From Dyella sp. EPa41 (GTDB lineage: Bacteria > Pseudomonadota > Gammaproteobacteria > Xanthomonadales > Rhodanobacteraceae): DNA of 64,000 nucleotides. Below the pieces are notes generated by a model. The model saw only the letters and a list, made by a program, of their open reading frames with translations, was not told the origin of the DNA and did no database searches. The stretch spans positions 62,001 through 126,000 of the forward strand of contig NZ_BCPR01000003.1 in NCBI RefSeq assembly GCF_016586165.1. Reading direction: 5' to 3'. Below, in pieces: positions 1-64,000 of this stretch (positions are counted from its first letter, which is position 1; each line of letters begins with the position of its first letter). The position numbers and the translations under genes are program-made.

Positions 1-1
1 C

Positions 2-94
2 GAGCGCCTCCAGCACGAAATCGCGGCCCGCCATGGCTACGTCATCGAGGACCACAGCCTGGTGCTCTACGTGCGGCCCAAGAAGGCCAAGTAA
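2..94 (+). CDS. fur: Ferric uptake regulator Fur, C-terminal end (partial)
   Basis: Only the last 30 codons are in the window, ending in a TAA stop. The peptide ends with an AARHGYVIEDHSLVLYV stretch followed by lysines, which matches the C-terminal strand of Fur family repressors (typical form: reading 'H-G-[YF]-x-[IL]-x-[DH]-H-S-L-x-L-Y'). Fur is the cytoplasmic iron-dependent repressor of iron uptake genes. The nearby order with recN and hrcA downstream supports fur, because that order is usual in Xanthomonadales. The DNA-binding and metal sites lie outside the window, so the call rests on the tail and on context. Confidence 0.75.
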   Translation, partial: ERLQHEIAARHGYVIEDHSLVLYVRPKKAK

Positions 95-117
95 GCGCCC
101 CGCAAGGCAGGTTTCGA

Positions 118-149
118 AGCCGGTGGCGGAGACGCCGCCGGCTTTTTTA
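118..149 (+). terminator. Rho-independent terminator of fur
   Basis: A ten-pair GC-rich stem (119-128 with 133-142, one G-T pair) around the loop GAGA is followed by six T residues. It lies 25 bases after the fur stop codon and points in the fur direction. Confidence 0.9.
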
Positions 150-229
150 TTCCGGCCGGTCTGGTGTCCCAATGAGGCTGGGACTGCGGTGCCGTGCTGG
201 CGAGGTGAAAAGGGGCCGGCGTTCGCCCA

Positions 230-271
230 TAAAAAAAGCCGCGGGAGGACTCCTGTCCGCCCTGCGGCTTG
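230..271 (-). terminator. Rho-independent terminator on the minus strand
   Basis: Read on the minus strand, AAGCCGC pairs with GCGGCTT and is followed by seven T residues. The interior can form a smaller hairpin, GGAC-AGGA-GTCC. It ends a leftward transcript, either the tail of the sensor kinase mRNA or the separate small RNA proposed at 232-440. Confidence 0.85.
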
Positions 272-440
272 ATCCGTTACCGGATGGCTCCTGGAGAGGG
301 CGAATTGCTCGCTCAACCCGGTTGTGCCACCGATTCCGGCGGAACGGCATCCTGCCGTTCTTCTTGCCCACCGTCCCCACGGTTGGCAAGGCTCACCATC
401 TTGCGATGGTGGCTCCCCCACATCGATGGAGAGAGCCTAA
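232..440 (-). ncRNA. Candidate structured small RNA with GGA-exposing hairpins
   Basis: About 200 bases between the sensor kinase stop (488) and a strong minus-strand terminator have no credible ORF but fold as a string of local hairpins. Read on the minus strand they are: a GGCTC/GAGCC-based stem (405-432), CACCATC-GCAA-GATGGTG, TTGCC-ACCGT/ACGGT-GGCAA, GAACGGCA-GGA-TGCCGTTC, ATCCG-GTAA-CGGAT, and the terminator hairpin with an AGGA loop. The stretch from 230 to 480 holds ten GGA triplets on that strand, at least two in perfect hairpin loops. That layout is typical of CsrA/RsmA-titrating RNAs. A processed 3' UTR of the kinase mRNA is an alternative. No clear promoter was found. Confidence 0.45.
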
Positions 441-487
441 CGAAGCCTTCACACGTCCGGTATTGGAAAATTTCCTATGTAACGTTC

Positions 488-2083
488 TTAAGTGCGCGCC
501 ACGTCACTGGTTTGCGTGCTGCTGCGCAACAATACGCGCAGGTGCACGCCCTGCGATTCGGGCCGGACCCGGAACAGGCCGCCCAGCGCCGTGACACGGT
601 CGCGCATGCCCTGCAGGCCGCGACCGCCGCGAGGCAGGCGCGCCGGCAGGCCGACGCCGTTGTCACGGATGTCCAGCAGGGCCAGCGCCGTGCCCTGGCG
701 CTCACCGATGCGCAGGCGCAGCTGGAATACATCGGCATGGGCGTGCTTCACCGCGTTGGTGGCGCTTTCCTGCACGAGGCGATAGATCACCGTGCGGGTG
801 TCGTCGTCCAGCAGGCGAGGGTCGCCGCGCAGCTCGGTGCGGTAGGCCACGCCGGCGGCGTTGAGCAGGTCACGGATCGGGCCTTCGTCCAGTGCCCGCA
901 GCAGGCCGAATTCGTCCAGCACCGCCGGGCGCAAGTCGTCCAGCAGGCGGTGCAGGGCGCGTCGCATATGGCCCAGGATCCCATTGATGGACACGCCGAT
1001 GTCATCCATGCCCGCCTGCGCGAGGCGCGACTGGGCCAGCTTGAGATGCGTCTGGATGGCGGTGAGGTTCTGCCCCAGCTCGTCGTGGAGCTCGGCGGCC
1101 ATGTGGCGGCGCTGGTTTTCCTCGGCCTGGAGATTGCCGCGGGCGGCGTCCCGGAGCTGGCGGGCGAGATGGTCCAGGCGGCGGTTCACGGCGGCGAGGT
1201 AGACGTTCTGCTCGGCCACGCGCTCGCTGCTGCGGCGCAGGGCATCGGTGGCTGAACCGAGCATCAGGGCGCCCGTGCCGGCCACCGCGAGGAACAGCTC
1301 GCCAGGGGCACTGGGGATGCCATGGCCGGAAATGTGGTCCATGACGGTCATGCCCAGGCTGGAAATCAGCATGGACAGGCTGGCGCCGCGCCAGCCATGG
1401 CGGAACGCGAAGAACAGCACCGGCGCCAGCGACAGCACGCGGGCGAACTGGGGCTGCGGCGCGGCATGCGAGGACAGCACCATCAGGATCGCCAGCGAAG
1501 GCACCAGCACCAGCAGGCCATCCATCAGCAGGCGCGCCATGGCGCGTTTGGCCAGGCGGGCGCGCATCAGCATCACCAGCAGGGGCACCACCAGCAGCAC
1601 GCCGACGTAGTTGCCGAGCAGGTCCTGTCCCAGCGCCTGGATCATCAGGTCGGAGGTCGGGCTGGCGTGCACCAGGGCCAGCAGCACGGCGTCGGTGGCG
1701 GTCGTGGCGGCCACGGTGAAGGCCGCGGACAGCAGCAGGCGGGCGACGTCTTCGGGGTCGCGCAGGCTGGCGTGAAGCTTGGCGCGGCGCATCAGCCAGA
1801 GGCAGATCGCCACCACCGTGGGTTCAGGCACTTCGCCCAGCAGAAAGCCGGTCCAGCCCAGCGGCAGGCCATGGGTTGCGGCCAGCAGGCCGGTCGCCGC
1901 GAACTCCGCGCCCAGCAGCCACGGCCACATGCGCATCGGGGCCAGCAGCAGGGCGCCGAAGCGCAGGCCGTAGGGAAGCATCCAATAGGGCTGCTCGGTG
2001 GGCCACAGCAGCAGCCAGAGCAGGAAGTAGCCGACGGCAAGCAGGAAACCGGTAGCAGGAAGAACAGAAGATTTCGATGGCAT
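488..2083 (-). CDS. MASE1-type sensor histidine kinase (NarL/UhpB class)
   Basis: A 531-residue membrane sensor kinase. The first 290 residues are a run of hydrophobic helices resembling the MASE1 integral membrane sensor domain, followed by a short coiled-coil linker. The HisKA_3 dimerisation segment contains AAELHDELGQ with the probable phosphorylated His333, and the HATPase part shows ESATNAVKHA (N box) and DNGVGLP/GRGLQGM (G boxes). It is divergent from the response regulator at 2153, its likely partner; the ligand is unknown. The start at 2083 (MPSKSSV) was chosen because the first membrane helix follows directly; the longer reading frame would run back over the regulator gene. The pair sits between fur and recN, which are often neighbours in related genomes. 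Confidence 0.85.
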   Translation of the reverse strand: MPSKSSVLPATGFLLAVGYFLLWLLLWPTEQPYWMLPYGLRFGALLLAPMRMWPWLLGAEFAATGLLAATHGLPLGWTGFLLGEVPEPTVVAICLWLMRRAKLHASLRDPEDVARLLLSAAFTVAATTATDAVLLALVHASPTSDLMIQALGQDLLGNYVGVLLVVPLLVMLMRARLAKRAMARLLMDGLLVLVPSLAILMVLSSHAAPQPQFARVLSLAPVLFFAFRHGWRGASLSMLISSLGMTVMDHISGHGIPSAPGELFLAVAGTGALMLGSATDALRRSSERVAEQNVYLAAVNRRLDHLARQLRDAARGNLQAEENQRRHMAAELHDELGQNLTAIQTHLKLAQSRLAQAGMDDIGVSINGILGHMRRALHRLLDDLRPAVLDEFGLLRALDEGPIRDLLNAAGVAYRTELRGDPRLLDDDTRTVIYRLVQESATNAVKHAHADVFQLRLRIGERQGTALALLDIRDNGVGLPARLPRGGRGLQGMRDRVTALGGLFRVRPESQGVHLRVLLRSSTQTSDVART

Positions 2084-2141
2084 GCAGTCGATGTTACCTG
2101 TCGGCGTCGAGGGGTATAGGCGGCCATCCTTTCGGCTGCTA

Positions 2142-2157
2142 TACATGCAGGCATGTA
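2142..2157. promoter_or_regulatory. Inverted repeat over the response-regulator start
   Basis: TACATGC-AG-GCATGTA is a perfect 7-bp inverted repeat that covers the ATG of the NarL-type regulator (2153) and lies in the 69-bp gap to the divergent kinase. A TATACA hexamer at 2140-2145 could be a -10 box placing the transcript start at the ATG. An operator for autoregulation is a reasonable guess. Confidence 0.4.
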
Positions 2158-2788
2158 CAGCATTGTCCTGGTCGATGACCATGCCATCGTACGCGAGGGG
2201 TTCAAAAGGCTGATCGAGCTGGAGCCGGATCTGGAGGTGGTTGCGGAATGCCGCAGCGCCGACGATGCGGTGGAGGCAGTTGGCCAGCGTCGACCCGACC
2301 TCGTGGCGCTCGATCTCTCGCTGCCCGACGGCAGCGGGTTGCCGCTGATCGAGCATCTGCGCAGCGTGGCGGCGGACACCCGCATCGTGGTGCTGAGCAT
2401 GCACGACGGCGAACCCTATGTTTCCGAAGCGCTGCGCCGTGGCGCCAGCGGCTACGTCACCAAGGGCGTGGCGCCGGAGGAACTGGTGGCCGGCCTGCGC
2501 GCGGTGATGCAGGGCGAATGCTTCCTCAGCTCGGACCTGCGCAAGCGCCGCGCCGAACGGCCGAGTGAATCACGCGACCCCATACAGCGCCTGACCGCCC
2601 GCGAACGCGAGGTGTTCCTGCTGCTGGCGGCGGGTCGCGCACCCAAGCAGGTCGCCGGCGAACTGGGCATCGGCCAGAAGACCGTCTACATCCACCGCGC
2701 CAGCCTGATGGGCAAGCTGGGCGCCGGTTCGGAACTGGACCTCTATCGCATGGCGGCGGAGCGCGGCCTGCTGCCGCGCAAGAACTGA
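2153..2788 (+). CDS. NarL/FixJ-family response regulator
   Basis: 211 residues. The N-terminal receiver domain has the acidic pair D8-D9, the probable phosphoacceptor Asp54 in VALDLSLPDG, a conserved Thr/Ser segment (VVLSMHDG) and the YVTKG lysine. A C-terminal LuxR/GerE helix-turn-helix follows, beginning at LTAREREVFLLLAAG and containing the recognition segment IGQKTVYIHR. It is a cytoplasmic transcription factor, very likely phosphorylated by the divergent MASE1 kinase. Only a weak ribosome site precedes the ATG, which is compatible with a leaderless or near-leaderless mRNA. Target genes cannot be read from the sequence. Confidence 0.88.
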   Translation: MYSIVLVDDHAIVREGFKRLIELEPDLEVVAECRSADDAVEAVGQRRPDLVALDLSLPDGSGLPLIEHLRSVAADTRIVVLSMHDGEPYVSEALRRGASGYVTKGVAPEELVAGLRAVMQGECFLSSDLRKRRAERPSESRDPIQRLTAREREVFLLLAAGRAPKQVAGELGIGQKTVYIHRASLMGKLGAGSELDLYRMAAERGLLPRKN

Positions 2789-2812
2789 CCGCCATCATTC
2801 CGCCGCGCTCCC

Positions 2813-3043
2813 TGCAGGCGCGCACCCAGTGCACGACCGCAAGGCAAACCTGCCTGTAGGACCGCACCCAGTGCGCGACCGTGGCATCTCGTTGCGCCGA
2901 GTCACTGATCTCCGCCAACACAACAGGCCACGCCTTCCCTGCGAAAGCACACCCTGTGCGCAACAGGGCAAGGACCGCCGTACTGCCAATGGGCGAAGCC
3001 GTTTCCAGGCCCGGCTGGAGTCGCGCACCGGGTGCGCTCCCAT
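2813..3043. repeat. Cluster of four REP-type palindromes
   Basis: Copies of the element GTAGGAGCGCACCCAGTGCGCGACC, some degenerate, lie at about 2813-2839, 2855-2881, 2942-2965 and 3018-3043, the last in inverted orientation. The core CGCACCCAGTGCG is a near-perfect hairpin. The cluster fills the gap between the convergent 3' ends of the response regulator and recN. Other copies occur near 18532, 18735, 20281, 20334 and 22703. They are typical of transposase-mobilised (RAYT) REP families in Xanthomonadales; no RAYT gene is in the window. Confidence 0.85.
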
Positions 3044-3069
3044 GGGGCCCCGTCTCTCCAGGGGATGCC

Positions 3070-4740
3070 TCAGGCCTGCGCGCGATCCAGCATCTGCTTC
3101 GCGTGCGCCTTGGTTTCACGCGTGATCTCCACGCCGCCGAGCATGCGCGCCAGCTCGTCGCGACGCCCGTTCGCATCCAGCTTCTCGATGCGCGTGCGGG
3201 TGGATTCGCCATCACTGGCCTTGCTCACGCGCAGGTGCGCATGGCCCTGCGCGGCAACCTGCGGAAGATGGGTGACGCACAGCACCTGGCGCTGGCCGCC
3301 GAGGGCGCGCAGCTTCTGGCCGACCACTTCGGCCACGGCGCCGCCGATGCCGGTATCCACTTCGTCGAACACCATGGTGCCGATGGTGTCCTTGCCCAGC
3401 GTCGCCACTTCGATCGCCAGGCTGATACGCGCGAGTTCGCCACCCGAGGCCACCTTGCGCAGCGGGCGGGGCGGCTGGCCCGGGTTGGCGCTGACCAGCA
3501 ACTCGCAGCGCTCGCGGCCCTGCGCATCGGGGTCGCCTTCCCCGCTCGCTTCCAGTTCGATCACCAGGCGGCCGCCGCTCATGCCGAGTTCGGCCATCAG
3601 TGCGCTCACTTCGTCGCCGAGGCGAATGGCAGCCTCGGCGCGGGCCTGGCTCAGCGTGGCGGCCTGTTCGTCGTAGCGCTGCTGCAGTTGCTGGCGCTGG
3701 CGGGAGAGCTTGTCCACCGCATCGCCGGCGCCTTCCAGTTCGGCGAGTTCGTCGCGTAGCGTCGCCGCCTTGTCGTACAGCTCCGCCGTGGACACGCGGT
3801 GGCGGCGCGACAGTTCATGCAGCCGCGTGAGGTGGGTGTCGACCTCGGAAAAGCGTTCCGGATCGAGGTCCACGTCCAGCGCATAGCGGCCCAGGCCGTC
3901 GGAAGCTTCGGTGAGATGGATGGAGGCGTTGTCCAGCAGCTCCAGCAGCGGGGCGAGCCGGTCGTCCAGGGCGGCCAGCTTGCTCATCTCCAGTTGCGCG
4001 CGACCCAGCGCCCGGCGCAAGGCGAATTCGCTGTCGCCATCGATCAGTTCGACCACGCCGCCGGCGCCTTCGGCCAGCCGGCCGGCATTGGCGAGCCGCT
4101 TGTGGCTGGCTTCCAGCTCGACCAGGCCGTCGGCGGGCAGGGCCCATTTCTCCAGCTCGTCCAGCTCATGGCGCAGCAATTCGATGCGTTGCTCGCGATC
4201 GTCGCCGCCGCTCAACTTGCGGATGCGCTGGCCCAGCTCGCGCCATTGCGTGGCCAGTTCGCGCACCTGGGCGACCAGGCTCTCGTTGCCGGCGTAGGCG
4301 TCGAGCAGTTCGAGCTGGTGGGCACGCGAGAGCAGCGCCTGGTGTTCGTGCTGGCCGTGGATCTCGACCAGCAGCGTGGCGAGTTCGCCCAGCTGGCTGG
4401 CATTGGCCGGTCGCCCGTTGATCCAGGCGCGCGAGCTGCCCTCGGCGCGGATCACGCGGCGCAGCTGGCAGGTCTCGTCTTCGTCCAGTTCCTCGCGGCG
4501 CAGCCACTCGCGCGCCTCGGGCAGGTCCGACAGGTCGAACTCGGCGGTGAGCTCGGCGCGGTCGCTGCCGGCGCGCACCATACCGCTGTCGGCGCGGGCG
4601 CCGGCCAGCAGCATCAGGGCGTCCACCAGCAGGGACTTGCCCGCGCCGGTTTCGCCGCTGACCACGGTAAGTCCCGGGCCGAAGGCGATCTCGGCTTCTT
4701 CGACGACGGCAAAATGACGAACGTAGAGCGAGGTGAGCAT
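3070..4740 (-). CDS. recN: DNA repair protein RecN
   Basis: A 556-residue SMC-like ATPase of double-strand-break repair, the usual RecN length. The N-terminal Walker A is visible as GETGAGKSLLVDAL (about residues 28-41). A central pair of long helical arms carries many E/R/L heptads, and the C-terminal half has the signature LRKVASGGELARISLA, the Walker B segment TMVFDEVDTGIGG and the CVTHLPQVAA switch. Cytoplasmic. The ATG at 4740 (MLTSLYVRHF) fits RecN N-termini; an in-frame TTG six bases upstream is less likely. The gene is divergent from hrcA with a 192-bp gap. No LexA box was recognised. Confidence 0.97.
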   Translation of the reverse strand: MLTSLYVRHFAVVEEAEIAFGPGLTVVSGETGAGKSLLVDALMLLAGARADSGMVRAGSDRAELTAEFDLSDLPEAREWLRREELDEDETCQLRRVIRAEGSSRAWINGRPANASQLGELATLLVEIHGQHEHQALLSRAHQLELLDAYAGNESLVAQVRELATQWRELGQRIRKLSGGDDREQRIELLRHELDELEKWALPADGLVELEASHKRLANAGRLAEGAGGVVELIDGDSEFALRRALGRAQLEMSKLAALDDRLAPLLELLDNASIHLTEASDGLGRYALDVDLDPERFSEVDTHLTRLHELSRRHRVSTAELYDKAATLRDELAELEGAGDAVDKLSRQRQQLQQRYDEQAATLSQARAEAAIRLGDEVSALMAELGMSGGRLVIELEASGEGDPDAQGRERCELLVSANPGQPPRPLRKVASGGELARISLAIEVATLGKDTIGTMVFDEVDTGIGGAVAEVVGQKLRALGGQRQVLCVTHLPQVAAQGHAHLRVSKASDGESTRTRIEKLDANGRRDELARMLGGVEITRETKAHAKQMLDRAQA

Positions 4741-4877
4741 GGGCAAGGGCGTGGTGAAGTCGGAGGATTGTAAAGGGCAGGGGGCGGGGAACGGATAGAG
4801 GGGCCGCTTCGCCCGTGCCAGCCCGGTGCGATGCGACCCGGACCGGCATGGCCGTCTCCCCCGTAGCCACCCCTTTC

Positions 4878-4906
4878 TTGCAAACTTTTCCGCCAGACCT
4901 TATTTC
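4878..4906 (+). promoter_or_regulatory. Possible sigma-70 promoter of hrcA
   Basis: TTGCAA at 4878-4883, a 17-base spacer and TATTTC at 4901-4906 give a moderate -35/-10 pair, 27 bases upstream of the hrcA ATG. No CIRCE inverted repeat (TTAGCACTC-N9-GAGTGCTAA) is present in the recN-hrcA gap, so HrcA does not appear to repress itself here through a normal CIRCE site. Confidence 0.35.
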
Positions 4907-4932
4907 TTTTGTGTCTCACGGATTGCTACAGC

Positions 4933-5985
4933 ATGCCCGCCGCCGATCTCGATGCCCGCGCACGCCGCCTGTTGCGCACATTGATTGCCCAATACCTCGC
5001 CGATGGCGAGCCCGTGGGGTCGCGCACGCTGTCGCGCTCCTCCGGCCTGGACGTCAGCCCGGCCACCATCCGCAACATCATGGCCGACCTGGAAGAAGCC
5101 GGCCTGGTCGCCTCGCCGCACACGTCGGCCGGCCGCGTGCCGACGCCGCGCGGGCTGCGCCTGTTCGTGGACAGCCTGATCGAGCTGCAGCCGCTGCCGA
5201 TGGACGAGATGGCCCGCCTCCGGCGCGAGCTCCCTCCTGGGCCGACCACGACGCGCGACCTGCTGGGCAATGTCTCGACCCTGCTGTCGGCGATGACCCG
5301 CTTCGCCGGCGTGGTCACGGTGCCGCGGCAGGCTGATTTCCCGCTGCGCCATATCGATTTCGTCGCGCTGCCCGACGCCCGCGTGCTGGTGATCCTGGTG
5401 TTCTCCGACAACCAGGTGCAGAACCGCATCGTGCAGCTGGCCAAGCCGCTGGACAGCCGTGAGCTGGAGCAGGCCGCCAACTACCTCAACAGCCAGTTTG
5501 CCGGCCTGCGCCTGGACGATATCCGGGCCCATCTGCTGCGCGAACTGCGCGAGACCAGCGGCGAGCTCAACCGCCTGATGTCCAGCGCGGTGGAACTGGC
5601 AGCGGCTTCGTTTGCGCCCGAGGGCGAGAGCGACGACGTGCTGGTCAGCGGCCAGACCAACCTCATGGGGTATTCGGAGCTGGCCGACCTGGAGCGCCTG
5701 CGCGAGCTGTTCGAGGCGTTCCAGAAGAAAAACGAGCTGCTGCAGCTGATGGAGGTCTGCGCCAAGGCGCCCGGCGTGCGGCTGTTCATCGGCGAGGAAT
5801 CGGGTTTCGCCGCCCTGGACGGCTGCAGCGTGGTAACCGCCAGCTATGGCGCGCAGGGGCGCGTGCTGGGGGCGGTCGGGGTCATCGGGCCCACCCGCAT
5901 GGCCTATGAACGGGTGATCCCGGTGGTTCAGGCCACGGCCGGATTGCTCAGCGACGCCTTGAATCGCGTCGCGACGACCTTATAA
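4933..5985 (+). CDS. hrcA: Heat-inducible transcription repressor HrcA
   Basis: 350 residues, normal HrcA length. The N-terminal winged helix shows LLRTLIAQYLADGEPVGSRTLSR and VSPATIRNIMADLEEAGLV, the family hallmark, followed by SPHTSAGRVPT. The C-terminal part contains the GAF-like dimerisation domain and ends with the segment GVIGPTRMAYERVIPVV. HrcA represses chaperonin genes through CIRCE elements. The ATG at 4933 was chosen because MPAADLDARARRLL aligns with normal starts; an in-frame GTG at 4909 would add eight atypical residues. It heads the hrcA-grpE-dnaK-dnaJ block, but a terminator separates it from grpE. Confidence 0.96.
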   Translation: MPAADLDARARRLLRTLIAQYLADGEPVGSRTLSRSSGLDVSPATIRNIMADLEEAGLVASPHTSAGRVPTPRGLRLFVDSLIELQPLPMDEMARLRRELPPGPTTTRDLLGNVSTLLSAMTRFAGVVTVPRQADFPLRHIDFVALPDARVLVILVFSDNQVQNRIVQLAKPLDSRELEQAANYLNSQFAGLRLDDIRAHLLRELRETSGELNRLMSSAVELAAASFAPEGESDDVLVSGQTNLMGYSELADLERLRELFEAFQKKNELLQLMEVCAKAPGVRLFIGEESGFAALDGCSVVTASYGAQGRVLGAVGVIGPTRMAYERVIPVVQATAGLLSDALNRVATTL

Positions 5986-5997
5986 CGCGCCCGGGAG

Positions 5998-6021
5998 GCG
6001 GGGTTTTACCCGCGGTTTTTT
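5998..6021 (+). terminator. Terminator between hrcA and grpE
   Basis: GCGGG pairs with CCCGC across a short T-rich loop and is followed by GG and six T residues, 13 bases after the hrcA stop. It probably gives partial uncoupling of grpE from hrcA. Confidence 0.6.
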
Positions 6022-6070
6022 GACGGCGGGCGCCAGGGGCGCCGGCCACGGATGAGGCTTGGAGTCATTC

Positions 6071-6604
6071 ATGCAGAACAACGATCCAACGACGTCGAAC
6101 ACGACCCAGGGCGCCGGCGGGCAGGGCGAGCCCCTCAACGCCGAACTGGAGGCGCTGAAGGCGCGCATCGCCGAGCTGGAGGCCAGCAACGTGGAGCTGC
6201 GCGACACGGTGCTGCGCGAAAAGGCCGAGATCGAGAACCAGCGCCGTCGACTGCATCGCGACGTCGAGCAGGCACGCCGCTTCGCCAACGAGAAGCTGCT
6301 CAACGAGCTGCTTCCGGTCTACGACGGCCTCGAGCGTGGCTTGCAGGTGGAAAGCGGTGACGTGGCCAGTGTGCGCGAAGGCATCGCCCTCACGCTCAAG
6401 TCGCTGCTGAAGATCGCCGAGAACAACGGCCTGGTCCAGGTAGACCCGGTCGGCCAGCCGCTGGATCCGGAAAGGCATCACGCGGTGAGCATGGTGGACG
6501 CCCCGGGTGCGGCGCCCAACACGGTGGTCAGCGTGCTGCAGAAGGGTTATGTGCTGAACGATCGGCTGTTGCGCCCGGCGCTGGTCGCGGTCGCGAAGGA
6601 ATGA
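6071..6604 (+). CDS. grpE: Nucleotide exchange factor GrpE
   Basis: 177 residues. A disordered N-terminus is followed by a long coiled coil (LNAELEALKARIAELEASNVELRDTVLREKAEIENQRRR) and the C-terminal beta domain with LLPVYDGLERGL, LDPERHHAVS and VLQKGYVLNDRLLRPALVAVA. GrpE releases ADP from DnaK. The ATG at 6071 has a GGAG ribosome site six bases upstream; an in-frame TTG at 6059 is unlikely. It lies 159 bp before dnaK, with a heat-shock promoter in that gap. Confidence 0.96.
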   Translation: MQNNDPTTSNTTQGAGGQGEPLNAELEALKARIAELEASNVELRDTVLREKAEIENQRRRLHRDVEQARRFANEKLLNELLPVYDGLERGLQVESGDVASVREGIALTLKSLLKIAENNGLVQVDPVGQPLDPERHHAVSMVDAPGAAPNTVVSVLQKGYVLNDRLLRPALVAVAKE

Positions 6605-6682
6605 TGCCGCCCGCCGGCGGTTTGGACGCCTGAACGGCGCCCGCGCCGGCATCGGTGGCAAAGGCATCGGAGCGCTTGCCGG

Positions 6683-6712
6683 CATTGAGTTGAGCCGTGG
6701 CCAGCCCCATCT
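6683..6712 (+). promoter_or_regulatory. Candidate heat-shock (sigma-32) promoter of dnaK
   Basis: CCCCATCT at 6705-6712 matches the sigma-32 -10 consensus CCCCATNT. CATTGAG at 6683-6689, 15 bases upstream, is an acceptable -35 (consensus CTTGAAA). The predicted start near 6720 gives a leader of about 45 bases before the dnaK ATG at 6764, which has GGGAG at 6751-6755. Confidence 0.55.
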
Positions 6713-6763
6713 GGAAACCAGTCGCGGCCGAGGGGTCGCTTAAGAATTTAGGGAGTAGACAAC

Positions 6764-8692
<1,929 letters not shown>

Positions 8693-8706
8693 GCAGGTGA
8701 AGTCGT

Positions 8707-8731
8707 GCAAGGGGCCATGAAGGCCCCTTGC
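8707..8731 (+). terminator. Strong hairpin after dnaK, without T tract
   Basis: GCAAGGGGCC and GGCCCCTTGC form a perfect 10-bp stem with loop ATGAA, 14 bases after the dnaK stop. No T run follows, so it may slow polymerase or protect the dnaK 3' end rather than terminate fully. Confidence 0.5.
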
Positions 8732-8764
8732 GCTGTAAATGGTGAATGGTGAACAGGGAAGAGC

Positions 8765-9127
8765 ATGCCGCGGCCGCATCATGGTTTGCGTGTCTGGCAG
8801 GACGCCATGCAGTTGGTGGCGCGCCTTTACCAGGCGACTTCCGGCTTTCCGGAGGATGAACGGTTCGGCTTGACCTCGCAGATTCGTAGGGCCGCTGTCA
8901 GCGTTCCCTCGAATATCGCGGAGGGAGCTGGACGTGGCAGCGCCAGGGAATTCGTCCGGTTCCTGCTGGTTGCCCGAGGATCGCTGGCTGAACTTGACAC
9001 TCAGCTGCGCATTGCTCAGAACCTGGGGTTCCTTCAGGATGCCAGGCTGCTTCTGGACGACATGGAAGATCTCCAGATCACCCTTGGTTCTCTCATCAAA
9101 GTTCAACGGATGCGTATTGAGTCATGA
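8765..9127 (+). CDS. Four-helix bundle protein (S23/bAvd-like)
   Basis: 120 residues. The motif LRVWQDAMQLVARLYQAT near the N-terminus, FGLTSQIRRAAVSVPSNIAEGAGR in the middle and EFVRFLLVARGSLAELDTQLRIAQNLGF after it are diagnostic of the four-helix bundle family first described from 23S rRNA intervening sequences and related to Avd of diversity-generating retroelements. The cellular function of stand-alone members is not known. It lies between dnaK and dnaJ, which are normally adjacent, and is flanked by GGTGAA-type repeats (8741-8755, and inverted near 9146-9160). This suggests that it arrived as a small cassette. No rRNA or retroelement parts are nearby. Confidence 0.88.
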   Translation: MPRPHHGLRVWQDAMQLVARLYQATSGFPEDERFGLTSQIRRAAVSVPSNIAEGAGRGSAREFVRFLLVARGSLAELDTQLRIAQNLGFLQDARLLLDDMEDLQITLGSLIKVQRMRIES

Positions 9128-9206
9128 CCCGCCGTAATTTCTCCATTGACTGTTCACAGGCGGCCCAGCCGCCGGCTTTCCAAGCCGAAGGCCGGCTTCA
9201 CCAACC

Positions 9207-10334
9207 ATGAGCAAGCGTGATTACTACGAAATCCTGGGTGTTGAACGGTCGGTCACCGAGGTCGAGCTGAAGAAGTCTTTCCGCCGCCTGGCGATGAAGT
9301 ACCACCCGGACCGCTGCCCGGACGATCCGCACGCGCAAGAGAAATTCAAGGAGGCCAAGGAGGCCTACGAAGTGCTGTCGGACGCGCAGAAGCGCGCGAT
9401 GTACGACCAGCATGGCCATGCCGCGTTCGAGAACGGCATGGGCGGTCGCGGCGGCGCCGGTTTCGGCGACATGGGCGACATTTTCGGTGACATCTTCGGC
9501 GACATTTTCGGCATGGGCGGCGGTGGCCGCGGTCGTGCGCGCCGTGGTTCCGACCTGCGCTACATCATGGAGCTCGATCTCGAAGAAGCCGTGTTCGGCG
9601 TCGAGAGGAAGATCGAGATTCCCACGCAGGTGAACTGCCAGCACTGCAACGGCACGGGTTCCGACGACGGCAAGACCGTCACCTGCAAGACCTGCGCAGG
9701 CCACGGCCGCGTGCGCATGCAGAACGGCATTTTCTCGATCCAGCAGGCCTGCCCGCATTGCGGCGGCAGCGGACAGACCATCGAGAAGCCCTGCAAGGAG
9801 TGCGATGGCGAAGGCCTGTTGCAGGAAACCCGCACGCTGTCGGTGAACATTCCCGCCGGCGTGGACAACGGTGACCGCATCCGGCTTACCGGCCAGGGCG
9901 AAGCCGGTCCCGGCGGTGCCGAGGCGGGCGATCTCTATGTGGAGGTGCGGGTGCGTGAGCACGCCATCTTCCAGCGCGAAGGCAACGACCTGCATTGCGA
10001 ATTGCCGATCCGCTTCTCGCAGGCGGCGCTGGGCGCCGAGCTGCAGGTGCCGACGCTGGAGGGCGAGGTGCCGATCAGCATTCCGCCGGAAACGCAGACC
10101 GGGCAGATGTTCCGCCTGCGCGGCCGCGGAGTGAAGTCGGTGCGCAGCAATCGCACCGGCGACCTGATCTGCCGCGTCGTGGTGGAAACGCCGGTGCGGC
10201 TGACCAAGCAGCAGCGCGAGTTGTTCGAACAGCTCGAAGCCACCTTTGCCGGTGGCGAAGCCGACAAGCACACGCCGCGCGCCAAGACCTGGGTTGATGG
10301 CGTGAAGCAGTTCTGGTCGCGCGTCACCTCGTAA
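9207..10334 (+). CDS. dnaJ: Chaperone protein DnaJ (Hsp40)
   Basis: 375 residues. The J domain is at the N-terminus ([12 protein letters not shown]) with the HPD triad at residues 33-35. A Gly/Phe-rich linker (about 75-110) follows, then four zinc-binding repeats [24 protein letters not shown] and CKECDGEG, and the C-terminal substrate-binding domains. It stimulates DnaK ATPase activity and delivers substrates. The ATG at 9207 has only a weak ribosome site. An 80-bp gap separates it from the four-helix bundle gene. Confidence 0.99.
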
Positions 10335-10476
10335 CTCCTTGCGCGGGTAAACGGCAGCAGCGGCCGGGAGCATGAACCAGGCCGCTGGTGGCCCCGCGTC
10401 CATGCGTGTACGGCGGCGGCAACAGGCAGTAGCATTTCGCCCTTCCTGTCCTGCTGCGCCGATCGCGGAGTCCTGA

Positions 10477-11280
10477 ATGCGCCATCCCGTTCGTCTCGCC
10501 ATCAATGGCGCCACCGGCCGCATGGGGCAGGCGCTCGTGCAACTGGTCAAGGGCGACCCGCGCTTCGTGCTGGTCGCCGCGGTGGCTTCGGCGAATTCCA
10601 CGCTGCTCGGACAACCCGTGTTCATGGGCGCGGACGCGCCGGTCTACACCAACGACTGGCCGGGCGCGGATGCGCTCGATGTGGTGATCGACTTCAGTGG
10701 TCCCGCCGGGCTCGCTGCGGCACTCACCTATTGCGAGTCGCATGGGGTGGCCCTGGTCACCGGTACCACGGGGCTCGATCCGACCTTTGGCCAGCGTTTG
10801 GCCGTCTCTTCGCAGCGCATCGCGTTGCTGCGTTCCGCCAACTTCAGCCTGGGCGTGGCCGTGCTGACGCGCCTGTTGCGGGAGGCCGCCGCGACCCTGC
10901 CGAGCTGGGACCTGGATATCTTCGAGGCGCATCACAACCGCAAGGAAGATGCGCCCTCAGGCACGGCGCTCGCTCTCGGTGAAGCCGCCGCGGACGCGCG
11001 CGGAACCTCGCTTGCCGAAAGCGGCGTGTATTCGCGTGAAGGCCGCACTGGCGCGCGCCAACCCGGGACCATCGGTTTTGCGGTGGTACGCGGCGGGGAC
11101 ATCGTGGGCGAGCACGAAGCATGGCTGATGGGGAAGGGCGAGCGCATCGAGCTCACCCATCGCGCCACCGACCGCTCGATCTTCGCGAGGGGTGCGCTGG
11201 AGGCAGCTCACTGGCTCGGCGGTCGCGAGCCCGGCGCCTATGACCTCGACGCCATGCTGAGCGAGCGCGCGTCGCGTTGA
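10477..11280 (+). CDS. dapB: 4-hydroxy-tetrahydrodipicolinate reductase DapB
   Basis: 267 residues. The dinucleotide-binding motif INGATGRMGQALVQ is at the N-terminus, followed by VVIDFSGPAG and VTGTTGL. The catalytic and substrate signature HHNRKEDAPSGTALALGEA is near residues 149-167, and GTIGFAVVRGGDIVGEHE matches the conserved C-terminal strand. It reduces hydroxy-tetrahydrodipicolinate with NAD(P)H in the lysine and diaminopimelate pathway, in the cytoplasm. It sits 142 bp downstream of dnaJ and 379 bp upstream of the exchanger gene; carA lies further on. Confidence 0.97.
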   Translation: MRHPVRLAINGATGRMGQALVQLVKGDPRFVLVAAVASANSTLLGQPVFMGADAPVYTNDWPGADALDVVIDFSGPAGLAAALTYCESHGVALVTGTTGLDPTFGQRLAVSSQRIALLRSANFSLGVAVLTRLLREAAATLPSWDLDIFEAHHNRKEDAPSGTALALGEAAADARGTSLAESGVYSREGRTGARQPGTIGFAVVRGGDIVGEHEAWLMGKGERIELTHRATDRSIFARGALEAAHWLGGREPGAYDLDAMLSERASR

Positions 11281-11423
11281 ACATGGCATGCCGGATGGCG
11301 TGACCGGGCGATGTGAACGTGGTGGAGCCCCTTCGAGGCGCCAACGGCTGGCAGCGGATCTGGCCATCGCCACGAATCGCAGGATTTCGCTTGTTCGGGC
11401 CGGTTGGCGCCGCTAAAATCATG

Positions 11424-11645
11424 GGGTTGTCATTGGGGAGTAGCCATCCTCACCCCGCGCAAACCCTGCCAGGTTGCGTATCCCAGAGGAATTCGCGTCA
11501 ACAGACTTGAAGCTTCGGCTTCATGGCGCGAATGGCCAACGACACCTTCGGTGTCGGCAGCCCGGCGAGACCTTTGGCCGCGACGCGCTCACCTTTGCCG
11601 GGCGAGCTCGCGTCGTCGAGCCAATGGTTTTCCGCTCGCCCGGCC
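11424..11645 (+). ncRNA. yybP-ykoY (Mn2+) riboswitch
   Basis: The leader contains the marks of this family: GGGGAGTAGCC near its 5' end (11436-11446), a central GCGTCAACAGACTT segment, and two CCTTTG-type 3' elements (AGACCTTTGG at 11571-11580 and CACCTTTGCC at 11590-11599). A perfect 10-bp stem, GCCGGGCGAG (11597-11606) with CTCGCCCGGC (11635-11644), ends just before the ribosome site of the downstream gene. It can serve as the expression platform because its 5' arm overlaps the last conserved segment. Known members bind Mn2+ and switch on Mn2+ export genes. The exact ends are approximate. Confidence 0.8.
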
Positions 11646-11658
11646 CTTGGAAAAAAAC

Positions 11659-12666
11659 ATGCTTACTGCGTTGTTGTTCCTGCTCTCGGCTGGCGCGATC
11701 TATCTTGCTTGCGAGTACTTCGTGAACGGCGTGGAGTGGTTCGGCCAGAAGCTCAACCTGGGCGCTACCGCCACGGGCACGATCCTCGCCGCATTCGGCA
11801 CCGCGCTGCCGGAAAGCGCGGTCACTTTCGTGGCCGTGATCCTGGGAAAGACGCCAGAACAGAAAGACATCGGCGTCGGCGCCGCGCTGGGTGGTCCGCT
11901 GGTGTTGGCCACGATCGCCTATGCCATCGTGGGCGTGGCGCTGTGGATGAATCGCCGTCGCCTGCAGCGGGCCGACAACCTGGTGCGCGTGGAACACGCG
12001 CGCTTGTCGCGGGACCAGGCGTGGTTCCTCGCCATCTTCGTGGTGAAGTGCTCCCTCGGCCTGATCGCCTTCGCCTTCAAGCCCTGGCTCGGCGTGCTGT
12101 TTCTTGCTGCCTACGCGCTGTACGTGTGGCGCGAATTGAAGAGCGACGACACCGCACCCGAAGAGGAAGTGCTCGAGCCGTTGAAGCTGCAGCCCAAGGC
12201 GGCGAATCCGTCGCTGTGGTGGGTGTCCGCGCAGACGGTGCTGGCGCTGGTGGTGATCGCCATCGCCTCGCATACGTTCGTGAAGCAGATCGAGGCGATC
12301 GGCGTGGCGCTGCAATTGTCGCCGCATCTGGTCGCGCTGGTGCTGAGCCCGGTCGCTACCGAGTTGCCGGAAACCATGAATGCGCTGATCTGGGTGCGTC
12401 AGGGCAAGGAACGGCTCGCGCTGGCCAACATTTCCGGCGCGATGATGATCCAGGCCACCATCCCCAGCTCACTCGCATTGTTTGCCACGCCCTGGCTGTT
12501 CGATGCGCCGCTGATGGTGGCCGGCGTGCTCACCGGCGTGGCCATCGTGTACCTGTGGTGGTTGTTCCGCCGCGGCCGCGTCGATGCGCGCTGGCTGGTG
12601 CCGGTGGGACTGCTCTATGGCGTGTTTGCCGGCTACATCGCCTGGCATTTCGGCAGCCACGCCTGA
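11659..12666 (+). CDS. CaCA-family cation exchanger, probable Mn2+/Ca2+ exporter
   Basis: 335 residues with about ten hydrophobic helices. It has two inverted repeat signatures, GTILAAFGTALPESAVTFVAV (near residue 40) and LSPVATELPETMNALIWVRQG (near residue 230), matching the alpha repeats of sodium/calcium exchangers. It is an inner membrane protein that exchanges a divalent cation for H+ or Na+. Control by a Mn2+ riboswitch suggests Mn2+ export (inference). The ATG at 11659 directly follows GGAAAAAAAC; a longer frame upstream would read through the riboswitch and is rejected. Confidence 0.85.
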   Translation: MLTALLFLLSAGAIYLACEYFVNGVEWFGQKLNLGATATGTILAAFGTALPESAVTFVAVILGKTPEQKDIGVGAALGGPLVLATIAYAIVGVALWMNRRRLQRADNLVRVEHARLSRDQAWFLAIFVVKCSLGLIAFAFKPWLGVLFLAAYALYVWRELKSDDTAPEEEVLEPLKLQPKAANPSLWWVSAQTVLALVVIAIASHTFVKQIEAIGVALQLSPHLVALVLSPVATELPETMNALIWVRQGKERLALANISGAMMIQATIPSSLALFATPWLFDAPLMVAGVLTGVAIVYLWWLFRRGRVDARWLVPVGLLYGVFAGYIAWHFGSHA

Positions 12667-12744
12667 GCGGCATGGAGTGCGCCGAAAGCGCCGGCGCCTC
12701 GTCGTTCATCCGGGATGCGAGCCGGTCTTGGCCGCGATGGCGCC

Positions 12745-13440
12745 TCAGTCCTTGTGGGCGGCGTTGCGATCGCGGCCGGCACCCAGCTTGCGGTCGAGCG
12801 AGCCGAAGAGCTTCTTGAAGGCGCGGGAGAACTTGCCGCGCTTGGTCTTGCGCAGCTTTTCCTCCTCGCTGGTGAGCCAGGCCACCTGGATCACGCGGCG
12901 CTCACCCTCGTAGGGCAGGTGGCCGTGGAAGGAGTTGTCGCAGCGCTTGAACACGGCAAATTCGCCGTACAGCGGCTTGAGCTCCGGTGCGACCATGTTG
13001 TCGATGTTGTCGATGCTGCCGAGGAAACGCAGGCAGCCGTCGCTGGTATCCGGCCACAGCGTGTTGAGATAGAGCAGGGCCGTGGCGACCTTGGACTTGC
13101 TGTCGGTGTGGATCGTGCCGTGGCGCTTGTTGAGCGAGCGACACAGGGTAATCAGCGTGGGGTACTGGCCAAGATCCGAAATGCCCAGGCGCTGCCCGAT
13201 GGCGCTGGCGAAGTCGGCGGAGCTCAGGCGCTGCACCAGCGCGTTGACGGACGGCCCGCAATCGCTGGGGTCATAGGGGAAGAAGCCGGCGCTCGCGTAG
13301 CGCGGGAAATCCCGCTCAAGATCGCCGCGGGCCTCGTCCGGCAGCTGGCCGTGGGCGATCAGGAAGGGGAAGGGCTCCAGCCGTACGTCCGTATCCGGTC
13401 GGTCGAGTCGGGAAGGATCGAGCAGTGCGGCTGTGTTCAT
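12745..13440 (-). CDS. 2OG-Fe(II) oxygenase
   Basis: 231 residues. The iron-binding facial triad is visible as His111-x-Asp113 (GTIHTDSKSK) and a distal His at 172 or 174 (NSFHGH), followed by Arg182, the usual 2-oxoglutarate contact, in EGERRVIQVAW. The rest fits the double-stranded beta helix fold of prolyl-hydroxylase-like enzymes; the substrate is unknown. The C-terminus is basic (KTKRGKFSRAFKKLF...). The start at 13440 (MNTAALLDPS) has a GGA five bases upstream; an ATG at 13449 is also possible. It is divergent from carA and convergent with the exchanger gene. Confidence 0.82.
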   Translation of the reverse strand: MNTAALLDPSRLDRPDTDVRLEPFPFLIAHGQLPDEARGDLERDFPRYASAGFFPYDPSDCGPSVNALVQRLSSADFASAIGQRLGISDLGQYPTLITLCRSLNKRHGTIHTDSKSKVATALLYLNTLWPDTSDGCLRFLGSIDNIDNMVAPELKPLYGEFAVFKRCDNSFHGHLPYEGERRVIQVAWLTSEEEKLRKTKRGKFSRAFKKLFGSLDRKLGAGRDRNAAHKD

Positions 13441-13652
13441 AGGGTCCATCTGAGAGCTGGGCGCGGCTAGTGTAACGCCCGCGAAGGGCGTCGTTGGACC
13501 TTCCGGGAGGGCAGATATTCCGCTGTTCCGGGTGGACAGAAAGGGGTCTTCCACCTATCATTGCCACCCGCCCTGAAACGTTCCTCGACCAAGGTCCACA
13601 AGCTGCCATGCAGCGGCTTGCGGACTTTGCTGCACCTAAAGGCGGCCCTCCC

Positions 13653-14781
13653 ATGCCTATTCCTGCTCTGCTTGCCCTCGAAGACGGCAGCGTATTCCAC
13701 GGCCACGCCGTGGGTGCGACTGGTGAAACCGTCGGCGAGGTGGTTTTCAACACCGCCATGACCGGCTACCAGGAGATCCTCACCGATCCCTCGTACGCCA
13801 AACAGATCGTTACCCTCACGTATCCGCACATCGGCAACACCGGCGTGAACGTCGAGGACGAAGAGTCCGATACCGTGCACGCCGCCGGCCTGATCGTTCG
13901 CGACGTGCCGCGTCGCGCGAGCAACTGGCGCAGCGCCGAAAGCCTGCCCGATTACCTCAAGCGCCATAACATCGTCGCCATCGCCGGCATCGACACGCGT
14001 CGCCTGACCCGCATCCTGCGCGACAAGGGCGCGCTCAACGGCTGCATCGTGGCCGGCGAGACGGTCGACGCCGAGGCCGCGCTGGCCAAGGCGCGCGCCT
14101 TCCCGGGCCTGAACGGCATGGACCTGGCCAAGGTGGTCAGCGTCGGTGAGTCCTACCCGTGGAACGAGGGCATCTACGACCTCGACCGCACGCGCTTCAA
14201 TCAGCCGTCCAAACGCTTCAAGGTCGTGGCTTACGACTATGGCGTGAAGTACAACATCCTGCGCCTGCTGGCCGAGCAGGGCTGCGACATCACCGTGGTG
14301 CCCGCGCAGACGCCGGCCGCCGACGTGCTGGCGATGAAGCCCGATGGCGTGTTCCTCTCCAACGGCCCCGGCGACCCGGCGGCCTGCGACTACGCCGTGG
14401 AAGCCACGCGCCAGTTCCTGGACGCGAAGATCCCGCTGTTCGGCATCTGCCTGGGCCACCAGATCATGGGCCTGGCCGTTGGCGCCAAGACGCTGAAGAT
14501 GAAGTTCGGCCACCACGGCGCGAACCATCCGGTGAAGGATCTCGACGACGGCCGCGTGCTGATTACCTCGCAGAACCACGGCTTCGCCGTCGATCCGGCC
14601 ACGCTGCCGGCGAACGTGCGCGTCACCCACACCTCGCTGTTCGATGGTTCGCTGCAGGGCTTCGCGCTCACCGACCGTCCTGCGTTCTGCTTCCAGGGCC
14701 ACCCGGAAGCGAGCCCGGGTCCGCACGACATCGGCTACCTGTTTGATCGTTTTGCCGCACTGATGCAGGAGGCCCGCACGA

Positions 14782-14789
<8 letters not shown>
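13653..14789 (+). CDS. carA: Carbamoyl-phosphate synthase small subunit
   Basis: 378 residues. The N-terminal domain has [40 protein letters not shown], and the C-terminal class I glutamine amidotransferase has the nucleophile motif [12 protein letters not shown] and the catalytic pair in [10 protein letters not shown]. It supplies ammonia from glutamine to CarB for arginine and pyrimidine synthesis. The start at 13653 ([13 protein letters not shown]) is preceded by an AAAGGCGG-like site. The 212-bp gap upstream contains a small hairpin (13473-13489), but no PyrR, ArgR or PurR site was recognised. The stop overlaps the carB start by 8 bp. Confidence 0.98.
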
Positions 14790-18005
<3,216 letters not shown>

Positions 18006-18009
<4 letters not shown>

Positions 18010-18485
18010 GTCGCGCTCCCATCACCAAGACGGGTTCAGAGCGTCTTCGCGGCGAGCTGGAGAAACTGAAGTCGAGCGATCGGCCGCGCATCATCGCGGC
18101 CATCGCCGAGGCCCGTGCGCACGGCGATCTCAAGGAGAACGCCGAGTACCACGCCGCGCGCGAGCAGCAGAGCTTCATCGAGGGCCGCATCGCCGAGCTG
18201 GAAGCAGCACTGTCCACCGCGGAAGTCATCGACGTCAGCCGCCTGGCGGCTGGCACTCGCGTGGTGTTTGGCGCTACGGTCGATCTGGAAGACGAGGAAA
18301 GCGGCGACGCGGTGACGTACCAGATCGTGGGTGACCTGGAAGCCGACATCAAGCAGCGTCTGATCGCGGTGTCGTCGCCCATCGCGCGTGCACTGATCGG
18401 CAAGAGCGAAGGCGACAGCTTCGAGTTCAAGGCGCCCAACGGCATCAAGCGCTACGAAATCACCGGCGTCCGCTACGCCGGGTAA
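18006..18485 (+). CDS. greA: Transcription elongation factor GreA
   Basis: 159 residues. An N-terminal coiled-coil hairpin ([57 protein letters not shown]) carries the D-x-x-E tip, and the C-terminal FKBP-like domain ends with [19 protein letters not shown]. GreA enters the RNA polymerase secondary channel and stimulates cleavage of backtracked transcripts. The ATG overlaps the carB stop, so carA-carB-greA is one operon, ended by the terminator at 18618. Confidence 0.98.
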
Positions 18486-18531
18486 GTGCGTCGCTGCTTG
18501 GCGCCACGCCGGGAGTTCGTCGCCGCATCCA

Positions 18532-18761
18532 GTAGGAGCGCACCCAGTGCGCGACCACGGAGCCTGGTGGTACCGCTTCGGCAGGTTGTCGTAGGCAGCA
18601 TGCTTCTCATGGATGAAGCAAAAAAGGCCGCGCAAGCGGCCTTTTTTTGCAGGTGCCGTACGGGCGAGATTCCAGGGTATCGACTGCAGGTGAACCGCCA
18701 CGCCAAGCGGAGGAATGGGAACGACGAGGCGCTGCGGTCGCGCACTGGGTGCGCTCCTACC
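18532..18761. repeat. REP palindrome pair in inverted orientation
   Basis: GTAGGAGCGCACCCAGTGCGCGACC at 18532-18557 and its reverse complement at 18735-18760 flank the greA terminator. The 352-bp space between greA and rpmJ therefore holds two REP copies and two terminators, and no gene was seen in it. Confidence 0.85.
18618..18650 (+). terminator. Bidirectional terminator after greA
   Basis: A perfect palindrome: A residues, GGCCGC-GCAA-GCGGCC and T residues, with A and T runs of seven on either side. It can end transcription from both directions. Confidence 0.92.
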
Positions 18762-18785
18762 ACTATCGGTGCGGGGCGGTGGCAA

Positions 18786-18815
18786 CAAAAAAGGGCCGCT
18801 CGCGCGGCCCTTTTC
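18786..18815 (-). terminator. Terminator of rpmJ
   Basis: On the minus strand GGGCCGC-(GCGA)-GCGGCCC is followed by six T residues, 22 bases after the rpmJ stop. Confidence 0.9.
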
Positions 18816-18837
18816 GTCGACTCATCGCAGCTAGGAA

Positions 18838-18963
18838 TTAGCGCTGACGGGCCTTGAAACGCGGGTTGCTCTTGCAGATCACGAACACCTTGCCGCGACG
18901 ACGCACAACCTTGCAGTCACGGTGCCGCGCCTTGGCGGACTTCAAAGAGGAAAGCACCTTCAC
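18838..18963 (-). CDS. rpmJ: Ribosomal protein L36, zinc-independent type B
   Basis: 41 residues from a GTG start: [18 protein letters not shown], then [23 protein letters not shown]. The pattern is that of the YkgO-type L36 paralogue. It keeps only two cysteines (DC-K and IC-K) and lacks the C-x2-C...C-x4-H zinc ribbon of the standard form, since RHRDC replaces CRNC and the final His is absent. It is a structural protein of the large ribosomal subunit. An AGGAG ribosome site lies just upstream on the minus strand, and promoter and terminator are both visible. In many bacteria such paralogues are under Zur control; no Zur box was recognised here. Confidence 0.93.
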
Positions 18964-19006
18964 GGCCAGCTCCTGAAACTAACGATAAGAAAAAGACAAG
19001 ACAGAA

Positions 19007-19035
19007 ATAGTAAACAATTTGCTGGCTTGACACAA
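19007..19035 (-). promoter_or_regulatory. Probable promoter of rpmJ
   Basis: On the minus strand TTGTGT (19035-19030), a 17-base spacer and TACTAT (19012-19007) make a moderate sigma-70 promoter about 45 bases before the GTG. The surrounding DNA is AT-rich for this genome. Confidence 0.5.
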
Positions 19036-19113
19036 GTCCTTGGGCCGCAGGACAAAAACGGCGCGCAGCTGGGCGATACAGGACCGCTCGCCGCCGCCCC
19101 TCAAGGCAAACGC

Positions 19114-20010
19114 CTACTCCGGCTCCGTCATGGCGCTAAGGAAACGACGGACCACCGGCGAAGGGTCGTCGACCCGGCTGGCAAGGGCGAGGAGCATATA
19201 GGCGTCCGGGTCCTCCAGCCGCAGGTAACTCACGCCCGGCAGGCTCACGGACCGCATGGACGCGGGCACCAGGGCGAGGCCCATGCCGGCGGCCACCAGC
19301 ACCAGCAGGCCATTGATCTGCTGGGCGTGCTGGCGGATCTGCGGGTGGAAGTTGGCCTTGGCCGCGATCTGGGCCAGGCGGTCGTACAGGGTGGCCGCCA
19401 GTTCACGGGGCTGGACCACGAAGGCCTCCATGGCCGCTTCACGCAGCCAGATGCTCTCCCGCCCGGCCAGGGGATGATTCGAGGGAAGAGCCAGCAGCAA
19501 GGGCTCGCGATCGATCACGTCCAGCCGCAGATGTCGCGCCATGCCGGGGTGTTCAGGCTCGTCGCGCACGAAGCCCACGTCCAATTCGCCTGCCAGCAGC
19601 GCCGCGTACTGCTGCTCGGTGTACATCTCGCTGAGGATCAGGCGCACCTGCGGCGCGAAGCTGCGATAGCGCAACAGGGTCTGGGGCAGGGCGGGGTGGA
19701 AGGTCACCGAGACCGTATAGGCCAGCCGCAGCTTCCCGCTGAACCCGGTGGCGGCATCGGCCATCTGGGCGCGGGCCTCCTCGGCCTTGTCCAGGATCTG
19801 GCGGGCCTGTTCGAGGAACAGTTTGCCGGGTTCGGTCAGGGAGACATTACGTTTGTTGCGCTCCAGCAGGCGGACCCCGAGATCGTTCTCAAGTGACTGT
19901 ATCTGCTGGGAAAGAGGGGGCTGCGAAATGTACAGGCGCTGGGCTGCGCGAGTGAAGCTCAGCTCCTCTGCGACCGTTACAAAATAACGAAGCTGACGGA
20001 AGTCGAACAT
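19114..20010 (-). CDS. LysR-family transcriptional regulator
   Basis: 298 residues. The N-terminal winged helix is MFDFRQLRYFVTVAEELSFTRAAQRLYISQPPLSQQIQSLENDLGVRLLERNKRNVSLTEPG, a very typical LysR DNA-binding domain, followed by a linker helix. The periplasmic-binding-like effector domain contains VRLILSEMYTEQQYAALLAGELDVGFVRDEPEH, similar to CatM/BenM-type members that sense aromatic compounds. The effector is unknown. Upstream is an AT-rich segment with AAATATATATTT (20050-20061) that may hold its operator. A small RNA candidate is read divergently from the same region, so the LysR protein may control it. Confidence 0.93.
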   Translation of the reverse strand: MFDFRQLRYFVTVAEELSFTRAAQRLYISQPPLSQQIQSLENDLGVRLLERNKRNVSLTEPGKLFLEQARQILDKAEEARAQMADAATGFSGKLRLAYTVSVTFHPALPQTLLRYRSFAPQVRLILSEMYTEQQYAALLAGELDVGFVRDEPEHPGMARHLRLDVIDREPLLLALPSNHPLAGRESIWLREAAMEAFVVQPRELAATLYDRLAQIAAKANFHPQIRQHAQQINGLLVLVAAGMGLALVPASMRSVSLPGVSYLRLEDPDAYMLLALASRVDDPSPVVRRFLSAMTEPE

Positions 20011-20078
20011 GGGAAGGCTTTAATATGGATATCGAATAAGTTGGGCCCTAAATATATATTTGTTTCTATAACGGGTCG

Positions 20079-20223
20079 ATCATAAGATGACTTCCGTCCC
20101 GCCACCGTCCCCTCCCCCCAGGTGGCGGCGACCCTCGCCCCGCTGCGACGCTATCCCCGCGATATCTGGTCTTCCTCCCCCCTGACCCATATCGACGCGT
20201 CGCCCAGCGGGGCGCTTTCTTTT
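20079..20223 (+). ncRNA. Candidate small RNA with C-rich hairpin loops (sX13-like architecture)
   Basis: The plus-strand segment after a TATAAC hexamer (20067-20072) has no ORF but forms two clear hairpins. In the first, CGCCACC/GGTGGCG (20100-20106 with 20121-20127) exposes a 14-base loop, GTCCCCTCCCCCCA. In the second, CGCGATAT with ATATCGACG (20158-20197) carries an inner GGTC/GACC stem with loop TTCCTCCCCCCT. A terminator-like stem CGCCC-AGCG-GGGCG and T-rich tract (20201-20223) follow. Exposed C-rich loops that pair with G-rich mRNA leaders are the known feature of sX13 in Xanthomonas. No good -35 box is present, so activation by the divergent LysR protein is plausible. Confidence 0.5.
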
Positions 20224-20230
20224 CCAGGCA

Positions 20231-20264
20231 CAACGCCCGGCCTTCGAGCCGGGCGTTGTTGTTT
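20231..20264 (+). terminator. Second terminator after the C-rich small RNA
   Basis: AACGCCCGG and CCGGGCGTT pair across a short loop and are followed by GTTGTTT. It lies eight bases after the first terminator-like structure. Confidence 0.75.
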
Positions 20265-20280
20265 CCGCGGTTTGCAATGT

Positions 20281-20359
20281 GTGGGAGCGCACCCTGTGCG
20301 CGACGGCCGAACGGGCCGAGATCCATATGGCTGCGGTCGCGCACACGGTGCGCTCCCAC
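20281..20359. repeat. Head-to-head REP pair
   Basis: GTGGGAGCGCACCCTGTGCGCGACG (20281-20305) faces its inverted counterpart (20334-20359), a typical REP doublet able to form a cruciform. It lies between the small RNA terminators and the 3' end of the dienoyl-CoA reductase gene. Confidence 0.85.
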
Positions 20360-20381
20360 GACGGCGCGGCGTGCAATGGCC

Positions 20382-22752
<2,371 letters not shown>

Positions 22753-23010
22753 TCAGCCCAGCAACTCGCGCACCAGCTCGATATAGCGTTGCATCGCCTC
22801 ATCTGCGGAAACGCCGCGCAGCTGCGCCCAGGCCTCGTACTTGGCGGTGCCTACGAAATCGAAGAAGCCTGGCTGGTCACCGTGGATGTCTCCCTCGGAG
22901 CCCTGCTTGTAGAGCGCGTAAAGCTTGAGCAGGGTGTCATTGTCCGGCCGCTGGCCAAGCCGCTGGATGTCTTCGGCGGCCTGTTCAAATTCACGGCGCA
23001 GATCGGTCAT
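22753..23010 (-). CDS. Acyl-CoA-binding protein
   Basis: 85 residues, the normal size of the family. DLRREFEQAAEDIQRLGQRPDNDTLLKLYALYKQGSEGDIHGDQPGFFDFVGTAKYEAWAQLRGVSADEAMQRYIELVREL follows the ACBP pattern, including KLYALYKQ, GxxxGxxPG and KYEAW. It binds long-chain acyl-CoA in the cytoplasm. The start at 23010 (MTDLRREF) matches family starts; a longer start at 23025 (MQVHT) is possible. Its position near fadH fits fatty acid metabolism. It is divergent from cmk with a 119-bp gap. Confidence 0.93.
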   Translation of the reverse strand: MTDLRREFEQAAEDIQRLGQRPDNDTLLKLYALYKQGSEGDIHGDQPGFFDFVGTAKYEAWAQLRGVSADEAMQRYIELVRELLG

Positions 23011-23129
23011 GGTGTGGACTTGCATGGTTCGGACGGACTTTAGGAGGGAGGTAACTGGACAACCCGCGTTCCGTGCGAGGACCAACGCGATAGCATATGC
23101 GTTTTCTTTCGCCGCCGTCAGGAGACCCC

Positions 23130-23810
23130 ATGAGCCCATCCGCGTCCGTTCCCGTGCTGACCATCGACGGACCGTCGGGATCGGGCAAAGGCACCATCAG
23201 CCGCCTGGTGGCCGAAAAGCTGGGCTGGCGGCTGCTGGACTCGGGGGCGCTGTATCGCGCGGTGGGCTATGCGGCGGGTGCCGAGGGGCTGGATCTGTCG
23301 GACGTGGACGCCATGACCCGCTGCGCCCAGACCACCAGGATCCGGTTCCACGCCGCCGCCGACGGCAGCGATACCCGGGTACTCGTCAATGGCCACGACG
23401 CCACCGACGAGTTGCGTACCGAAACGGCGGGAGCCGCAGCCTCGGCCATCGCCTCGATTCCCTCGGTCCGTCAAGCACTTGTGGACATGCAGCTGGCCTT
23501 CCGCAAGGCCCCGGGGCTGGTGGCGGACGGTCGCGACATGGGCACCGTGATCTTCCCGGACGCCCCGTACAAGGTGTTCCTCACCGCCAGTGCCGCCGAA
23601 CGGGCCAAAAGACGCTATAAGCAGTTGAAGGAAAAGGGGCTGAGCGTTACACTTGCTACCCTTCAGCGCGAGATCGAAGCGCGTGACGCCCGCGATGCCT
23701 CGCGGACAGTCGCGCCGCTCAAGCCGGCCGCGGATGCGGTTTTCATCGACACCACCGGCATGGGCATCGAGGACGTCGTGGCGAAAGTATTGGCTGTCGT
23801 GCAGCCCTGA
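23130..23810 (+). CDS. cmk: Cytidylate kinase
   Basis: 226 residues. The P loop is [24 protein letters not shown], followed by [15 protein letters not shown], the [33 protein letters not shown] lid region and [27 protein letters not shown] near the C-terminus, all typical of bacterial CMP/dCMP kinase. It makes CDP and dCDP in the cytoplasm. The ATG at 23130 has AGGAG six bases upstream. cmk directly before rpsA is a strongly conserved arrangement. Confidence 0.97.
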
Positions 23811-23979
23811 ACGGGTTGCCGACGGCTTTTGGTGCCCCTGACGAGATCAGGGGTGATTGGGTCAACGGTGACAAGGGATTTATCCCGCGACACCCATAAC
23901 CGGTGGGCCGACCGTCCGTACGCCAGTTCATTCATGGCGGGCACAGGACCTAAGGCCTTTTCTCATTTCTGGAATCAAC

Positions 23980-25653
23980 ATGACTGAAAGTTTTGCCGAG
24001 CTGTTTGAACAGAGCCAACAGGCCATCTCCAAGCTGAAGCCGGGCGCCATCGTCACCGGTATCGTTGTGGAAATCCGCAACGACGTCGTCGTGATCAACG
24101 CTGGCCTCAAGAGCGAAGGCATCGTCCCGATCGAGCAGTTCAAGGACGAGGGTGGTGAGCTGGAAGTGCAGGTTGGCGACGAGGTGAAGGTTGCCCTCGA
24201 CGCCCTCGAAGACGGCTTCGGCGAGACCAAGCTCTCCCGCGAGAAGGCCAAGCGTTCCATGGTGTGGGACGACCTCGAGGCGGCCTTCGACAAGGAAGAG
24301 ACCATCACCGGCAAGATCTCCGGCAAGGTCAAGGGCGGCTTCACCGTCGACATCAAGGACGTCCGCGCGTTCCTGCCGGGCTCCCTGGTCGACGTGCGTC
24401 CGGTCCGCGATCCGGTCTACCTGGAAGGCAAGGACCTCGAGTTCAAGATCATCAAGCTCGACCGCAAGCGCAACAACGTGGTGGTCAGCCGCCGCGCCGT
24501 CGTCGAGACCGAGTTCTCCGAGGAGCGCGAGAAGCTGCTGGAGCGCCTGACCGAAGGCGCGGTGGTCAAGGGCACGGTCAAGAACCTCACCGACTACGGC
24601 GCGTTCGTGGACCTGGGCGGCATCGACGGCCTGCTGCACATCACCGACATGGCGTGGAAGCGCGTGCGTCATCCGTCCGAAGTCGTTAACGTCGGCGACG
24701 AGCTGGACGTCCGCGTGCTCAAGTACGACCGCGAGCGCAACCGCGTGTCGCTGGGCCTCAAGCAGCTGGGCGACGACCCGTGGGTCGCCATCGCCCGCCG
24801 CTACCCGGTCGGCAGCCGCCTGTTCGGCAAGGTCTCCAACGTGACCGACTACGGTTGCTTCGTCGAGATCGAGCCGGGCGTGGAAGGCCTGGTCCACGTC
24901 TCCGAAATGGACTGGACCAACAAGAACGTCAACCCGGCCAAGGTGGTGCAGGTCGGCGACGAGACCGAAGTGATGGTGCTGGACGTGGATGAAGAGCGTC
25001 GCCGCATCTCGCTGGGTATCAAGCAAACCCGCTCGAACCCGTGGGAAGCCTTCGCCGCCATGCACAAGAAGGGCGACAAGGTGTCCGGCCAGATCAAGTC
25101 GATCACCGACTTCGGCATCTTCATCGGCCTGGACGGCGGCATCGACGGCCTGGTCCACCTGTCCGACATCTCCTGGCAGGCTTCCGGCGAAGACCTCGTG
25201 CGCAACTTCAAGAAGGGCGACGAGATCGAGGCCGTGGTGCTGGCCGTGGATCCGGAGCGCGAGCGCATCTCCCTCGGCATCAAGCAGATGGAGCAGGATC
25301 CGTTCGGTCAGTTCATGGCCACCAACCCGCGCGGCACCATCGTCAATGGCACCGTGAAGGAAGTGGACGCCAAGGGCGCCGTGATCGATCTGGGCGAGGG
25401 CGTGGAGGGTTACCTGCGCGCCAACGACATCGCCAAGGAGCGCATTGACGACGCCACCCAGCATCTGAAGGTCGGCGACAAGGTCGAAGCCAAGTTCACC
25501 GGCATGGACCGCAAGGGCCGCCAGCTGCAGCTGTCGATCCGCGCGAAGGACGAAGAAGAACTGCACGACGCCATGGCCGAGTACTCGAACGCCTCCGGCG
25601 GTACGACGAAGCTCGGTGCGCTGCTCAAGGAGCAGCTCAACAAGGCTGACTAA
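23980..25653 (+). CDS. rpsA: 30S ribosomal protein S1
   Basis: 557 residues with six S1 (OB-fold) repeats. The first two degenerate repeats bind the ribosome ([40 protein letters not shown]). Four RNA-binding repeats follow with the motif [62 protein letters not shown] and [20 protein letters not shown]. It promotes mRNA loading on the 30S subunit. The 169-bp leader contains a CCCCTGA/TCAGGGG hairpin (23836-23854) but no riboswitch was recognised. A hairpin follows and then ihfB. Confidence 0.98.
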
Positions 25654-25671
25654 GCAGTAGCAGAAGGAAAG

Positions 25672-25699
25672 GCAGGGCGGCCACGTGGCCGCCCTGTTT
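25672..25699 (+). terminator. Hairpin between rpsA and ihfB
   Basis: CAGGGCGGCCAC and GTGGCCGCCCTG form a perfect palindromic stem followed by TTTGGTT. It is probably a partial terminator that adjusts ihfB expression relative to rpsA. Confidence 0.65.
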
Positions 25700-25726
25700 G
25701 GTTCACGTCACGGACATTGGGGACCC

Positions 25727-26014
25727 ATGACCAAATCCGAATTGATCGAGGCGCTGGCACGGCGTCAGACCCATCTCGCGTTCGCTGATGTGGAGCTGGC
25801 AGTCAAAAGCGTGATCGAACAGATGAGCCATGCTCTGTCCCATGGCGAGCGCATCGAGGTCCGCGGTTTCGGCAGCTTCGCGCTGCACTACCGCCCGCCG
25901 CGCATGGGCCGCAATCCCAAGACGGGTGAAGCGGTTGCTCTGCCGGGCAAGCATGTCCCGCACTTCAAGCCGGGCAAGGAACTGCGCGAGCGCGTCAACA
26001 TGGATCTCGTCTGA
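25727..26014 (+). CDS. ihfB: Integration host factor subunit beta
   Basis: 95 residues of the HU/IHF family: [37 protein letters not shown], then [50 protein letters not shown]. The GRNPKTG tip of the DNA-intercalating arm is clear. With IHF-alpha it bends DNA at specific sites. The ATG at 25727 fits; the longer reading frame from 25685 is translated intergenic sequence. The order rpsA-ihfB-lapA is conserved in gammaproteobacteria. Confidence 0.97.
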
Positions 26015-26046
26015 TACCCGCTCGCGGGTCTCGCTGAAAGATCGAC

Positions 26047-26085
26047 GAAGGCAGGCGGCGATGCGTCGTCCTGCCTTCTTTTTTG
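26047..26085 (+). terminator. Terminator of ihfB
   Basis: GAAGGCAGG pairs with CCTGCCTTC across an internal stem-loop and is followed by six T residues, 33 bases after the ihfB stop. Confidence 0.88.
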
Positions 26086-26193
26086 CCCGCATCCTGCCAA
26101 TCGCCATGCTCGAAGCGGTGGCCCGCCCGGTTTCTGAACGGACGAGCGGATCCCTGCCTGTGCCGGCCATCGGCAATCGGTTAAAGTCGCCGC

Positions 26194-26454
26194 ATGCGAC
26201 TGATCGTGACGCTGATCCTCCTGCTTTTCATTGCCGCCGGCATTGTGCTGGGAGCCTTGAATGCCGACCTCGTCGGCTATGACCTCGGCTTTGCCCGGAT
26301 GGAGCTGCCCAAGGGTGCGGCCTTGCTGCTGGCCCTGGTGATCGGCTGGCTGCTGGGCGGGCTCACCGCATGGCTGGGCGTCAGCTTCCGCCACCAGCGC
26401 CAGCGTCGCCAGTCGCCCGCCAGCAAGACCAAGACTTCGCCGGCCGGCGCATGA
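26194..26454 (+). CDS. lapA: LapA family inner membrane protein
   Basis: 86 residues. Two membrane helices (LIVTLILLLFIAAGIVLGALNA and GAALLLALVIGWLLGGLTAWLGV) flank a short loop with YDLGFARMELPKG, the pattern of LapA/DUF1049 proteins. A basic cytoplasmic tail follows. In E. coli LapA works with LapB in lipopolysaccharide assembly and LpxC turnover. Its stop overlaps the lapB start by 4 bp. Confidence 0.88.
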   Translation: MRLIVTLILLLFIAAGIVLGALNADLVGYDLGFARMELPKGAALLLALVIGWLLGGLTAWLGVSFRHQRQRRQSPASKTKTSPAGA

Positions 26455-27626
26455 GCGCACTTCAGTACGTTCTCATCCTGCTGGTGCCCGCAGCGTTCGC
26501 CAGTGGCTGGCTGACGGCCAGGAAGGCGGGCGCGCGCCGCTCGGGCGCGCAGGTCAGCGAGCTGTCGTCCGATTACTTCCGCGGCCTCAACTACCTGCTC
26601 AACGAGGAGCAGGACAAAGCCATCGAGGTGTTCCTCAAGCTGGCCGAATACAACCGGGACACGGTGGAAACGCACTTAGCGTTAGGCAACCTGTTCCGTC
26701 GACGAGGCGAAGTGGACCGAGCCATCCGCCTGCACCAGCACCTTGTGTCGCGCCCGGGCCTGTCGGACGCGATGAAAACGGTCGCGCTGCTGGAGCTGGG
26801 TGAGGATTACATGCGCGCCGGCTTGCTGGACCGCGCGGAAACGCTGTTCTCCGACCTGGTGGCGATGGACGCCCATGCGCCTTCGGCACTGCGCCACCTG
26901 ATCGCGATCTACCAGCACGAGCGCGACTGGCACAAGGCGATCGAGCACGCGCGCCGCCTGGAGGCCATGACCGGCGAAGACGAGGCCGACATGGTCGCGC
27001 AGTTCTATTGCGAACTGGCCGAGCAATCGCGACAGCACGGGGCACGCCAGGACGCGCGCGAATACCTGCGCCAGGCGTTCTCCTGCCAGGCGAATTGCGT
27101 ACGCGCCTTCATGCTGACCGGACGCCTCTATGCCGAGGAAGGCCAGCACGCCGAGGCCGCCAACGCCTATGAGCAGGCGGTGGAGGCGGACATCGCCTTC
27201 GTGCCGGAAATCCTGCCGCCGCTGCTCAACAGTTACGCGCGATCGCAGCAGATGGAGCATGCGGAGCATTTCCTGCGCGACATTCTCGACCGCTATCACG
27301 GCATTTCGCCGGTGCTGGCGCTGACGCGCCTGTACCAGCAGCGCGACGGCGAGCGCACCGCGATCGAGTTCCTTACGTCGCAACTTCGCCAGCGTCCCTC
27401 GGTGCGCGGCCTGATGGCATTGATCGACGCCACCATGGACAAGATCGAAGGCGAAGCGCGGGAAAACTTCCTCATCCTGCGCGACCTCACCAGGAAGCTG
27501 CTGGAAGGGCAGGCGATGTATCGCTGCAGCCGCTGTGGCTTCGGCGCCAAGGCGCACCACTGGCAGTGCCCCAGCTGCAAGAGCTGGAGCACGATCCGCC
27601 CGATCCATGGTGTCGCCAACGAATGA
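26451..27626 (+). CDS. lapB: Lipopolysaccharide assembly protein LapB
   Basis: 391 residues, close to E. coli LapB. An N-terminal membrane helix (LQYVLILLVPAAFASGWLTARKAG) is followed by a series of TPR motifs (for example YFRGLNYLLNEEQDKAIEVFLKLAEYN and HLALGNLFRRRGEVDRAIRLHQHLV) and a C-terminal rubredoxin-like metal site with two CxxC pairs (YRCSRCGFGAKAHHWQCPSCKSW). LapB controls LpxC proteolysis by FtsH and thus lipid A synthesis at the inner membrane. The ATG at 26451 overlaps lapA (ATGA). Confidence 0.95.
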   Translation: MSALQYVLILLVPAAFASGWLTARKAGARRSGAQVSELSSDYFRGLNYLLNEEQDKAIEVFLKLAEYNRDTVETHLALGNLFRRRGEVDRAIRLHQHLVSRPGLSDAMKTVALLELGEDYMRAGLLDRAETLFSDLVAMDAHAPSALRHLIAIYQHERDWHKAIEHARRLEAMTGEDEADMVAQFYCELAEQSRQHGARQDAREYLRQAFSCQANCVRAFMLTGRLYAEEGQHAEAANAYEQAVEADIAFVPEILPPLLNSYARSQQMEHAEHFLRDILDRYHGISPVLALTRLYQQRDGERTAIEFLTSQLRQRPSVRGLMALIDATMDKIEGEARENFLILRDLTRKLLEGQAMYRCSRCGFGAKAHHWQCPSCKSWSTIRPIHGVANE

Positions 27627-27633
27627 GGCGCGG

Positions 27634-28665
27634 ATGAGTCCGAGTTCGCTGGCGATAGGGATGGTGCTGGCCTCGTTGGTGATTTCCCTGGCCGTCGTGC
27701 GCGGCGCGATCGCCTACGCCCATCACCGGGGCATGATGGACCTGCCCGGCCAACGCCGCTCGCATACCATCCCGACGCCGCGTGGAGGGGGGATCGGCAT
27801 CGTCGTGGCCGTGCTGGCGACCTTGCCGGCAGCCTTGGCACTGCTGCCCGGGGCCTGGCCCACGCCGGTCGTGGCCGCGCTGGCCGTGGCTACCGTGTCG
27901 GTTGCCGCGGTGGGCTGGTGGGACGATCACCACCCCTTGCCCGTGCTGCCGCGCTTCGCCATCCAATTGCTGTCGGCCTTGCTGGTGGCGGCCGCGTTCG
28001 TTGCCGGAGGGATGTCGCTTTGGTGGCTGCCCCTGATGGTGCTGGCCGGCGCCTGGAGCATCAACCTGCACAACTTCATGGACGGCATCGACGGCCTGCT
28101 GGCGCAGCAGGTGATCTTCGTGAGCGCGGGGCTGGCCCTGCTGGCCTGGGGCGCCGTGCAGCCCGCCTTGGCCGGCGCCGCGGCTTGCCTGGCCGGCGCG
28201 GCACTCGGTTTCTGGTACTTCAACCGGCCGCGGGCCCGTATTTTCATGGGGGACGTGGGCAGCGGGACCATGGGACTGCTGCTGTTCGCCCTGACGGCGA
28301 TGCTCTGGCGGGTCGATGGGCACCTGCTCTGGCCGGCTTTGATCCTCAGTTCATCTTTTGTAGCGGACGCAACCCTTACTCTGTTGGGCCGTATGGCGAG
28401 TGGTCGCCGTTGGTACACTGCCCATCGCGAGCACCTGTACCAGTGGCTGGTTCGCAGCGGATTCACGCATGCATCGGGGGGCGCATGCTATCTGGCCTGG
28501 AATGTGTTGGTGGCGGCGCCGTTGGCCGCGCTGGCATGGCTCCGGCCGACATGGTCCGTACCGTTGTTCCTCGGTACCTACCTGTTAGCGGCCACCGTAT
28601 GGATACTCATGAAACGCCAGTGTCTTGGGCGTGTTTCGAACAAGGGCCGTCATGTCATTTCGTAA
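27634..28665 (+). CDS. MraY/WecA-family glycosyl-1-phosphate transferase (WbpL-like)
   Basis: 343 residues, about ten hydrophobic helices. Family marks are RRSHTIPTPRGGGIGIVVAV, VGWWDDHHPLP, INLHNFMDGIDGLLAQQ (the catalytic D-rich loop), FNRPRARIFMGDVGSGTMGLL and an HREHLYQWL loop near the C-terminus. Such enzymes transfer a HexNAc-type sugar phosphate to undecaprenyl phosphate on the cytoplasmic face and start O-antigen or other surface glycans. The start at 27634 (MSPSSLAIG) is eight bases after the lapB stop. It overlaps the WbpM-like gene by 14 bp. The exact sugar is not deducible. Confidence 0.88.
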   Translation: MSPSSLAIGMVLASLVISLAVVRGAIAYAHHRGMMDLPGQRRSHTIPTPRGGGIGIVVAVLATLPAALALLPGAWPTPVVAALAVATVSVAAVGWWDDHHPLPVLPRFAIQLLSALLVAAAFVAGGMSLWWLPLMVLAGAWSINLHNFMDGIDGLLAQQVIFVSAGLALLAWGAVQPALAGAAACLAGAALGFWYFNRPRARIFMGDVGSGTMGLLLFALTAMLWRVDGHLLWPALILSSSFVADATLTLLGRMASGRRWYTAHREHLYQWLVRSGFTHASGGACYLAWNVLVAAPLAALAWLRPTWSVPLFLGTYLLAATVWILMKRQCLGRVSNKGRHVIS

Positions 28666-30547
28666 GCTGATCGGTGTCATCCATCCCCGCATGGCCGTGG
28701 TGATCCACGACCTGCTGATGGCTGCGCTGGCCTGGTGGGTGGCCAAGGCCTTGCGCTATGCGCTGATCGACAATGCCGCGATCAACTTCCACGTGCTTGA
28801 GTTCCCGCTGGTGCTGCTGGTGCAAGGCGCCGTGCTGAGCTGGACGGGCCTGTACAAGGGCGTGTGGCGATTCGCGAGCCTGCCGGACCTGTGGAACATC
28901 TTCCGCGCGGCGGTGCTGGGCGCGCTGGCGATTGCCGCTGCGCTGATGCTCTACAACCGCCTGGAAGACGTGCCCCGTTCGGTGCTGCTGCTGTACCCAT
29001 TGGTGCTCGCGGTCCTGTTGGGTACGCCGCGACTGGCCTACCGCTTCTGGAAGGACAGCCGCCTCGACCTATTCCAGGACAAGCCCATGCAGCGCGTGCT
29101 GATCGTGGGCGCCGACCGCGCCGGCGAGGCCCTGTCGCGCGATCTGCACCGGGACAGCGGCTACACCGTGGTGGGCTTCGTCGACGACAAGGAAAGCCTG
29201 CGGGGTGCCAGCATCAACGGCCGCCCGGTACTCGGTCGCATCGACCAGATCCCGCAGCTCGCAGGTGAAGTGGCCGCGCAGATGTTGCTGATTGCCATGC
29301 CCGGCGCCTCCACCCAGGAAATGCGCCGCATCGTCGAACTGTGCGACCAGAGCGGGCTGCCTTACCGCACCGTACCCAAGCTGGAAGACGTCGTCTCCGG
29401 CCGCGCGCACTTCAACGAGATCAAGGAAGTGGCCATCGAGGACCTGCTGGGCCGCGACACGGTGGAACTCGACTGGACGGCCATTCGCGTGACGCTGACC
29501 GGCCGGCGCGTGCTGGTCACCGGCGGTGGCGGCTCGATCGGCTCGGAATTGTGCCGCCAGGTCGCGCGCCTCGGTGCGCAGTCGCTCTGCGTGGTCGACA
29601 ACAGCGAGTACAACCTCTATCGCATTTCGCAGGAACTGCGCGCGGAATATCCCGAGCTGCTGTACGAGGCGGTGCTGGCCGACTGCGGCGACCCGGCGGC
29701 GATGCGCAAGCTGTTCGGCGAGTACAAGCCGCAGGTGGTGTTCCATGCCGCTGCGTACAAGCACGTGCCGATGCTGCAGGGCCAGCTGCGCGCGGCGTTC
29801 CGCAACAACGTGCTGGCCACGCGCAATGTCGCCGACTTGGCGGACCGTCATGATGTGGAATGCTTCGTGCTGATTTCCACGGACAAGGCGGTCAACCCGA
29901 CCAGCGTGATGGGCGCCTGCAAGCGCATGGCGGAAATCTGGTGCCAGAACCTCAACGAGCATTCGCAGACGCACTACATCACCGTGCGGTTCGGCAACGT
30001 GCTTGATTCGGCAGGCTCCGTCGTGCCGCTGTTCCGCCAGCAGATTCGCAACGGTGGGCCGGTCACCATCACGCATCCGGAAATCTCGCGCTACTTCATG
30101 ACCATTCCCGAGGCCTGCCAGCTGATTTTGCAGGCGGCCAGTATCGGCAAGGGTGGCGAGATCTTCGCGTTGGACATGGGTGAGCCGATCAAGATCCGCG
30201 ATCTCGCCGAGCAGATGATCCGCCTGGCGGGACGCAAGCCCGGCACCGAGATCCCGATCGTCTACACCGGTCTGCGCGCGGGTGAAAAACTGTTCGAAGA
30301 GCTGTTCCATCCCCTCGAAAACTACGTCGAAACGACGCACGCGAAGATCTTCCTCGCGCAGTATCGCCAGGTGAAGTGGGACGTGCTCAATGCACAGCTG
30401 GCCAAGGCAGCCGATGCCGTGGTCGCTTATGACGAGGATGCGTTGCGCCAGTGCGTGTCCAACCTGCTGCCCTCGTTCCGCTGGACCGAGACGCCGCAGC
30501 CGGACAACGTGGTGGCGCTGCGCCGCAGCGAATCAGGAGAGAAGTAA
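28652..30547 (+). CDS. WbpM/FlaA1-family nucleotide-sugar 4,6-dehydratase
   Basis: 631 residues. Four N-terminal membrane helices lead to a first Rossmann-like domain (QRVLIVGADRAGEALSRDL). The catalytic SDR domain begins with GRRVLVTGGGGSIGSELCRQV and contains the altered active site STDKAVNPTSVMGACKRMAE, in which Met replaces the usual SDR Tyr, as in WbpM. It makes UDP-4-keto-6-deoxy-HexNAc for surface polysaccharide. Start ATG at 28652 inside the end of the WbpL-like gene; the stop is immediately before galU. The two enzymes are likely one pathway. Confidence 0.93.
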   Translation: MSFRKLIGVIHPRMAVVIHDLLMAALAWWVAKALRYALIDNAAINFHVLEFPLVLLVQGAVLSWTGLYKGVWRFASLPDLWNIFRAAVLGALAIAAALMLYNRLEDVPRSVLLLYPLVLAVLLGTPRLAYRFWKDSRLDLFQDKPMQRVLIVGADRAGEALSRDLHRDSGYTVVGFVDDKESLRGASINGRPVLGRIDQIPQLAGEVAAQMLLIAMPGASTQEMRRIVELCDQSGLPYRTVPKLEDVVSGRAHFNEIKEVAIEDLLGRDTVELDWTAIRVTLTGRRVLVTGGGGSIGSELCRQVARLGAQSLCVVDNSEYNLYRISQELRAEYPELLYEAVLADCGDPAAMRKLFGEYKPQVVFHAAAYKHVPMLQGQLRAAFRNNVLATRNVADLADRHDVECFVLISTDKAVNPTSVMGACKRMAEIWCQNLNEHSQTHYITVRFGNVLDSAGSVVPLFRQQIRNGGPVTITHPEISRYFMTIPEACQLILQAASIGKGGEIFALDMGEPIKIRDLAEQMIRLAGRKPGTEIPIVYTGLRAGEKLFEELFHPLENYVETTHAKIFLAQYRQVKWDVLNAQLAKAADAVVAYDEDALRQCVSNLLPSFRWTETPQPDNVVALRRSESGEK

Positions 30548-31420
30548 GTGAGCAAGCCGTTGCGCAAGGTGGTGTTCCCCGTGGCTGGTCTGGGCACGCG
30601 TTTCCTGCCCGCCACCAAGGTGGTCGCCAAGGAAATGCTGCCTGTTCTGGATCGCCCGCTGATCCAATACGCCGTGGACGAGGCCGTGGATGCCGGTGCG
30701 GACACGCTGGTGTTCGTGACCAATCGCTACAAGCACGCCATCGCCGATTATTTTGACAAGGCCTACGAGCTCGAAGCCAAGCTGCAGGAAAAGGGCAAGG
30801 ACGAGCTGCTCGCCCTGGTGCAGGGCACGCTGCCCCGGCACGTGCGTGCGATCTTCGTGACCCAGCCGGAGGCCCTCGGCCTTGGCCACGCGGTGTTGTG
30901 CGCCAAGCCGGTGGTGGGCGATGAGCCGTTCGGCGTGATCCTTCCGGACGACCTGATCTGGAACCAGGGCAAGGGCGCCTTGCGCCAGATGGCCGAATTG
31001 GCCGAAACGCAGAACGCCGGCGTGATCGCGGTGGAAGAAGTCCCGCAGAACGATACCGACAAGTACGGCATCGTGGACGCCTCCCCGATCGACCAGCGCA
31101 GCGCGCAGATCCGCCACATGGTGGAGAAGCCCAAGCCCTCCGAGGCCCCTTCGAACCTGGCCGTGGTTGGCCGCTACGTGTTGCCGGGCCGCATCTTCCA
31201 GTTGCTGGAACAGACCACGCCGGGTGCGGGCGGCGAAATCCAGCTGACCGATGCCATCGACGCGTTGCTCAAGGAACAGGGCAAGGTACTTGCCTACCGT
31301 TTCGAAGGCACCCGCTTCGACTGCGGCAACAAGGCTGGCCTGGTGCGTGCCACCATGCATATGGCGCTGCAGGACCCCAAGCTGGCGCCGGTCGTGCGCG
31401 AGCTGATGGCCGCGCTCTAA
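30548..31420 (+). CDS. galU: UTP-glucose-1-phosphate uridylyltransferase
   Basis: 290 residues with a GTG start (preceded by AGGAGA). It has the nucleotidyltransferase signature KVVFPVAGLGTRFLPATKVVAKEMLPVLDRPLIQYAVDEAVDAG, the VTQPEALGLGHAVLCAKPVVGDEPFGVILPDDL segment and the C-terminal YRFEGTRFDCGNKAG. It makes UDP-glucose for envelope glycans. It follows the WbpM-like gene without a gap, so the glycan genes form one transcription unit ended at 31463-31482. Confidence 0.97.
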   Translation: MSKPLRKVVFPVAGLGTRFLPATKVVAKEMLPVLDRPLIQYAVDEAVDAGADTLVFVTNRYKHAIADYFDKAYELEAKLQEKGKDELLALVQGTLPRHVRAIFVTQPEALGLGHAVLCAKPVVGDEPFGVILPDDLIWNQGKGALRQMAELAETQNAGVIAVEEVPQNDTDKYGIVDASPIDQRSAQIRHMVEKPKPSEAPSNLAVVGRYVLPGRIFQLLEQTTPGAGGEIQLTDAIDALLKEQGKVLAYRFEGTRFDCGNKAGLVRATMHMALQDPKLAPVVRELMAAL

Positions 31421-31462
31421 GCCGCTGCCGGCCATCGGCCCGAGGGCCGGTGGCTTGCCCTC

Positions 31463-31482
31463 GCCGGACGCTCCGGTTTTTT
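31463..31482 (+). terminator. Terminator of galU
   Basis: CCGGA-CGC-TCCGG is followed by six T residues, 43 bases after the stop. The remainder of the gap to 31750 shows no gene or strong signal. Confidence 0.85.
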
Positions 31483-31749
31483 GCCCGACGGCAGGTCGGG
31501 CACCTACCCGCGTGACATCCGTCGGCGGATAGCGAATGGGTAAGAATCAGACTTATCCGACTGCGTCTTTGACGGACGCATGCCAGAATCCCTCCCGCGT
31601 TCCGCCATCTTGGGCGGCCAATCTAGTCGTGGGTTCACCGGTGATCGTCGGCTCCGCTTCGTAAGAGGCGGGCGTTTCGGCGTATCCGGCGCACCCATGG
31701 CCGGCTGCCGCCGTCTTCGTGTTCATCGGATGAAAACCAGGGAAGCATC

Positions 31750-34700
31750 ATGGATCTGTTGCGATTTCTCCTGCTGTTGCCGCTGCGCCTGCTGCGCGGC
31801 TTGTTGGCCGGTATGGCGCTGGTACTGCGTCCTTTGCTGGGCCAGGTCAGCTGGGCGGCACCGGCGTGGATGCCGGCCACGGGCGGATGGGTTCGCCGCC
31901 GTCCCCTGCGTGCCGCCGCGACGCTGGTGGCCGTCCTGGTGTTGGGAGCCGGCGGCTGGTTCGGCTGGCAGTGGTACCAGAACCGGCCAAAGCCGGTGGA
32001 GCCTTTGCGCATCACGTGGTCGGTCGATGCGCCGGCCATCACCGATTACACGCAGCAACCCGTCGTCATCCACCCTTTGACGGTCAATTTTTCCGGCTCC
32101 GCTGCGCCGATCGAGCAGGTGGGCAAGCCGGTCGCGGCCGGTGTGGTGATGCAGCCCGCTGCCAAGGGCCAGTGGAGCTGGATCGATGACCATACCTTGC
32201 GCTTCACGCCGGCTGAGGACTGGCCGGTGGGACGCCACTACGAAGTGCGGTTTGACGCGGCCAAGGCTTTCGCAGGCCACGTCCTGATGGCGGACGATCA
32301 TTTCAGCTTCGATACCGCGGCTTTCTCCGCGAAGGCGGAGCATGGCGAGTTCTACCAGGATCCGCAGGACGCCACCGCGAAGAAGACCATCCTGCCGATC
32401 ACCTTCAACTATCCCGTCGACACGGCCGATTTCGAGAAGCGTATCGCGGTGGGCCTGGCGCAGCGCGGCAGTCGCGATGCGGCGCTCAAGTACACCGTCA
32501 CCTACGACCAGTACAAGCTGCACGCGTGGATCCATTCGCAGCCGCTGTCTTTGCCGCGCGACGAAAGCAGCGTGAACTACAGCATCGACAAGGGCGTGCG
32601 GAGCGTCCGCGGTGGCGACGGCATGGCCGAGGCCATCAAGGCACAGATACGCGTACCCGGCCTGTACAGCCTCACCATCGATGGTATCGACCCCACCCTG
32701 GTCGACAATGAAAAGTACGAGCCCGAACAGGTGCTGGTGGTCAACGTCGGTGGCACGGTGCGTGACAGCGAGCTCGCCGGGCTGACCAAGGCGTGGATTC
32801 TTCCCGCTCGCAAGCCTGGCGTGGAGCAGGCGGACGATGCGCCGCCTTATGACTGGAATCCTGGCGAGGTCGGCGACGCGGAACTGCGCCAGGCGCAAGC
32901 GCTGAAGCTCGAGCTGGTACCTACCGAGAATGATTTCGAAGCGGTGCAGAGCTTCAAGTACCACGCCGAGCCGGGTCAGCGCATCTATGTGCGCATCGAC
33001 AAAGGGCTGAAGTCGTTCGGCGGCTACATCCTGGGCCGGCCGCACGCCACCGTCGTCACGGTCCCCAATTATCCCAAGCTGCTTCGTTTCATGGCCGATG
33101 GCTCGCTGCTGTCGATCTCCGGCAGCAAGCGCATCTCGGTGGTGTCGCGCAATCTGCCTGGGCTGCGCATGGAGATCGGGCGCGTGCTGCCGGACCAGCT
33201 GCAGCACCTGGTGAGCCTCAACCAGGGTAGCTACGCGCGCCCCGAACTCAGCTATGCCTTCAGCGAAGACCATATCGTCGAGCGCTTCGAACAGAAGCGC
33301 AGCTTTCCCAAGGGCGATCCGGCCAAGGCCCATTACGAAGGCATCGACCTGGGCCAATACCTGAAGGAAGGCAAGCGCGGCGTGTTCCTGCTGCATTTGT
33401 CCAGCTACGACGCCGTTGCCGAGAAGAAACGCGAAGAGGCGCGCAAGGCCGCCGAGAACGAACCGCAAGCCGCGCCGCGCAACGACAGCGCCGACCCCGA
33501 ATCGGAGGGCGATGAAGGCGACCAGGGGGAGATGTCCGACAGCGATGGCAATGACGGCACGGTACCCACCGATACCCGCATGATCGTGGTCACCGACCTT
33601 GGCATGCTGGTGAAGCGTTCGCTCGACGGTAGCCAGGACGTGTTCGTGCAGTCGATCCGCACCGGCCAGCCGGTGGCGGGCGCCAGTGTCGCCGTGCTTG
33701 CCGTCAACGGGCAGGCGCTGTTCAATGAGACGACATCCGCCGACGGCGTCGCGCATTTCCCCACCTTCAAGGGGCTGGAGCGCGAAAAGCAGCCGACCTT
33801 GTACGTCGTGAAGAAGGCGGACGATCTTTCGTTCCTGCCCATCGGTGGCTACAGCAGTTACGACCGCAAGCTCGATTTCTCGCGCTTTGACGTGGGCGGC
33901 GAGCGCAATGCGCAGAACGAGGGGCAGCTGTCGGCTTACCTGTTCTCCGATCGCGGCATTTATCGACCGGGTGACACCTTCCATGTCGGCTTGATCGTAC
34001 GCGCCGCCAGTTGGACACGCAGCGTGGCCGGCATTCCCTTGCAGGCGGAGATCGTCGACCCGCGCGGCATGACGGTGAAACAGCTGCCGATGTCGATGGA
34101 TGCTTCGGGTTTCGGCGAGCTGGCATACGCCCCGGCGGAAACCGCGCCCACCGGCACGTGGACGATCAACCTCTACATCGTGAAAGACGGCAAGGCCGGT
34201 GCGCAGATCGGCAGCACCACGGTGCAGGTGAAGGAGTTCCTGCCTGACCGCATGAAGGTCGAGGCGCGTTTGGCCGGCCAGGTGTCCGAGGGTTGGGTGA
34301 AACCCGACCAGGTCAAGGGCATCGTGGACGCCATGAACCTGTTTGGCACGCCGGCGGCGAACCGCCGGGTGGAAGCGTCGCTGACGCTGCGTCCGGCATG
34401 GCCGGCCTTCCGCAGCTGGAAGGACTACCATTTCTACGATCCGCGTCGCGCCAAGGAGGGCTACGAAGAGCCGCTTCAGGATGGCAAGACCGACGACAAG
34501 GGTCATGCTGAGTTTGATCTCGACCTCAAGAAATACGCGGACGCCACCTACCAGCTGTATTTCCTCGCCAAGGCCTACGAGCCCGAGGGCGGGCGCAGCG
34601 TCGCCGCGGCGGCACAGACGCTGGTGTCGAACAACGACTGGCTGGTCGGCTATAAATCGGTCGACAACCTCGACTACGTGAATCGCGACACGCCGCGCAG

Positions 34701-37700
34701 CGTGCATCTGGTGGCGATCGATCACACGGCCAAGGCGATGGCGTTGAAGGAGCTGAAGGCCCGGCTGGTCGAGCGCCGCTACATCTCCGTGCTGACCAGG
34801 CAGGATTCGGGCGTCTACAAGTACCAGTCCAAGCTCAAGGAAATCACGCTCAGCGAACAAGCCTTGTCGCTTCCCGCCGAAGGCATGGACTATGCCTTGC
34901 CCACCGACAAGCCCGGCAATTACGCGCTGCTGATCCTGCGCAGCGCCGACGGCGTCGAGGTGAACCGCGTGGACTATTCGGTGGCGGGCGCGGCCAACGT
35001 GTCGCGCTCCCTGGATCGCAATGCCGAGCTTCAGCTCAACCTGAGCAAGGAAGACTACGCGCCGGGCGAGACGGTGGACATCGCCATCCGCGCGCCTTAT
35101 GCGGGCAGTGGCCTGATCACCATCGAGCGCGACAAGGTCTACGCGCACGCCTGGTTCCACGCCGATACCAGCAGCTCGGTGCAGCACATCACCGTGCCCG
35201 CCAGCTTCGAAGGCAACGGTTACATCAACGTGCAGTACATCCGCGATCCGTCCTCGGACGAGATCTTCATGAGTCCGCTCAGCTACGGCGTGGTGCCGTT
35301 TTCGGTGAACCTCGACGCGCGCCGCCATGCCATCAAGGTGGACGCGCCGGCCATCGTAAAACCAGGCGAAACAGTCACGCTCAAGCTGAGCGCGCCGCAG
35401 CCGACACGTGCGGTGGTGTTCGCGGTGGACGAGGGCATCCTGCAGGTCGCGCGCTACAAGCTGGGAGACCCGCTGAAGTTCTTCTTCCGCAAGCGCATGC
35501 TGGAAGTGGGCACGTCGCAGATTCTCGACCTGATCCTGCCGGACTTCGAGAAGCTGATGGCCATGGCCGCGCCTGGTGGTGACGCGGATGCGGCGATCGG
35601 CCGCCAGCTCAACCCGTTCAAGCGCAAGCGCGACAAGCCGGTGGCCTACTGGTCGGGCATCGTCGACGTGAACGGCGAAACCGAACTGCATTACCAGGTG
35701 CCGGACTACTTCAACGGCAAGCTGCGCGTCATGGCCGTAGCGGTATCGCCGGAGCGCATCGGCACCTTCGAGGGCGCCACCACGGTGCGCGGCGACTTCG
35801 TGCTTTCGCCGAACGTCCCGACCACCGTGGCGCCGGGCGACGAGGTCGAGGTCAGCGTAGGCGTGGCCAACAACCTCACCGGATTGGGAGGCAAGCCGAT
35901 TCCGGTGGCGGTGACACTGAAAACCGGCCCGCAACTTCAGGTGCTTGGTGCGCCAACCCAGAACGTCAGCCTGGGCGAAATGCGCGAGGGCGTGGTCACC
36001 TTCCGCGTCAGGGCCACCGACAAGCTGGGCTCCGGCAACCTGAGTTTCGTTGCCGGCTATGGCGACAAGTCCGCGCGGCAAAGCGTCGACGTGTCGGTGC
36101 GGCCGGCATCCGCTTATCGCGCGCAGGTCGACGTGGGCCGCGTCGATCCCGGCAGCAAGGCGGATGAGCCGGGCTTGCGCCGCATGTATGCCGAGTACGC
36201 TTCGCGCGACGCGGCCATCTCGACCGTGCCCGTGGTGTTGTCGAGTGGCCTGACCACTTACCTGGTCAATTTCCAGCATTACTGCAGCGAGCAGATCGTG
36301 AGTTCCGCGATGCCGCGGCTGGTGCTGTCGAAGTGGCCGCAGGTGAAGATCTTTGCCGACGCGCTGCAGCCGAAGCTCGAAGGCAGGAAGCTCAGCAACG
36401 ACGAAGCGCTGGCGCAGTTTCTCGATGTGTTGCACACGCGCCAGAACGGGCAGGGCGGCTTCGGGCTGTGGTCGGCGACGCCGGATGCGAATCCGTTCGT
36501 GTCCACCTATGCCATGCATTTCCTGCTGGAAGCACGCGAGCGCGGCGTGACGGTGCCACGCGACATGTTCGATGCGGGCAATCGCTATCTGCGGCAGCTG
36601 GCGGCGGATGACACGCTTGACGGTCTCGATCTGGTACGCCAGCGTGCCTATGCCGTCTACCTGCTGACCCGCCAGGGCAATGTCACCACCAACGACCTGG
36701 CTGCCGTGCAGAAACGGCTGCAGGAAGCCTATCCGGACCAGTGGCGCAACGATCTGGCGGCGGCGTGGCTTGCCGCGTCGTATCAGCTGCTCAAGCAGGA
36801 CAAGCAGGCGGCCCAGCTCATGGCCGGTCCGCAGAAGCTGTTGGAGCGCACCGCGGCAGACAAGGATTACAGCTATGGCTATTACTACGACTCACTGACC
36901 CGTGATGCCAGCACGCTGTACCTGCTGAGCAAGCACTTCCCGGAACGCGCGAAAGCGCTGTCGCCGCGCGTCATGGAAAACCTGGGCTGGCCGCTCGCGC
37001 ACGGTTGGTACAACACCTTGTCATCCGCCATGACCATGTTGGCGCTCGATACCTATGCCACGCAGGCCGCCGGCGAGGTGGACAAGTTGCGTATCGACGA
37101 AGTGCACGCCGATGGGAGCGTCAAGTCCATCGCATCCCTGCAGGCCAACCTGCTGCAGGCAGGCAGCTGGGACGCTGCGGTGAATCGCCTGCGCTTTACC
37201 AACGGCAGTACCCTGCCGGCCTGGCGCGTGGTGAGCCAGGGCGGTTACGACCGCGACGTGGCAACCAAAGCCATCAAGGAAGGCCTGGAGATCACCCGCG
37301 ATTACACCGACGTGAATGGCAAGGCGATCGGACAGGTGACCCTGGGCCAGGAGATCGATGTGCACGTGAAGATCCGTGCGACGGGCAAAGATGGGGTGGG
37401 CAACGTAGCCATCGTGGACCTGTTGCCGGGCGGCTTCGAACCGGTGATCCAGCCGCCGCCGGCGGTGACCGACCAGCCGTCGAATGGCGACACGCCGGAG
37501 GATGCAGGCGGCGACAGCACGGTCAATGCCACCCAATGGCGCTCGCCGATCGGTGTCGGCAATTCCACGTGGCGTCTGGAATACGCGGATATTCGCGAGG
37601 ATCGCGTGGTGCTGTATGGCGAGGCCTTGCCCGATGTCGGCGAGTTCGTCTATCGCATCAAGGCCACCAGCGCCGGCAAGTTCATCGTGCCGCCGGCTTA

Positions 37701-37779
37701 CGGTGAATCGCTCTACGACCGGCGCATACAGGCACGCACGGCCGGTGGCGCCACCCTGACCGTCGTGCGTCAACCCTGA
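31750..37779 (+). CDS. Bacterial alpha-2-macroglobulin with thioester motif
   Basis: 2009 residues, longer than the roughly 1650 of E. coli YfhM. The N-terminus has hydrophobic segments and one clear membrane helix (AATLVAVLVLGAGGWFGWQW, about residues 57-76) in place of a lipobox, so it is probably anchored in the inner membrane. The MG1/MG2 region follows with an acidic low-complexity insert (about 575-615). Then come the bait-like region near VFAVDEGILQVARYKLGD, the alpha-2-macroglobulin segment DVNGETELHYQVPDYFNGKLRVMAVAVSP, and the thioester motif C1512-S-E-Q1515 followed by the thioester domain. It is thought to trap attacking proteases in the periplasm. It pairs with pbpC, 49 bp downstream, a common arrangement. 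Confidence 0.93.
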   Translation: MDLLRFLLLLPLRLLRGLLAGMALVLRPLLGQVSWAAPAWMPATGGWVRRRPLRAAATLVAVLVLGAGGWFGWQWYQNRPKPVEPLRITWSVDAPAITDYTQQPVVIHPLTVNFSGSAAPIEQVGKPVAAGVVMQPAAKGQWSWIDDHTLRFTPAEDWPVGRHYEVRFDAAKAFAGHVLMADDHFSFDTAAFSAKAEHGEFYQDPQDATAKKTILPITFNYPVDTADFEKRIAVGLAQRGSRDAALKYTVTYDQYKLHAWIHSQPLSLPRDESSVNYSIDKGVRSVRGGDGMAEAIKAQIRVPGLYSLTIDGIDPTLVDNEKYEPEQVLVVNVGGTVRDSELAGLTKAWILPARKPGVEQADDAPPYDWNPGEVGDAELRQAQALKLELVPTENDFEAVQSFKYHAEPGQRIYVRIDKGLKSFGGYILGRPHATVVTVPNYPKLLRFMADGSLLSISGSKRISVVSRNLPGLRMEIGRVLPDQLQHLVSLNQGSYARPELSYAFSEDHIVERFEQKRSFPKGDPAKAHYEGIDLGQYLKEGKRGVFLLHLSSYDAVAEKKREEARKAAENEPQAAPRNDSADPESEGDEGDQGEMSDSDGNDGTVPTDTRMIVVTDLGMLVKRSLDGSQDVFVQSIRTGQPVAGASVAVLAVNGQALFNETTSADGVAHFPTFKGLEREKQPTLYVVKKADDLSFLPIGGYSSYDRKLDFSRFDVGGERNAQNEGQLSAYLFSDRGIYRPGDTFHVGLIVRAASWTRSVAGIPLQAEIVDPRGMTVKQLPMSMDASGFGELAYAPAETAPTGTWTINLYIVKDGKAGAQIGSTTVQVKEFLPDRMKVEARLAGQVSEGWVKPDQVKGIVDAMNLFGTPAANRRVEASLTLRPAWPAFRSWKDYHFYDPRRAKEGYEEPLQDGKTDDKGHAEFDLDLKKYADATYQLYFLAKAYEPEGGRSVAAAAQTLVSNNDWLVGYKSVDNLDYVNRDTPRSVHLVAIDHTAKAMALKELKARLVERRYISVLTRQDSGVYKYQSKLKEITLSEQALSLPAEGMDYALPTDKPGNYALLILRSADGVEVNRVDYSVAGAANVSRSLDRNAELQLNLSKEDYAPGETVDIAIRAPYAGSGLITIERDKVYAHAWFHADTSSSVQHITVPASFEGNGYINVQYIRDPSSDEIFMSPLSYGVVPFSVNLDARRHAIKVDAPAIVKPGETVTLKLSAPQPTRAVVFAVDEGILQVARYKLGDPLKFFFRKRMLEVGTSQILDLILPDFEKLMAMAAPGGDADAAIGRQLNPFKRKRDKPVAYWSGIVDVNGETELHYQVPDYFNGKLRVMAVAVSPERIGTFEGATTVRGDFVLSPNVPTTVAPGDEVEVSVGVANNLTGLGGKPIPVAVTLKTGPQLQVLGAPTQNVSLGEMREGVVTFRVRATDKLGSGNLSFVAGYGDKSARQSVDVSVRPASAYRAQVDVGRVDPGSKADEPGLRRMYAEYASRDAAISTVPVVLSSGLTTYLVNFQHYCSEQIVSSAMPRLVLSKWPQVKIFADALQPKLEGRKLSNDEALAQFLDVLHTRQNGQGGFGLWSATPDANPFVSTYAMHFLLEARERGVTVPRDMFDAGNRYLRQLAADDTLDGLDLVRQRAYAVYLLTRQGNVTTNDLAAVQKRLQEAYPDQWRNDLAAAWLAASYQLLKQDKQAAQLMAGPQKLLERTAADKDYSYGYYYDSLTRDASTLYLLSKHFPERAKALSPRVMENLGWPLAHGWYNTLSSAMTMLALDTYATQAAGEVDKLRIDEVHADGSVKSIASLQANLLQAGSWDAAVNRLRFTNGSTLPAWRVVSQGGYDRDVATKAIKEGLEITRDYTDVNGKAIGQVTLGQEIDVHVKIRATGKDGVGNVAIVDLLPGGFEPVIQPPPAVTDQPSNGDTPEDAGGDSTVNATQWRSPIGVGNSTWRLEYADIREDRVVLYGEALPDVGEFVYRIKATSAGKFIVPPAYGESLYDRRIQARTAGGATLTVVRQP

Positions 37780-37828
37780 GGCCACGGGGCGCGCCTTCTG
37801 CGAAGAGGGCGCGACCACGGTACCTGCC

Positions 37829-40219
37829 ATGCCCCAGCACACGATCCTGCGACGCACCGGACGAGCTCTGCTGCACTGGCTGGTCCGGTGGCAGAACTGG
37901 TTGGTGGGCGCCTTGTTGATCGTCGCGGTGCTGGCAGGCTTCCGGTGGTGGCCGCACAAGCCATTGCACGATTGGCTACCGTCATCGACCGCGGTCTATG
38001 ACGCGCGTGGCCGCCTGTTGCGGCTCACGCTGGCCAGCGATGATCGCTATCGTTTGTGGGTGCCGCTCAAGGATATTTCCCCTGCCTTGGTCGACGGCGT
38101 GTTGCTGCATGAGGACCGCTGGTATCGCTGGCACCCCGGCTTCAATCCCTACGGCCTGGTACGCGGCGGGTGGGTGACCTATGTCAGCCATGGCAATCGC
38201 CAGGGCGGTTCCACCGTCACCATGCAACTCGCGCGCCTGTTGTGGCGCCTGAACACCCGCTCACCCTGGGGCAAGTTGCGGCAGGTGGCGCGCGCCGTAC
38301 AGCTGGAGCTGTTTTATTCCAAGGCCCAGATTCTGGAGGCCTATCTCAACTACGCACCTTACGGGCGCAACGTCGAGGGCGTCGGCGCGGCGAGCGTGGC
38401 GTATTTCGACAAGCCGGCCAGTGCGCTGAGCCTGCCCGAAGCGTTGACCCTCGCCGTCATTCCGCAGGATCCCTCACGACGCCTACAGGCGAGCGACGGC
38501 GCGACCGAGGTGATTGGAAAGCAGCTCGCCACGTCGCGCAATCGCCTCTATGCACGGTGGAAGGCGGATCATCCGCAGGATGCGGCGCTGCAGTCGCTGT
38601 TTGCCCTGCCGTTGCGGCTGCGTCCCTTGTCGCAGCTTCCGTTCGAGGCGCCGCATGCCGTCGACCAGATACTGGCAGCACGACGCATCGATACGCTCGA
38701 TGCGGACAGCCGCGTCGTCAGCACCCTAGATATGGATCTGCAGCATGTGCTGGAGCGCCAGGTCAGCCGCTACATCGAGCGCAACGATACGCGCGGCATC
38801 CGCAACGCGGCCGCCATCCTGGTCGATACCCGCGACATGGGTATCAAGGCCCTGGTGGGGTCGGCCAACTATCGCGGTGCCGACATCCAGGGCCAGGTGA
38901 ATGGCAGCCAGGCGAAGCGTTCACCGGGCTCGACCCTCAAGCCCTTCATCTATGGGCTCGGTTTCGATGAGGGCGTGCTGCATCCCCAGACCGTGTTGCG
39001 CGATGTCCCCACGGCGTTCGGGCCGTACACGCCGGAAAACTTCGACGGCCATTTCCTGGGCCCGGTGACCGCCACCGAAGCCCTGGTGCGCAGCCGCAAC
39101 ATTCCCGCCGTGTGGGTGGCTTCGCAGCTGCAACAGCCAAGCCTTTATCAGTTCCTGCGTGATGCGGGCATCAGCCGCATGGCCAGCGAAAAGCACTACG
39201 GCCTTGCGCTCGTGCTGGGCGGCGGCGAAGTGACCATGCAGGAGCTTGCAGGCCTCTACGCCATGCTCGCCAATCGCGGCGAACTCCGTCCGCTGCGCCT
39301 GCTGGCGACCGACCCGCAGGTGCCGGGCACCCGGCTGCTCAGCGACGAGTCGAGCTTCATGGTGATGGACATGCTGCGCCAGAACCCACGGCCCGACGAA
39401 ACCACCGGCGCCCAACCGGGGCGGCTGCCGGTGTACTGGAAGACCGGCACCTCCTGGGGGTTCCGCGATGCCTGGACGGCCGGCAGCTTCGGCCCTTATG
39501 TGCTGGTCGTGTGGATAGGCAATTTCGACGGCAGCAGCAACCAGGCCTTCGTGGGCGTGGAAGCGGCGGCGCCGTTGTTCTTCCAGATGGTCGATGCATT
39601 GCAGGCAGCGGAGCCGCGCATGGCCGAGCCGCTGCGGCATATGCCGGCGAACCTGCGGCGCGTGGAAGTCTGCCTGGCCAGCGGCGACCTGCCGAACCAA
39701 TGGTGTCCGCAACGCGGGATGACCTGGTTCATCCCCGGCAAGTCGCCGATCCGCGTCAGCCAGGTCCATCGGCCCGTGGTGGTCGACGATGCAACCGGGC
39801 AGCCGGCCTGTCCACCTTACGCGGGGAAGCGGACGCATGTGGAGGTCTACGAGTTCTGGCCGTCCGAACTGCAGCGGGTGTTCGCGCAGGCTGGCATTCC
39901 ACGCCGCACGCCGCCACGCAATGATGCGTGCGGTGACGCGGGCATCGACGGCGAACCGCCGGCCATCACGTCACCGTTGCGCGGCAGCATTTACGCGATG
40001 CGCCTGAAGCGTGCCGACGATCGCATCGCCTTTTCGGCGAATGCCGATGCCTCCGTGCGTGAAATGTACTGGTTCGTCAACGACGCCTACGTCGGGCGCA
40101 GCGCGCCGGGTGAATCCCTGTTCTGGCAGCCCGCCGCGGCTGGCAACTACGAGGTCCGCGTGGTGGACGACCGTGGTCGCAGCGATGCGCGGCCACTGGG
40201 CGTGAGCGTGGTCGACTAG
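37829..40219 (+). CDS. pbpC: Penicillin-binding protein 1C
   Basis: 796 residues. An N-terminal membrane helix (LVGALLIVAVLAGFRWW) is followed by the GT51 glycosyltransferase with HEDRWYRWHPGFNP and GGSTVTMQLARLL. The transpeptidase has SPGSTLKPF (Ser368, Lys371), SRNIPAVWV and KTGTSWGFRDAW (538-549). A C-terminal BiPBP_C domain covers about the last 95 residues. It is a peptidoglycan synthase and repair enzyme on the periplasmic side of the inner membrane. Coupling with alpha-2-macroglobulin suggests envelope defence: one repairs murein while the other traps proteases. Confidence 0.96.
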   Translation: MPQHTILRRTGRALLHWLVRWQNWLVGALLIVAVLAGFRWWPHKPLHDWLPSSTAVYDARGRLLRLTLASDDRYRLWVPLKDISPALVDGVLLHEDRWYRWHPGFNPYGLVRGGWVTYVSHGNRQGGSTVTMQLARLLWRLNTRSPWGKLRQVARAVQLELFYSKAQILEAYLNYAPYGRNVEGVGAASVAYFDKPASALSLPEALTLAVIPQDPSRRLQASDGATEVIGKQLATSRNRLYARWKADHPQDAALQSLFALPLRLRPLSQLPFEAPHAVDQILAARRIDTLDADSRVVSTLDMDLQHVLERQVSRYIERNDTRGIRNAAAILVDTRDMGIKALVGSANYRGADIQGQVNGSQAKRSPGSTLKPFIYGLGFDEGVLHPQTVLRDVPTAFGPYTPENFDGHFLGPVTATEALVRSRNIPAVWVASQLQQPSLYQFLRDAGISRMASEKHYGLALVLGGGEVTMQELAGLYAMLANRGELRPLRLLATDPQVPGTRLLSDESSFMVMDMLRQNPRPDETTGAQPGRLPVYWKTGTSWGFRDAWTAGSFGPYVLVVWIGNFDGSSNQAFVGVEAAAPLFFQMVDALQAAEPRMAEPLRHMPANLRRVEVCLASGDLPNQWCPQRGMTWFIPGKSPIRVSQVHRPVVVDDATGQPACPPYAGKRTHVEVYEFWPSELQRVFAQAGIPRRTPPRNDACGDAGIDGEPPAITSPLRGSIYAMRLKRADDRIAFSANADASVREMYWFVNDAYVGRSAPGESLFWQPAAAGNYEVRVVDDRGRSDARPLGVSVVD

Positions 40220-40306
40220 CGTCCATCCATGCCGGGCGTCATGTGGCGGCGCCAGCGGCAGGCTGCGTTAGACTGGCCGCTTCCCCGCGACACGTGCAGT
40301 CATCGC

Positions 40307-41596
40307 ATGACCTCGTCACCGGCACCTTCGTATTACCGCGCCACGGCCACGCCTTACGAGCCCTATGCAGCCTTGCAGGGCAAGACCGATGCGCGCGTTG
40401 CCATCATCGGCGGCGGCTTCGCCGGTTTGCACACCGCGCTGGGACTCGCCGAGCGTGGTGTGCGCGACGTCGTGCTGCTGGAGCGGGAGCAGGTGGGTTT
40501 CGGCGCATCGGGTCGCAACGGTGGTTTTGTCTTCGGTGGCTATTCGCTGGGCGAGCAGGCCTTGCTCGACCAACGCGGAGAAGCCACGGCCCAGGCGTTG
40601 TTTGGCCTGACCACCCGGGCGGTGGACCGCATTCGCGCCTTGGCGCAGCGCTACGCCATCCCCTGCGATGTGGTGGACGAAGGCGTCATCTGGGCCAACT
40701 GGTTCCGCGATCCGAACGTGCTGCGCCAGCGGCAGGAGCTTCTGGCCAGGCACTACGGCGTGTCGTGGGAATGGTTGCCTCAGCATGAACTGCGGGGGCG
40801 CGTTCACACCACGCGTTATTACGATGGCTTGTACGAGCGGCATGCACTGCATCTGCATCCGCTCAACTTCGCCATTGGTCTCGCGGGCGCGGCCGCTTCG
40901 CAAGGCGTTCGCATCCACGAGAACACCGACGTCTGGCAACTGAAGCGCGATGGCTTGCGCTGGCGCGTGGAGACCGCGCAGGGCGCCGTGCATGCCGACC
41001 AGGTGGTGCTGGCTTGCGGCGGTTATCTGGCGGGGCTGAACCGGAAGGTGGACCGGGCGATTCTTCCCATCGCCACCTATGTCATGGTGACCGAGCCGCT
41101 TGGCGATCGCATGGCCGATATCCTGGAGACGCGCTCGGCGGTCTACGACACGCGCTTTGCGTTCGACTACTACCGCCCCTTGCCGGATGGAAGGCTGTTG
41201 TGGGGTGGGCGCATTTCCGTGCGCGATCGTTCGCCGACGTCCGTCCAGCGCCTGCTGATGGCCGACCTGCTGCGCGTGTTTCCCTCCTTGAAAGGCGTGC
41301 GTGTCGACTACGCGTGGTCCGGACTGATGAGTTATGCACGCCATCAGATGCCACAGATCGGAAGCACGCACGATGGCCTGTGGTGGGCACAGGCTTTTGG
41401 CGGCCACGGCCTCGCGCCGACGTGCGCCGCCGGCGAGTTGCTGGCATCCGCCTTGGCGGAGGGCGATGATCGCTGGAAGCAGTTTGCGGGCTATGGCCTG
41501 GATCCCACCCATCGTCCCTTCGGCTATCTGGGGGCGCAGGCCAGCTACTGGTGGCAACAGGGCAAGGACTGGTTCAAGACGAGGTTGGAAGGATGA
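40307..41596 (+). CDS. FAD-dependent amine oxidoreductase (DadA/PuuB-like)
   Basis: 429 residues. The FAD-binding motif [29 protein letters not shown] lies near residue 32, and [25 protein letters not shown] is typical of gamma-glutamylputrescine oxidase-like proteins. [35 protein letters not shown] and the C-terminal [24 protein letters not shown] complete the DAO fold. It oxidises an amino acid or polyamine derivative; the substrate is unknown. The start at 40307 ([13 protein letters not shown]) was preferred over the longer frame from 40229. It overlaps the next gene by 4 bp. Confidence 0.87.
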
Positions 41597-41943
41597 GCGA
41601 GACGACGATGCCGGCGGACATCAGCTGGGCCGATTTCGAGAAGGTCTGCCTCGTGGCCGGCACGGTGACGCGGGTCGAGGCTTTTCCCGAGGCGCGCAAG
41701 CCGGCCTGGAAAGTGTGGGTCGATTTCGGCCCCTACGGCGAGAAGAAGACCAGTGCCCAGATCGCGCAGCTTTATCGTGCGCAAGACCTGCTCGGACGGC
41801 AGATCGTCGGCGTGATCAACTTTCCCGAGAAGCAGATCGGTCCCTTTCGCTCGCAATTCCTGTTGACCGGCTTTCCCACCGATGACGGCGTGGTCATTAC
41901 CGCCATCGAGCGCCCCGTACCCAATGGTACCCGGCTGGCCTGA
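41593..41943 (+). CDS. CsaA-like tRNA-binding domain protein
   Basis: 116 residues. [52 protein letters not shown] is a typical OB-fold tRNA-binding domain of the CsaA/YgjH type, with [25 protein letters not shown] and the short C-terminal NGTRLA. CsaA has chaperone- and tRNA-binding activity in Bacillus. GGAAGG precedes the ATG, which overlaps the oxidoreductase stop (ATGA), so the two are co-translated. Confidence 0.88.
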
Positions 41944-43218
41944 TCAGCCCAGCGCGGGCACCAGCTCCGCACGCGGCCGGCGGCGGATAAGCAGGGCGAT
42001 CACCGCAGCGATCACGCCGCTCATGCCTGCCACCACGAATGGCTGCAGATAGCTGCCACCCTGCGTGCGCATGAAGCCGGCGAAGAATGCCGCGCTCGCC
42101 GCGCCAATCTGGTGGCCTGCCGCCACCCAGCCGAACACTACGGGCGCATCGCGATCGCCGAACGCTTCGCTCGCCAGGCGCAGCGTCGGCGGCACCGTGG
42201 CGATCCAGTCCAGGCCGTAGAACACGCCGAACAGCGAGAGGCTGTAGAACGAGAAGTCCGAGTACGGCAGCCAGATCAGCGAGAGTCCTCGCAGGGCGTA
42301 GTACATGAAGAGCAGCTTGCGCGGGTCGTAACGATCGGTAAGCCAGCCCGACATCGTGGTGCCGACCAGGTCGAACGCGCCCATCATCGCGAGCAAGCCG
42401 GCGGCGCGAACTTCGGGGATGCCGTGGTCGCCGCACATCGCGATGAAGTGCGTGCCGATCAGGCCGTTGGTGGTGAATCCACAGATGAAGAACGTTGCGA
42501 ACAAGAGCCAGAACGTCCGCTGCTTCGCGGCCGTCGCGAGCGTGCCCAGTGCGATCGACAGCAGGTTCCGCCGCGGCGGCTCGACGGCTTCGTCTTCGGT
42601 GGCGCCATACGGACGCAAGCCGATATCGGACGGGCGTTCCGGCAGCAGCCACCAGGCGAGCGGGATCAGCAATGCGCAGCCCGCCGCCACCGTCCACACC
42701 ACGGGACGCCAGCCACCATGATCGGCGATCGCCGCGAGAGCCGGCAGAAAGGCGAGGGTACCCGTGGCCGTGCTGGCGGTCAGCAGCCCCATCATCAGGC
42801 CGCGGTGGGTGACGAACCAGCGGTTCACCACGGTGGCGCCCAGCACGATGGCCACGCAGCCCGAGCCGATGCCGGAGAAGATGCCCCAGCTCACCAGCAG
42901 GTGCCAGGGCTGCGTCATCCAGGCGCTGGCCGAGATCGATGCGGCCATCAGCGCGAGCGCGCCGATCAGCGTGCGGCGGACGCCCACGGCCTGCATCAGC
43001 GCGGCCGCGAACGGGCCCACCATGCCGTAGAGGAAGATGCCCACCGCGGCCGACAGCGAGATGGTGTCGCGGCTCCATCCAAACGCATGGCCGAGGGGCA
43101 GGATCAGCACGCCAGGCGCGGCGCGTACGCCGGCGGCGGCCAGCAGGGCGAGAAAGATCACGCCGGCAACGACAAAGGCGTACTTCTGGCCGAAGGGGCG
43201 GCTGCGCTGTATAGTCAT
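41944..43218 (-). CDS. MFS transporter
   Basis: 424 residues with twelve predicted membrane helices. The loop 2-3 motif is weak (AVGVRRTLIG), and the second half repeats it as LTDRYDPRKLLFM. The arrangement resembles oxalate/formate or monocarboxylate-type MFS carriers; the substrate is unknown. The ATG at 43218 (MTIQRSRPFGQ) sits directly beside an operator-like palindrome, so the longer ORF start at 43251 is unlikely. It is divergent from a TetR gene, which very probably represses it. Confidence 0.88.
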   Translation of the reverse strand: MTIQRSRPFGQKYAFVVAGVIFLALLAAAGVRAAPGVLILPLGHAFGWSRDTISLSAAVGIFLYGMVGPFAAALMQAVGVRRTLIGALALMAASISASAWMTQPWHLLVSWGIFSGIGSGCVAIVLGATVVNRWFVTHRGLMMGLLTASTATGTLAFLPALAAIADHGGWRPVVWTVAAGCALLIPLAWWLLPERPSDIGLRPYGATEDEAVEPPRRNLLSIALGTLATAAKQRTFWLLFATFFICGFTTNGLIGTHFIAMCGDHGIPEVRAAGLLAMMGAFDLVGTTMSGWLTDRYDPRKLLFMYYALRGLSLIWLPYSDFSFYSLSLFGVFYGLDWIATVPPTLRLASEAFGDRDAPVVFGWVAAGHQIGAASAAFFAGFMRTQGGSYLQPFVVAGMSGVIAAVIALLIRRRPRAELVPALG

Positions 43219-43268
43219 GTTACCGACCGGTACGTGGGGTCTGCGGATCATACGTACCGATCGGTAAC
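43219..43268. promoter_or_regulatory. Twin palindromic operator of the MFS/TetR pair
   Basis: GTTACCGACCGGTACGT (43219-43235) and ACGTACCGATCGGTAAC (43252-43268) are inverted copies matching at 16 of 17 positions. Each contains a 12-bp near-palindrome, TACCGAYCGGTA. They fill the 69-bp space between the divergent MFS and TetR starts and should bind two TetR dimers. Confidence 0.85.
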
Positions 43269-43287
43269 ATAGTCAACCGTGACTGCC

Positions 43288-43893
43288 ATGCCGATCAAAC
43301 GCCCTGAAACTCCCGTCCCTTCGGACGATGCCAAGCCCAAGGCCGCCGAGCGCATCCGCCGCACGGCGCGCGAGCTGTTCTATCGCGAAGGCATCCGCGC
43401 CATTGGCGTGGAGGAGATCGTCACGCGGGCCGGTGTCACCAAGCCCAGCCTGTATCGCAGCTACGCCTCCAAGGACGAACTCGCGGCCGAATACCTGCGC
43501 GACTACGAGCTGGCGTTCTGGAAGGTATTTGAGGCGGGTGAGGCGGACCATCCGGGCGACGCGCGCGCGCAGTTGATGGCCTACTTCGAAGGCCTTGCGC
43601 ATCGCGCCACGCAGGCAGGTTATCGCGGCTGCGGGCTAACCAACGCAGTGGTCGAGTATCCCGGCGACGAACATCCCGCGCGCAAGGTGGCGCAAACCCA
43701 CAAGCGCAAGCTGCGCGCGCGCCTGGTGTCGATGTGCGAAGCGATGGGCGCCAGGTCGCCGGAAGTGCTGGCGGACGGTTTGCTGCTGCTGCTGGAGGGC
43801 ACCTATGCGTCCGGCCAGTTGTTCGGCAGGCAGGGTCCGGCACGTTCCCTGGTGGCGGTGGCGGAACAGCTTATCGACGCATCGCTGCGTTGA
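43288..43893 (+). CDS. TetR-family repressor
   Basis: 201 residues. The N-terminal helix-turn-helix is AAERIRRTARELFYREGIRAIGVEEIVTRAGVTKPSLYRSYASKDELAAEYLRDY, the standard TetR DNA-binding domain, and the helical C-terminal ligand domain contains CGLTNAVVEYPGDEHPAR. The ATG at 43288 is used; an in-frame GTG at 43279 would add three residues. No strong ribosome site is seen. It likely regulates itself and the divergent MFS exporter through the twin operator. Confidence 0.92.
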   Translation: MPIKRPETPVPSDDAKPKAAERIRRTARELFYREGIRAIGVEEIVTRAGVTKPSLYRSYASKDELAAEYLRDYELAFWKVFEAGEADHPGDARAQLMAYFEGLAHRATQAGYRGCGLTNAVVEYPGDEHPARKVAQTHKRKLRARLVSMCEAMGARSPEVLADGLLLLLEGTYASGQLFGRQGPARSLVAVAEQLIDASLR

Positions 43894-43905
43894 TCAGGCG
43901 CGCGT

Positions 43906-44853
43906 TCAGGGCGCGCGTTTGCGGGCGTTGTCCAGCCACACGCCAAGGCCTTGGGCATTGAGTTCGATATCCATGCCGATCAGGTTCAGCAGCTCATCGC
44001 GATTGCCCTGCCAGCCGTGTGCCCAGGCACGCGCGCCATAGAGCCCGGTCAGCTCGTCCTTCATGACGTCATGCCGCCGTGCGCGATCCGGATGGTCGTG
44101 CTGCGCTGTTTCCGCGATGGCGACCATGGCGTCGATCTGCGCGTGCAGATCATGGCTCAGGCGTTCGACGTCTTCGACACGGTTGTAGTGGGTGAGGTAC
44201 ATCGCCGCGGGCTTCAAGGCGACGAGCCGATCGATCGACGCGTGCAGTGCCGGCGGATCGAATTGCACCGGCGAGGTGGTGGGAAGGATGAAAGGCCCGT
44301 TGGCGGTGTCGAACTCGCGATACGAAAGCCCGAACACGTCACCGGTAAAGCATGCGTTCGCGCGCTCGTCGTATACCGCGAGGTGATGGCGTGCATGCCC
44401 GGGAGTATCCAGGCAAAGCAGCGTGCGGCCGGCGAGATCCACCGCGTATCCATCCGGCGCCTCGATCACCCGTTCGGCGGGAATCGGGCGAAGCCGCCCA
44501 TAGGTCTCCTCCATGACCGATTCGCCGTACACGGCGCTCGCACCCGCCCATAGCTGGCTGGGATCGATCATGTGCCGCGCGCCGCGCGGGTGCACCACCA
44601 GTTTCACATTCGGCAGCTGCGCGATCAGCTCGCCCGCACCGCCGGCGTGGTCCAGGTGCACATGGGTGAGGATGAGCCAGTCGACATCGGCCGGGGCCAG
44701 CCCTGCGTTGCGCAGGCCGTCGAGCATGCGGGGCACGGCGTAGTTCGTGCCGCAGTCGATGAACGCGCCGCAGCCGTTCTCCACGACAAGGTAGGCCGCA
44801 TCGAAATGCGGCCGCACAAAACCCGTGTCGATGGTGTGGATGCCGTGGTTCAT
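43906..44853 (-). CDS. MBL-fold metallo-hydrolase
   Basis: 315 residues. The zinc signature is THVHLDHAGG (His64, His66, Asp68, His69), with later ligands in TPGHARHHLAVYDE, CFTGDVFG and YLTHYNRVEDV. The fold matches the glyoxalase II-like branch of the metallo-beta-lactamase superfamily. The substrate is unknown. Start ATG at 44853 (MNHGIHTIDTGF); a longer frame to 44892 is possible but adds no family sequence. It is convergent with the TetR gene. Confidence 0.88.
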   Translation of the reverse strand: MNHGIHTIDTGFVRPHFDAAYLVVENGCGAFIDCGTNYAVPRMLDGLRNAGLAPADVDWLILTHVHLDHAGGAGELIAQLPNVKLVVHPRGARHMIDPSQLWAGASAVYGESVMEETYGRLRPIPAERVIEAPDGYAVDLAGRTLLCLDTPGHARHHLAVYDERANACFTGDVFGLSYREFDTANGPFILPTTSPVQFDPPALHASIDRLVALKPAAMYLTHYNRVEDVERLSHDLHAQIDAMVAIAETAQHDHPDRARRHDVMKDELTGLYGARAWAHGWQGNRDELLNLIGMDIELNAQGLGVWLDNARKRAP

Positions 44854-44933
44854 CGCCAACCTCGCACTGAGTGGGTCAGGCGAGGTTAGCAAAGCCCGGC
44901 AAGGTGGAGCACTCCCACCTTGGTCGAGAGCGC

Positions 44934-45635
44934 TCAGGGGGCCGCGTCGACGAGGACGAGCTCGGCGTCTTCGAGCGCGGTCACCACCAGCTTCGCCTCG
45001 TTGTGGATGGCCGCGCCATCGCGGGCGTCCAGCGTGACGCCGTTGACCTCGACCTTGCCCTTGGCTGGCACAAGGTAGGCATAGCGATTGGGGCCGAGCT
45101 CGTATTCGGCCTTTTCGCCGGCCCCCAGCGATGCACCGAGCACGCGCGCATCGGTGCGCAGCGGAAGGGCGTCATTGTCTTCCTTGAACCCGCTGGCCAA
45201 GGCAACGAAGCGGCCGGAGCGTTCGCCCACCGGAAACGGCTTGGTGCCCCACGATGGCGGATTGCCCTGCTGGTTGGGGATGATCCAGATCTGGAAGATG
45301 CGCGTCGCGCCCGGCTCCAGGTTGTATTCGGCGTGCGTGATGCCGGTTCCCGCGCTCATCACCTGCACGTCGCCCGCGACGGTGCGTCCTTTGTTGCCCA
45401 GGTTGTCCTGGTGCGTGATGGCGCCCTCGCGCACGTAGGTGATGATCTCCATGTCGCCGTGCGGATGGGGTGGAAAGCCGGTCTGCGATGCGATGGTGTC
45501 GTCATTCCACACACGCAGCGTGCCCCAGCCCATGCGTGCAGCGTCGTAGTAGTTGGCGAATGAAAAATGATGCTTGGCATCGAGCCAGCCGTGGTTGGCT
45601 CCGCCCAAGGTGTCGAAGGGTCGACGTTCGATCAT
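44934..45635 (-). CDS. Pirin family protein
   Basis: 233 residues, two cupin domains. The N-terminal cupin shows HHFSFANYYDAARMGWGTLRVWNDDTI and GFPPHPHGDMEIITYVREGAITHQDN, with the metal-binding His pair and Glu, followed by VMSAGTGITHAEYN, as in YhhW-type quercetin dioxygenase/pirin proteins. Function in bacteria is mostly a redox or quercetinase activity. The ATG at 45635 has GGAGTGC upstream. It stands alone between the metallo-hydrolase and the tRNA cluster. Confidence 0.93.
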   Translation of the reverse strand: MIERRPFDTLGGANHGWLDAKHHFSFANYYDAARMGWGTLRVWNDDTIASQTGFPPHPHGDMEIITYVREGAITHQDNLGNKGRTVAGDVQVMSAGTGITHAEYNLEPGATRIFQIWIIPNQQGNPPSWGTKPFPVGERSGRFVALASGFKEDNDALPLRTDARVLGASLGAGEKAEYELGPNRYAYLVPAKGKVEVNGVTLDARDGAAIHNEAKLVVTALEDAELVLVDAAP

Positions 45636-45869
45636 GCTGCACTCCCGATGAAATGGCTGCGCCTGTTGGCTGCCCACCAAGATAGGGCAGAGTGCCGTCG
45701 AGACCAGTCGTTCCTTGACGAACGGACTGTTGCCAAAAAGCCATAGAACGAGATTAGCCAGCGCATGCGACGCGGCCGTGAAAAGCAGCATGCCGGGGCG
45801 ACGAATGTTCGGTGTGGTTCCCTGCCAGGCGATTTCGCCCGCTCGATGCAAAAAAACCGTCCCGGACTC

Positions 45870-45897
45870 TTCACAAATGCCGCGGTTCTGTTACTAT
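45870..45897 (+). promoter_or_regulatory. Promoter of tRNA-Gly
   Basis: TTCACA (45870-45875), a 16-base spacer and TACTAT (45892-45897) precede the tRNA by 13 bases. The GC-rich, C-containing discriminator region fits stringent control of stable RNA genes. Confidence 0.65.
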
Positions 45898-45910
45898 TTC
45901 CGACTCTGAT

Positions 45911-45986
<76 letters not shown>

Positions 45987-45994
45987 GTTTCCTG

Positions 45995-46026
45995 CAAAAC
46001 CTCGGCCTTCCGAGGTTTTGTTTTTT
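45995..46026 (+). terminator. Terminator after tRNA-Gly
   Basis: AAAACCTCGG pairs with CCGAGGTTTT across CCTT and is followed by GTTTTTT. Confidence 0.9.
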
Positions 46027-46069
46027 AAGCGGATATGACCCTGGTTTCGGGTTACGATTCGCGCGCAAT

Positions 46070-46143
46070 GGCCTGGTGGCAGAGTGGTCATGCAGCGGCC
46101 TGCAAAGCCGTGTACGCCGGTTCGATTCCGACCCAGGCCTCCA
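46070..46143 (+). tRNA. tRNA-Cys (anticodon GCA)
   Basis: 74 bases: acceptor GGCCTGG/CCAGGCC, anticodon loop CTGCAAA, T arm with GGTTCGATTCC, encoded CCA at 46141-46143. Confidence 0.96.
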
Positions 46144-46157
46144 TTGCGCAACACGAT

Positions 46158-46182
46158 CAACCCGCCATCTGGCGGGTTTTTT
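46158..46182 (+). terminator. Terminator after tRNA-Cys
   Basis: AACCCGCC-ATCT-GGCGGGTT with a T run directly after the stem. Confidence 0.9.
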
Positions 46183-46190
46183 ATGCGCCC

Positions 46191-46220
46191 GCAGCCGCCC
46201 GCAGCCGCCCGCAGCCGCCC
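46191..46220. repeat. Short tandem repeat
   Basis: Three exact copies of GCAGCCGCCC between the tRNA-Cys terminator and tRNA-Leu. It is probably a slippage product. Confidence 0.85.
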
Positions 46221-46267
46221 GCGGCCCCGAGGACGCGCATGGTAGGATGCGCATCCCTCCGTAGCGG

Positions 46268-46354
46268 GCCCGGATGGCGAAACTGGTAGACGCAAGGGAC
46301 TTAAAATCCCTCAGCCGCAAGGCTATGCGGGTTCGATCCCCGCTCCGGGCACTA
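46268..46354 (+). tRNA. tRNA-Leu (anticodon TAA), 3' part replaced by the integrated element
   Basis: 87 bases: acceptor GCCCGGA/TCCGGGC, anticodon stem GGGAC.../...TCCC with loop containing TAA, long variable arm AGCC-GCAA-GGCT, T arm GCGGGTTCGATCCCCGC. The last three bases are CTA instead of the CCA encoded by the other tRNAs here. The 3' part is duplicated at 61425-61482, where the end reads CACCA. The gene is therefore the attachment site, with a 3' end supplied by the element; CCA must be repaired after transcription. Confidence 0.93.
46295..46352 (+). repeat. attL: left attachment repeat in tRNA-Leu
   Basis: This 58-base segment is repeated at 61425-61482. The first 19 bases (anticodon arm) and the last 29 bases (46324-46352, T arm and acceptor) are identical. 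Between them the variable arm differs at four positions but still forms a hairpin (AGCC-GCAA-GGCT here, AACC-GAAA-GGTT at attR). Confidence 0.93.
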
Positions 46355-46401
46355 AGAAAATCAATCACTTACTGGCTTTTTCCCGGATTGCAGGAGCGTC
46401 T

Positions 46402-46424
46402 GTGTCCGCACGGTGTCCGGGTTT
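46402..46424. promoter_or_regulatory. Left integrase arm-type repeats
   Basis: GTGTCCG occurs twice (46402-46408 and 46413-46419). The second is part of GGTGTCCGGGTTT, which recurs exactly at 61277-61289 at the other end of the element. This is expected of arm-type binding sites for the integrase. Confidence 0.6.
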
Positions 46425-46779
46425 AGGTGGGCTGTAGCTCTGAGCCGCAATGCTTGCACTTCAGTGCGGCCTCGCGGACTTGCTCGGCGCAGAACGGGCA
46501 GAGTTTGTAACCGTCGACTTTTTCCCCAGCCTCCAGGCGCTCGGCCCTGTTCCGGGAAAAAACCGCGATCAACAGACCGATCAGAAGCGATGAGTAGCCC
46601 ATGAGCCCCATCGCCATGCCGTTGCCGCCGGTCGCAAATGATCCCAGGACCACGAGCGCGAAGCCACCCGCCAAGCACCCAAGAAAGAACAAAAAGCCCG
46701 AAAACCCGCGTCGCGACGCAATGCCGGCGACTATCAGGTCGCAGAACAAGAACAGAATCAGCCCCCAAATCGGCTCCAT
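46423..46779 (-). CDS. Membrane protein with C-terminal zinc ribbon
   Basis: 118 residues. Three hydrophobic segments (IWGLILFLFCDLIVAGIA, GFLFFLGCLAGGFALVVLGSF, MAMGLMGYSSLLIGLLIAVF) are followed by a cytoplasmic zinc ribbon, CPFCAEQVREAALKCKHCGSEL. GGGGGAG precedes the ATG at 46779. It is the last gene before attL, a place where elements often carry accessory genes; a role in host or phage exclusion would be a guess. The function is unknown. The stop lies on the left arm repeat. Confidence 0.75.
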   Translation of the reverse strand: MEPIWGLILFLFCDLIVAGIASRRGFSGFLFFLGCLAGGFALVVLGSFATGGNGMAMGLMGYSSLLIGLLIAVFSRNRAERLEAGEKVDGYKLCPFCAEQVREAALKCKHCGSELQPT

Positions 46780-46845
46780 TGCACACTCCCCCTTCCCGTA
46801 GTGGTGCGCAATTTCTAGCACACTAGATCTGCAACGGCTGCGTGC

Positions 46846-47538
46846 CTACGCCACCCCACGCAGGAACTGCGACAGCGGCATAACTTCGGCAATGCGCTGG
46901 CTGTCGAGCCCATACACCGCCAGCGCCGCCGCCAAGATCAAGTCATCATGAGCCCCTTCGCGGGCGCCAAAAGTGGCATTTCCGACTGCGCTGTAACCAA
47001 CGCGGAAATCGAGTAGCTCCCTGCGGAAGGTCTTTGCGAGAGGAAGGCTCTCGGGCATAGACAACTTGCCCGTGTGCATCAGCGCCTGCAGACGGCTCAC
47101 TAGGTTGATCTTCGGCACACTGTGCCCGCCGTTGCCGTTAGGACCTTCCTGGCCGTTAAAGATGATCGTCACGGGCTTAATTCGCGGTACGCGATGGTCA
47201 CGGAAGATGTCGTAGACCGCGCGACCGACGCCCGTATAGTCGATCCAGACATCTGGGTCATGCTCGGCAATCTGCTGACGCGCCAAAATGCGGTTCACAC
47301 GCTGCGCCTGCGCCGGGTAGGGCTCACCCAGCGGCGCCTGCTCGAGCAAGCGCAGGATGTAAGACGGCCGCTCGTTGCGCAGTGCTTCGCGCGCTTCGGG
47401 AACCCGCGCTGTGAATACGTGCGCACCGATTTCGGGCGCTATCTTTTCGATCACAGCAATGGACGTGGGGTCTTTGGACTGGCCAAGGTCGACGCCTACG
47501 GCGACGGTGCGGCGGTAATCAAGTAACGGGTGATTCAT
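46846..47538 (-). CDS. Terminase large subunit, nuclease half
   Basis: 230 residues. VAVGVDLGQSKDPTSIAVIE (Asp17) and HDDLILAAALAVYGL (Asp198, Asp199) are the RNase H-like metal-binding motifs of the terminase nuclease domain, with the central WIDYTGVGRAVYDIF segment. It cuts concatemeric DNA during packaging. It begins in a 4-bp overlap (ATGA at 47538-47535) with the ATPase half, so the two are made together as separate chains. The combined length (486) equals a normal single-chain large terminase. Confidence 0.85.
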   Translation of the reverse strand: MNHPLLDYRRTVAVGVDLGQSKDPTSIAVIEKIAPEIGAHVFTARVPEAREALRNERPSYILRLLEQAPLGEPYPAQAQRVNRILARQQIAEHDPDVWIDYTGVGRAVYDIFRDHRVPRIKPVTIIFNGQEGPNGNGGHSVPKINLVSRLQALMHTGKLSMPESLPLAKTFRRELLDFRVGYSAVGNATFGAREGAHDDLILAAALAVYGLDSQRIAEVMPLSQFLRGVA

Positions 47539-48305
47539 GACCAGGCTTCCAGAGTGTTATCAACCATGGCGTCGACCAGCTCGGAGCTGAAGAAGGCCTC
47601 GTCGGTGTCGGTGAATTCGCACAGGTATTCAGTGCGGAACTGCCATTCGCTCATTCCCTCGCGTTCTTCGGCGAGAAATTCAGGAGTGATGTGCGGGCAA
47701 TCAAATGCCGTGATCGTCGTGCGATCCCAGCCCGCACTGGTCTCCCAGGCGTCATAGAACCAACCGCGGCGACCGTACGGGGTCGTCAGGGCGATGAGCT
47801 GGCCATCTGTAGACGCCGCCAGCATGGGCCGCAGCGCGGCATAAACAGTGTCGGCCACACGTGCGGCCTCGTCGATGATCACGGCGCGCGGGGCGCTGAA
47901 GCCGCGGATGTTCGCGTCGTTGTCGCCGGGGAGCGCGAAGAGGTGCGAGCCATTGGCCAGCACCAGTTCGGTTTCGTTGTCGCGCGTGATGCGCGGCACG
48001 TCCTCTAGTCGCCGATAGGTACTCACCACCTTCTGAAACAGCAACTTTGACTGGCGCAGTGTCGGCGCAATGATCAGATAAGTGCCCGGCGCGTACAGCA
48101 TGCCGTGCGACGCCTTCGCGCCTACAGTGGTCGACTTGCCGGCCTGACGGTTACATAGGATGAGATGGCGGCGTGCCTCGGAGCGCATCACGTGCTCCTG
48201 CCATGGCGCCGGCTCTACCGGGTCCCCGTTGGCGTCACGCACGCCCTGGCGGAACACGTTCGCGGGATCAGCCGCGCGGGCAAAGTCGGAAGCGGCGGCG
48301 CTCAC
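47535..48305 (-). CDS. Terminase large subunit, ATPase half
   Basis: 256 residues from GTG. Walker A-like CNRQAGKST (51-59), AYLIIAPT-type motif (TYLIIAPTLRQSKLLF) and Walker B AVIIDEAARV (141-150, Asp145-Glu146), followed by the coupling motif LIALTTPYGRRGWFYDAW. It powers DNA translocation into a capsid. The reading frame ends cleanly at the domain border, where the nuclease gene begins. The start overlaps the gp10-like stop (GTGA). No portal protein gene is present in the element. Confidence 0.88.
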   Translation of the reverse strand: MSAAASDFARAADPANVFRQGVRDANGDPVEPAPWQEHVMRSEARRHLILCNRQAGKSTTVGAKASHGMLYAPGTYLIIAPTLRQSKLLFQKVVSTYRRLEDVPRITRDNETELVLANGSHLFALPGDNDANIRGFSAPRAVIIDEAARVADTVYAALRPMLAASTDGQLIALTTPYGRRGWFYDAWETSAGWDRTTITAFDCPHITPEFLAEEREGMSEWQFRTEYLCEFTDTDEAFFSSELVDAMVDNTLEAWS

Positions 48306-48754
48306 TTCGGCAGTTCCTGGATCGCGTTGTCGATGTACTGGCCGAACTCAGCGATGGACACGCGGACCATGCCTTGTGGGGCCTGAACACCGGAATGGCC
48401 CCATTCGAGAGCAGCGGCGTAGGGCAGGTTGTTGGTGATGTAAATGTCTTGCGTGCCATCAGCATGAGTTAGGACTGTCAGGCCTCGGGCAATGGTTTCG
48501 CCGCCATCTTTGTCGATGACTTCCGTTGTGCTGATGTCCGGATCCACGAGCGACACATTCCAGTTTGCACGGAAGCGCCCGCCCACATAGCCCGCCGGTG
48601 GCTTGGACTTCCACAGGTCAGGATTGCCTACCGGGGAGCGGAGCACGATAGAGCGGAGCAAGTCGAGGGTGGCCCTTCGTACTACCTGCGTCGGGGCTGC
48701 CTTAGCCTTTTCGACGAAAGCACGGATATCTAGCGCGAAGGTTTGGCTACTCAT
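48302..48754 (-). CDS. HK97 gp10-like head-tail/tail completion protein
   Basis: 150 residues. LDLLRSIVLRSPVGNPDLWKSKPPAGYVGGRFRANWNVSL, then YITNNLPYAAALEWGHSGVQAPQGMVRVSIAEF, is the pattern of HK97 gp10/minor tail completion proteins (residues VxTGxLRxSW and YaxxlExG region). These link the tail to the head in siphophages. It overlaps its neighbours by 4 bp on both sides. Its place between small- and large-terminase genes is unusual. Confidence 0.75.
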   Translation of the reverse strand: MSSQTFALDIRAFVEKAKAAPTQVVRRATLDLLRSIVLRSPVGNPDLWKSKPPAGYVGGRFRANWNVSLVDPDISTTEVIDKDGGETIARGLTVLTHADGTQDIYITNNLPYAAALEWGHSGVQAPQGMVRVSIAEFGQYIDNAIQELPK

Positions 48755-49335
48755 ACCAGCGTGGCCTCGATCAAGAGAGGTTCGCGCTCTGGCGGCTGCA
48801 TGATGGCTGCCTCTGCAGTCGCGATGGCGCGGGCGCCCGCTGCGATGGCTTCAGGGCCCAGGGGGCGTAGCTCGCGCACGAGTGAGGTGCGGATGTGGTG
48901 CCATTGGGGCGACTGCACCAGGTTGATCGTGTTGTGGTTGATGGTGATTGCGGAGCCAAGCTCGCCGAGCAGCTTGGCGATACGCTCGGATACCTTGCTA
49001 GCCGCCTCGAGTGCCGCTCGCTCGCCGGCCCAGTCCTTGATTGAGGCCGCATTGTCGGCGTTCCGGTAGAGACGCGCGCGTTGCCACGAGAAGCTGTCGA
49101 GCAGCGACTTACCCTCGACCTCGCGGATTTGGGCCAGCTCTTCGTCGGAGCGACACCCGCGCGTCTTCAGCTTGGCGATCAGGTCCACGTCCATGTGGTT
49201 TGTGCGGTGCCGTGACAGTGCATCCGGCGCCAGGCCATAGCGTAGGCTCAGTACACGCGCGGCGATGCCGTTGGCCAGGCCGATCTCGACCGTCGCGCGG
49301 TCTGGACTTTCACAGACAGTGCAGGGGCGGGCCAT
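48751..49335 (-). CDS. Small-terminase-like DNA-binding protein
   Basis: 194 residues. The N-terminus carries a CTVCES motif and a helix-turn-helix-like stretch (ATVEIGLANGIAARVLSLRYGLAPDALSRHRTNHM), followed by a long helical part and a tail with EREPLLIEATLV. Position before the terminase large genes and length fit a terminase small subunit, but the motif is weak. It is separated from the tape measure stop by 3 bp and overlaps the gp10-like gene. Confidence 0.5.
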   Translation of the reverse strand: MARPCTVCESPDRATVEIGLANGIAARVLSLRYGLAPDALSRHRTNHMDVDLIAKLKTRGCRSDEELAQIREVEGKSLLDSFSWQRARLYRNADNAASIKDWAGERAALEAASKVSERIAKLLGELGSAITINHNTINLVQSPQWHHIRTSLVRELRPLGPEAIAAGARAIATAEAAIMQPPEREPLLIEATLV

Positions 49336-49338
49336 CGC

Positions 49339-51972
49339 TTACGCTCCCGCCACGCCGACGCCGCGCTGGCGGATGCCGTAGCGATGTTCATGTGCCTTGG
49401 CGACCTTGCCGCCACGAAGAACACTGCTTGCGACGCGGTCTTCCGCAGCATCAAGAATGACTTTGATGAAGCGGTCGCCATTGGGGCCCGTGGTCTGCGA
49501 GGCGGTCGCATTGACGGCCTGACCGTTGTTCTCGACGCTCACGTATACGTCTCCGCCGCCACCTCCCGCGGCCTGCACCCCCAGCTTTCCGTTCGCCCCG
49601 CGCGTGAGCGGTAGGATGGCCTCCGGGCCCGCTTCACCCATCACGCCTGCGCCCTTGGCGAAGGCGAACATGGTCGGGCGATCGACAATCTGACCCGAGA
49701 AGCTGGATAGCGACGCGGTGTCATAGACACCGCCGTTGGCGTTGGCGATGACAGAATCGATGAAGCTGTTCGCCTGCATCTGTGCCAACGCCGCGGGGTA
49801 CATCGAGCCGAATATCGCCTGCAGTGCCTGCGATTCCAGGGCTCGCGCCTGGATGCGCAGCATGTCAGTCAAGATCGAGTCGGCCAGGTCCTTGAAGCTA
49901 GACTTTCCCGTCACAGCAAACTGCGCGATCGAATCGGCCATGCCATCGAAGGCGTTGGTGAACAGATTGTGTGTCTGTCCGGCCACGTTGGCGGCGGAGT
50001 CTTCGAAATCGGCAATGGCCCCTCGGGCGCCGTTTCGCCAATCTGCCATGGCGGCCAGCTCGCGCTGGTTCCCATCAATGATCTGTTGGACACGCTTATC
50101 CTGCGCGTCCTTGATGATCTTGAGCTCGCCGTCGTAGGTCTCCTGCGTCATGGCCTTGCCTTTGTCGGCAAAGTCACGATTGAGCTGCTCGATCCTCTTA
50201 TTTGTGTCGTCCTGGACCTGCAGGATGTCGCGTTGCTGGGCCGCCTCGCGAGCCCCCATACCAATGGATGCGATCTGCAGGTCAATCTGCTTTTGCTTGA
50301 CGCGCAGGCTTTCTTCCATCGCCGACTTGTAATTGGCGATCGATACGACGTTTTGCGCCTGCTGCGTCAGCTCCTTCTTATAGCCCTCGATTTCCTTGTT
50401 GATCGCCTCCGTCATCTGTTTCTTGGCAAGGATGGTTGCGTCGAAATCGTCGGAGGGTGACTTCTTGGCCCACGATGCGCGGGCGGCCATGTCGGCGGCA
50501 GCTTCCTTCGCCATGATCGTGTTGACCATGTCCGTGTCGCCCTTGGCGAGTGCGGCAGCAATGGCCTTATTTGCGGCGTTGTGGATATCGATCAGCGCGT
50601 CCTGGCGCTTCTGTTCCTCGGACTCATACTGCTTGGTGTATTTGTTGAGCAGCGACTGTCCCGCTACGCCGGCGTCCTGGATGCGCTGCGCTTCAGCCTT
50701 GGCCTCTGCCGCGGTCATCTTGTCGGAGAGCTGCTTCTGCAGGTCCTGCAGCTTGGTTTCATCGGCCGGCGACCAGCTCGCGAAGGTGAAGGGGTTGCCG
50801 CTCTTGGCGGCCTCCTTCTTCCCCATGAGATCGTAGATCTGCGTCTGCATGTCGGCCGTGCCGGCGATGAGCGACGCGCCCGTCTTGAACTCTTGCCAGT
50901 AGCCTGAGGCTGCAACCTTTACGTCATCCCATGCCTTGGCCAGGCCGGTCACCTGCGAGTTCATCTCGTCGAGGCGAGGACCGATGGCATCGTGGAAGGC
51001 ATCGGCGGCCACCTGCGCGGCTCGCTGGGCGTCTCCCTGCTTCTCCAGGGCATCGATCTGCTCGTAAACCTTGAGCGTCAGGAAGTGATATTGCTCGTTC
51101 GCTTTGACGGCGCTCGCGGCGGTGCCGTCGAACATTTCGGTCACCGCGGCGGCGGCCTTCTCTGCGCTGTCGCCGGTGAGCTTGGACACGTCCATGGCAG
51201 CCCTTCCCAGCGACAGGAACGCATCGCTGCTCACCTTGCCGTTACCGGCCAGCGCGATGAGGATGTCGTTGGCCTTGCCCAGATCTGCGTTACTGCCCGC
51301 CACCTGGCTGGCGAACTTGGACATGCCGCCGGAGGCTACGCCGACGAAGTCGCCGGTCTTGGCTAGCGCGGCGTTGAACTCGTTCTGGACCTTGGAGCCA
51401 TCGTTTGCGGCGATGGCGAACGCGGCAAAAGGGGCGCCCGCGGCGGCAATGGCGGCGGCGACACCGCCGAAGCCGGTCGCCAGCAGACCGCTCGAGCTGA
51501 CCAGAGTGGCAAAGGACTGCTGAAACCGGCCCCACTGGCCGGTGGCGAGATCTTTCGCGAGGTAGCCAAGCTCGCGCCTGGCGTTCGCGTTGTTGAGGCT
51601 GAAGCTATGGACCGACTCCGTTGCGCTGGCGATCCGGGCACGGTTCGCTTCAATTGCGCTATTGAGGGCAGTGAAGTCGTCCGCAGTCAGTAGGCCCGAC
51701 TTCTTGAACTGAGCCAGCTTGCTCTGCTGCTTGTCCAACTGGTCGAGCTTGGCAATGGTGGGGTCGATCTGACCGGCCAACTTGGCGAGTTCGATGCGCT
51801 GGGCACTGAGGGCCGAGTTATCGAATGACCTGGCGGCCTTGGCGGCAGTCGCAGACAGCTTCTCCGATGAGGTGGCGGCCTTGTCGCTGGCTGCCGCCAT
51901 CTTGTCCAGGTCATCAGCGGCCTTGCTGACGCCGTCCGTCGTGACGCGTACGCCGAGCGTTGCCAGGTCCAT
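49339..51972 (-). CDS. Phage tail tape measure protein
   Basis: 877 residues. Coiled-coil N-terminal region (TRDGV..KAADDLDKMAAASDKAATSSEKLSATAAKAARSF), a hydrophobic central segment (LVSSSGLLATGFGGVAAAIAAAGAPFAAFAIA), long Lys/Glu/Gln-rich helices, and the lambda gpH-type C-terminal region (FADSILTDMLRIQARALESQALQAIFGSM-like, FAFAKGAGVMGEAGPEAILPLTRGANGKLGVQAAGGGG). At about 1.5 A per residue it would specify a tail near 130 nm (inference). The start at 51972 (MDLATLGVRV) was preferred; the longer ORF is Pro/Arg-rich noise. Confidence 0.92.
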   Translation of the reverse strand: MDLATLGVRVTTDGVSKAADDLDKMAAASDKAATSSEKLSATAAKAARSFDNSALSAQRIELAKLAGQIDPTIAKLDQLDKQQSKLAQFKKSGLLTADDFTALNSAIEANRARIASATESVHSFSLNNANARRELGYLAKDLATGQWGRFQQSFATLVSSSGLLATGFGGVAAAIAAAGAPFAAFAIAANDGSKVQNEFNAALAKTGDFVGVASGGMSKFASQVAGSNADLGKANDILIALAGNGKVSSDAFLSLGRAAMDVSKLTGDSAEKAAAAVTEMFDGTAASAVKANEQYHFLTLKVYEQIDALEKQGDAQRAAQVAADAFHDAIGPRLDEMNSQVTGLAKAWDDVKVAASGYWQEFKTGASLIAGTADMQTQIYDLMGKKEAAKSGNPFTFASWSPADETKLQDLQKQLSDKMTAAEAKAEAQRIQDAGVAGQSLLNKYTKQYESEEQKRQDALIDIHNAANKAIAAALAKGDTDMVNTIMAKEAAADMAARASWAKKSPSDDFDATILAKKQMTEAINKEIEGYKKELTQQAQNVVSIANYKSAMEESLRVKQKQIDLQIASIGMGAREAAQQRDILQVQDDTNKRIEQLNRDFADKGKAMTQETYDGELKIIKDAQDKRVQQIIDGNQRELAAMADWRNGARGAIADFEDSAANVAGQTHNLFTNAFDGMADSIAQFAVTGKSSFKDLADSILTDMLRIQARALESQALQAIFGSMYPAALAQMQANSFIDSVIANANGGVYDTASLSSFSGQIVDRPTMFAFAKGAGVMGEAGPEAILPLTRGANGKLGVQAAGGGGGDVYVSVENNGQAVNATASQTTGPNGDRFIKVILDAAEDRVASSVLRGGKVAKAHEHRYGIRQRGVGVAGA

Positions 51973-51973
51973 G

Positions 51974-52708
51974 TCAGGCCGTCTCCGCCGGCTCGTCGGC
52001 GGCCTCGGTGGCCTGGGCGGGTAGGGCCTCGATACCGCTTCCGATGTGGGCGAAGGGCGCGAATTCTGCCGAGTTGAGATTGGCGTCCTGTGCGATGGTT
52101 CGGGCCGCATTGGCCAGGCCATCGCGGGCGTGGCGAAGGGCCTCGTCTAGGGTGGCCAGCTCCTTCACTTCGCCGGGGTTTCGTTGGGCGGCGACCTCAT
52201 TGAGCATGCGCGCCTTCACGGACTCGGGAATGCCGGTGAGGGTGGTGGGCAACCGCGCGACTGCATCGGCCACTCGCGGATCGGCCTGGATAGCCTTGAG
52301 CGCGTCTGCCGTGCTCGCGGAGCGCAGGGTGGCCGCCAGGGCCAGGTCGATGGCGACGGTGGAGAAATCGCCCTGGGCATAGGGCTTGATCTCCAGAAGC
52401 GCATTGCGGCGCTCATCGATGTCCGTGGCCTCCCTATGCAGGTTGTTGTGCGCGGTGGCTATGCGCGATAGCTGGGCCAAGGCCGCTTTCTTGATGTCCT
52501 CGCGCTTGGCGGAGTCTGAGAGACGCTGGTCCTCATCGATGCCTATGCGCAGCCGGTCATAGAGACTGACGGCGTGTGCCGCGCGCTGCACCATTTGGTG
52601 CACTTCATTAAGCGCGCCGTCCGTGGGCTCGCCGTGCGGCCACAGGGCAAGCCTCCGCTGGTTGCCGCGGATGGTTGCGCTGATGAAGGGTGAACTTGAT
52701 TGGGACAT
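51974..52708 (-). CDS. Unknown phage protein upstream of the tape measure gene
   Basis: 244 residues from MSQSSSPFISATIRG. Mostly alpha-helical with no motif I recognise (EVHQMVQRAAHAVSLYDRLRIGIDEDQRLSDSAKREDIKKAALAQL). It ends one base before the tape measure ATG and is thus in the same operon. By position it could be a tail chaperone or a scaffold, but no frameshift site typical of G/GT chaperones was seen. A longer start at 52771 is possible. Confidence 0.7.
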   Translation of the reverse strand: MSQSSSPFISATIRGNQRRLALWPHGEPTDGALNEVHQMVQRAAHAVSLYDRLRIGIDEDQRLSDSAKREDIKKAALAQLSRIATAHNNLHREATDIDERRNALLEIKPYAQGDFSTVAIDLALAATLRSASTADALKAIQADPRVADAVARLPTTLTGIPESVKARMLNEVAAQRNPGEVKELATLDEALRHARDGLANAARTIAQDANLNSAEFAPFAHIGSGIEALPAQATEAADEPAETA

Positions 52709-52958
52709 GGTGGCCTCGGGGTCGAATTGGTTAGCGCGAAAGGGCGCCGCGATTGGAATGTTCGCGGACATGCCACCCGGACACCAGAGAAGCAAAGAGA
52801 AGAAATGCGACAAGTGAAGGACATTTTTCACTTTGCATAGGGATAACGAATCCCTAGATGGCCAAAGAGGTGGCCTGAAACAGTGGTTCTATGGCGCAAA
52901 AGGCCTGGAAAACTGGCGCGAATGGGCATGCGCTACCCCCAACCCGCCCGCTCCTTGC

Positions 52959-53056
52959 TGTTCCACTGTTCCACTGGTGTTCCGCGTATTCGTGTTCCGC
53001 GGAACAGACGTGTTCCACCACGGGGGGGGTATATACCCCCCCGTGGAACGGAACAC
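52959..53056. other. Candidate replication origin: TGTTCC iterons and large palindrome
   Basis: TGTTCC or its complement occurs six times or more within 98 bases (52959, 52967, 52978, 52993 as the palindrome TGTTCCGCGGAACA, 53011, and inverted at 53047-53054). At 53018-53046 CCACGGGGGGGG, TATATA and CCCCCCCGTGG form an inverted repeat with an AT core. It lies immediately 3' of the primase/helicase gene, as in P4-like satellites, where the primase binds iterons beside its gene. No T run follows the stem, so a simple terminator is less likely. Confidence 0.5.
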
Positions 53057-53057
53057 C

Positions 53058-55019
53058 CTAAGCGGCATGTTTCAGCCATCGATGAATGGTGGTGGCCGGA
53101 ACGCCGGTGTGGTCGGCAATGGCTCGGATGGACAGGCCGTCGCGATGCAGCCCCACAACTCGATCACGCTTGCTCGTGTCTGCAATCGCGCCTGCCGCAT
53201 CGTGCAGTGCGAGCGTGGTTTCCTTCACTGGCTCGCCGTCGTCATCGATGGATTCCACCTCGATCTCTACTTTCGACAACATCACGGTTGGTGGCTTGCG
53301 CCAGTCTTTGGCCTTGTCGCCGGATTTCAGTTCAAGGCCGCCATCTTTTGCCTTCAGATAGAAATCCGAATCCATGCTGGCGCCGAAGTTACTGTTACCG
53401 CGTCCGCGGTCCTGTGCTCCCGGGTCGTTGCCGGTGTGGTGCACGGCCAGGACGGTACAGTTCCATTCTTGGCGCAGCTGGTCGCACGCTGAAACAAACT
53501 TGCCCATGTCGTCGGTCGCGTTCTCATTCGCGCCGTTCATGGCGCGCGCTACCGTGTCGATCACGATCATGGCGGGGGTGACGCCGGTGTAGGTGCGCAG
53601 TTCCTCGGCCGTTTCTTTGAGAATGGATAGCGTGCTGGCAATGTTGAGCTGGTCGCACAGAAAGGGCATGCCCGACGCAATGAACAACGGGGCGCCGTCA
53701 ACAGTGACGCCGGTGTGTTTCTCCCATCCGTCGATGCGCTTACGCAATCCGCGCTGGCCCTCGCCGGCGAGATAGAACACGGCGCCTGGCTTCACTTCGC
53801 GCCCGTACCAAGCTGTACCGGTGGCGATCCGGCAGGCCCAATCGACAGCGAGGAAGCTTTTGCACGCACCGGGCTTGGCGATCAGCGCGGCCAGCGTGTC
53901 GCGCACCAGGTAGTCCCGAATAAGCCAGTCGGTCGCCTTGCGTTCGATCTTGTCTGCGCGGGTCAGCGTAAAGAGCCGACGAACGTTGTTGCCTGTTGCA
54001 TCATTCGCTGCCTGCTTGCCTGCAACAGCCACGCCCGGCACAGGCGCGGGCGCTTCCCATGCACCGCTCGCCAGCTTCGCCAGCGAGCCCTCAAACGCAC
54101 GCCGTAGTTCCGCGTCATCCATGCGCCGCGTCCACCTTCCGCGGTCACGCTCCGCAACAAGCAACGCCCATGCGGTGTCTGCGTCCATGTCGCCACGGTG
54201 CACATCGCGCGCCCGGCGTCCACTCAGTGCGAGTAGGTCGCCATGCCTACCCTCATCCACCACGACGGCGCCGGCGGGCTGTGACGGCGCTTGCGTGGGC
54301 TTCTGCGCGAGAGCTGGCATATCGGCCAGCAACTCGCCCAGGGATAGCGGCTTGCCGTCCAGCAGGTAATGCGAGGCGCCGGTCAGCGGCAGGTAAAGCG
54401 GTTGTTCCGGGCGGTCGCACGACGCGTCGAAAATCAGCGGGTCATAGCCGTCTGCCACCAAGGCATCACTGATTCGCTTCTGTACGGCCGCCGTTGCCGC
54501 CACAAGCTCGGCGCGCGGTGCCGGCAGGTCCAGCTCAAGGATGACCCGGCAACGCGGCGAAGCGGGCGTGTGGCTCGACGTGGTGAAGACCAGGCCGGAA
54601 AAACGCTGCAGGTGCTGCACCAGTGCGGCGAATGACTGCGGCGTCAGGGACTGGTCAACGTCCAGGCCAATGAACCGCCGCGGATGTGCACAGGACGCGC
54701 AGCGGTGATGCTTGCCGATAGCGCGCTGTTTAGATCCGCCATCGCGGTGTGATGCGTCATCGGGCGCGATGGCGCACGGGCCGGCAATCCATCGGCCGCC
54801 CTTCTCCGTGCCACGGTCGTCCAGGATGGCGTCACGAAAAGCGGTGAAGTCGGGAGCGAAGCGCTGTTCGGGGGTGTTGTCGCGCTCGCCATAGCCGCGG
54901 CTGTACAACACTTGCAAACGATTTCCGCCAGCGGTAGCGTGGACGTGCGACTCGTCACGCATGTTCTCTAGCTTCGCCTCGCCCGCCAGCGAGGCGTTGC
55001 TGTTTTGGGGGTTCGTCAT
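53058..55019 (-). CDS. Primase/RepA-like helicase of the element
   Basis: 653 residues. An N-terminal part with primase-like sequence (RRFIGLDVDQSLTPQSFAALVQHL; GLVFTTSSHTPASPRCRVILELD) precedes an AAA_25/RepA-type ATPase. Its Walker A is AKPGACKS (381-388), followed by FLAVDWACRIATGTAWYGREVKPGAVFYLAGEGQ, PAMIVIDTVARAMNGANEN (Walker B) and VLAVHHTGND. A C-terminal homeodomain-like HTH (GLSIRAIADHTGVPATTIHRWLKH) could bind the nearby repeats. The Walker A has Cys386 where Gly is nearly invariant. Start at 55019 overlaps the upstream gene by 1 bp. It should drive element replication. Confidence 0.85.
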   Translation of the reverse strand: MTNPQNSNASLAGEAKLENMRDESHVHATAGGNRLQVLYSRGYGERDNTPEQRFAPDFTAFRDAILDDRGTEKGGRWIAGPCAIAPDDASHRDGGSKQRAIGKHHRCASCAHPRRFIGLDVDQSLTPQSFAALVQHLQRFSGLVFTTSSHTPASPRCRVILELDLPAPRAELVAATAAVQKRISDALVADGYDPLIFDASCDRPEQPLYLPLTGASHYLLDGKPLSLGELLADMPALAQKPTQAPSQPAGAVVVDEGRHGDLLALSGRRARDVHRGDMDADTAWALLVAERDRGRWTRRMDDAELRRAFEGSLAKLASGAWEAPAPVPGVAVAGKQAANDATGNNVRRLFTLTRADKIERKATDWLIRDYLVRDTLAALIAKPGACKSFLAVDWACRIATGTAWYGREVKPGAVFYLAGEGQRGLRKRIDGWEKHTGVTVDGAPLFIASGMPFLCDQLNIASTLSILKETAEELRTYTGVTPAMIVIDTVARAMNGANENATDDMGKFVSACDQLRQEWNCTVLAVHHTGNDPGAQDRGRGNSNFGASMDSDFYLKAKDGGLELKSGDKAKDWRKPPTVMLSKVEIEVESIDDDGEPVKETTLALHDAAGAIADTSKRDRVVGLHRDGLSIRAIADHTGVPATTIHRWLKHAA

Positions 55020-55645
55020 TATTTGCTGCCTCCATGCGGCAGGCTGCGCTGCAGATACCAGCCCTCGCGTTCGTCGATCGGCGCGTCGAGCAATTCGAGA
55101 ATGTCCTGTGCTTCGCGGCGGGCACCCTTACACGTATTCCAAGCTTCGGAGTGATCACCCTGCGCGGGACTAAAGGGCTTGTGCGCGTGGCGGTGCAAAA
55201 GCTGGCAAGCCAGGTCGGTGCGGGTTTCGATGCCGCGCGATAGGCGAACAAGGGAAGCGCGAAGCTCGGGCGTCATGAGCGCATCGAGTCCCAGGTCTTG
55301 CCGCGCGCTGGTGTAGGCGTCGAGCACAAGCGCAGCCCAGCCAGCGTCAGCCATCCCGTCGCGGCCGTCCATCTTGTCGACGGCGATATCCGCTTGTGCG
55401 TCTGCCAGAGCCGGATCGAGTTCAACCATCCGGCGCATCACGTCGCGCAGATGCGGGAGCGTCCACTGGCGGAAGTCGTCGGTGGTCAGCAACCCGACTT
55501 CGATTTGCCAGTCAAAAAACGCGCCGATGGCCAACAGCAGGACGTCCACGTCACCGCTTTCCTGGGCGGCGTCCACAGCATCCATTAGGCGCCAGGCCTC
55601 GTCTTCTTGCTCCTGCGTAAAGGTGATTTCTGTCGGAGTAGTCAT
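55019..55645 (-). CDS. Unknown protein in the AlpA-primase operon
   Basis: 208 residues, acidic N-terminus (MTTPTEITFTQEQEDEAWRLMDAVDAAQESGDVDVLLL), mostly helical, no recognised motif. It overlaps the primase start by one base and the upstream gene by 4 bp, so it is translated with both. The tight coupling suggests a role in replication or its control. Confidence 0.7.
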   Translation of the reverse strand: MTTPTEITFTQEQEDEAWRLMDAVDAAQESGDVDVLLLAIGAFFDWQIEVGLLTTDDFRQWTLPHLRDVMRRMVELDPALADAQADIAVDKMDGRDGMADAGWAALVLDAYTSARQDLGLDALMTPELRASLVRLSRGIETRTDLACQLLHRHAHKPFSPAQGDHSEAWNTCKGARREAQDILELLDAPIDEREGWYLQRSLPHGGSK

Positions 55646-56280
55646 GCGGCGGCCTCCAAGTCGGCAACGGTTTTGATGCTGATCGAGTCGCGCGTCACTT
55701 CGGCGAGCAGCAGGCGGCCGCCAACAGCCACGGCAACGGGCAGTGAGCGCAGGAGCTCGACCTGATCGCGCGCGATCGTTGTCATGCGTTCGGCTGAGTC
55801 CGGCGGTGCCGGCAATTCCGCGTAACCCGGGTTCGGGCTAGCCATCCACGAAGCCACACGGGCGACGCGGGAAGCCTTTTCGCCGTGGTCGCATTTCCAG
55901 ACGGCGGCCTGCATGCGGTTGGTTGCGCGTGACCAGCCGACCATGACGATTTCGGCACCAGGGAAGGCATCGACGCCTTGCGGCTTGGCGACTGCCGCCA
56001 TGAAGACCTCAAGATTCTTCTCCAGGAGGCTAGGCATACGCTCAGCCATGGCGTCGTAGCCATCGAGCACGGCCCGGTTTAGATCGCTGGCCAGCCAGTT
56101 GAAGAAGTTCATCTCGCCGCGAGCGGCCAGCACCACGTTTGCGTGAGGCAACGCGAGGAGCTTGGATCCATGCGCGCGACGAGCGAGGTCCGCGGCGTTG
56201 CTGGATGAGATCGGCGCCATGCAGGTGTCGACGCTGACCAGCGCGCGATCTTCTGCAACGAAACAGTTGAGAACGCTCAT
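55642..56280 (-). CDS. Unknown protein, possibly Ntn-hydrolase-like
   Basis: 212 residues from MSVLNCFVAEDRALVSVDTCMAP. The alternating beta-strand start, the SVDTC segment, the conserved-looking KLLALPHANVVLAARGEMNFFNWLASDL and the mid region with VMVGWSRATNRMQAAVWKCDHGEKASRV resemble proteasome/HslV-type Ntn-hydrolase folds found as hypothetical phage proteins; this is a shape impression only. The start follows the J-fragment stop in a 4-bp overlap. Confidence 0.55.
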   Translation of the reverse strand: MSVLNCFVAEDRALVSVDTCMAPISSSNAADLARRAHGSKLLALPHANVVLAARGEMNFFNWLASDLNRAVLDGYDAMAERMPSLLEKNLEVFMAAVAKPQGVDAFPGAEIVMVGWSRATNRMQAAVWKCDHGEKASRVARVASWMASPNPGYAELPAPPDSAERMTTIARDQVELLRSLPVAVAVGGRLLLAEVTRDSISIKTVADLEAAA

Positions 56281-56681
56281 GCCTGACCCTCCGAGACAAT
56301 CAACGGGTCGCCAACGACAGAGCCGCCGATCATGATGGCGGCACTGGCTACAGCTGCGTAGCTGCCGAATAGGCTTGCTCCAATGGCACCGGAAGCAACA
56401 CCGCTGCTCAGCGCGACAAGCGCCACCATGGCAACCGTGCGCAGGATCTTCCCGCCATTGCCACCTTGGGGCACACCTACGACGTGGACGGTCTGCCCAG
56501 CACGGGGCCGGACCTTGTTCCACATGGCGTAGGGCACTGGGTGGCCGCCAATGGACACGTTGCAGCTAGGGCTGGCCTGCTCGCCCAGCATTTCGGCGAT
56601 GGTCTGACCTGATGGCATCTCGGAAGTTATCCAGTCACCGCTCAGCGGGTGCGCTTTCGCAAGGACGGTACAGGTGCTCAT
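56277..56681 (-). CDS. Free-standing N-terminal domain of a tail-tip attachment protein J
   Basis: 134 residues. SGQTIAEML, then CNVSIGGHPVPYAMWNKVRPRAGQTVHVVGVPQGGNGGKILRTVAMVALVALSSGVASG follows the first 150 residues of siphophage J-type tip proteins (beta-grasp domain, W-x2-VRPK-x-G-T, VP-x-GG-x-GGK-x2-LR, hydrophobic stretch). Full J proteins exceed 1000 residues. Here the chain ends after the hydrophobic part and the next gene begins in a normal ATGA overlap, so it is a real short gene, not an open fragment. It might cap or compete at a helper tail tip (inference). Confidence 0.6.
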   Translation of the reverse strand: MSTCTVLAKAHPLSGDWITSEMPSGQTIAEMLGEQASPSCNVSIGGHPVPYAMWNKVRPRAGQTVHVVGVPQGGNGGKILRTVAMVALVALSSGVASGAIGASLFGSYAAVASAAIMIGGSVVGDPLIVSEGQA

Positions 56682-56869
56682 GGGACCACCACTGCGCGGC
56701 GCTCAATCATGATGCGGCGGAAACCATCGGTGGCGCGTTCGATGTTCGCCAGCACCTGGGCATTGCCGGTGCCGTGCTCGGAGACATGGTCTGCAAGCGC
56801 GCCAATGCACAAGCAGGCGGCCAGGAGATCGTCATCAACGTCGTGTATGGAGCGATTGGTGGGAGTCAT
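56678..56869 (-). CDS. Small unknown protein
   Basis: 63 residues: helical, MTPTNRSIHDVDDDLLAACLCIGALADHV, then GNAQVLANIERATDGFRRIMIERRAVVVP. Both ends overlap neighbours by 4 bp (ATGA), which supports translation. No function recognised. Confidence 0.6.
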   Translation of the reverse strand: MTPTNRSIHDVDDDLLAACLCIGALADHVSEHGTGNAQVLANIERATDGFRRIMIERRAVVVP

Positions 56870-57045
56870 GCGGTTGCTCCCTGGCGTGCCGTGACGACCT
56901 CCAAGAGCGCTTGGTGCGCGGCTGCCTTCATCATTTCGGCAGATAGTTCATGTATGCGGGAATAGAACGTCGCGCGTTCCTCCTCGCTCATGTCGACAAA
57001 CAGCCTCACAAACGATTCTTCGCTCAACTGGGCCGATGCGCTCAC
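56866..57045 (-). CDS. Small unknown protein with GTG start
   Basis: 59 residues (SASAQLSEESFVRLFVDMSEEERATFYSRIHELSAEMMKAAAHQALLEVV). A GTGA overlap with the AlpA stop at 57042-57045 marks the start; the longer frame to 57162 would run inside alpA. It is an amphipathic helical protein with no recognised family. Confidence 0.6.
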   Translation of the reverse strand: MSASAQLSEESFVRLFVDMSEEERATFYSRIHELSAEMMKAAAHQALLEVVTARQGATA

Positions 57046-57266
57046 GCCGCCTCCTGTGCGCGATGACGCTGCGCTTCGATCCAAGCATTCACGTCTGCGC
57101 GGTGGTAGTAGCAACGCGATCCGATTTTGATTTTCACCGGACCGTTCCTCAGCCACGCCCACTTGTCGAGCGTGCGGGTGGTCACCTTAAGCTCCTTTGC
57201 GAGCTCTTCGCGCGACACGTAGTCGGCAAGTACCGGGACGGAGGGTAGGGAAGTAACGATGCTCAT
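57042..57266 (-). CDS. AlpA/excisionase-type DNA-binding protein
   Basis: 74 residues. ADYVSREELAKELKVTTRTLDKWAWLRNGPVKIKIGSRCYYHRADVNAWIEAQ is a MerR-like winged helix of the AlpA/excisionase family (HTH_17), with the wing G-S-R-x-Y-Y and the W-I-E tail. In P4-like elements AlpA activates or regulates excision. It is the first gene of the long minus-strand operon, with GGAG seven bases before the ATG, and it is preceded by two terminators. Confidence 0.85.
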   Translation of the reverse strand: MSIVTSLPSVPVLADYVSREELAKELKVTTRTLDKWAWLRNGPVKIKIGSRCYYHRADVNAWIEAQRHRAQEAA

Positions 57267-57278
57267 AGGTCACTCCAA

Positions 57279-57410
57279 TAAAAAAGCCCCGCATGGCGGG
57301 GCTTGGATTTGGGCAAATAAAAAGCCCGGCACGAGGCCGGGCTTGTTTTAGGCGATGGGCAATACCTCGCCATCGTGAGAAATGATTGCAGATTCTCCGA
57401 TGTTGTCAAT
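57279..57410 (-). promoter_or_regulatory. Leader with tandem terminators upstream of alpA
   Basis: Two minus-strand terminators stand between a TTGACA hexamer (57409-57404, with a weak -10) and the alpA ribosome site. The first is AAGCCCGGC...GCCGGGCTT with T residues (57318-57349) and the second is AAGCCCCGC-CAT-GCGGGGCTT with six T residues (57279-57305). An upstream hairpin, CGATGG.../...CCATCG (57353-57374), completes three stem-loops. Transcripts would normally stop before alpA, giving a roughly 100-nt RNA. P4 controls its replication operon in this way with the CI RNA, so this may be an immunity RNA or an attenuator. Ends are approximate. Confidence 0.45.
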
Positions 57411-57518
57411 GACTGTATCTAGATTCGCCTAAGCAGACGCCGCTTCTTGTTCGCATGGCGCGGACTGAAACGATGTCAAGCGACGACTGGGTTCCCTATG
57501 GGGCCAAGGTGCGGCCGG

Positions 57519-57827
57519 TTACCTACGCTTCTTTTTTGCTTCGTACAGGGCCAAGCGCCCGGCAGTAGGTCCCTCCATGGTTTGGGCATGACCACTTATC
57601 GCCTTGGCTGTATTTCGCTGCGGCGTTGACCAGTCCTCTGATCCGTGAATCGCCGCGTAGAGCGCGGCCTTCTCATAGAGCTGCTTGCCCATGAACCGCT
57701 TCGGACGCAGGCCGTAGGCGAGGGCGTTCTTTCGGAACTGGCTGTCGGACACGCCGCAGTAGTGCGCGGCTTCGATGACGGTCAGCCAGTCCTTGCCGGC
57801 GAGGTTGATCTGCTCAGTGGAGGACAT
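57519..57827 (-). CDS. Excisionase-like HTH protein
   Basis: 102 residues. DWLTVIEAAHYCGVSDSQFRKNALAYGLRPKRFMGKQLYEKAALYAAI reads as a MerR-like HTH, similar to helix-turn-helix proteins of phage immunity regions. The tail is basic (GRLALYEAKKKRR). It is divergent from the gene at 57869 with a 41-bp gap, so it may repress that gene. It does not belong to the alpA operon because a 252-bp leader separates them. Confidence 0.65.
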   Translation of the reverse strand: MSSTEQINLAGKDWLTVIEAAHYCGVSDSQFRKNALAYGLRPKRFMGKQLYEKAALYAAIHGSEDWSTPQRNTAKAISGHAQTMEGPTAGRLALYEAKKKRR

Positions 57828-57868
57828 GGGCTATCCTCGGGCCATTCATCAGGATGGGGAGTTCACGC

Positions 57869-58402
57869 ATGGGAGACCTCGTCGCGCAACAGCCATGGTG
57901 GCGGCCAAGTGAACTGCGAAGCGGAGTGCAGCGAGCTGAGCGCTGTCTCAACAAGCTGCAGGATACCGATCTCTTCAAGGGAGATGATGCTCAAGCCGAG
58001 ATGATTGAGGCGACCTTCATTCTCATCCTCATCCTGCTCAATGACGTCCTGCAGCACCTGGCGCAATCCAATCGGCGCGTCGATTTCTCGGACGACATTG
58101 TCGAGATCGACAATCGACCGATGGATGTAACGGATCTGATTAACAAAATGCGCAATGCTGCCTGTCATATTCCTTCGGAGGCACGAGGTTTCCCTACGAT
58201 TCGACTCGGTTTGCTCGTGTGCACTGGGAAGCCCCGAAACAAGAGCTATGGGGAGCTCGTCATCGATCACAAATACGGCGACGACACCACATTCATGTAT
58301 GGACGCTACTCGATCTATCTCAGGCGGCACCTGGTGAGGGCGACGAAAGAGATCAAGGCTCGCTTGCCCGCCGTGCAAGTAACCGAACTCGGTGACCTCT
58401 GA
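57869..58402 (+). CDS. Unknown plus-strand cargo gene
   Basis: 177 residues from MGDLVAQQPWWRPSELRSGVQRAERCLNKLQD. GGGGAG lies seven bases before the ATG. The frame has protein-like composition with lower GC than the host. It contains a hydrophobic helix (IEATFILILILLNDVL) and a C-terminal half KSYGELVIDHKYGDDTTFMYGRYSIYLRRHLVRATKEIKARL. It is the only gene of the element read rightward, next to an HTH gene. Such isolated genes in satellites and prophages often encode anti-phage or exclusion functions, but I do not recognise this one. The opposing ORF (57863-58477) is judged to be its shadow. Confidence 0.6.
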   Translation: MGDLVAQQPWWRPSELRSGVQRAERCLNKLQDTDLFKGDDAQAEMIEATFILILILLNDVLQHLAQSNRRVDFSDDIVEIDNRPMDVTDLINKMRNAACHIPSEARGFPTIRLGLLVCTGKPRNKSYGELVIDHKYGDDTTFMYGRYSIYLRRHLVRATKEIKARLPAVQVTELGDL

Positions 58403-58427
58403 CATCACGCCGCCTCCCTGACGCTCA

Positions 58428-58455
58428 AATAAAAACGCCGCCCGAAAGGCGGCGA
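58428..58455 (-). terminator. Terminator of the secreted-protein gene
   Basis: On the minus strand CGCCGCC-TTTCG-GGCGGCG is followed by five T residues, 31 bases after the stop at 58486. It also faces the plus-strand cargo gene. Confidence 0.85.
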
Positions 58456-58485
58456 AATGGAGAACTTTGCGACACATTCAGAGCA

Positions 58486-58953
58486 TTAAGTTCCCGGGCA
58501 TCTGTTCTGCATTTGGATCATATGTAAGTCCATGTTGAACATGTGGGTCACCTGCCGCAGTGAGGATTCATCCAGGACGGTGTTACGCGATCCATCGAAC
58601 GATGCAGCCATCTCATACCCGCCATGCCCGTCAGGGCGCTTCACCACGCGCCCGTGGAGCCCCTCGTATCCTGACGGGGCGTAGGTATCCAGCAGGGTGT
58701 CAGTGGCAAGCCGCAAGCGCATGCCAGATGCTTTCTCGATTGCGTCAGGGGCTGCTGCCCACATGGCTTCGCACTGCATCAGGCAAAGGCAGCGCGGCGT
58801 TTCCGAAGCCTTTGGCCATGGGGTCTGCTTTGGGGCCACATAGGCAGGAGCGGTTAAGCGCGGCGCGCCCAGACTTGGTGACGGGATGGGAGGTAAGGTT
58901 TGGGCTCGAGCGGATCCAGCCAGCGCCAAAAGGGAGATGCATATCCGTTTCAT
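58486..58953 (-). CDS. Secreted protein of unknown function
   Basis: 155 residues. A signal peptide MKRICISLLALAGSARAQ has an ARA-Q type cleavage site. The mature chain is Pro-rich at first, then CLCLMQCEAMWAAAPDAIEKASGMRLRLATDTLLDTYAPSG and a C-terminal helix with MFNMDLHMIQMQNRC. GAGGAAGG lies before the ATG at 58953. Export suggests a periplasmic or surface role, for instance exclusion or fitness of the host; no family was recognised. It has its own terminator. Confidence 0.7.
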   Translation of the reverse strand: MKRICISLLALAGSARAQTLPPIPSPSLGAPRLTAPAYVAPKQTPWPKASETPRCLCLMQCEAMWAAAPDAIEKASGMRLRLATDTLLDTYAPSGYEGLHGRVVKRPDGHGGYEMAASFDGSRNTVLDESSLRQVTHMFNMDLHMIQMQNRCPGT

Positions 58954-59023
58954 CAGAAGCCTTCCTCGTTGTGTAGGTCTTGGTTTCGGGCTCACTGCCG
59001 TTTAACGGCAGATAGCTGAAACG

Positions 59024-59047
59024 AAAACGCCGCCCCGAAGGGCGGCA
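59024..59047 (-). terminator. Terminator of the small-gene unit
   Basis: On the minus strand GCCGCCC-TTC-GGGGCGGC is followed by GTTTTCGTTT, just after the stop at 59053. Confidence 0.75.
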
Positions 59048-59052
59048 ATATC

Positions 59053-59304
59053 TCAACTACTGCTTCGGGATGAATGAGCCGCTTTTCTGTAGCTGTCTGC
59101 CCAGTCCTCAACTTCAGATTTCTTCCACGTCTTCACCTTGCCCAGCGGTAGCGGCTTGGGGAATCCCGGCTTGCACGCGATGGTTTCGAGGAACGTCCGA
59201 CGCGTGATGCCGCCAAGATAGGCAGCGCACGCATCGGCTGACAGCCAGCGGTCGCCGGAAGCGAAGGCGGCAAAGAGGGTGATGGGATCGGTTTCCGCGC
59301 TCAT
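59053..59304 (-). CDS. Excisionase-like DNA-binding protein
   Basis: 83 residues. GDRWLSADACAAYLGGITRRTFLETIACKPGFPKPLPLGKVKTWKKSEVEDWADSYR has the AlpA/excisionase layout (HTH, then G-x3-W-K-x2-E-V-x2-W). It is last in a unit of four genes that starts at 59845. As it is the regulator nearest the integrase it may be the excisionase proper. Confidence 0.75.
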   Translation of the reverse strand: MSAETDPITLFAAFASGDRWLSADACAAYLGGITRRTFLETIACKPGFPKPLPLGKVKTWKKSEVEDWADSYRKAAHSSRSSS

Positions 59305-59396
59305 TCGACTACCTCATTCTCCCGATCGGCCTCGCGACGCAGGCGCTCCATGCGAGCAATCCAGTCCTCGAAGAACTCATCGAGTTCGCGGCTCAT
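59301..59396 (-). CDS. Very short protein between two overlapping genes
   Basis: 31 residues: MSRELDEFFEDWIARMERLRREADRENEVVE. Its start and stop form ATGA overlaps with both neighbours, and the sequence is a highly charged amphipathic helix. Both points support real translation, though the product may only couple its neighbours. Confidence 0.5.
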   Translation of the reverse strand: MSRELDEFFEDWIARMERLRREADRENEVVE

Positions 59397-59563
59397 AGTC
59401 CACCCTCCTCAATGATCCGCTTGGCGATAGGGCAGGTGTCGATGATGGCGCTTGCCCGGCGCAGAAGCTGGCGCAGGGCCAGGATCTCATCGCTGGTCAA
59501 GGGCGGGACTTTGGTGGCCTGGCGGGCCGGGTCCAGGGTAATGACATTTCCTCCGTCAGCCAT
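59393..59563 (-). CDS. Small unknown protein
   Basis: 56 residues: MADGGNVITLDPARQATKVPPLTSDEILALRQLL, then ASAIIDTCPIAKRIIEEGGL. GGAGGG precedes the ATG at 59563 and the stop overlaps the next start. No function recognised. Confidence 0.55.
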   Translation of the reverse strand: MADGGNVITLDPARQATKVPPLTSDEILALRQLLRRASAIIDTCPIAKRIIEEGGL

Positions 59564-59566
59564 GGC

Positions 59567-59845
59567 TCAACCCTCCATCTCTGGCAGCGATTCGATGAAG
59601 GCACGCTTACGGTCGTCGGTCCAGAAGGTTGTCTGCAGAATGTCGAACTCACCGCTCGCGGTGATCTTGGCGAGCGTGAGCAGCTTACGCTGCACCGAAG
59701 TGGGTAACCCATCCATGGCGCTGATGACGTCATGGCGAATGTCGCCCGGAAAGATGAGCTCGCCGTCGTCTGGAAGCACGTAAACCGGCGGGAAATGGGC
59801 GAGTTCTTGAATTCGACTTACGTTCGTGTAGCTTGCGCTTGCCAT
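59567..59845 (-). CDS. Unknown protein, first gene of the small unit
   Basis: 92 residues, MASASYTNVSRIQELAHFPPVYVLPDDGELIFPGDIRHDVISAMDGLPTSVQRKLLTLAKITASGEFDILQ and an acidic end. A GGAG ribosome site is present. No family recognised; the fold appears mixed alpha and beta. The stop is 3 bp before the next ATG. Confidence 0.6.
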   Translation of the reverse strand: MASASYTNVSRIQELAHFPPVYVLPDDGELIFPGDIRHDVISAMDGLPTSVQRKLLTLAKITASGEFDILQTTFWTDDRKRAFIESLPEMEG

Positions 59846-59914
59846 TGCTGCTCTCCTTCATAGAGCGGTTGTGGAAGTCGTCGGTGCCTGGGTTGCCGCC
59901 CAGGCGCCGGCGCG

Positions 59915-61273
59915 TTATTTCGCCTTTGCGGCGCCTCCCTTGCGGGAATTCTTCGGTTCGCAGAGCGCCCGCAACAGTTCGAGCGCCTCGCGCTTCTGCT
60001 TGAGGTAATCACCGCGGTCGTAGTGCCTTGCTTGGACGCCGCCAAGGCCATGGGACTGCAGCTGGGCGCGGACCTCGAGCGAGACGTTGCGCTCGCCCAG
60101 CCTCGTCTCGACAGTGCGCCGGATAACGCCAGGGGTGATGATCCGTGGAATCTCGCCCGCTTCAACCATTGGCTCAGACGCGCGCTTCATGGCGTCATCC
60201 AGCACTGCGGGCGTGACGGGCTGCTTTCCGTCCGTGACGCTGCAGAGATAAGAGCCATTCGCGCCGGCCATCACGGCAATGGCTTCAATAGCCTCGGGCA
60301 GTAAAGGAAGGATGTGCTCTCGCGCCACTGACCGGCGGCCCTTTGCGTCCCAAAGCGTAATTGTCTTGGAGGCATTGTCGTAGTCGGGGCGTGTCAGGCG
60401 GCACAGCTGCTCGCGACGCTGCCCGCCTGTCAGAAGATGCAGGCGGAGTAGGGCGCCATATGCGTCGTCCATGGCGCTGATGCGCTTCCAATAGGCGGCC
60501 AGCTGGGATTCCGAAAGAGTTAGCTCTTCTTGCTTGGCTTTTCGCGCCGCGTCGGGCGTGACTGGGGGGCGTGACACCCGTAGGTCGTCTAATGGGTTGA
60601 AGCGCACATTGAAGTCGCTGTACGCATGACCACGCGCATCGATCCTGGCCCGCTTCGCCGCGTTGAAGGCTGTGCGCAGATACGAAGCAAGCTTCTCCGG
60701 ATCGCGCTTCATGCCCGCCTTGGTCATCTTGTGGAAGACAGGCATGACGGCGTCGACCGTCACGTCCGCAACGGGCAGGGCGGCGATCTTGGGGAAGGGC
60801 GCGGCCACCGCTCGCTCGAAAAGAGCCTCCACCTGCTCAGCCGAAGCTTTGCCATGAGCCCGCATGTCGGACACGTAAGCGCGGACCAGTGCGGCCAAGG
60901 TGTGCTCTTCGCGTGCCTTGCGCGCCGCTTCCGCAGCTTTGGCGCTTGCTTTGGCTGCGCGCTCATCTGCCAACGGATCCTTGCCGGAGAGCACGCTACT
61001 CCGCAGGTCAGCTCCAGCGCGTCGCGCCAGGGCAATCGTCATGCCGCCCTGGCCCCGCTTGCCATAGGCCCCGATCGTCTTGCGCCGCTCTGCCCCGCAC
61101 GAGTAGTAGTTCAGGACAAAGGAAACTGCTCCGTTCTTGGTGACGCGGACACCGAAGCCGCGGGGCGCATCCTTGTGGCTGTCATAGAACACACGGTGCC
61201 GTGACGCCTGTTCTGCGACCTTCTCAGCGATAAAATCGTCCGTGAGTAGGTACTTGGTCCCTTGAGCCTTCAT
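59915..61273 (-). CDS. P4-type tyrosine integrase
   Basis: 452 residues. The N-terminal DUF4102-type arm-binding domain (GFGVRVTKNGAVSFVLNYYSCGAERRKTIGAYG) is followed by a core-binding domain and the catalytic domain with TGGQRREQLCRLTRPDY (first Arg), ITPGVIRRTVETRL (second Arg; a Gly stands where the box-I His is usual), QSHGLGGVQARHYDRGDYL (His and Tyr nucleophile). It integrates the element into tRNA-Leu. It begins 151 bp from attR, and its 5' end touches an arm-type repeat (61277), which suggests autoregulation by binding. Confidence 0.95.
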   Translation of the reverse strand: MKAQGTKYLLTDDFIAEKVAEQASRHRVFYDSHKDAPRGFGVRVTKNGAVSFVLNYYSCGAERRKTIGAYGKRGQGGMTIALARRAGADLRSSVLSGKDPLADERAAKASAKAAEAARKAREEHTLAALVRAYVSDMRAHGKASAEQVEALFERAVAAPFPKIAALPVADVTVDAVMPVFHKMTKAGMKRDPEKLASYLRTAFNAAKRARIDARGHAYSDFNVRFNPLDDLRVSRPPVTPDAARKAKQEELTLSESQLAAYWKRISAMDDAYGALLRLHLLTGGQRREQLCRLTRPDYDNASKTITLWDAKGRRSVAREHILPLLPEAIEAIAVMAGANGSYLCSVTDGKQPVTPAVLDDAMKRASEPMVEAGEIPRIITPGVIRRTVETRLGERNVSLEVRAQLQSHGLGGVQARHYDRGDYLKQKREALELLRALCEPKNSRKGGAAKAK

Positions 61274-61276
61274 TGT

Positions 61277-61418
61277 GGTGTCCGGGTTTCGTGTCCGAGA
61301 GTTGGCGCGTAATCAGTGTCTCTCAGGTTCCTCTCGAATCCCTCATATGTCAAGAAAAATGGCTTAAAACAAGGAAATTGTATGGCGGACACGAGAAGTG
61401 AAGGGACGTTGAGAGACA
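61277..61418. promoter_or_regulatory. Right integrase arm region
   Basis: GGTGTCCGGGTTT (61277-61289) is identical to the left-end repeat. TCGTGTCCG (61289-61297) has an inverted copy at 61386-61394, and TGTCTCTCA (61317-61325) has an inverted copy at 61410-61418. The interleaved order of the two inverted pairs is unusual. Together they look like arm-type and accessory sites of the attachment complex and overlap the integrase promoter. Confidence 0.6.
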
Positions 61419-61424
61419 TTCAAA

Positions 61425-61482
61425 AGGGACTTAAAATCCCTCAACCGAAAGGTTATGCGGGTTCGATCCCCGCTCCGGGCAC
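61425..61482 (+). repeat. attR: right attachment repeat
   Basis: A partial tRNA-Leu copy from the anticodon arm to the acceptor, followed by CA, thus restoring the CCA of the pre-integration gene. The last 29 bases (61454-61482) are identical to attL. It lacks the 5' half of a tRNA and is not functional. Confidence 0.93.
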
Positions 61483-61518
61483 CACGTTTCAGGATGCTGG
61501 AAGCATCCGGGAGAACTC

Positions 61519-61761
61519 ATGAGCATCGTGCGATTCCTGGGGCCGTTCGACCAACGCGTCGCGGCCGAGCTTCCCGAGGGCTACGTCGTGGGCATCTGCG
61601 AAGGCGACTGCGTGTTCGCCCAGGGCGCCGCGCTTGAGGGCGTAGTGAGGCGCCTGGGTGCGCAGCAGTGGTCGGATGGTCGCAGCGTCATGACCGTAAC
61701 GGTCGAGGATTTTGATCTCGACGGCGCAGGCCTCAGGAACTGGTCAACCGGGGTGGAATAA
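61519..61761 (+). CDS. Small host protein of unknown function
   Basis: 80 residues: MSIVRFLGPFDQRVAAELPEGYVVGICEGDCVFAQGAALEGVVRRLGAQQWSDGRSVMTVTVEDFDLDG. GGAG lies eight bases upstream of the ATG. It is the first gene beyond attR. No family recognised; alternating strands suggest a small beta protein. Confidence 0.6.
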   Translation: MSIVRFLGPFDQRVAAELPEGYVVGICEGDCVFAQGAALEGVVRRLGAQQWSDGRSVMTVTVEDFDLDGAGLRNWSTGVE

Positions 61762-61853
61762 GGGAAAGGCGGGCTTCGGTAAACGCTGTAAGGAAACATC
61801 ATCCGCTCTCGTAGGGTGGCATGGATGAAGTGTTTCCCACGCACCGCGAGTGC

Positions 61854-61882
61854 TTGCATAAAGCGATATCGCAGCCTATGTT
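61854..61882 (+). promoter_or_regulatory. Promoter of the GacA-like regulator with internal palindrome
   Basis: TTGCAT (61854-61859), a 17-base spacer and TATGTT (61877-61882). The spacer contains GCGATATCGC, a perfect 10-bp palindrome (61863-61872), a good place for a repressor. The start of the gene is 28 bases downstream of the -10 box. Confidence 0.55.
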
Positions 61883-61910
61883 CGCCGAATCAACCCAAGG
61901 AGGGTGTCTG

Positions 61911-62564
61911 GTGATCAAGGTAGTCTTGATTGACGACCACGAGCTGGTGCGCACGGGATTCAGGATGATCCTGCAGCAACAGCCGGACGTTCAAATTTGC
62001 GGTGAAGCGGGAACCGCGGAGGAGGGGCTGCGGCTCATCCGTTCGAAGACGCCCAACATCGCGTTGGTCGATGTCCACATGCCTGGCATGAGCGGCATTG
62101 AACTGACCGAGCGCGTGACTCGCTCCAAATTGCCGACGCATGTGATCATCGTCACGGTGGTGGACGACGCGCGTTTTCCGAAGCGCCTGCTCGACGCGGG
62201 TGCATTGGGCTACCTCACCAAGGGGTGCTCGGCGGACGAACTGATGGACGCCCTGCGACAGGTGGCCTCGGGGCGACGCTACTTGGCGCCGGCCGTGGCG
62301 CAGCAACTGGCGCTTGCCACGCTCGACGGCGAGGGGTCGCCGTTCGATGTATTGTCCAGCCGAGAGCTCGAGGTCGCAATGATGCTGGTGCGGGGCAAGG
62401 CGCTCACCACCATCGGCGAGCAGCTCAACCTGAGTCCGAAGACCGTTTCCACCTACAAGCAGCGTTTGATGGAAAAGCTCCAGGTCGATCACGTGATCAG
62501 CCTGGCGCACCTGATGACCATTCACGGCCTGCTCGATACGCACAACAACCAGGTCGGGAACTGA
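61911..62564 (+). CDS. GacA/UvrY-like response regulator
   Basis: 217 residues from a GTG with an excellent AAGGAGG seven bases upstream. Receiver: IKVVLIDDHELVRTGFRMIL, phosphoacceptor Asp54 in ALVDVHMPGMSG, and GALGYLTKGCSADEL. LuxR-type HTH: LSSRELEVAMMLVRGKALTTIGEQLNLSPKTVSTYKQRLMEKL. The LTKGCSADEL and SPKTVSTYKQRL segments are close to GacA/UvrY, which activates CsrA-binding small RNAs. No kinase gene is adjacent; the partner would be a BarA/GacS elsewhere. The longer frame from 61821 is rejected because it lacks a ribosome site. Confidence 0.88.
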   Translation: MIKVVLIDDHELVRTGFRMILQQQPDVQICGEAGTAEEGLRLIRSKTPNIALVDVHMPGMSGIELTERVTRSKLPTHVIIVTVVDDARFPKRLLDAGALGYLTKGCSADELMDALRQVASGRRYLAPAVAQQLALATLDGEGSPFDVLSSRELEVAMMLVRGKALTTIGEQLNLSPKTVSTYKQRLMEKLQVDHVISLAHLMTIHGLLDTHNNQVGN

Positions 62565-62589
62565 CGCCTCGGTCGCGCCGCATGAGCAA

Positions 62590-62624
62590 TAAAAAAAGCC
62601 GGACGTTGGTCCGGCTTTTTTTTA
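62590..62624. terminator. Bidirectional terminator
   Basis: A residues, AGCCGGA-CGTTGG-TCCGGCT and T residues, between the convergent 3' ends of the response regulator and the RNase E gene. Confidence 0.92.
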
Positions 62625-62643
62625 TGGGTGAAGGCTCGCGGCG

Positions 62644-64000
62644 TCAGCCGTGCGAGGCGTCCTTCGTGTGGCCTTCGGCTTCCGGGGATTCCTCGCTGCC
62701 CGGGGACTCCTCGTGGGAGGCGGGAGTGGTCACGCCTGCATGAGCGAGCAAGTCACCCTGGGCCGGCGTTGCCGGTGTCACCGTCGGCTCGGCGGCCGTC
62801 GGCGACTCCGGCGGCGTATTGACCGCCTCGGCAGCGGACGCCTGCACGTGCTCGGCGTGCGGCGCGACATCCAGGTGGTGCGAGCGGAAGTCGATGGTCG
62901 AGCTCGCGACGACGGGCTCGGCCTGCGCCACCTCGGCGGCGACCGTGGTCGCTTCCGGTGCGTGCATGGCAGTGGCCGTGACGTCGGCTGTCAGCGACTC
63001 GGCAACTTCTTCGGCGGCGGCGATGACCTCATGGGTCGTGACCGGTTCAAGCTGCGTGACCGGCTCGACGATCGCTTCCACCTTGATGTCTTCCGCTTCA
63101 GCCAGCTCGATCGCCTTCTCGGGAATCGGCGGAAGCGCGGGCAGGTTGAACGACGCCGGCGCCACGGCACTCATAACCTGCTCCGGCGCGGGCTCAAGTT
63201 GCGCGGTGGGCTGGGCGGGCGTGACGAACGCCGGTGCAACCGTTTCGGCGGCGTGCTCAACCGTTACGGCCTGCACGGCGACGCTGGCGGTTGCGGCGAC
63301 GACGGCGGCGGCCACCGGCGGGGCAACGGGCTCACGCGGCGCGGCTTCTTCGCTACGGTCCTCGTCGTCGAGGTCGAGATGCTCATCGCCTGCCGCCAGA
63401 TCCTGGCCAGCGGCCTGCGTGCCGTCCTCATGGCGGCGACGGCGACGGCCGCCACGACGACCACGGCGACGGCGCGACTGACCGCCCTCGGCGGCCGGTG
63501 CGCCTTCGTCCGTTACCGCGGCTTCCGCATCGGGCTGCACGACGGGCATGGCTGCCACTTCCGCCAATGCTTCCTTGCTGGCTTCGGCCATGGTCGGGGC
63601 GGCAAGTGGCGGGCGTTCGCTCGGGGGAGTCGCTGCGGCGGGTGCGGCGGCGGGTGCTGCCTGCGCGGGCTGCTGAACCGGCGCGGGAGCAGGGCGCGGC
63701 TGGCGCTGCTGTTCCTGACGCGGTTGCTGTTGCTGTTGCTTGCGTTCGTTCGGGGCCTGGCCGGATTCAGCCTTGGCCTGCTGCTGCTTCTGTTCCGGGC
63801 GACCACCCGGGGCCTGCTGCTGCCGCTGCTGCTCGTTGCCGCGCTGGCGATTGCCCTTGCCTTGCTGCTGCTGGCCCTTCTGGCCCTGCGGCTGGGACTG
63901 TTCGCGGCGCTGCTGCTGTTGCTGGCGGCCCGCCTGCTGCTGGGGCTGGCGGTTGTTACGGTCGTCGCGACGATTGCCGCGTGCGTTGGCTGGCGCCGCC
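62644..64000 (-). CDS. rne: Ribonuclease E, C-terminal scaffold (partial)
   Basis: The open frame runs from the stop at 62644 off the window end, giving about 452 residues. It starts with Gln/Arg-rich low-complexity sequence (NNRQPQQQAGRQQQQQRREQ...), continues with the arginine-rich RRRRGRRGGRRRRR segment (about 63430-63480) and ends in a long Ala/Pro/Glu/Val-rich tail. This is the disordered degradosome scaffold and RNA-binding region of RNase E in Xanthomonadales. The catalytic half is beyond the window, so the name rests on this composition. The tail looks fast-evolving. Confidence 0.72.
   Translation of the reverse strand, partial: AAPANARGNRRDDRNNRQPQQQAGRQQQQQRREQSQPQGQKGQQQQGKGNRQRGNEQQRQQQAPGGRPEQKQQQAKAESGQAPNERKQQQQQPRQEQQRQPRPAPAPVQQPAQAAPAAAPAAATPPSERPPLAAPTMAEASKEALAEVAAMPVVQPDAEAAVTDEGAPAAEGGQSRRRRGRRGGRRRRRHEDGTQAAGQDLAAGDEHLDLDDEDRSEEAAPREPVAPPVAAAVVAATASVAVQAVTVEHAAETVAPAFVTPAQPTAQLEPAPEQVMSAVAPASFNLPALPPIPEKAIELAEAEDIKVEAIVEPVTQLEPVTTHEVIAAAEEVAESLTADVTATAMHAPEATTVAAEVAQAEPVVASSTIDFRSHHLDVAPHAEHVQASAAEAVNTPPESPTAAEPTVTPATPAQGDLLAHAGVTTPASHEESPGSEESPEAEGHTKDASHG

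Follow-up and report, generated by a model that had tools for sequence, protein, structure and literature searches.

A tRNA-integrated, satellite-like element of Dyella with its own split terminase and tape measure protein and no recognised portal or capsid genes

The window, a 64,000-nt stretch of the Dyella sp. EPa41 genome, carries a 15.1-kb element inserted at a tRNA-Leu(taa) gene (46268..46352, forward strand), which remains intact and whose 3′ end holds one copy (46294-46352) of a 59-nt direct repeat; the second copy, 95% identical, lies at 61424..61482. The runner-up among the direct repeats listed for 45500-64000 measures 27 nt against the 59 nt of this att pair. An earlier, sequence-only reading had let the element run from 46324 to 61482, of which the end stands but the start falls within the att repeat, so that the element proper spans 46353-61482. 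Genes were called by a codon-usage script and profile matches (PHROGs, Pfam) were scored on the called ORFs; the genes and the origin-like gap described below all lie on the reverse strand. The 1-4 bp gene overlaps noted previously are found at nine junctions between 46846 and 57266, but the genes above 57266 are spaced by gaps. Searches beyond this genome returned five relatives with the terminase genes described below, carried by genomes G006, G056 and G208 (Luteibacter) and by the IMG/VR contigs V1 and V2, and together with the window's own copy these make up the six members compared here.

The right-hand part of the element is devoted to integration and regulation, with a tyrosine integrase that we take to be of the P4 type (59915..61273; Arm-DNA-bind_3, 2e-10; phrog_1, 4e-24) and three AlpA/excisionase-like helix-turn-helix proteins (phrog_66 at 2e-10 and 1e-4, phrog_668 at 1e-5), namely an AlpA-like DNA-binding protein (59053..59304) an excisionase-like protein (57519..57827) and an AlpA/excisionase-like protein (57042..57266). 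These are followed by the small protein g08 (56678..56869, no assigned function, conserved in G006), by g09 (56277..56681), a short protein similar to lambda I and to the N-terminus of J (PF06805, 4.5e-5; phrog_31, 4e-11), and by two further proteins, g10 (55642..56280), which belongs to the phrog_13702 family and whose family label as a terminase is doubtful, and g11 (55019..55645), which is conserved in G006 and V1 and has no assigned function. A protein of the Salinibacter plasmid pSR31 also matches phrog_13702. The primase/helicase (53058..55019; AAA_25, 1e-37), which ends in a C-terminal helix-turn-helix, adjoins an origin-like non-coding gap (52709..53057, same strand). This gap contains a long palindrome, whose core is near 53029, together with seven GGAACA iterons (about 52959-53055). 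Iterons are present in the origin-like gaps of the window and V1, their excess is not significant in the gaps of four of the six members, and no 8-10-nt word is common to at least four of the six gaps.

At the tRNA-proximal end, beyond a small membrane-type protein with a C-terminal zinc ribbon (46423..46821; phrog_31852, no assigned function; start uncertain, with codon usage favouring 46779), the large terminase named in the sequence-only reading (phrog_7579, 1.4e-54) is indeed present, as two genes with a 4-bp overlap rather than one: TerN, the RNase H-like nuclease half (46846..47538), matches the solved phage TerL chains 5tge, 5m1q and 5m1f, and TerA, the ATPase half (47535..48305), contains RQAGKST and VIIDEA, presumably its Walker A and Walker B motifs. 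A sequencing error is rejected by the same layout in G006, G056, V1 and V2 and by its recurrence in 86 of the non-redundant IMG/VR loci, which number 98 with V1 and V2 included; this two-gene form, frequent among the uncultured phage contigs found, is a natural two-part counterpart of a motor that is usually studied as a single chain. Riverbug and MMP17 were considered as isolated phages with a split TerL and rejected, as their TerL is a single ORF of 417 and 415 aa, respectively. TerN gave no match at E ≤ 1e-5 against 50,697 phage records, and a class-wide search of 369 genomes returned, besides the window's own copy, one weak match (8e-4). TerN remnants in G012, G013, G016, G136, G168 and G203 were left out of the family counts, and five distant TerA matches (G077, G083, G229, G235 and G266) were set aside as 481-550 aa frames that are probably ordinary TerL. 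The product of 48751..49335, with a Cys-x-x-Cys motif and a helix-turn-helix-like N-terminus, had been read as small-terminase-like, and its position and its homologs just 5′ of TerL in other contigs, including relatives directly upstream of TerA in elements that have no tape measure protein (TMP), make it TerS-like; it has no TerS profile match, and the best hit of a fold search with its model (pTM 0.39) reached E 1.0.

Among these packaging genes lies a tail completion/Neck1 protein, here called gp10 (48302..48754; phrog_169, 3e-47), which we take to be of the HK97 gp10/lambda Z type and which is distinct from g10. The TMP (49339..51972; Tape_meas_lam_C, 1.5e-25; phrog_24, 9e-123) most likely starts at 51972, giving 877 aa, rather than at 52122 as first proposed. 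Direct-repeat and profile searches thereby recovered the att repeats, integrase, AlpA-like regulators, primase/helicase, TMP, gp10-like protein and J-like piece that had been recognised from the letters of the DNA. Codon usage also defines an ORF before the TMP, g13 (51974..52708), which encodes a 244-aa protein whose AlphaFold model (pLDDT 80) is helical except for two short N-terminal strands. A helical protein occupies this position in all six members, with sequence matches to g13 in G056 and V2 and correspondence by position in V1 and G208, whose proteins have no BLAST match to that of the window. Foldseek yielded best E values of 0.23 (PDB) and 0.20 (BFVD) and nothing at E ≤ 0.001, which, with the helical model, rejects g13 as a hidden portal or capsid protein; it may instead be a candidate scaffold or capsid-size factor, a role with no profile or fold match.

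In agreement with the earlier claim that portal, capsid and lysis genes are missing, the called ORFs of the element had no hit at E ≤ 0.05 in any portal, capsid, protease, tail-tube, holin or endolysin family. The phrog_12 portal and PF05065 capsid families are unmatched both in the EPa41 genome and in the records of V1 and V2. The EPa41 genome also shows no further TMP or gp10 match, and its negative results argue that a helper of lambda-like type is not resident there. No packaging site was identified in the element. The same tRNA-Leu site is empty in the congener G007 and holds a full-looking prophage in the congener G008. None of the called proteins of the element matches that prophage at E ≤ 1e-5, so that a simple deletion from it can be rejected.

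The relatives differ in place and size: G006 has 9.4 kb between att copies at the same tRNA-Leu, the G056 element (9.7 kb) sits at tRNA-Val, and the G208 copy lies 3.9 kb from tRNA-Ser, with att repeat and element ends not found there. TerS, TerA and TerN are common to all six members at 58-84% identity to the window copies, with the G208 TerA broken into two pieces, and the G208 copy may therefore be dead. In a TerS+TerA+TerN tree the six members form one clade with 99% support against two outgroups, and TerA of five members is monophyletic with support 1.0 among 84 sequences (the broken G208 TerA was left out of the trees), which establishes a single descent of the packaging genes. Purifying selection is evident from dN/dS values of 0.12-0.26 for seven genes between the window and G006, and of 0.28 for TMP and 0.15 for gp10 between the window and V1, a pair for which dS of TerN was not computable. 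By these sequence comparisons the element is not a one-off broken prophage, since five relatives share its packaging genes and fall into one clade with it.

The tail genes are more variable, as TMP and gp10 co-occur in four of the six members and are both missing from the other two (G006 is one of them), whose shared core genes are intact, which indicates that the two proteins are dispensable for the basic life cycle. V1 in addition encodes a full lambda gpI in the stretch that corresponds to the window's short g09. Similar proteins are found in prophages of the same bacterial family, in particular G184, which has TerL, portal, major head, terminator, tube, TMP and gp10 by PHROGs, and G174, which has gpI and J: TMP identity is 49% between the window and G184 and 45% between G208 and G174, gp10 identity to these prophages is 50-57% for the window, V1 and G208 and 39-42% for V2, and gpI of V1 and G174 are 63% identical. 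Judged from these matches, lambda-like siphophages of the type seen as prophages in the same family are the likely helpers. In a gp10 tree three phage copies are separate from the satellite copies (93%), which argues against recent acquisition of gp10 from these prophages.

The sequence-only reading further proposed that the element could reset tail length, a suggestion weakened by the TMP lengths themselves: the window's TMP has 877 aa and its close phage counterparts 927, 928, 925 and 871 aa, relative to which the window, V1 and G208 proteins are 0-11% shorter. The 871-aa protein, from phage contig L195, is as short as satellite TMPs and argues against a general TMP shortening. Among 49 near-full-length relatives, picked by similarity and with uncorrected starts, 46 exceed 877 aa, or 45 if L195 is given its 871-aa start. 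These lengths lend no support to a large reset, and with values so close to those of phage TMPs any predicted change in tail length is small. We think that satellite-specific assembly and DNA delivery account for the TMP better than a big change in tail length does.

In gene content the element resembles a satellite, having an integrase with att sites and its own replication gene without a full virion gene set, and it shows neither the portal, head and tail tube genes nor the simple-deletion relative expected of a lambda-like prophage. P4, which uses P2 tails, combines a P4-type integrase, AlpA, primase and an iteron origin near the primase with the helper-subversion genes sid, psu and delta; PICIs are defined by AlpA, primase and TerS with no TerL of their own; and the PLE gene set comprises RepA_N, CapR and TcaP. 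The element shares integrase type, AlpA, primase and primase-adjacent iteron origin with P4-like satellites and resembles PICIs as a small integrated island that encodes an integrase, an AlpA-like regulator, a primase and a TerS-like protein, whereas its TerA and TerN depart from the PICI definition; the names sid, psu, delta, RepA_N, CapR and TcaP are absent from its matches to general profiles. As described in PMC10690885, P4 uses the P2 terminase and the PICIs treated there rely on the helper terminase or on their own TerS/Rpp only, whereas the element has a full split TerL with a TMP/gp10 cassette. Like cf-PICIs it is integrative with its own TerS and TerL, TerS being assigned by position and homology only, but cf-PICIs are described there as making capsid, portal, protease and connectors and borrowing tails, while the element has no major capsid, portal or protease recognised among its called ORFs and encodes tail-interior proteins. 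The Streptomyces satellites MulchRoom and MiniFlayer likewise encode TerS and TerL, and in the same account carry their own capsid and portal without a primase (PMC10690885). AH14b of Pseudomonas sp. ANT_H14, a 16.8-kb capsid borrower with an integrase and a P4-similar AlpA-like regulator and primase, has no terminase and no head-neck-tail genes according to its authors' description (PMC4936722). The earlier claim of a new type needs qualification, as putative satellites of E. coli that are targets of Odn-like nucleases are described in the relevant part of PMC10448857 as likewise tRNA-integrated and as lacking most of the tail while encoding a TMP and a component of the baseplate; they have major capsid and decoration proteins and no terminase, however, and are thus a near mirror image of the element.

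We therefore favour, with modest confidence, a distinct family of phage satellites whose own terminase fills helper capsids and whose own TMP and completion protein enter helper tails. The sequence-only proposal of a satellite that encodes a packaging enzyme and a tail ruler of its own but no recognised portal or capsid is retained as to gene content, while from that content we infer mobilisation, docking on a helper portal and incorporation into tails. The element would excise from the tRNA gene and replicate from its iteron origin by its own primase/helicase, its DNA would be marked by the TerS-like protein, and a TerA and TerN motor would dock onto the helper phage portal and then load helper capsids. 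Four of the six members would supply a TMP and a gp10/Z-type protein, and one also a full gpI, which would displace or mix with the helper's proteins during tail building, so that a satellite-specified inner tail would be combined with helper tube, tip and fibres.

An unlikely though serious alternative is that a satellite with its own terminase uses its TMP, completion protein and gpI-like pieces as weapons that poison the tail assembly of rival or helper phages, or to dodge tail-directed defence, as accessory cargo 3′ of the primase. Defences carried by prophages and satellites are known to act on tail assembly: according to the relevant passages, Tab recognises the TMP (PMC10884400) and Tai is encoded in PICIs directly downstream of the primase gene (PMC11364771), and the tail cassette is likewise located after the primase gene, is optional and contains TMPs that do not form a single clade. 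Poisoning is nonetheless harder to reconcile with satellite TMPs that are near full length (749-877 aa) and under the constraint noted above between the window and V1, with the three comparable ones keeping the N-terminal region and the C-terminal GEAG block while the last ~75 residues vary, with a gp10 beside the TMP in all four cases, as expected of a working tail part, or with a cassette that is flanked by the packaging genes or adjoins them and reads in their direction, a single ORF of V2 being reversed. It is improbable that the satellite spreads through generalised transduction or natural uptake, with terminase and TMP as transient captures without a transfer role: although neither helper nor packaging site has been identified and the tail genes are patchily distributed, all six members share TerS and the split terminase, and a split terminase is again found next to a primase on small circular plasmids. 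Least probable, and largely refuted, is a prophage that kept random genes after decay or deletion, a reading in line with the several tail and packaging genes and with TerN fragments in six further genomes, which indicate that such elements do decay, but at odds with the same reduced packaging set at tRNA-Leu and tRNA-Val sites, in the Luteibacter genome G208 and in V1 and V2, with purifying selection, and with the unmatched prophage and empty site of the congeners.

The plasmids in question, pSR11 and pSR14 of Salinibacter, are circles of 11.2 and 14.9 kb that encode a primase, a split terminase and a TMP-like protein. Relatives in other bacteria suggest that a motor and tail ruler without an own shell is a recurring design, in which case these elements may remodel the tails of the phages that they parasitise. 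More tentatively, they could represent a cross-phylum satellite class that carries only the motor, as separate ATPase and nuclease genes, and the TMP while helpers give shell and tube, with the Luteibacter family as its integrated and the Salinibacter plasmids as its plasmid forms. Among the satellites compared, P4, PICI and PICMI depend on the helper for the complete virion and cf-PICIs for the tail only, whereas the family favoured here would borrow shell, tube and tip and bring the motor and the tail interior. This makes testable the supply of a TMP in trans by a parasite, its say in the DNA delivered and the docking of a terminase on a foreign portal. In the more tentative cross-phylum class, the satellite rather than the helper would choose both the DNA that is packed and the lining of the tail, and delivery would proceed through a satellite-made ejection path from a helper-made shell.

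The element spans positions 46353-61482 and is bounded by a 59-nt direct repeat (95% identity), the first copy of which lies at the 3' end of a tRNA-Leu(taa), itself intact, and the second at 61424-61482. All its called genes lie on the minus strand; the integrase (59915-61273) opens the series and a zinc-ribbon protein at 46423 closes it. Pfam and PHROGs profile searches identified integrase, primase/helicase, large terminase, tape measure protein (TMP), a tail-completion/Neck1 protein (gp10) and three AlpA/excisionase-like helix-turn-helix (HTH) proteins, and returned no family match to portal, capsid, protease, tail tube, holin or endolysin among the called ORFs. The anatomy proposed in the sequence-only reading is right, and relatives of the element strengthen it. 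Across the whole host genome, the phrog_12 portal and PF05065 capsid families, each detected in 4 of 14 control genomes, gave zero matches, a negative that covers these two families.

The large terminase (TerL) is encoded by two genes that overlap by 4 bp. The ATPase half, TerA (47535-48305), matches the solved phage TerL chain 4zni (E 2e-13) and T4 gp17 (E 9e-11), and the nuclease half, TerN (46846-47538), matches the solved TerL chains 5tge, 5m1q and 5m1f (E about 2e-8). Alignment of TerN to these chains is significant over the C-terminal part that holds the HDD motif and sub-threshold over the first acidic motif. The two-gene layout is identical in the relatives G006 and G056 and in two IMG/VR contigs, V1 and V2. 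More broadly, 123 loci on the uncultured phage contigs of IMG/VR carry either half, and once 25 whose matched region starts identically are collapsed, 98 remain: the halves occupy separate ORFs in 86 (more than 300 nt apart in 15 of them) and one ORF in 2, with the ATPase half alone in 8 and the nuclease half alone in 2. Portal-like genes accompany the split TerL on several contigs, detected by PHROGs in L057 and, in L065, L116 and L131, by resemblance to proteins known or inferred to be portals, so phages, too, have the split enzyme. Families for both halves are already in PHROGs (phrog_7579 and phrog_27743); TerN has no match in 50,697 phage records, and a two-gene TerL was not found in the open-licence PubMed Central literature searched, which covers few subscription papers or preprints. 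Two members of phrog_13702 (55642-56280 in the window and 8620-9240 in the Salinibacter ruber plasmid pSR31) stand away from a complete TerA/TerN pair, and we regard their 'large terminase' label as doubtful. Separately, a high-GC contig (L063, 1155-8807) carries an integrase, small regulators, a TerS-like protein, TerA and TerN beside a tRNA-Met, with no recognisable portal next to these genes, and PF05065 matches nowhere in the 51-kb record; it looks like another integrated satellite.

Counting the window's own genome, TerA matches occur in 9 of 297 related genomes (4 close and 5 distant, the latter probably full-length TerL) and TerN matches in 10 (4 close and 6 remnants). Besides the window, the close matches are G006, of the same genus and at the same tRNA-Leu, with 9.4 kb between att copies; G056, at a tRNA-Val (9.7 kb); and G208, which lies 3.9 kb from a tRNA-Ser and yielded no att copy. 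With V1 (18.4 kb) and V2 (18.7 kb), whose packaging set is as in the window, the members examined number six. Constant among them are an integrase, TerA, TerN and a TerS-like protein; upstream stand a gene of replication type and, following it, a helical-type protein of 224-260 aa (g13). In the five members scanned for it, the replication gene encodes an AAA_25 primase/helicase or its BLAST relative; a 295-aa protein occupies that position in V2. Sequence matches of g13 fall within subsets only (window-G056, 7e-5; window-V2, 3e-26; G006-G056; V1-G208). A TerS-TerA-TerN tree with two outgroup contigs groups the six members in a single clade (99%) and places V2 deepest (98%); the TerA sequences from five members are monophyletic among 84, and TerA of G208 is broken into two pieces. 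Between window and G006, dN/dS is 0.12-0.26 across seven genes. TerN fragments in five further genomes (L050-L054) lie within about 0.5-1.5 kb of tRNA genes and were probably left behind by earlier insertions of this family of elements.

The tRNA-Leu(taa) is an integration hotspot. Both flanking genes are present in 20 genomes of the genus, on one contig in 16; they lie 1.0-1.7 kb apart in 11 of these, and five, the window's included, hold inserts of about 9-92 kb and of different kinds (flank-to-flank distance 10.5 kb in G006, 14.1 kb in G013, 16.1 kb in the window, 45.6 kb in G008 and 93.4 kb in G002). Besides window and G006, we inspected G002, G007, G008 and G013. The site is empty in G007; G008 carries a prophage, contractile-tailed in appearance from translations alone, with zero matches to the element's proteins (E <= 1e-5); the sole match in the G002 insert is one AlpA-like protein; and those in G013 are confined to the integrases of G208 and V2 (28-32%). 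At the sites inspected, the element does not look like a deletion of a resident prophage, and no full prophage from which it could have come by simple deletion, the kind that the sequence-only reading named, was found.

In all six members, 261-476 nt of non-coding DNA separate the replication gene from g13. The first 140 nt hold a long palindrome and seven GGAACA copies in the window, a count reached by any 6-mer in 12 of 1000 Markov shuffles, and six TGGACA in V1 (1 of 1000); GGGACA stands at similar places in G056 (five copies, 82 of 1000) and G006 (four, 172 of 1000), and 6-mer repeats are not in excess in G208 and V2 (603 and 1000 of 1000). By analogy with P4, this stretch looks like an iteron origin that would be read by the HTH at the primase end.

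TMP and gp10 go together: four members (window, G208, V1, V2) carry both and two (G006, G056) neither. Window-V1 dN/dS is 0.28 for TMP and 0.15 for gp10, at dS of 1.6 and 2.2, near saturation. The tail cassette is thus optional and kept under selection. Where the window has a short I/J-like protein (g09), V1 encodes a full lambda gpI (phrog_32, 7e-60). In V2, a 101-aa protein labelled tape measure by PHROGs precedes TMP in the chaperone position, and we infer that it is a chaperone; the V2 TMP is highly divergent (16-21% identity), part of it resembling that of the split-TerL contig L116 (36% over 170 aa). The satellite TMPs fall into more than one clade: the window's groups with that of prophage G184 (99%), joined by V1's (100%), and G208's with that of prophage G174 (76%); in the gp10 tree, the three phage copies stand apart from the satellite copies (93%). 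TMP lengths are 877 aa (window), 868 (V1), 823 (G208) and 749 (V2) in satellites, and 927 (G184), 928 (G174), 925 (L196), 871 (L195) and 1096 (G684) in phage-type copies. Compared with G184, the window and V1 proteins are each missing about 50 residues around position 510. Tail length is roughly 0.15 nm per TMP residue, so the predicted change is about 7 nm and a strong reset of tail length is not borne out.

Within the host's bacterial family, gp10 matches occur in 5 of 197 genomes: the window's, G208, and the lambda-like prophage regions of G174, G184 and G684. We describe G174 and G184 by gene content. By PHROGs, G184 encodes TerL (one ORF, 411 aa), portal, head morphogenesis, major head, terminator, tube, TMP and gp10, and G174 encodes gpI and J; chaperone-, M-, L- and K-like genes of G174 are presumed by their order and by resemblance to contig L195. 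Identities are 49% for TMP (window-G184), 45% for TMP (G208-G174) and 63% for gpI (V1-G174), and these prophages are the best helper candidates. None of them shares a genome with a satellite, and the different kind of terminase in G184 agrees with a satellite supplying a motor of its own.

TerA also matches 17 of 72,556 plasmid records, four of which we examined. Salinibacter ruber pSR11 (11.2 kb) and pSR14 (14.9 kb), both complete circles, carry primase, a TerS-position protein (profile match in pSR14 only, 5e-5), TerA, TerN, a helical-looking protein of 236-261 aa and a TMP-like protein of 608-628 aa, the last matching phrog_1535 in pSR14 (2.8e-10) and phrog_167 in pSR11 (8.7e-9), matches of a sort that coiled coils can yield. 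A C-terminal GEAG..E..MPL region is common to the pSR14 protein and the window TMP (hhalign 90.6%); the TMP profile built here matches neither plasmid. Neither has a capsid or portal annotation in gene tables that are incomplete and mostly 'hypothetical' (PHROGs scans covered 5 of 14 and 3 of 21 proteins, respectively, and Pfam five each). The circular pSR31 (31.6 kb) has a primase-type gene, a split terminase with two TerN copies, and the phrog_13702 protein, with no capsid genes annotated (5 of 44 proteins scanned). All three are possible plasmid satellites, and judging from pSR11 and pSR14 the element's design appears to be present in another phylum. Streptomyces virginiae plasmid unnamed2 (16.3 kb) carries primase, integrase, TerA and TerN, with no virion genes annotated and no TMP match among four proteins scanned.

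PMC10448857 reports putative E. coli satellites, a group of 224 by similarity; the ones it describes carry capsid genes, TMP and a baseplate component and no terminase. As described there, they share TMP with the window element but combine capsid with no terminase, whereas here a terminase occurs with no recognised capsid. In the open-licence PubMed Central literature searched, with its few subscription papers and preprints, we found no satellite that lacks a capsid while encoding both TMP and a large terminase of its own. The main rival account of the cassette is tail poisoning by the satellite's tail genes. We favour self-packaging, in which the satellite would package itself into helper heads and supply inner tail parts. 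The kind, a phage satellite, is already known; the novelty is the combination of own terminase and TMP with no recognised capsid, and its recurrence.
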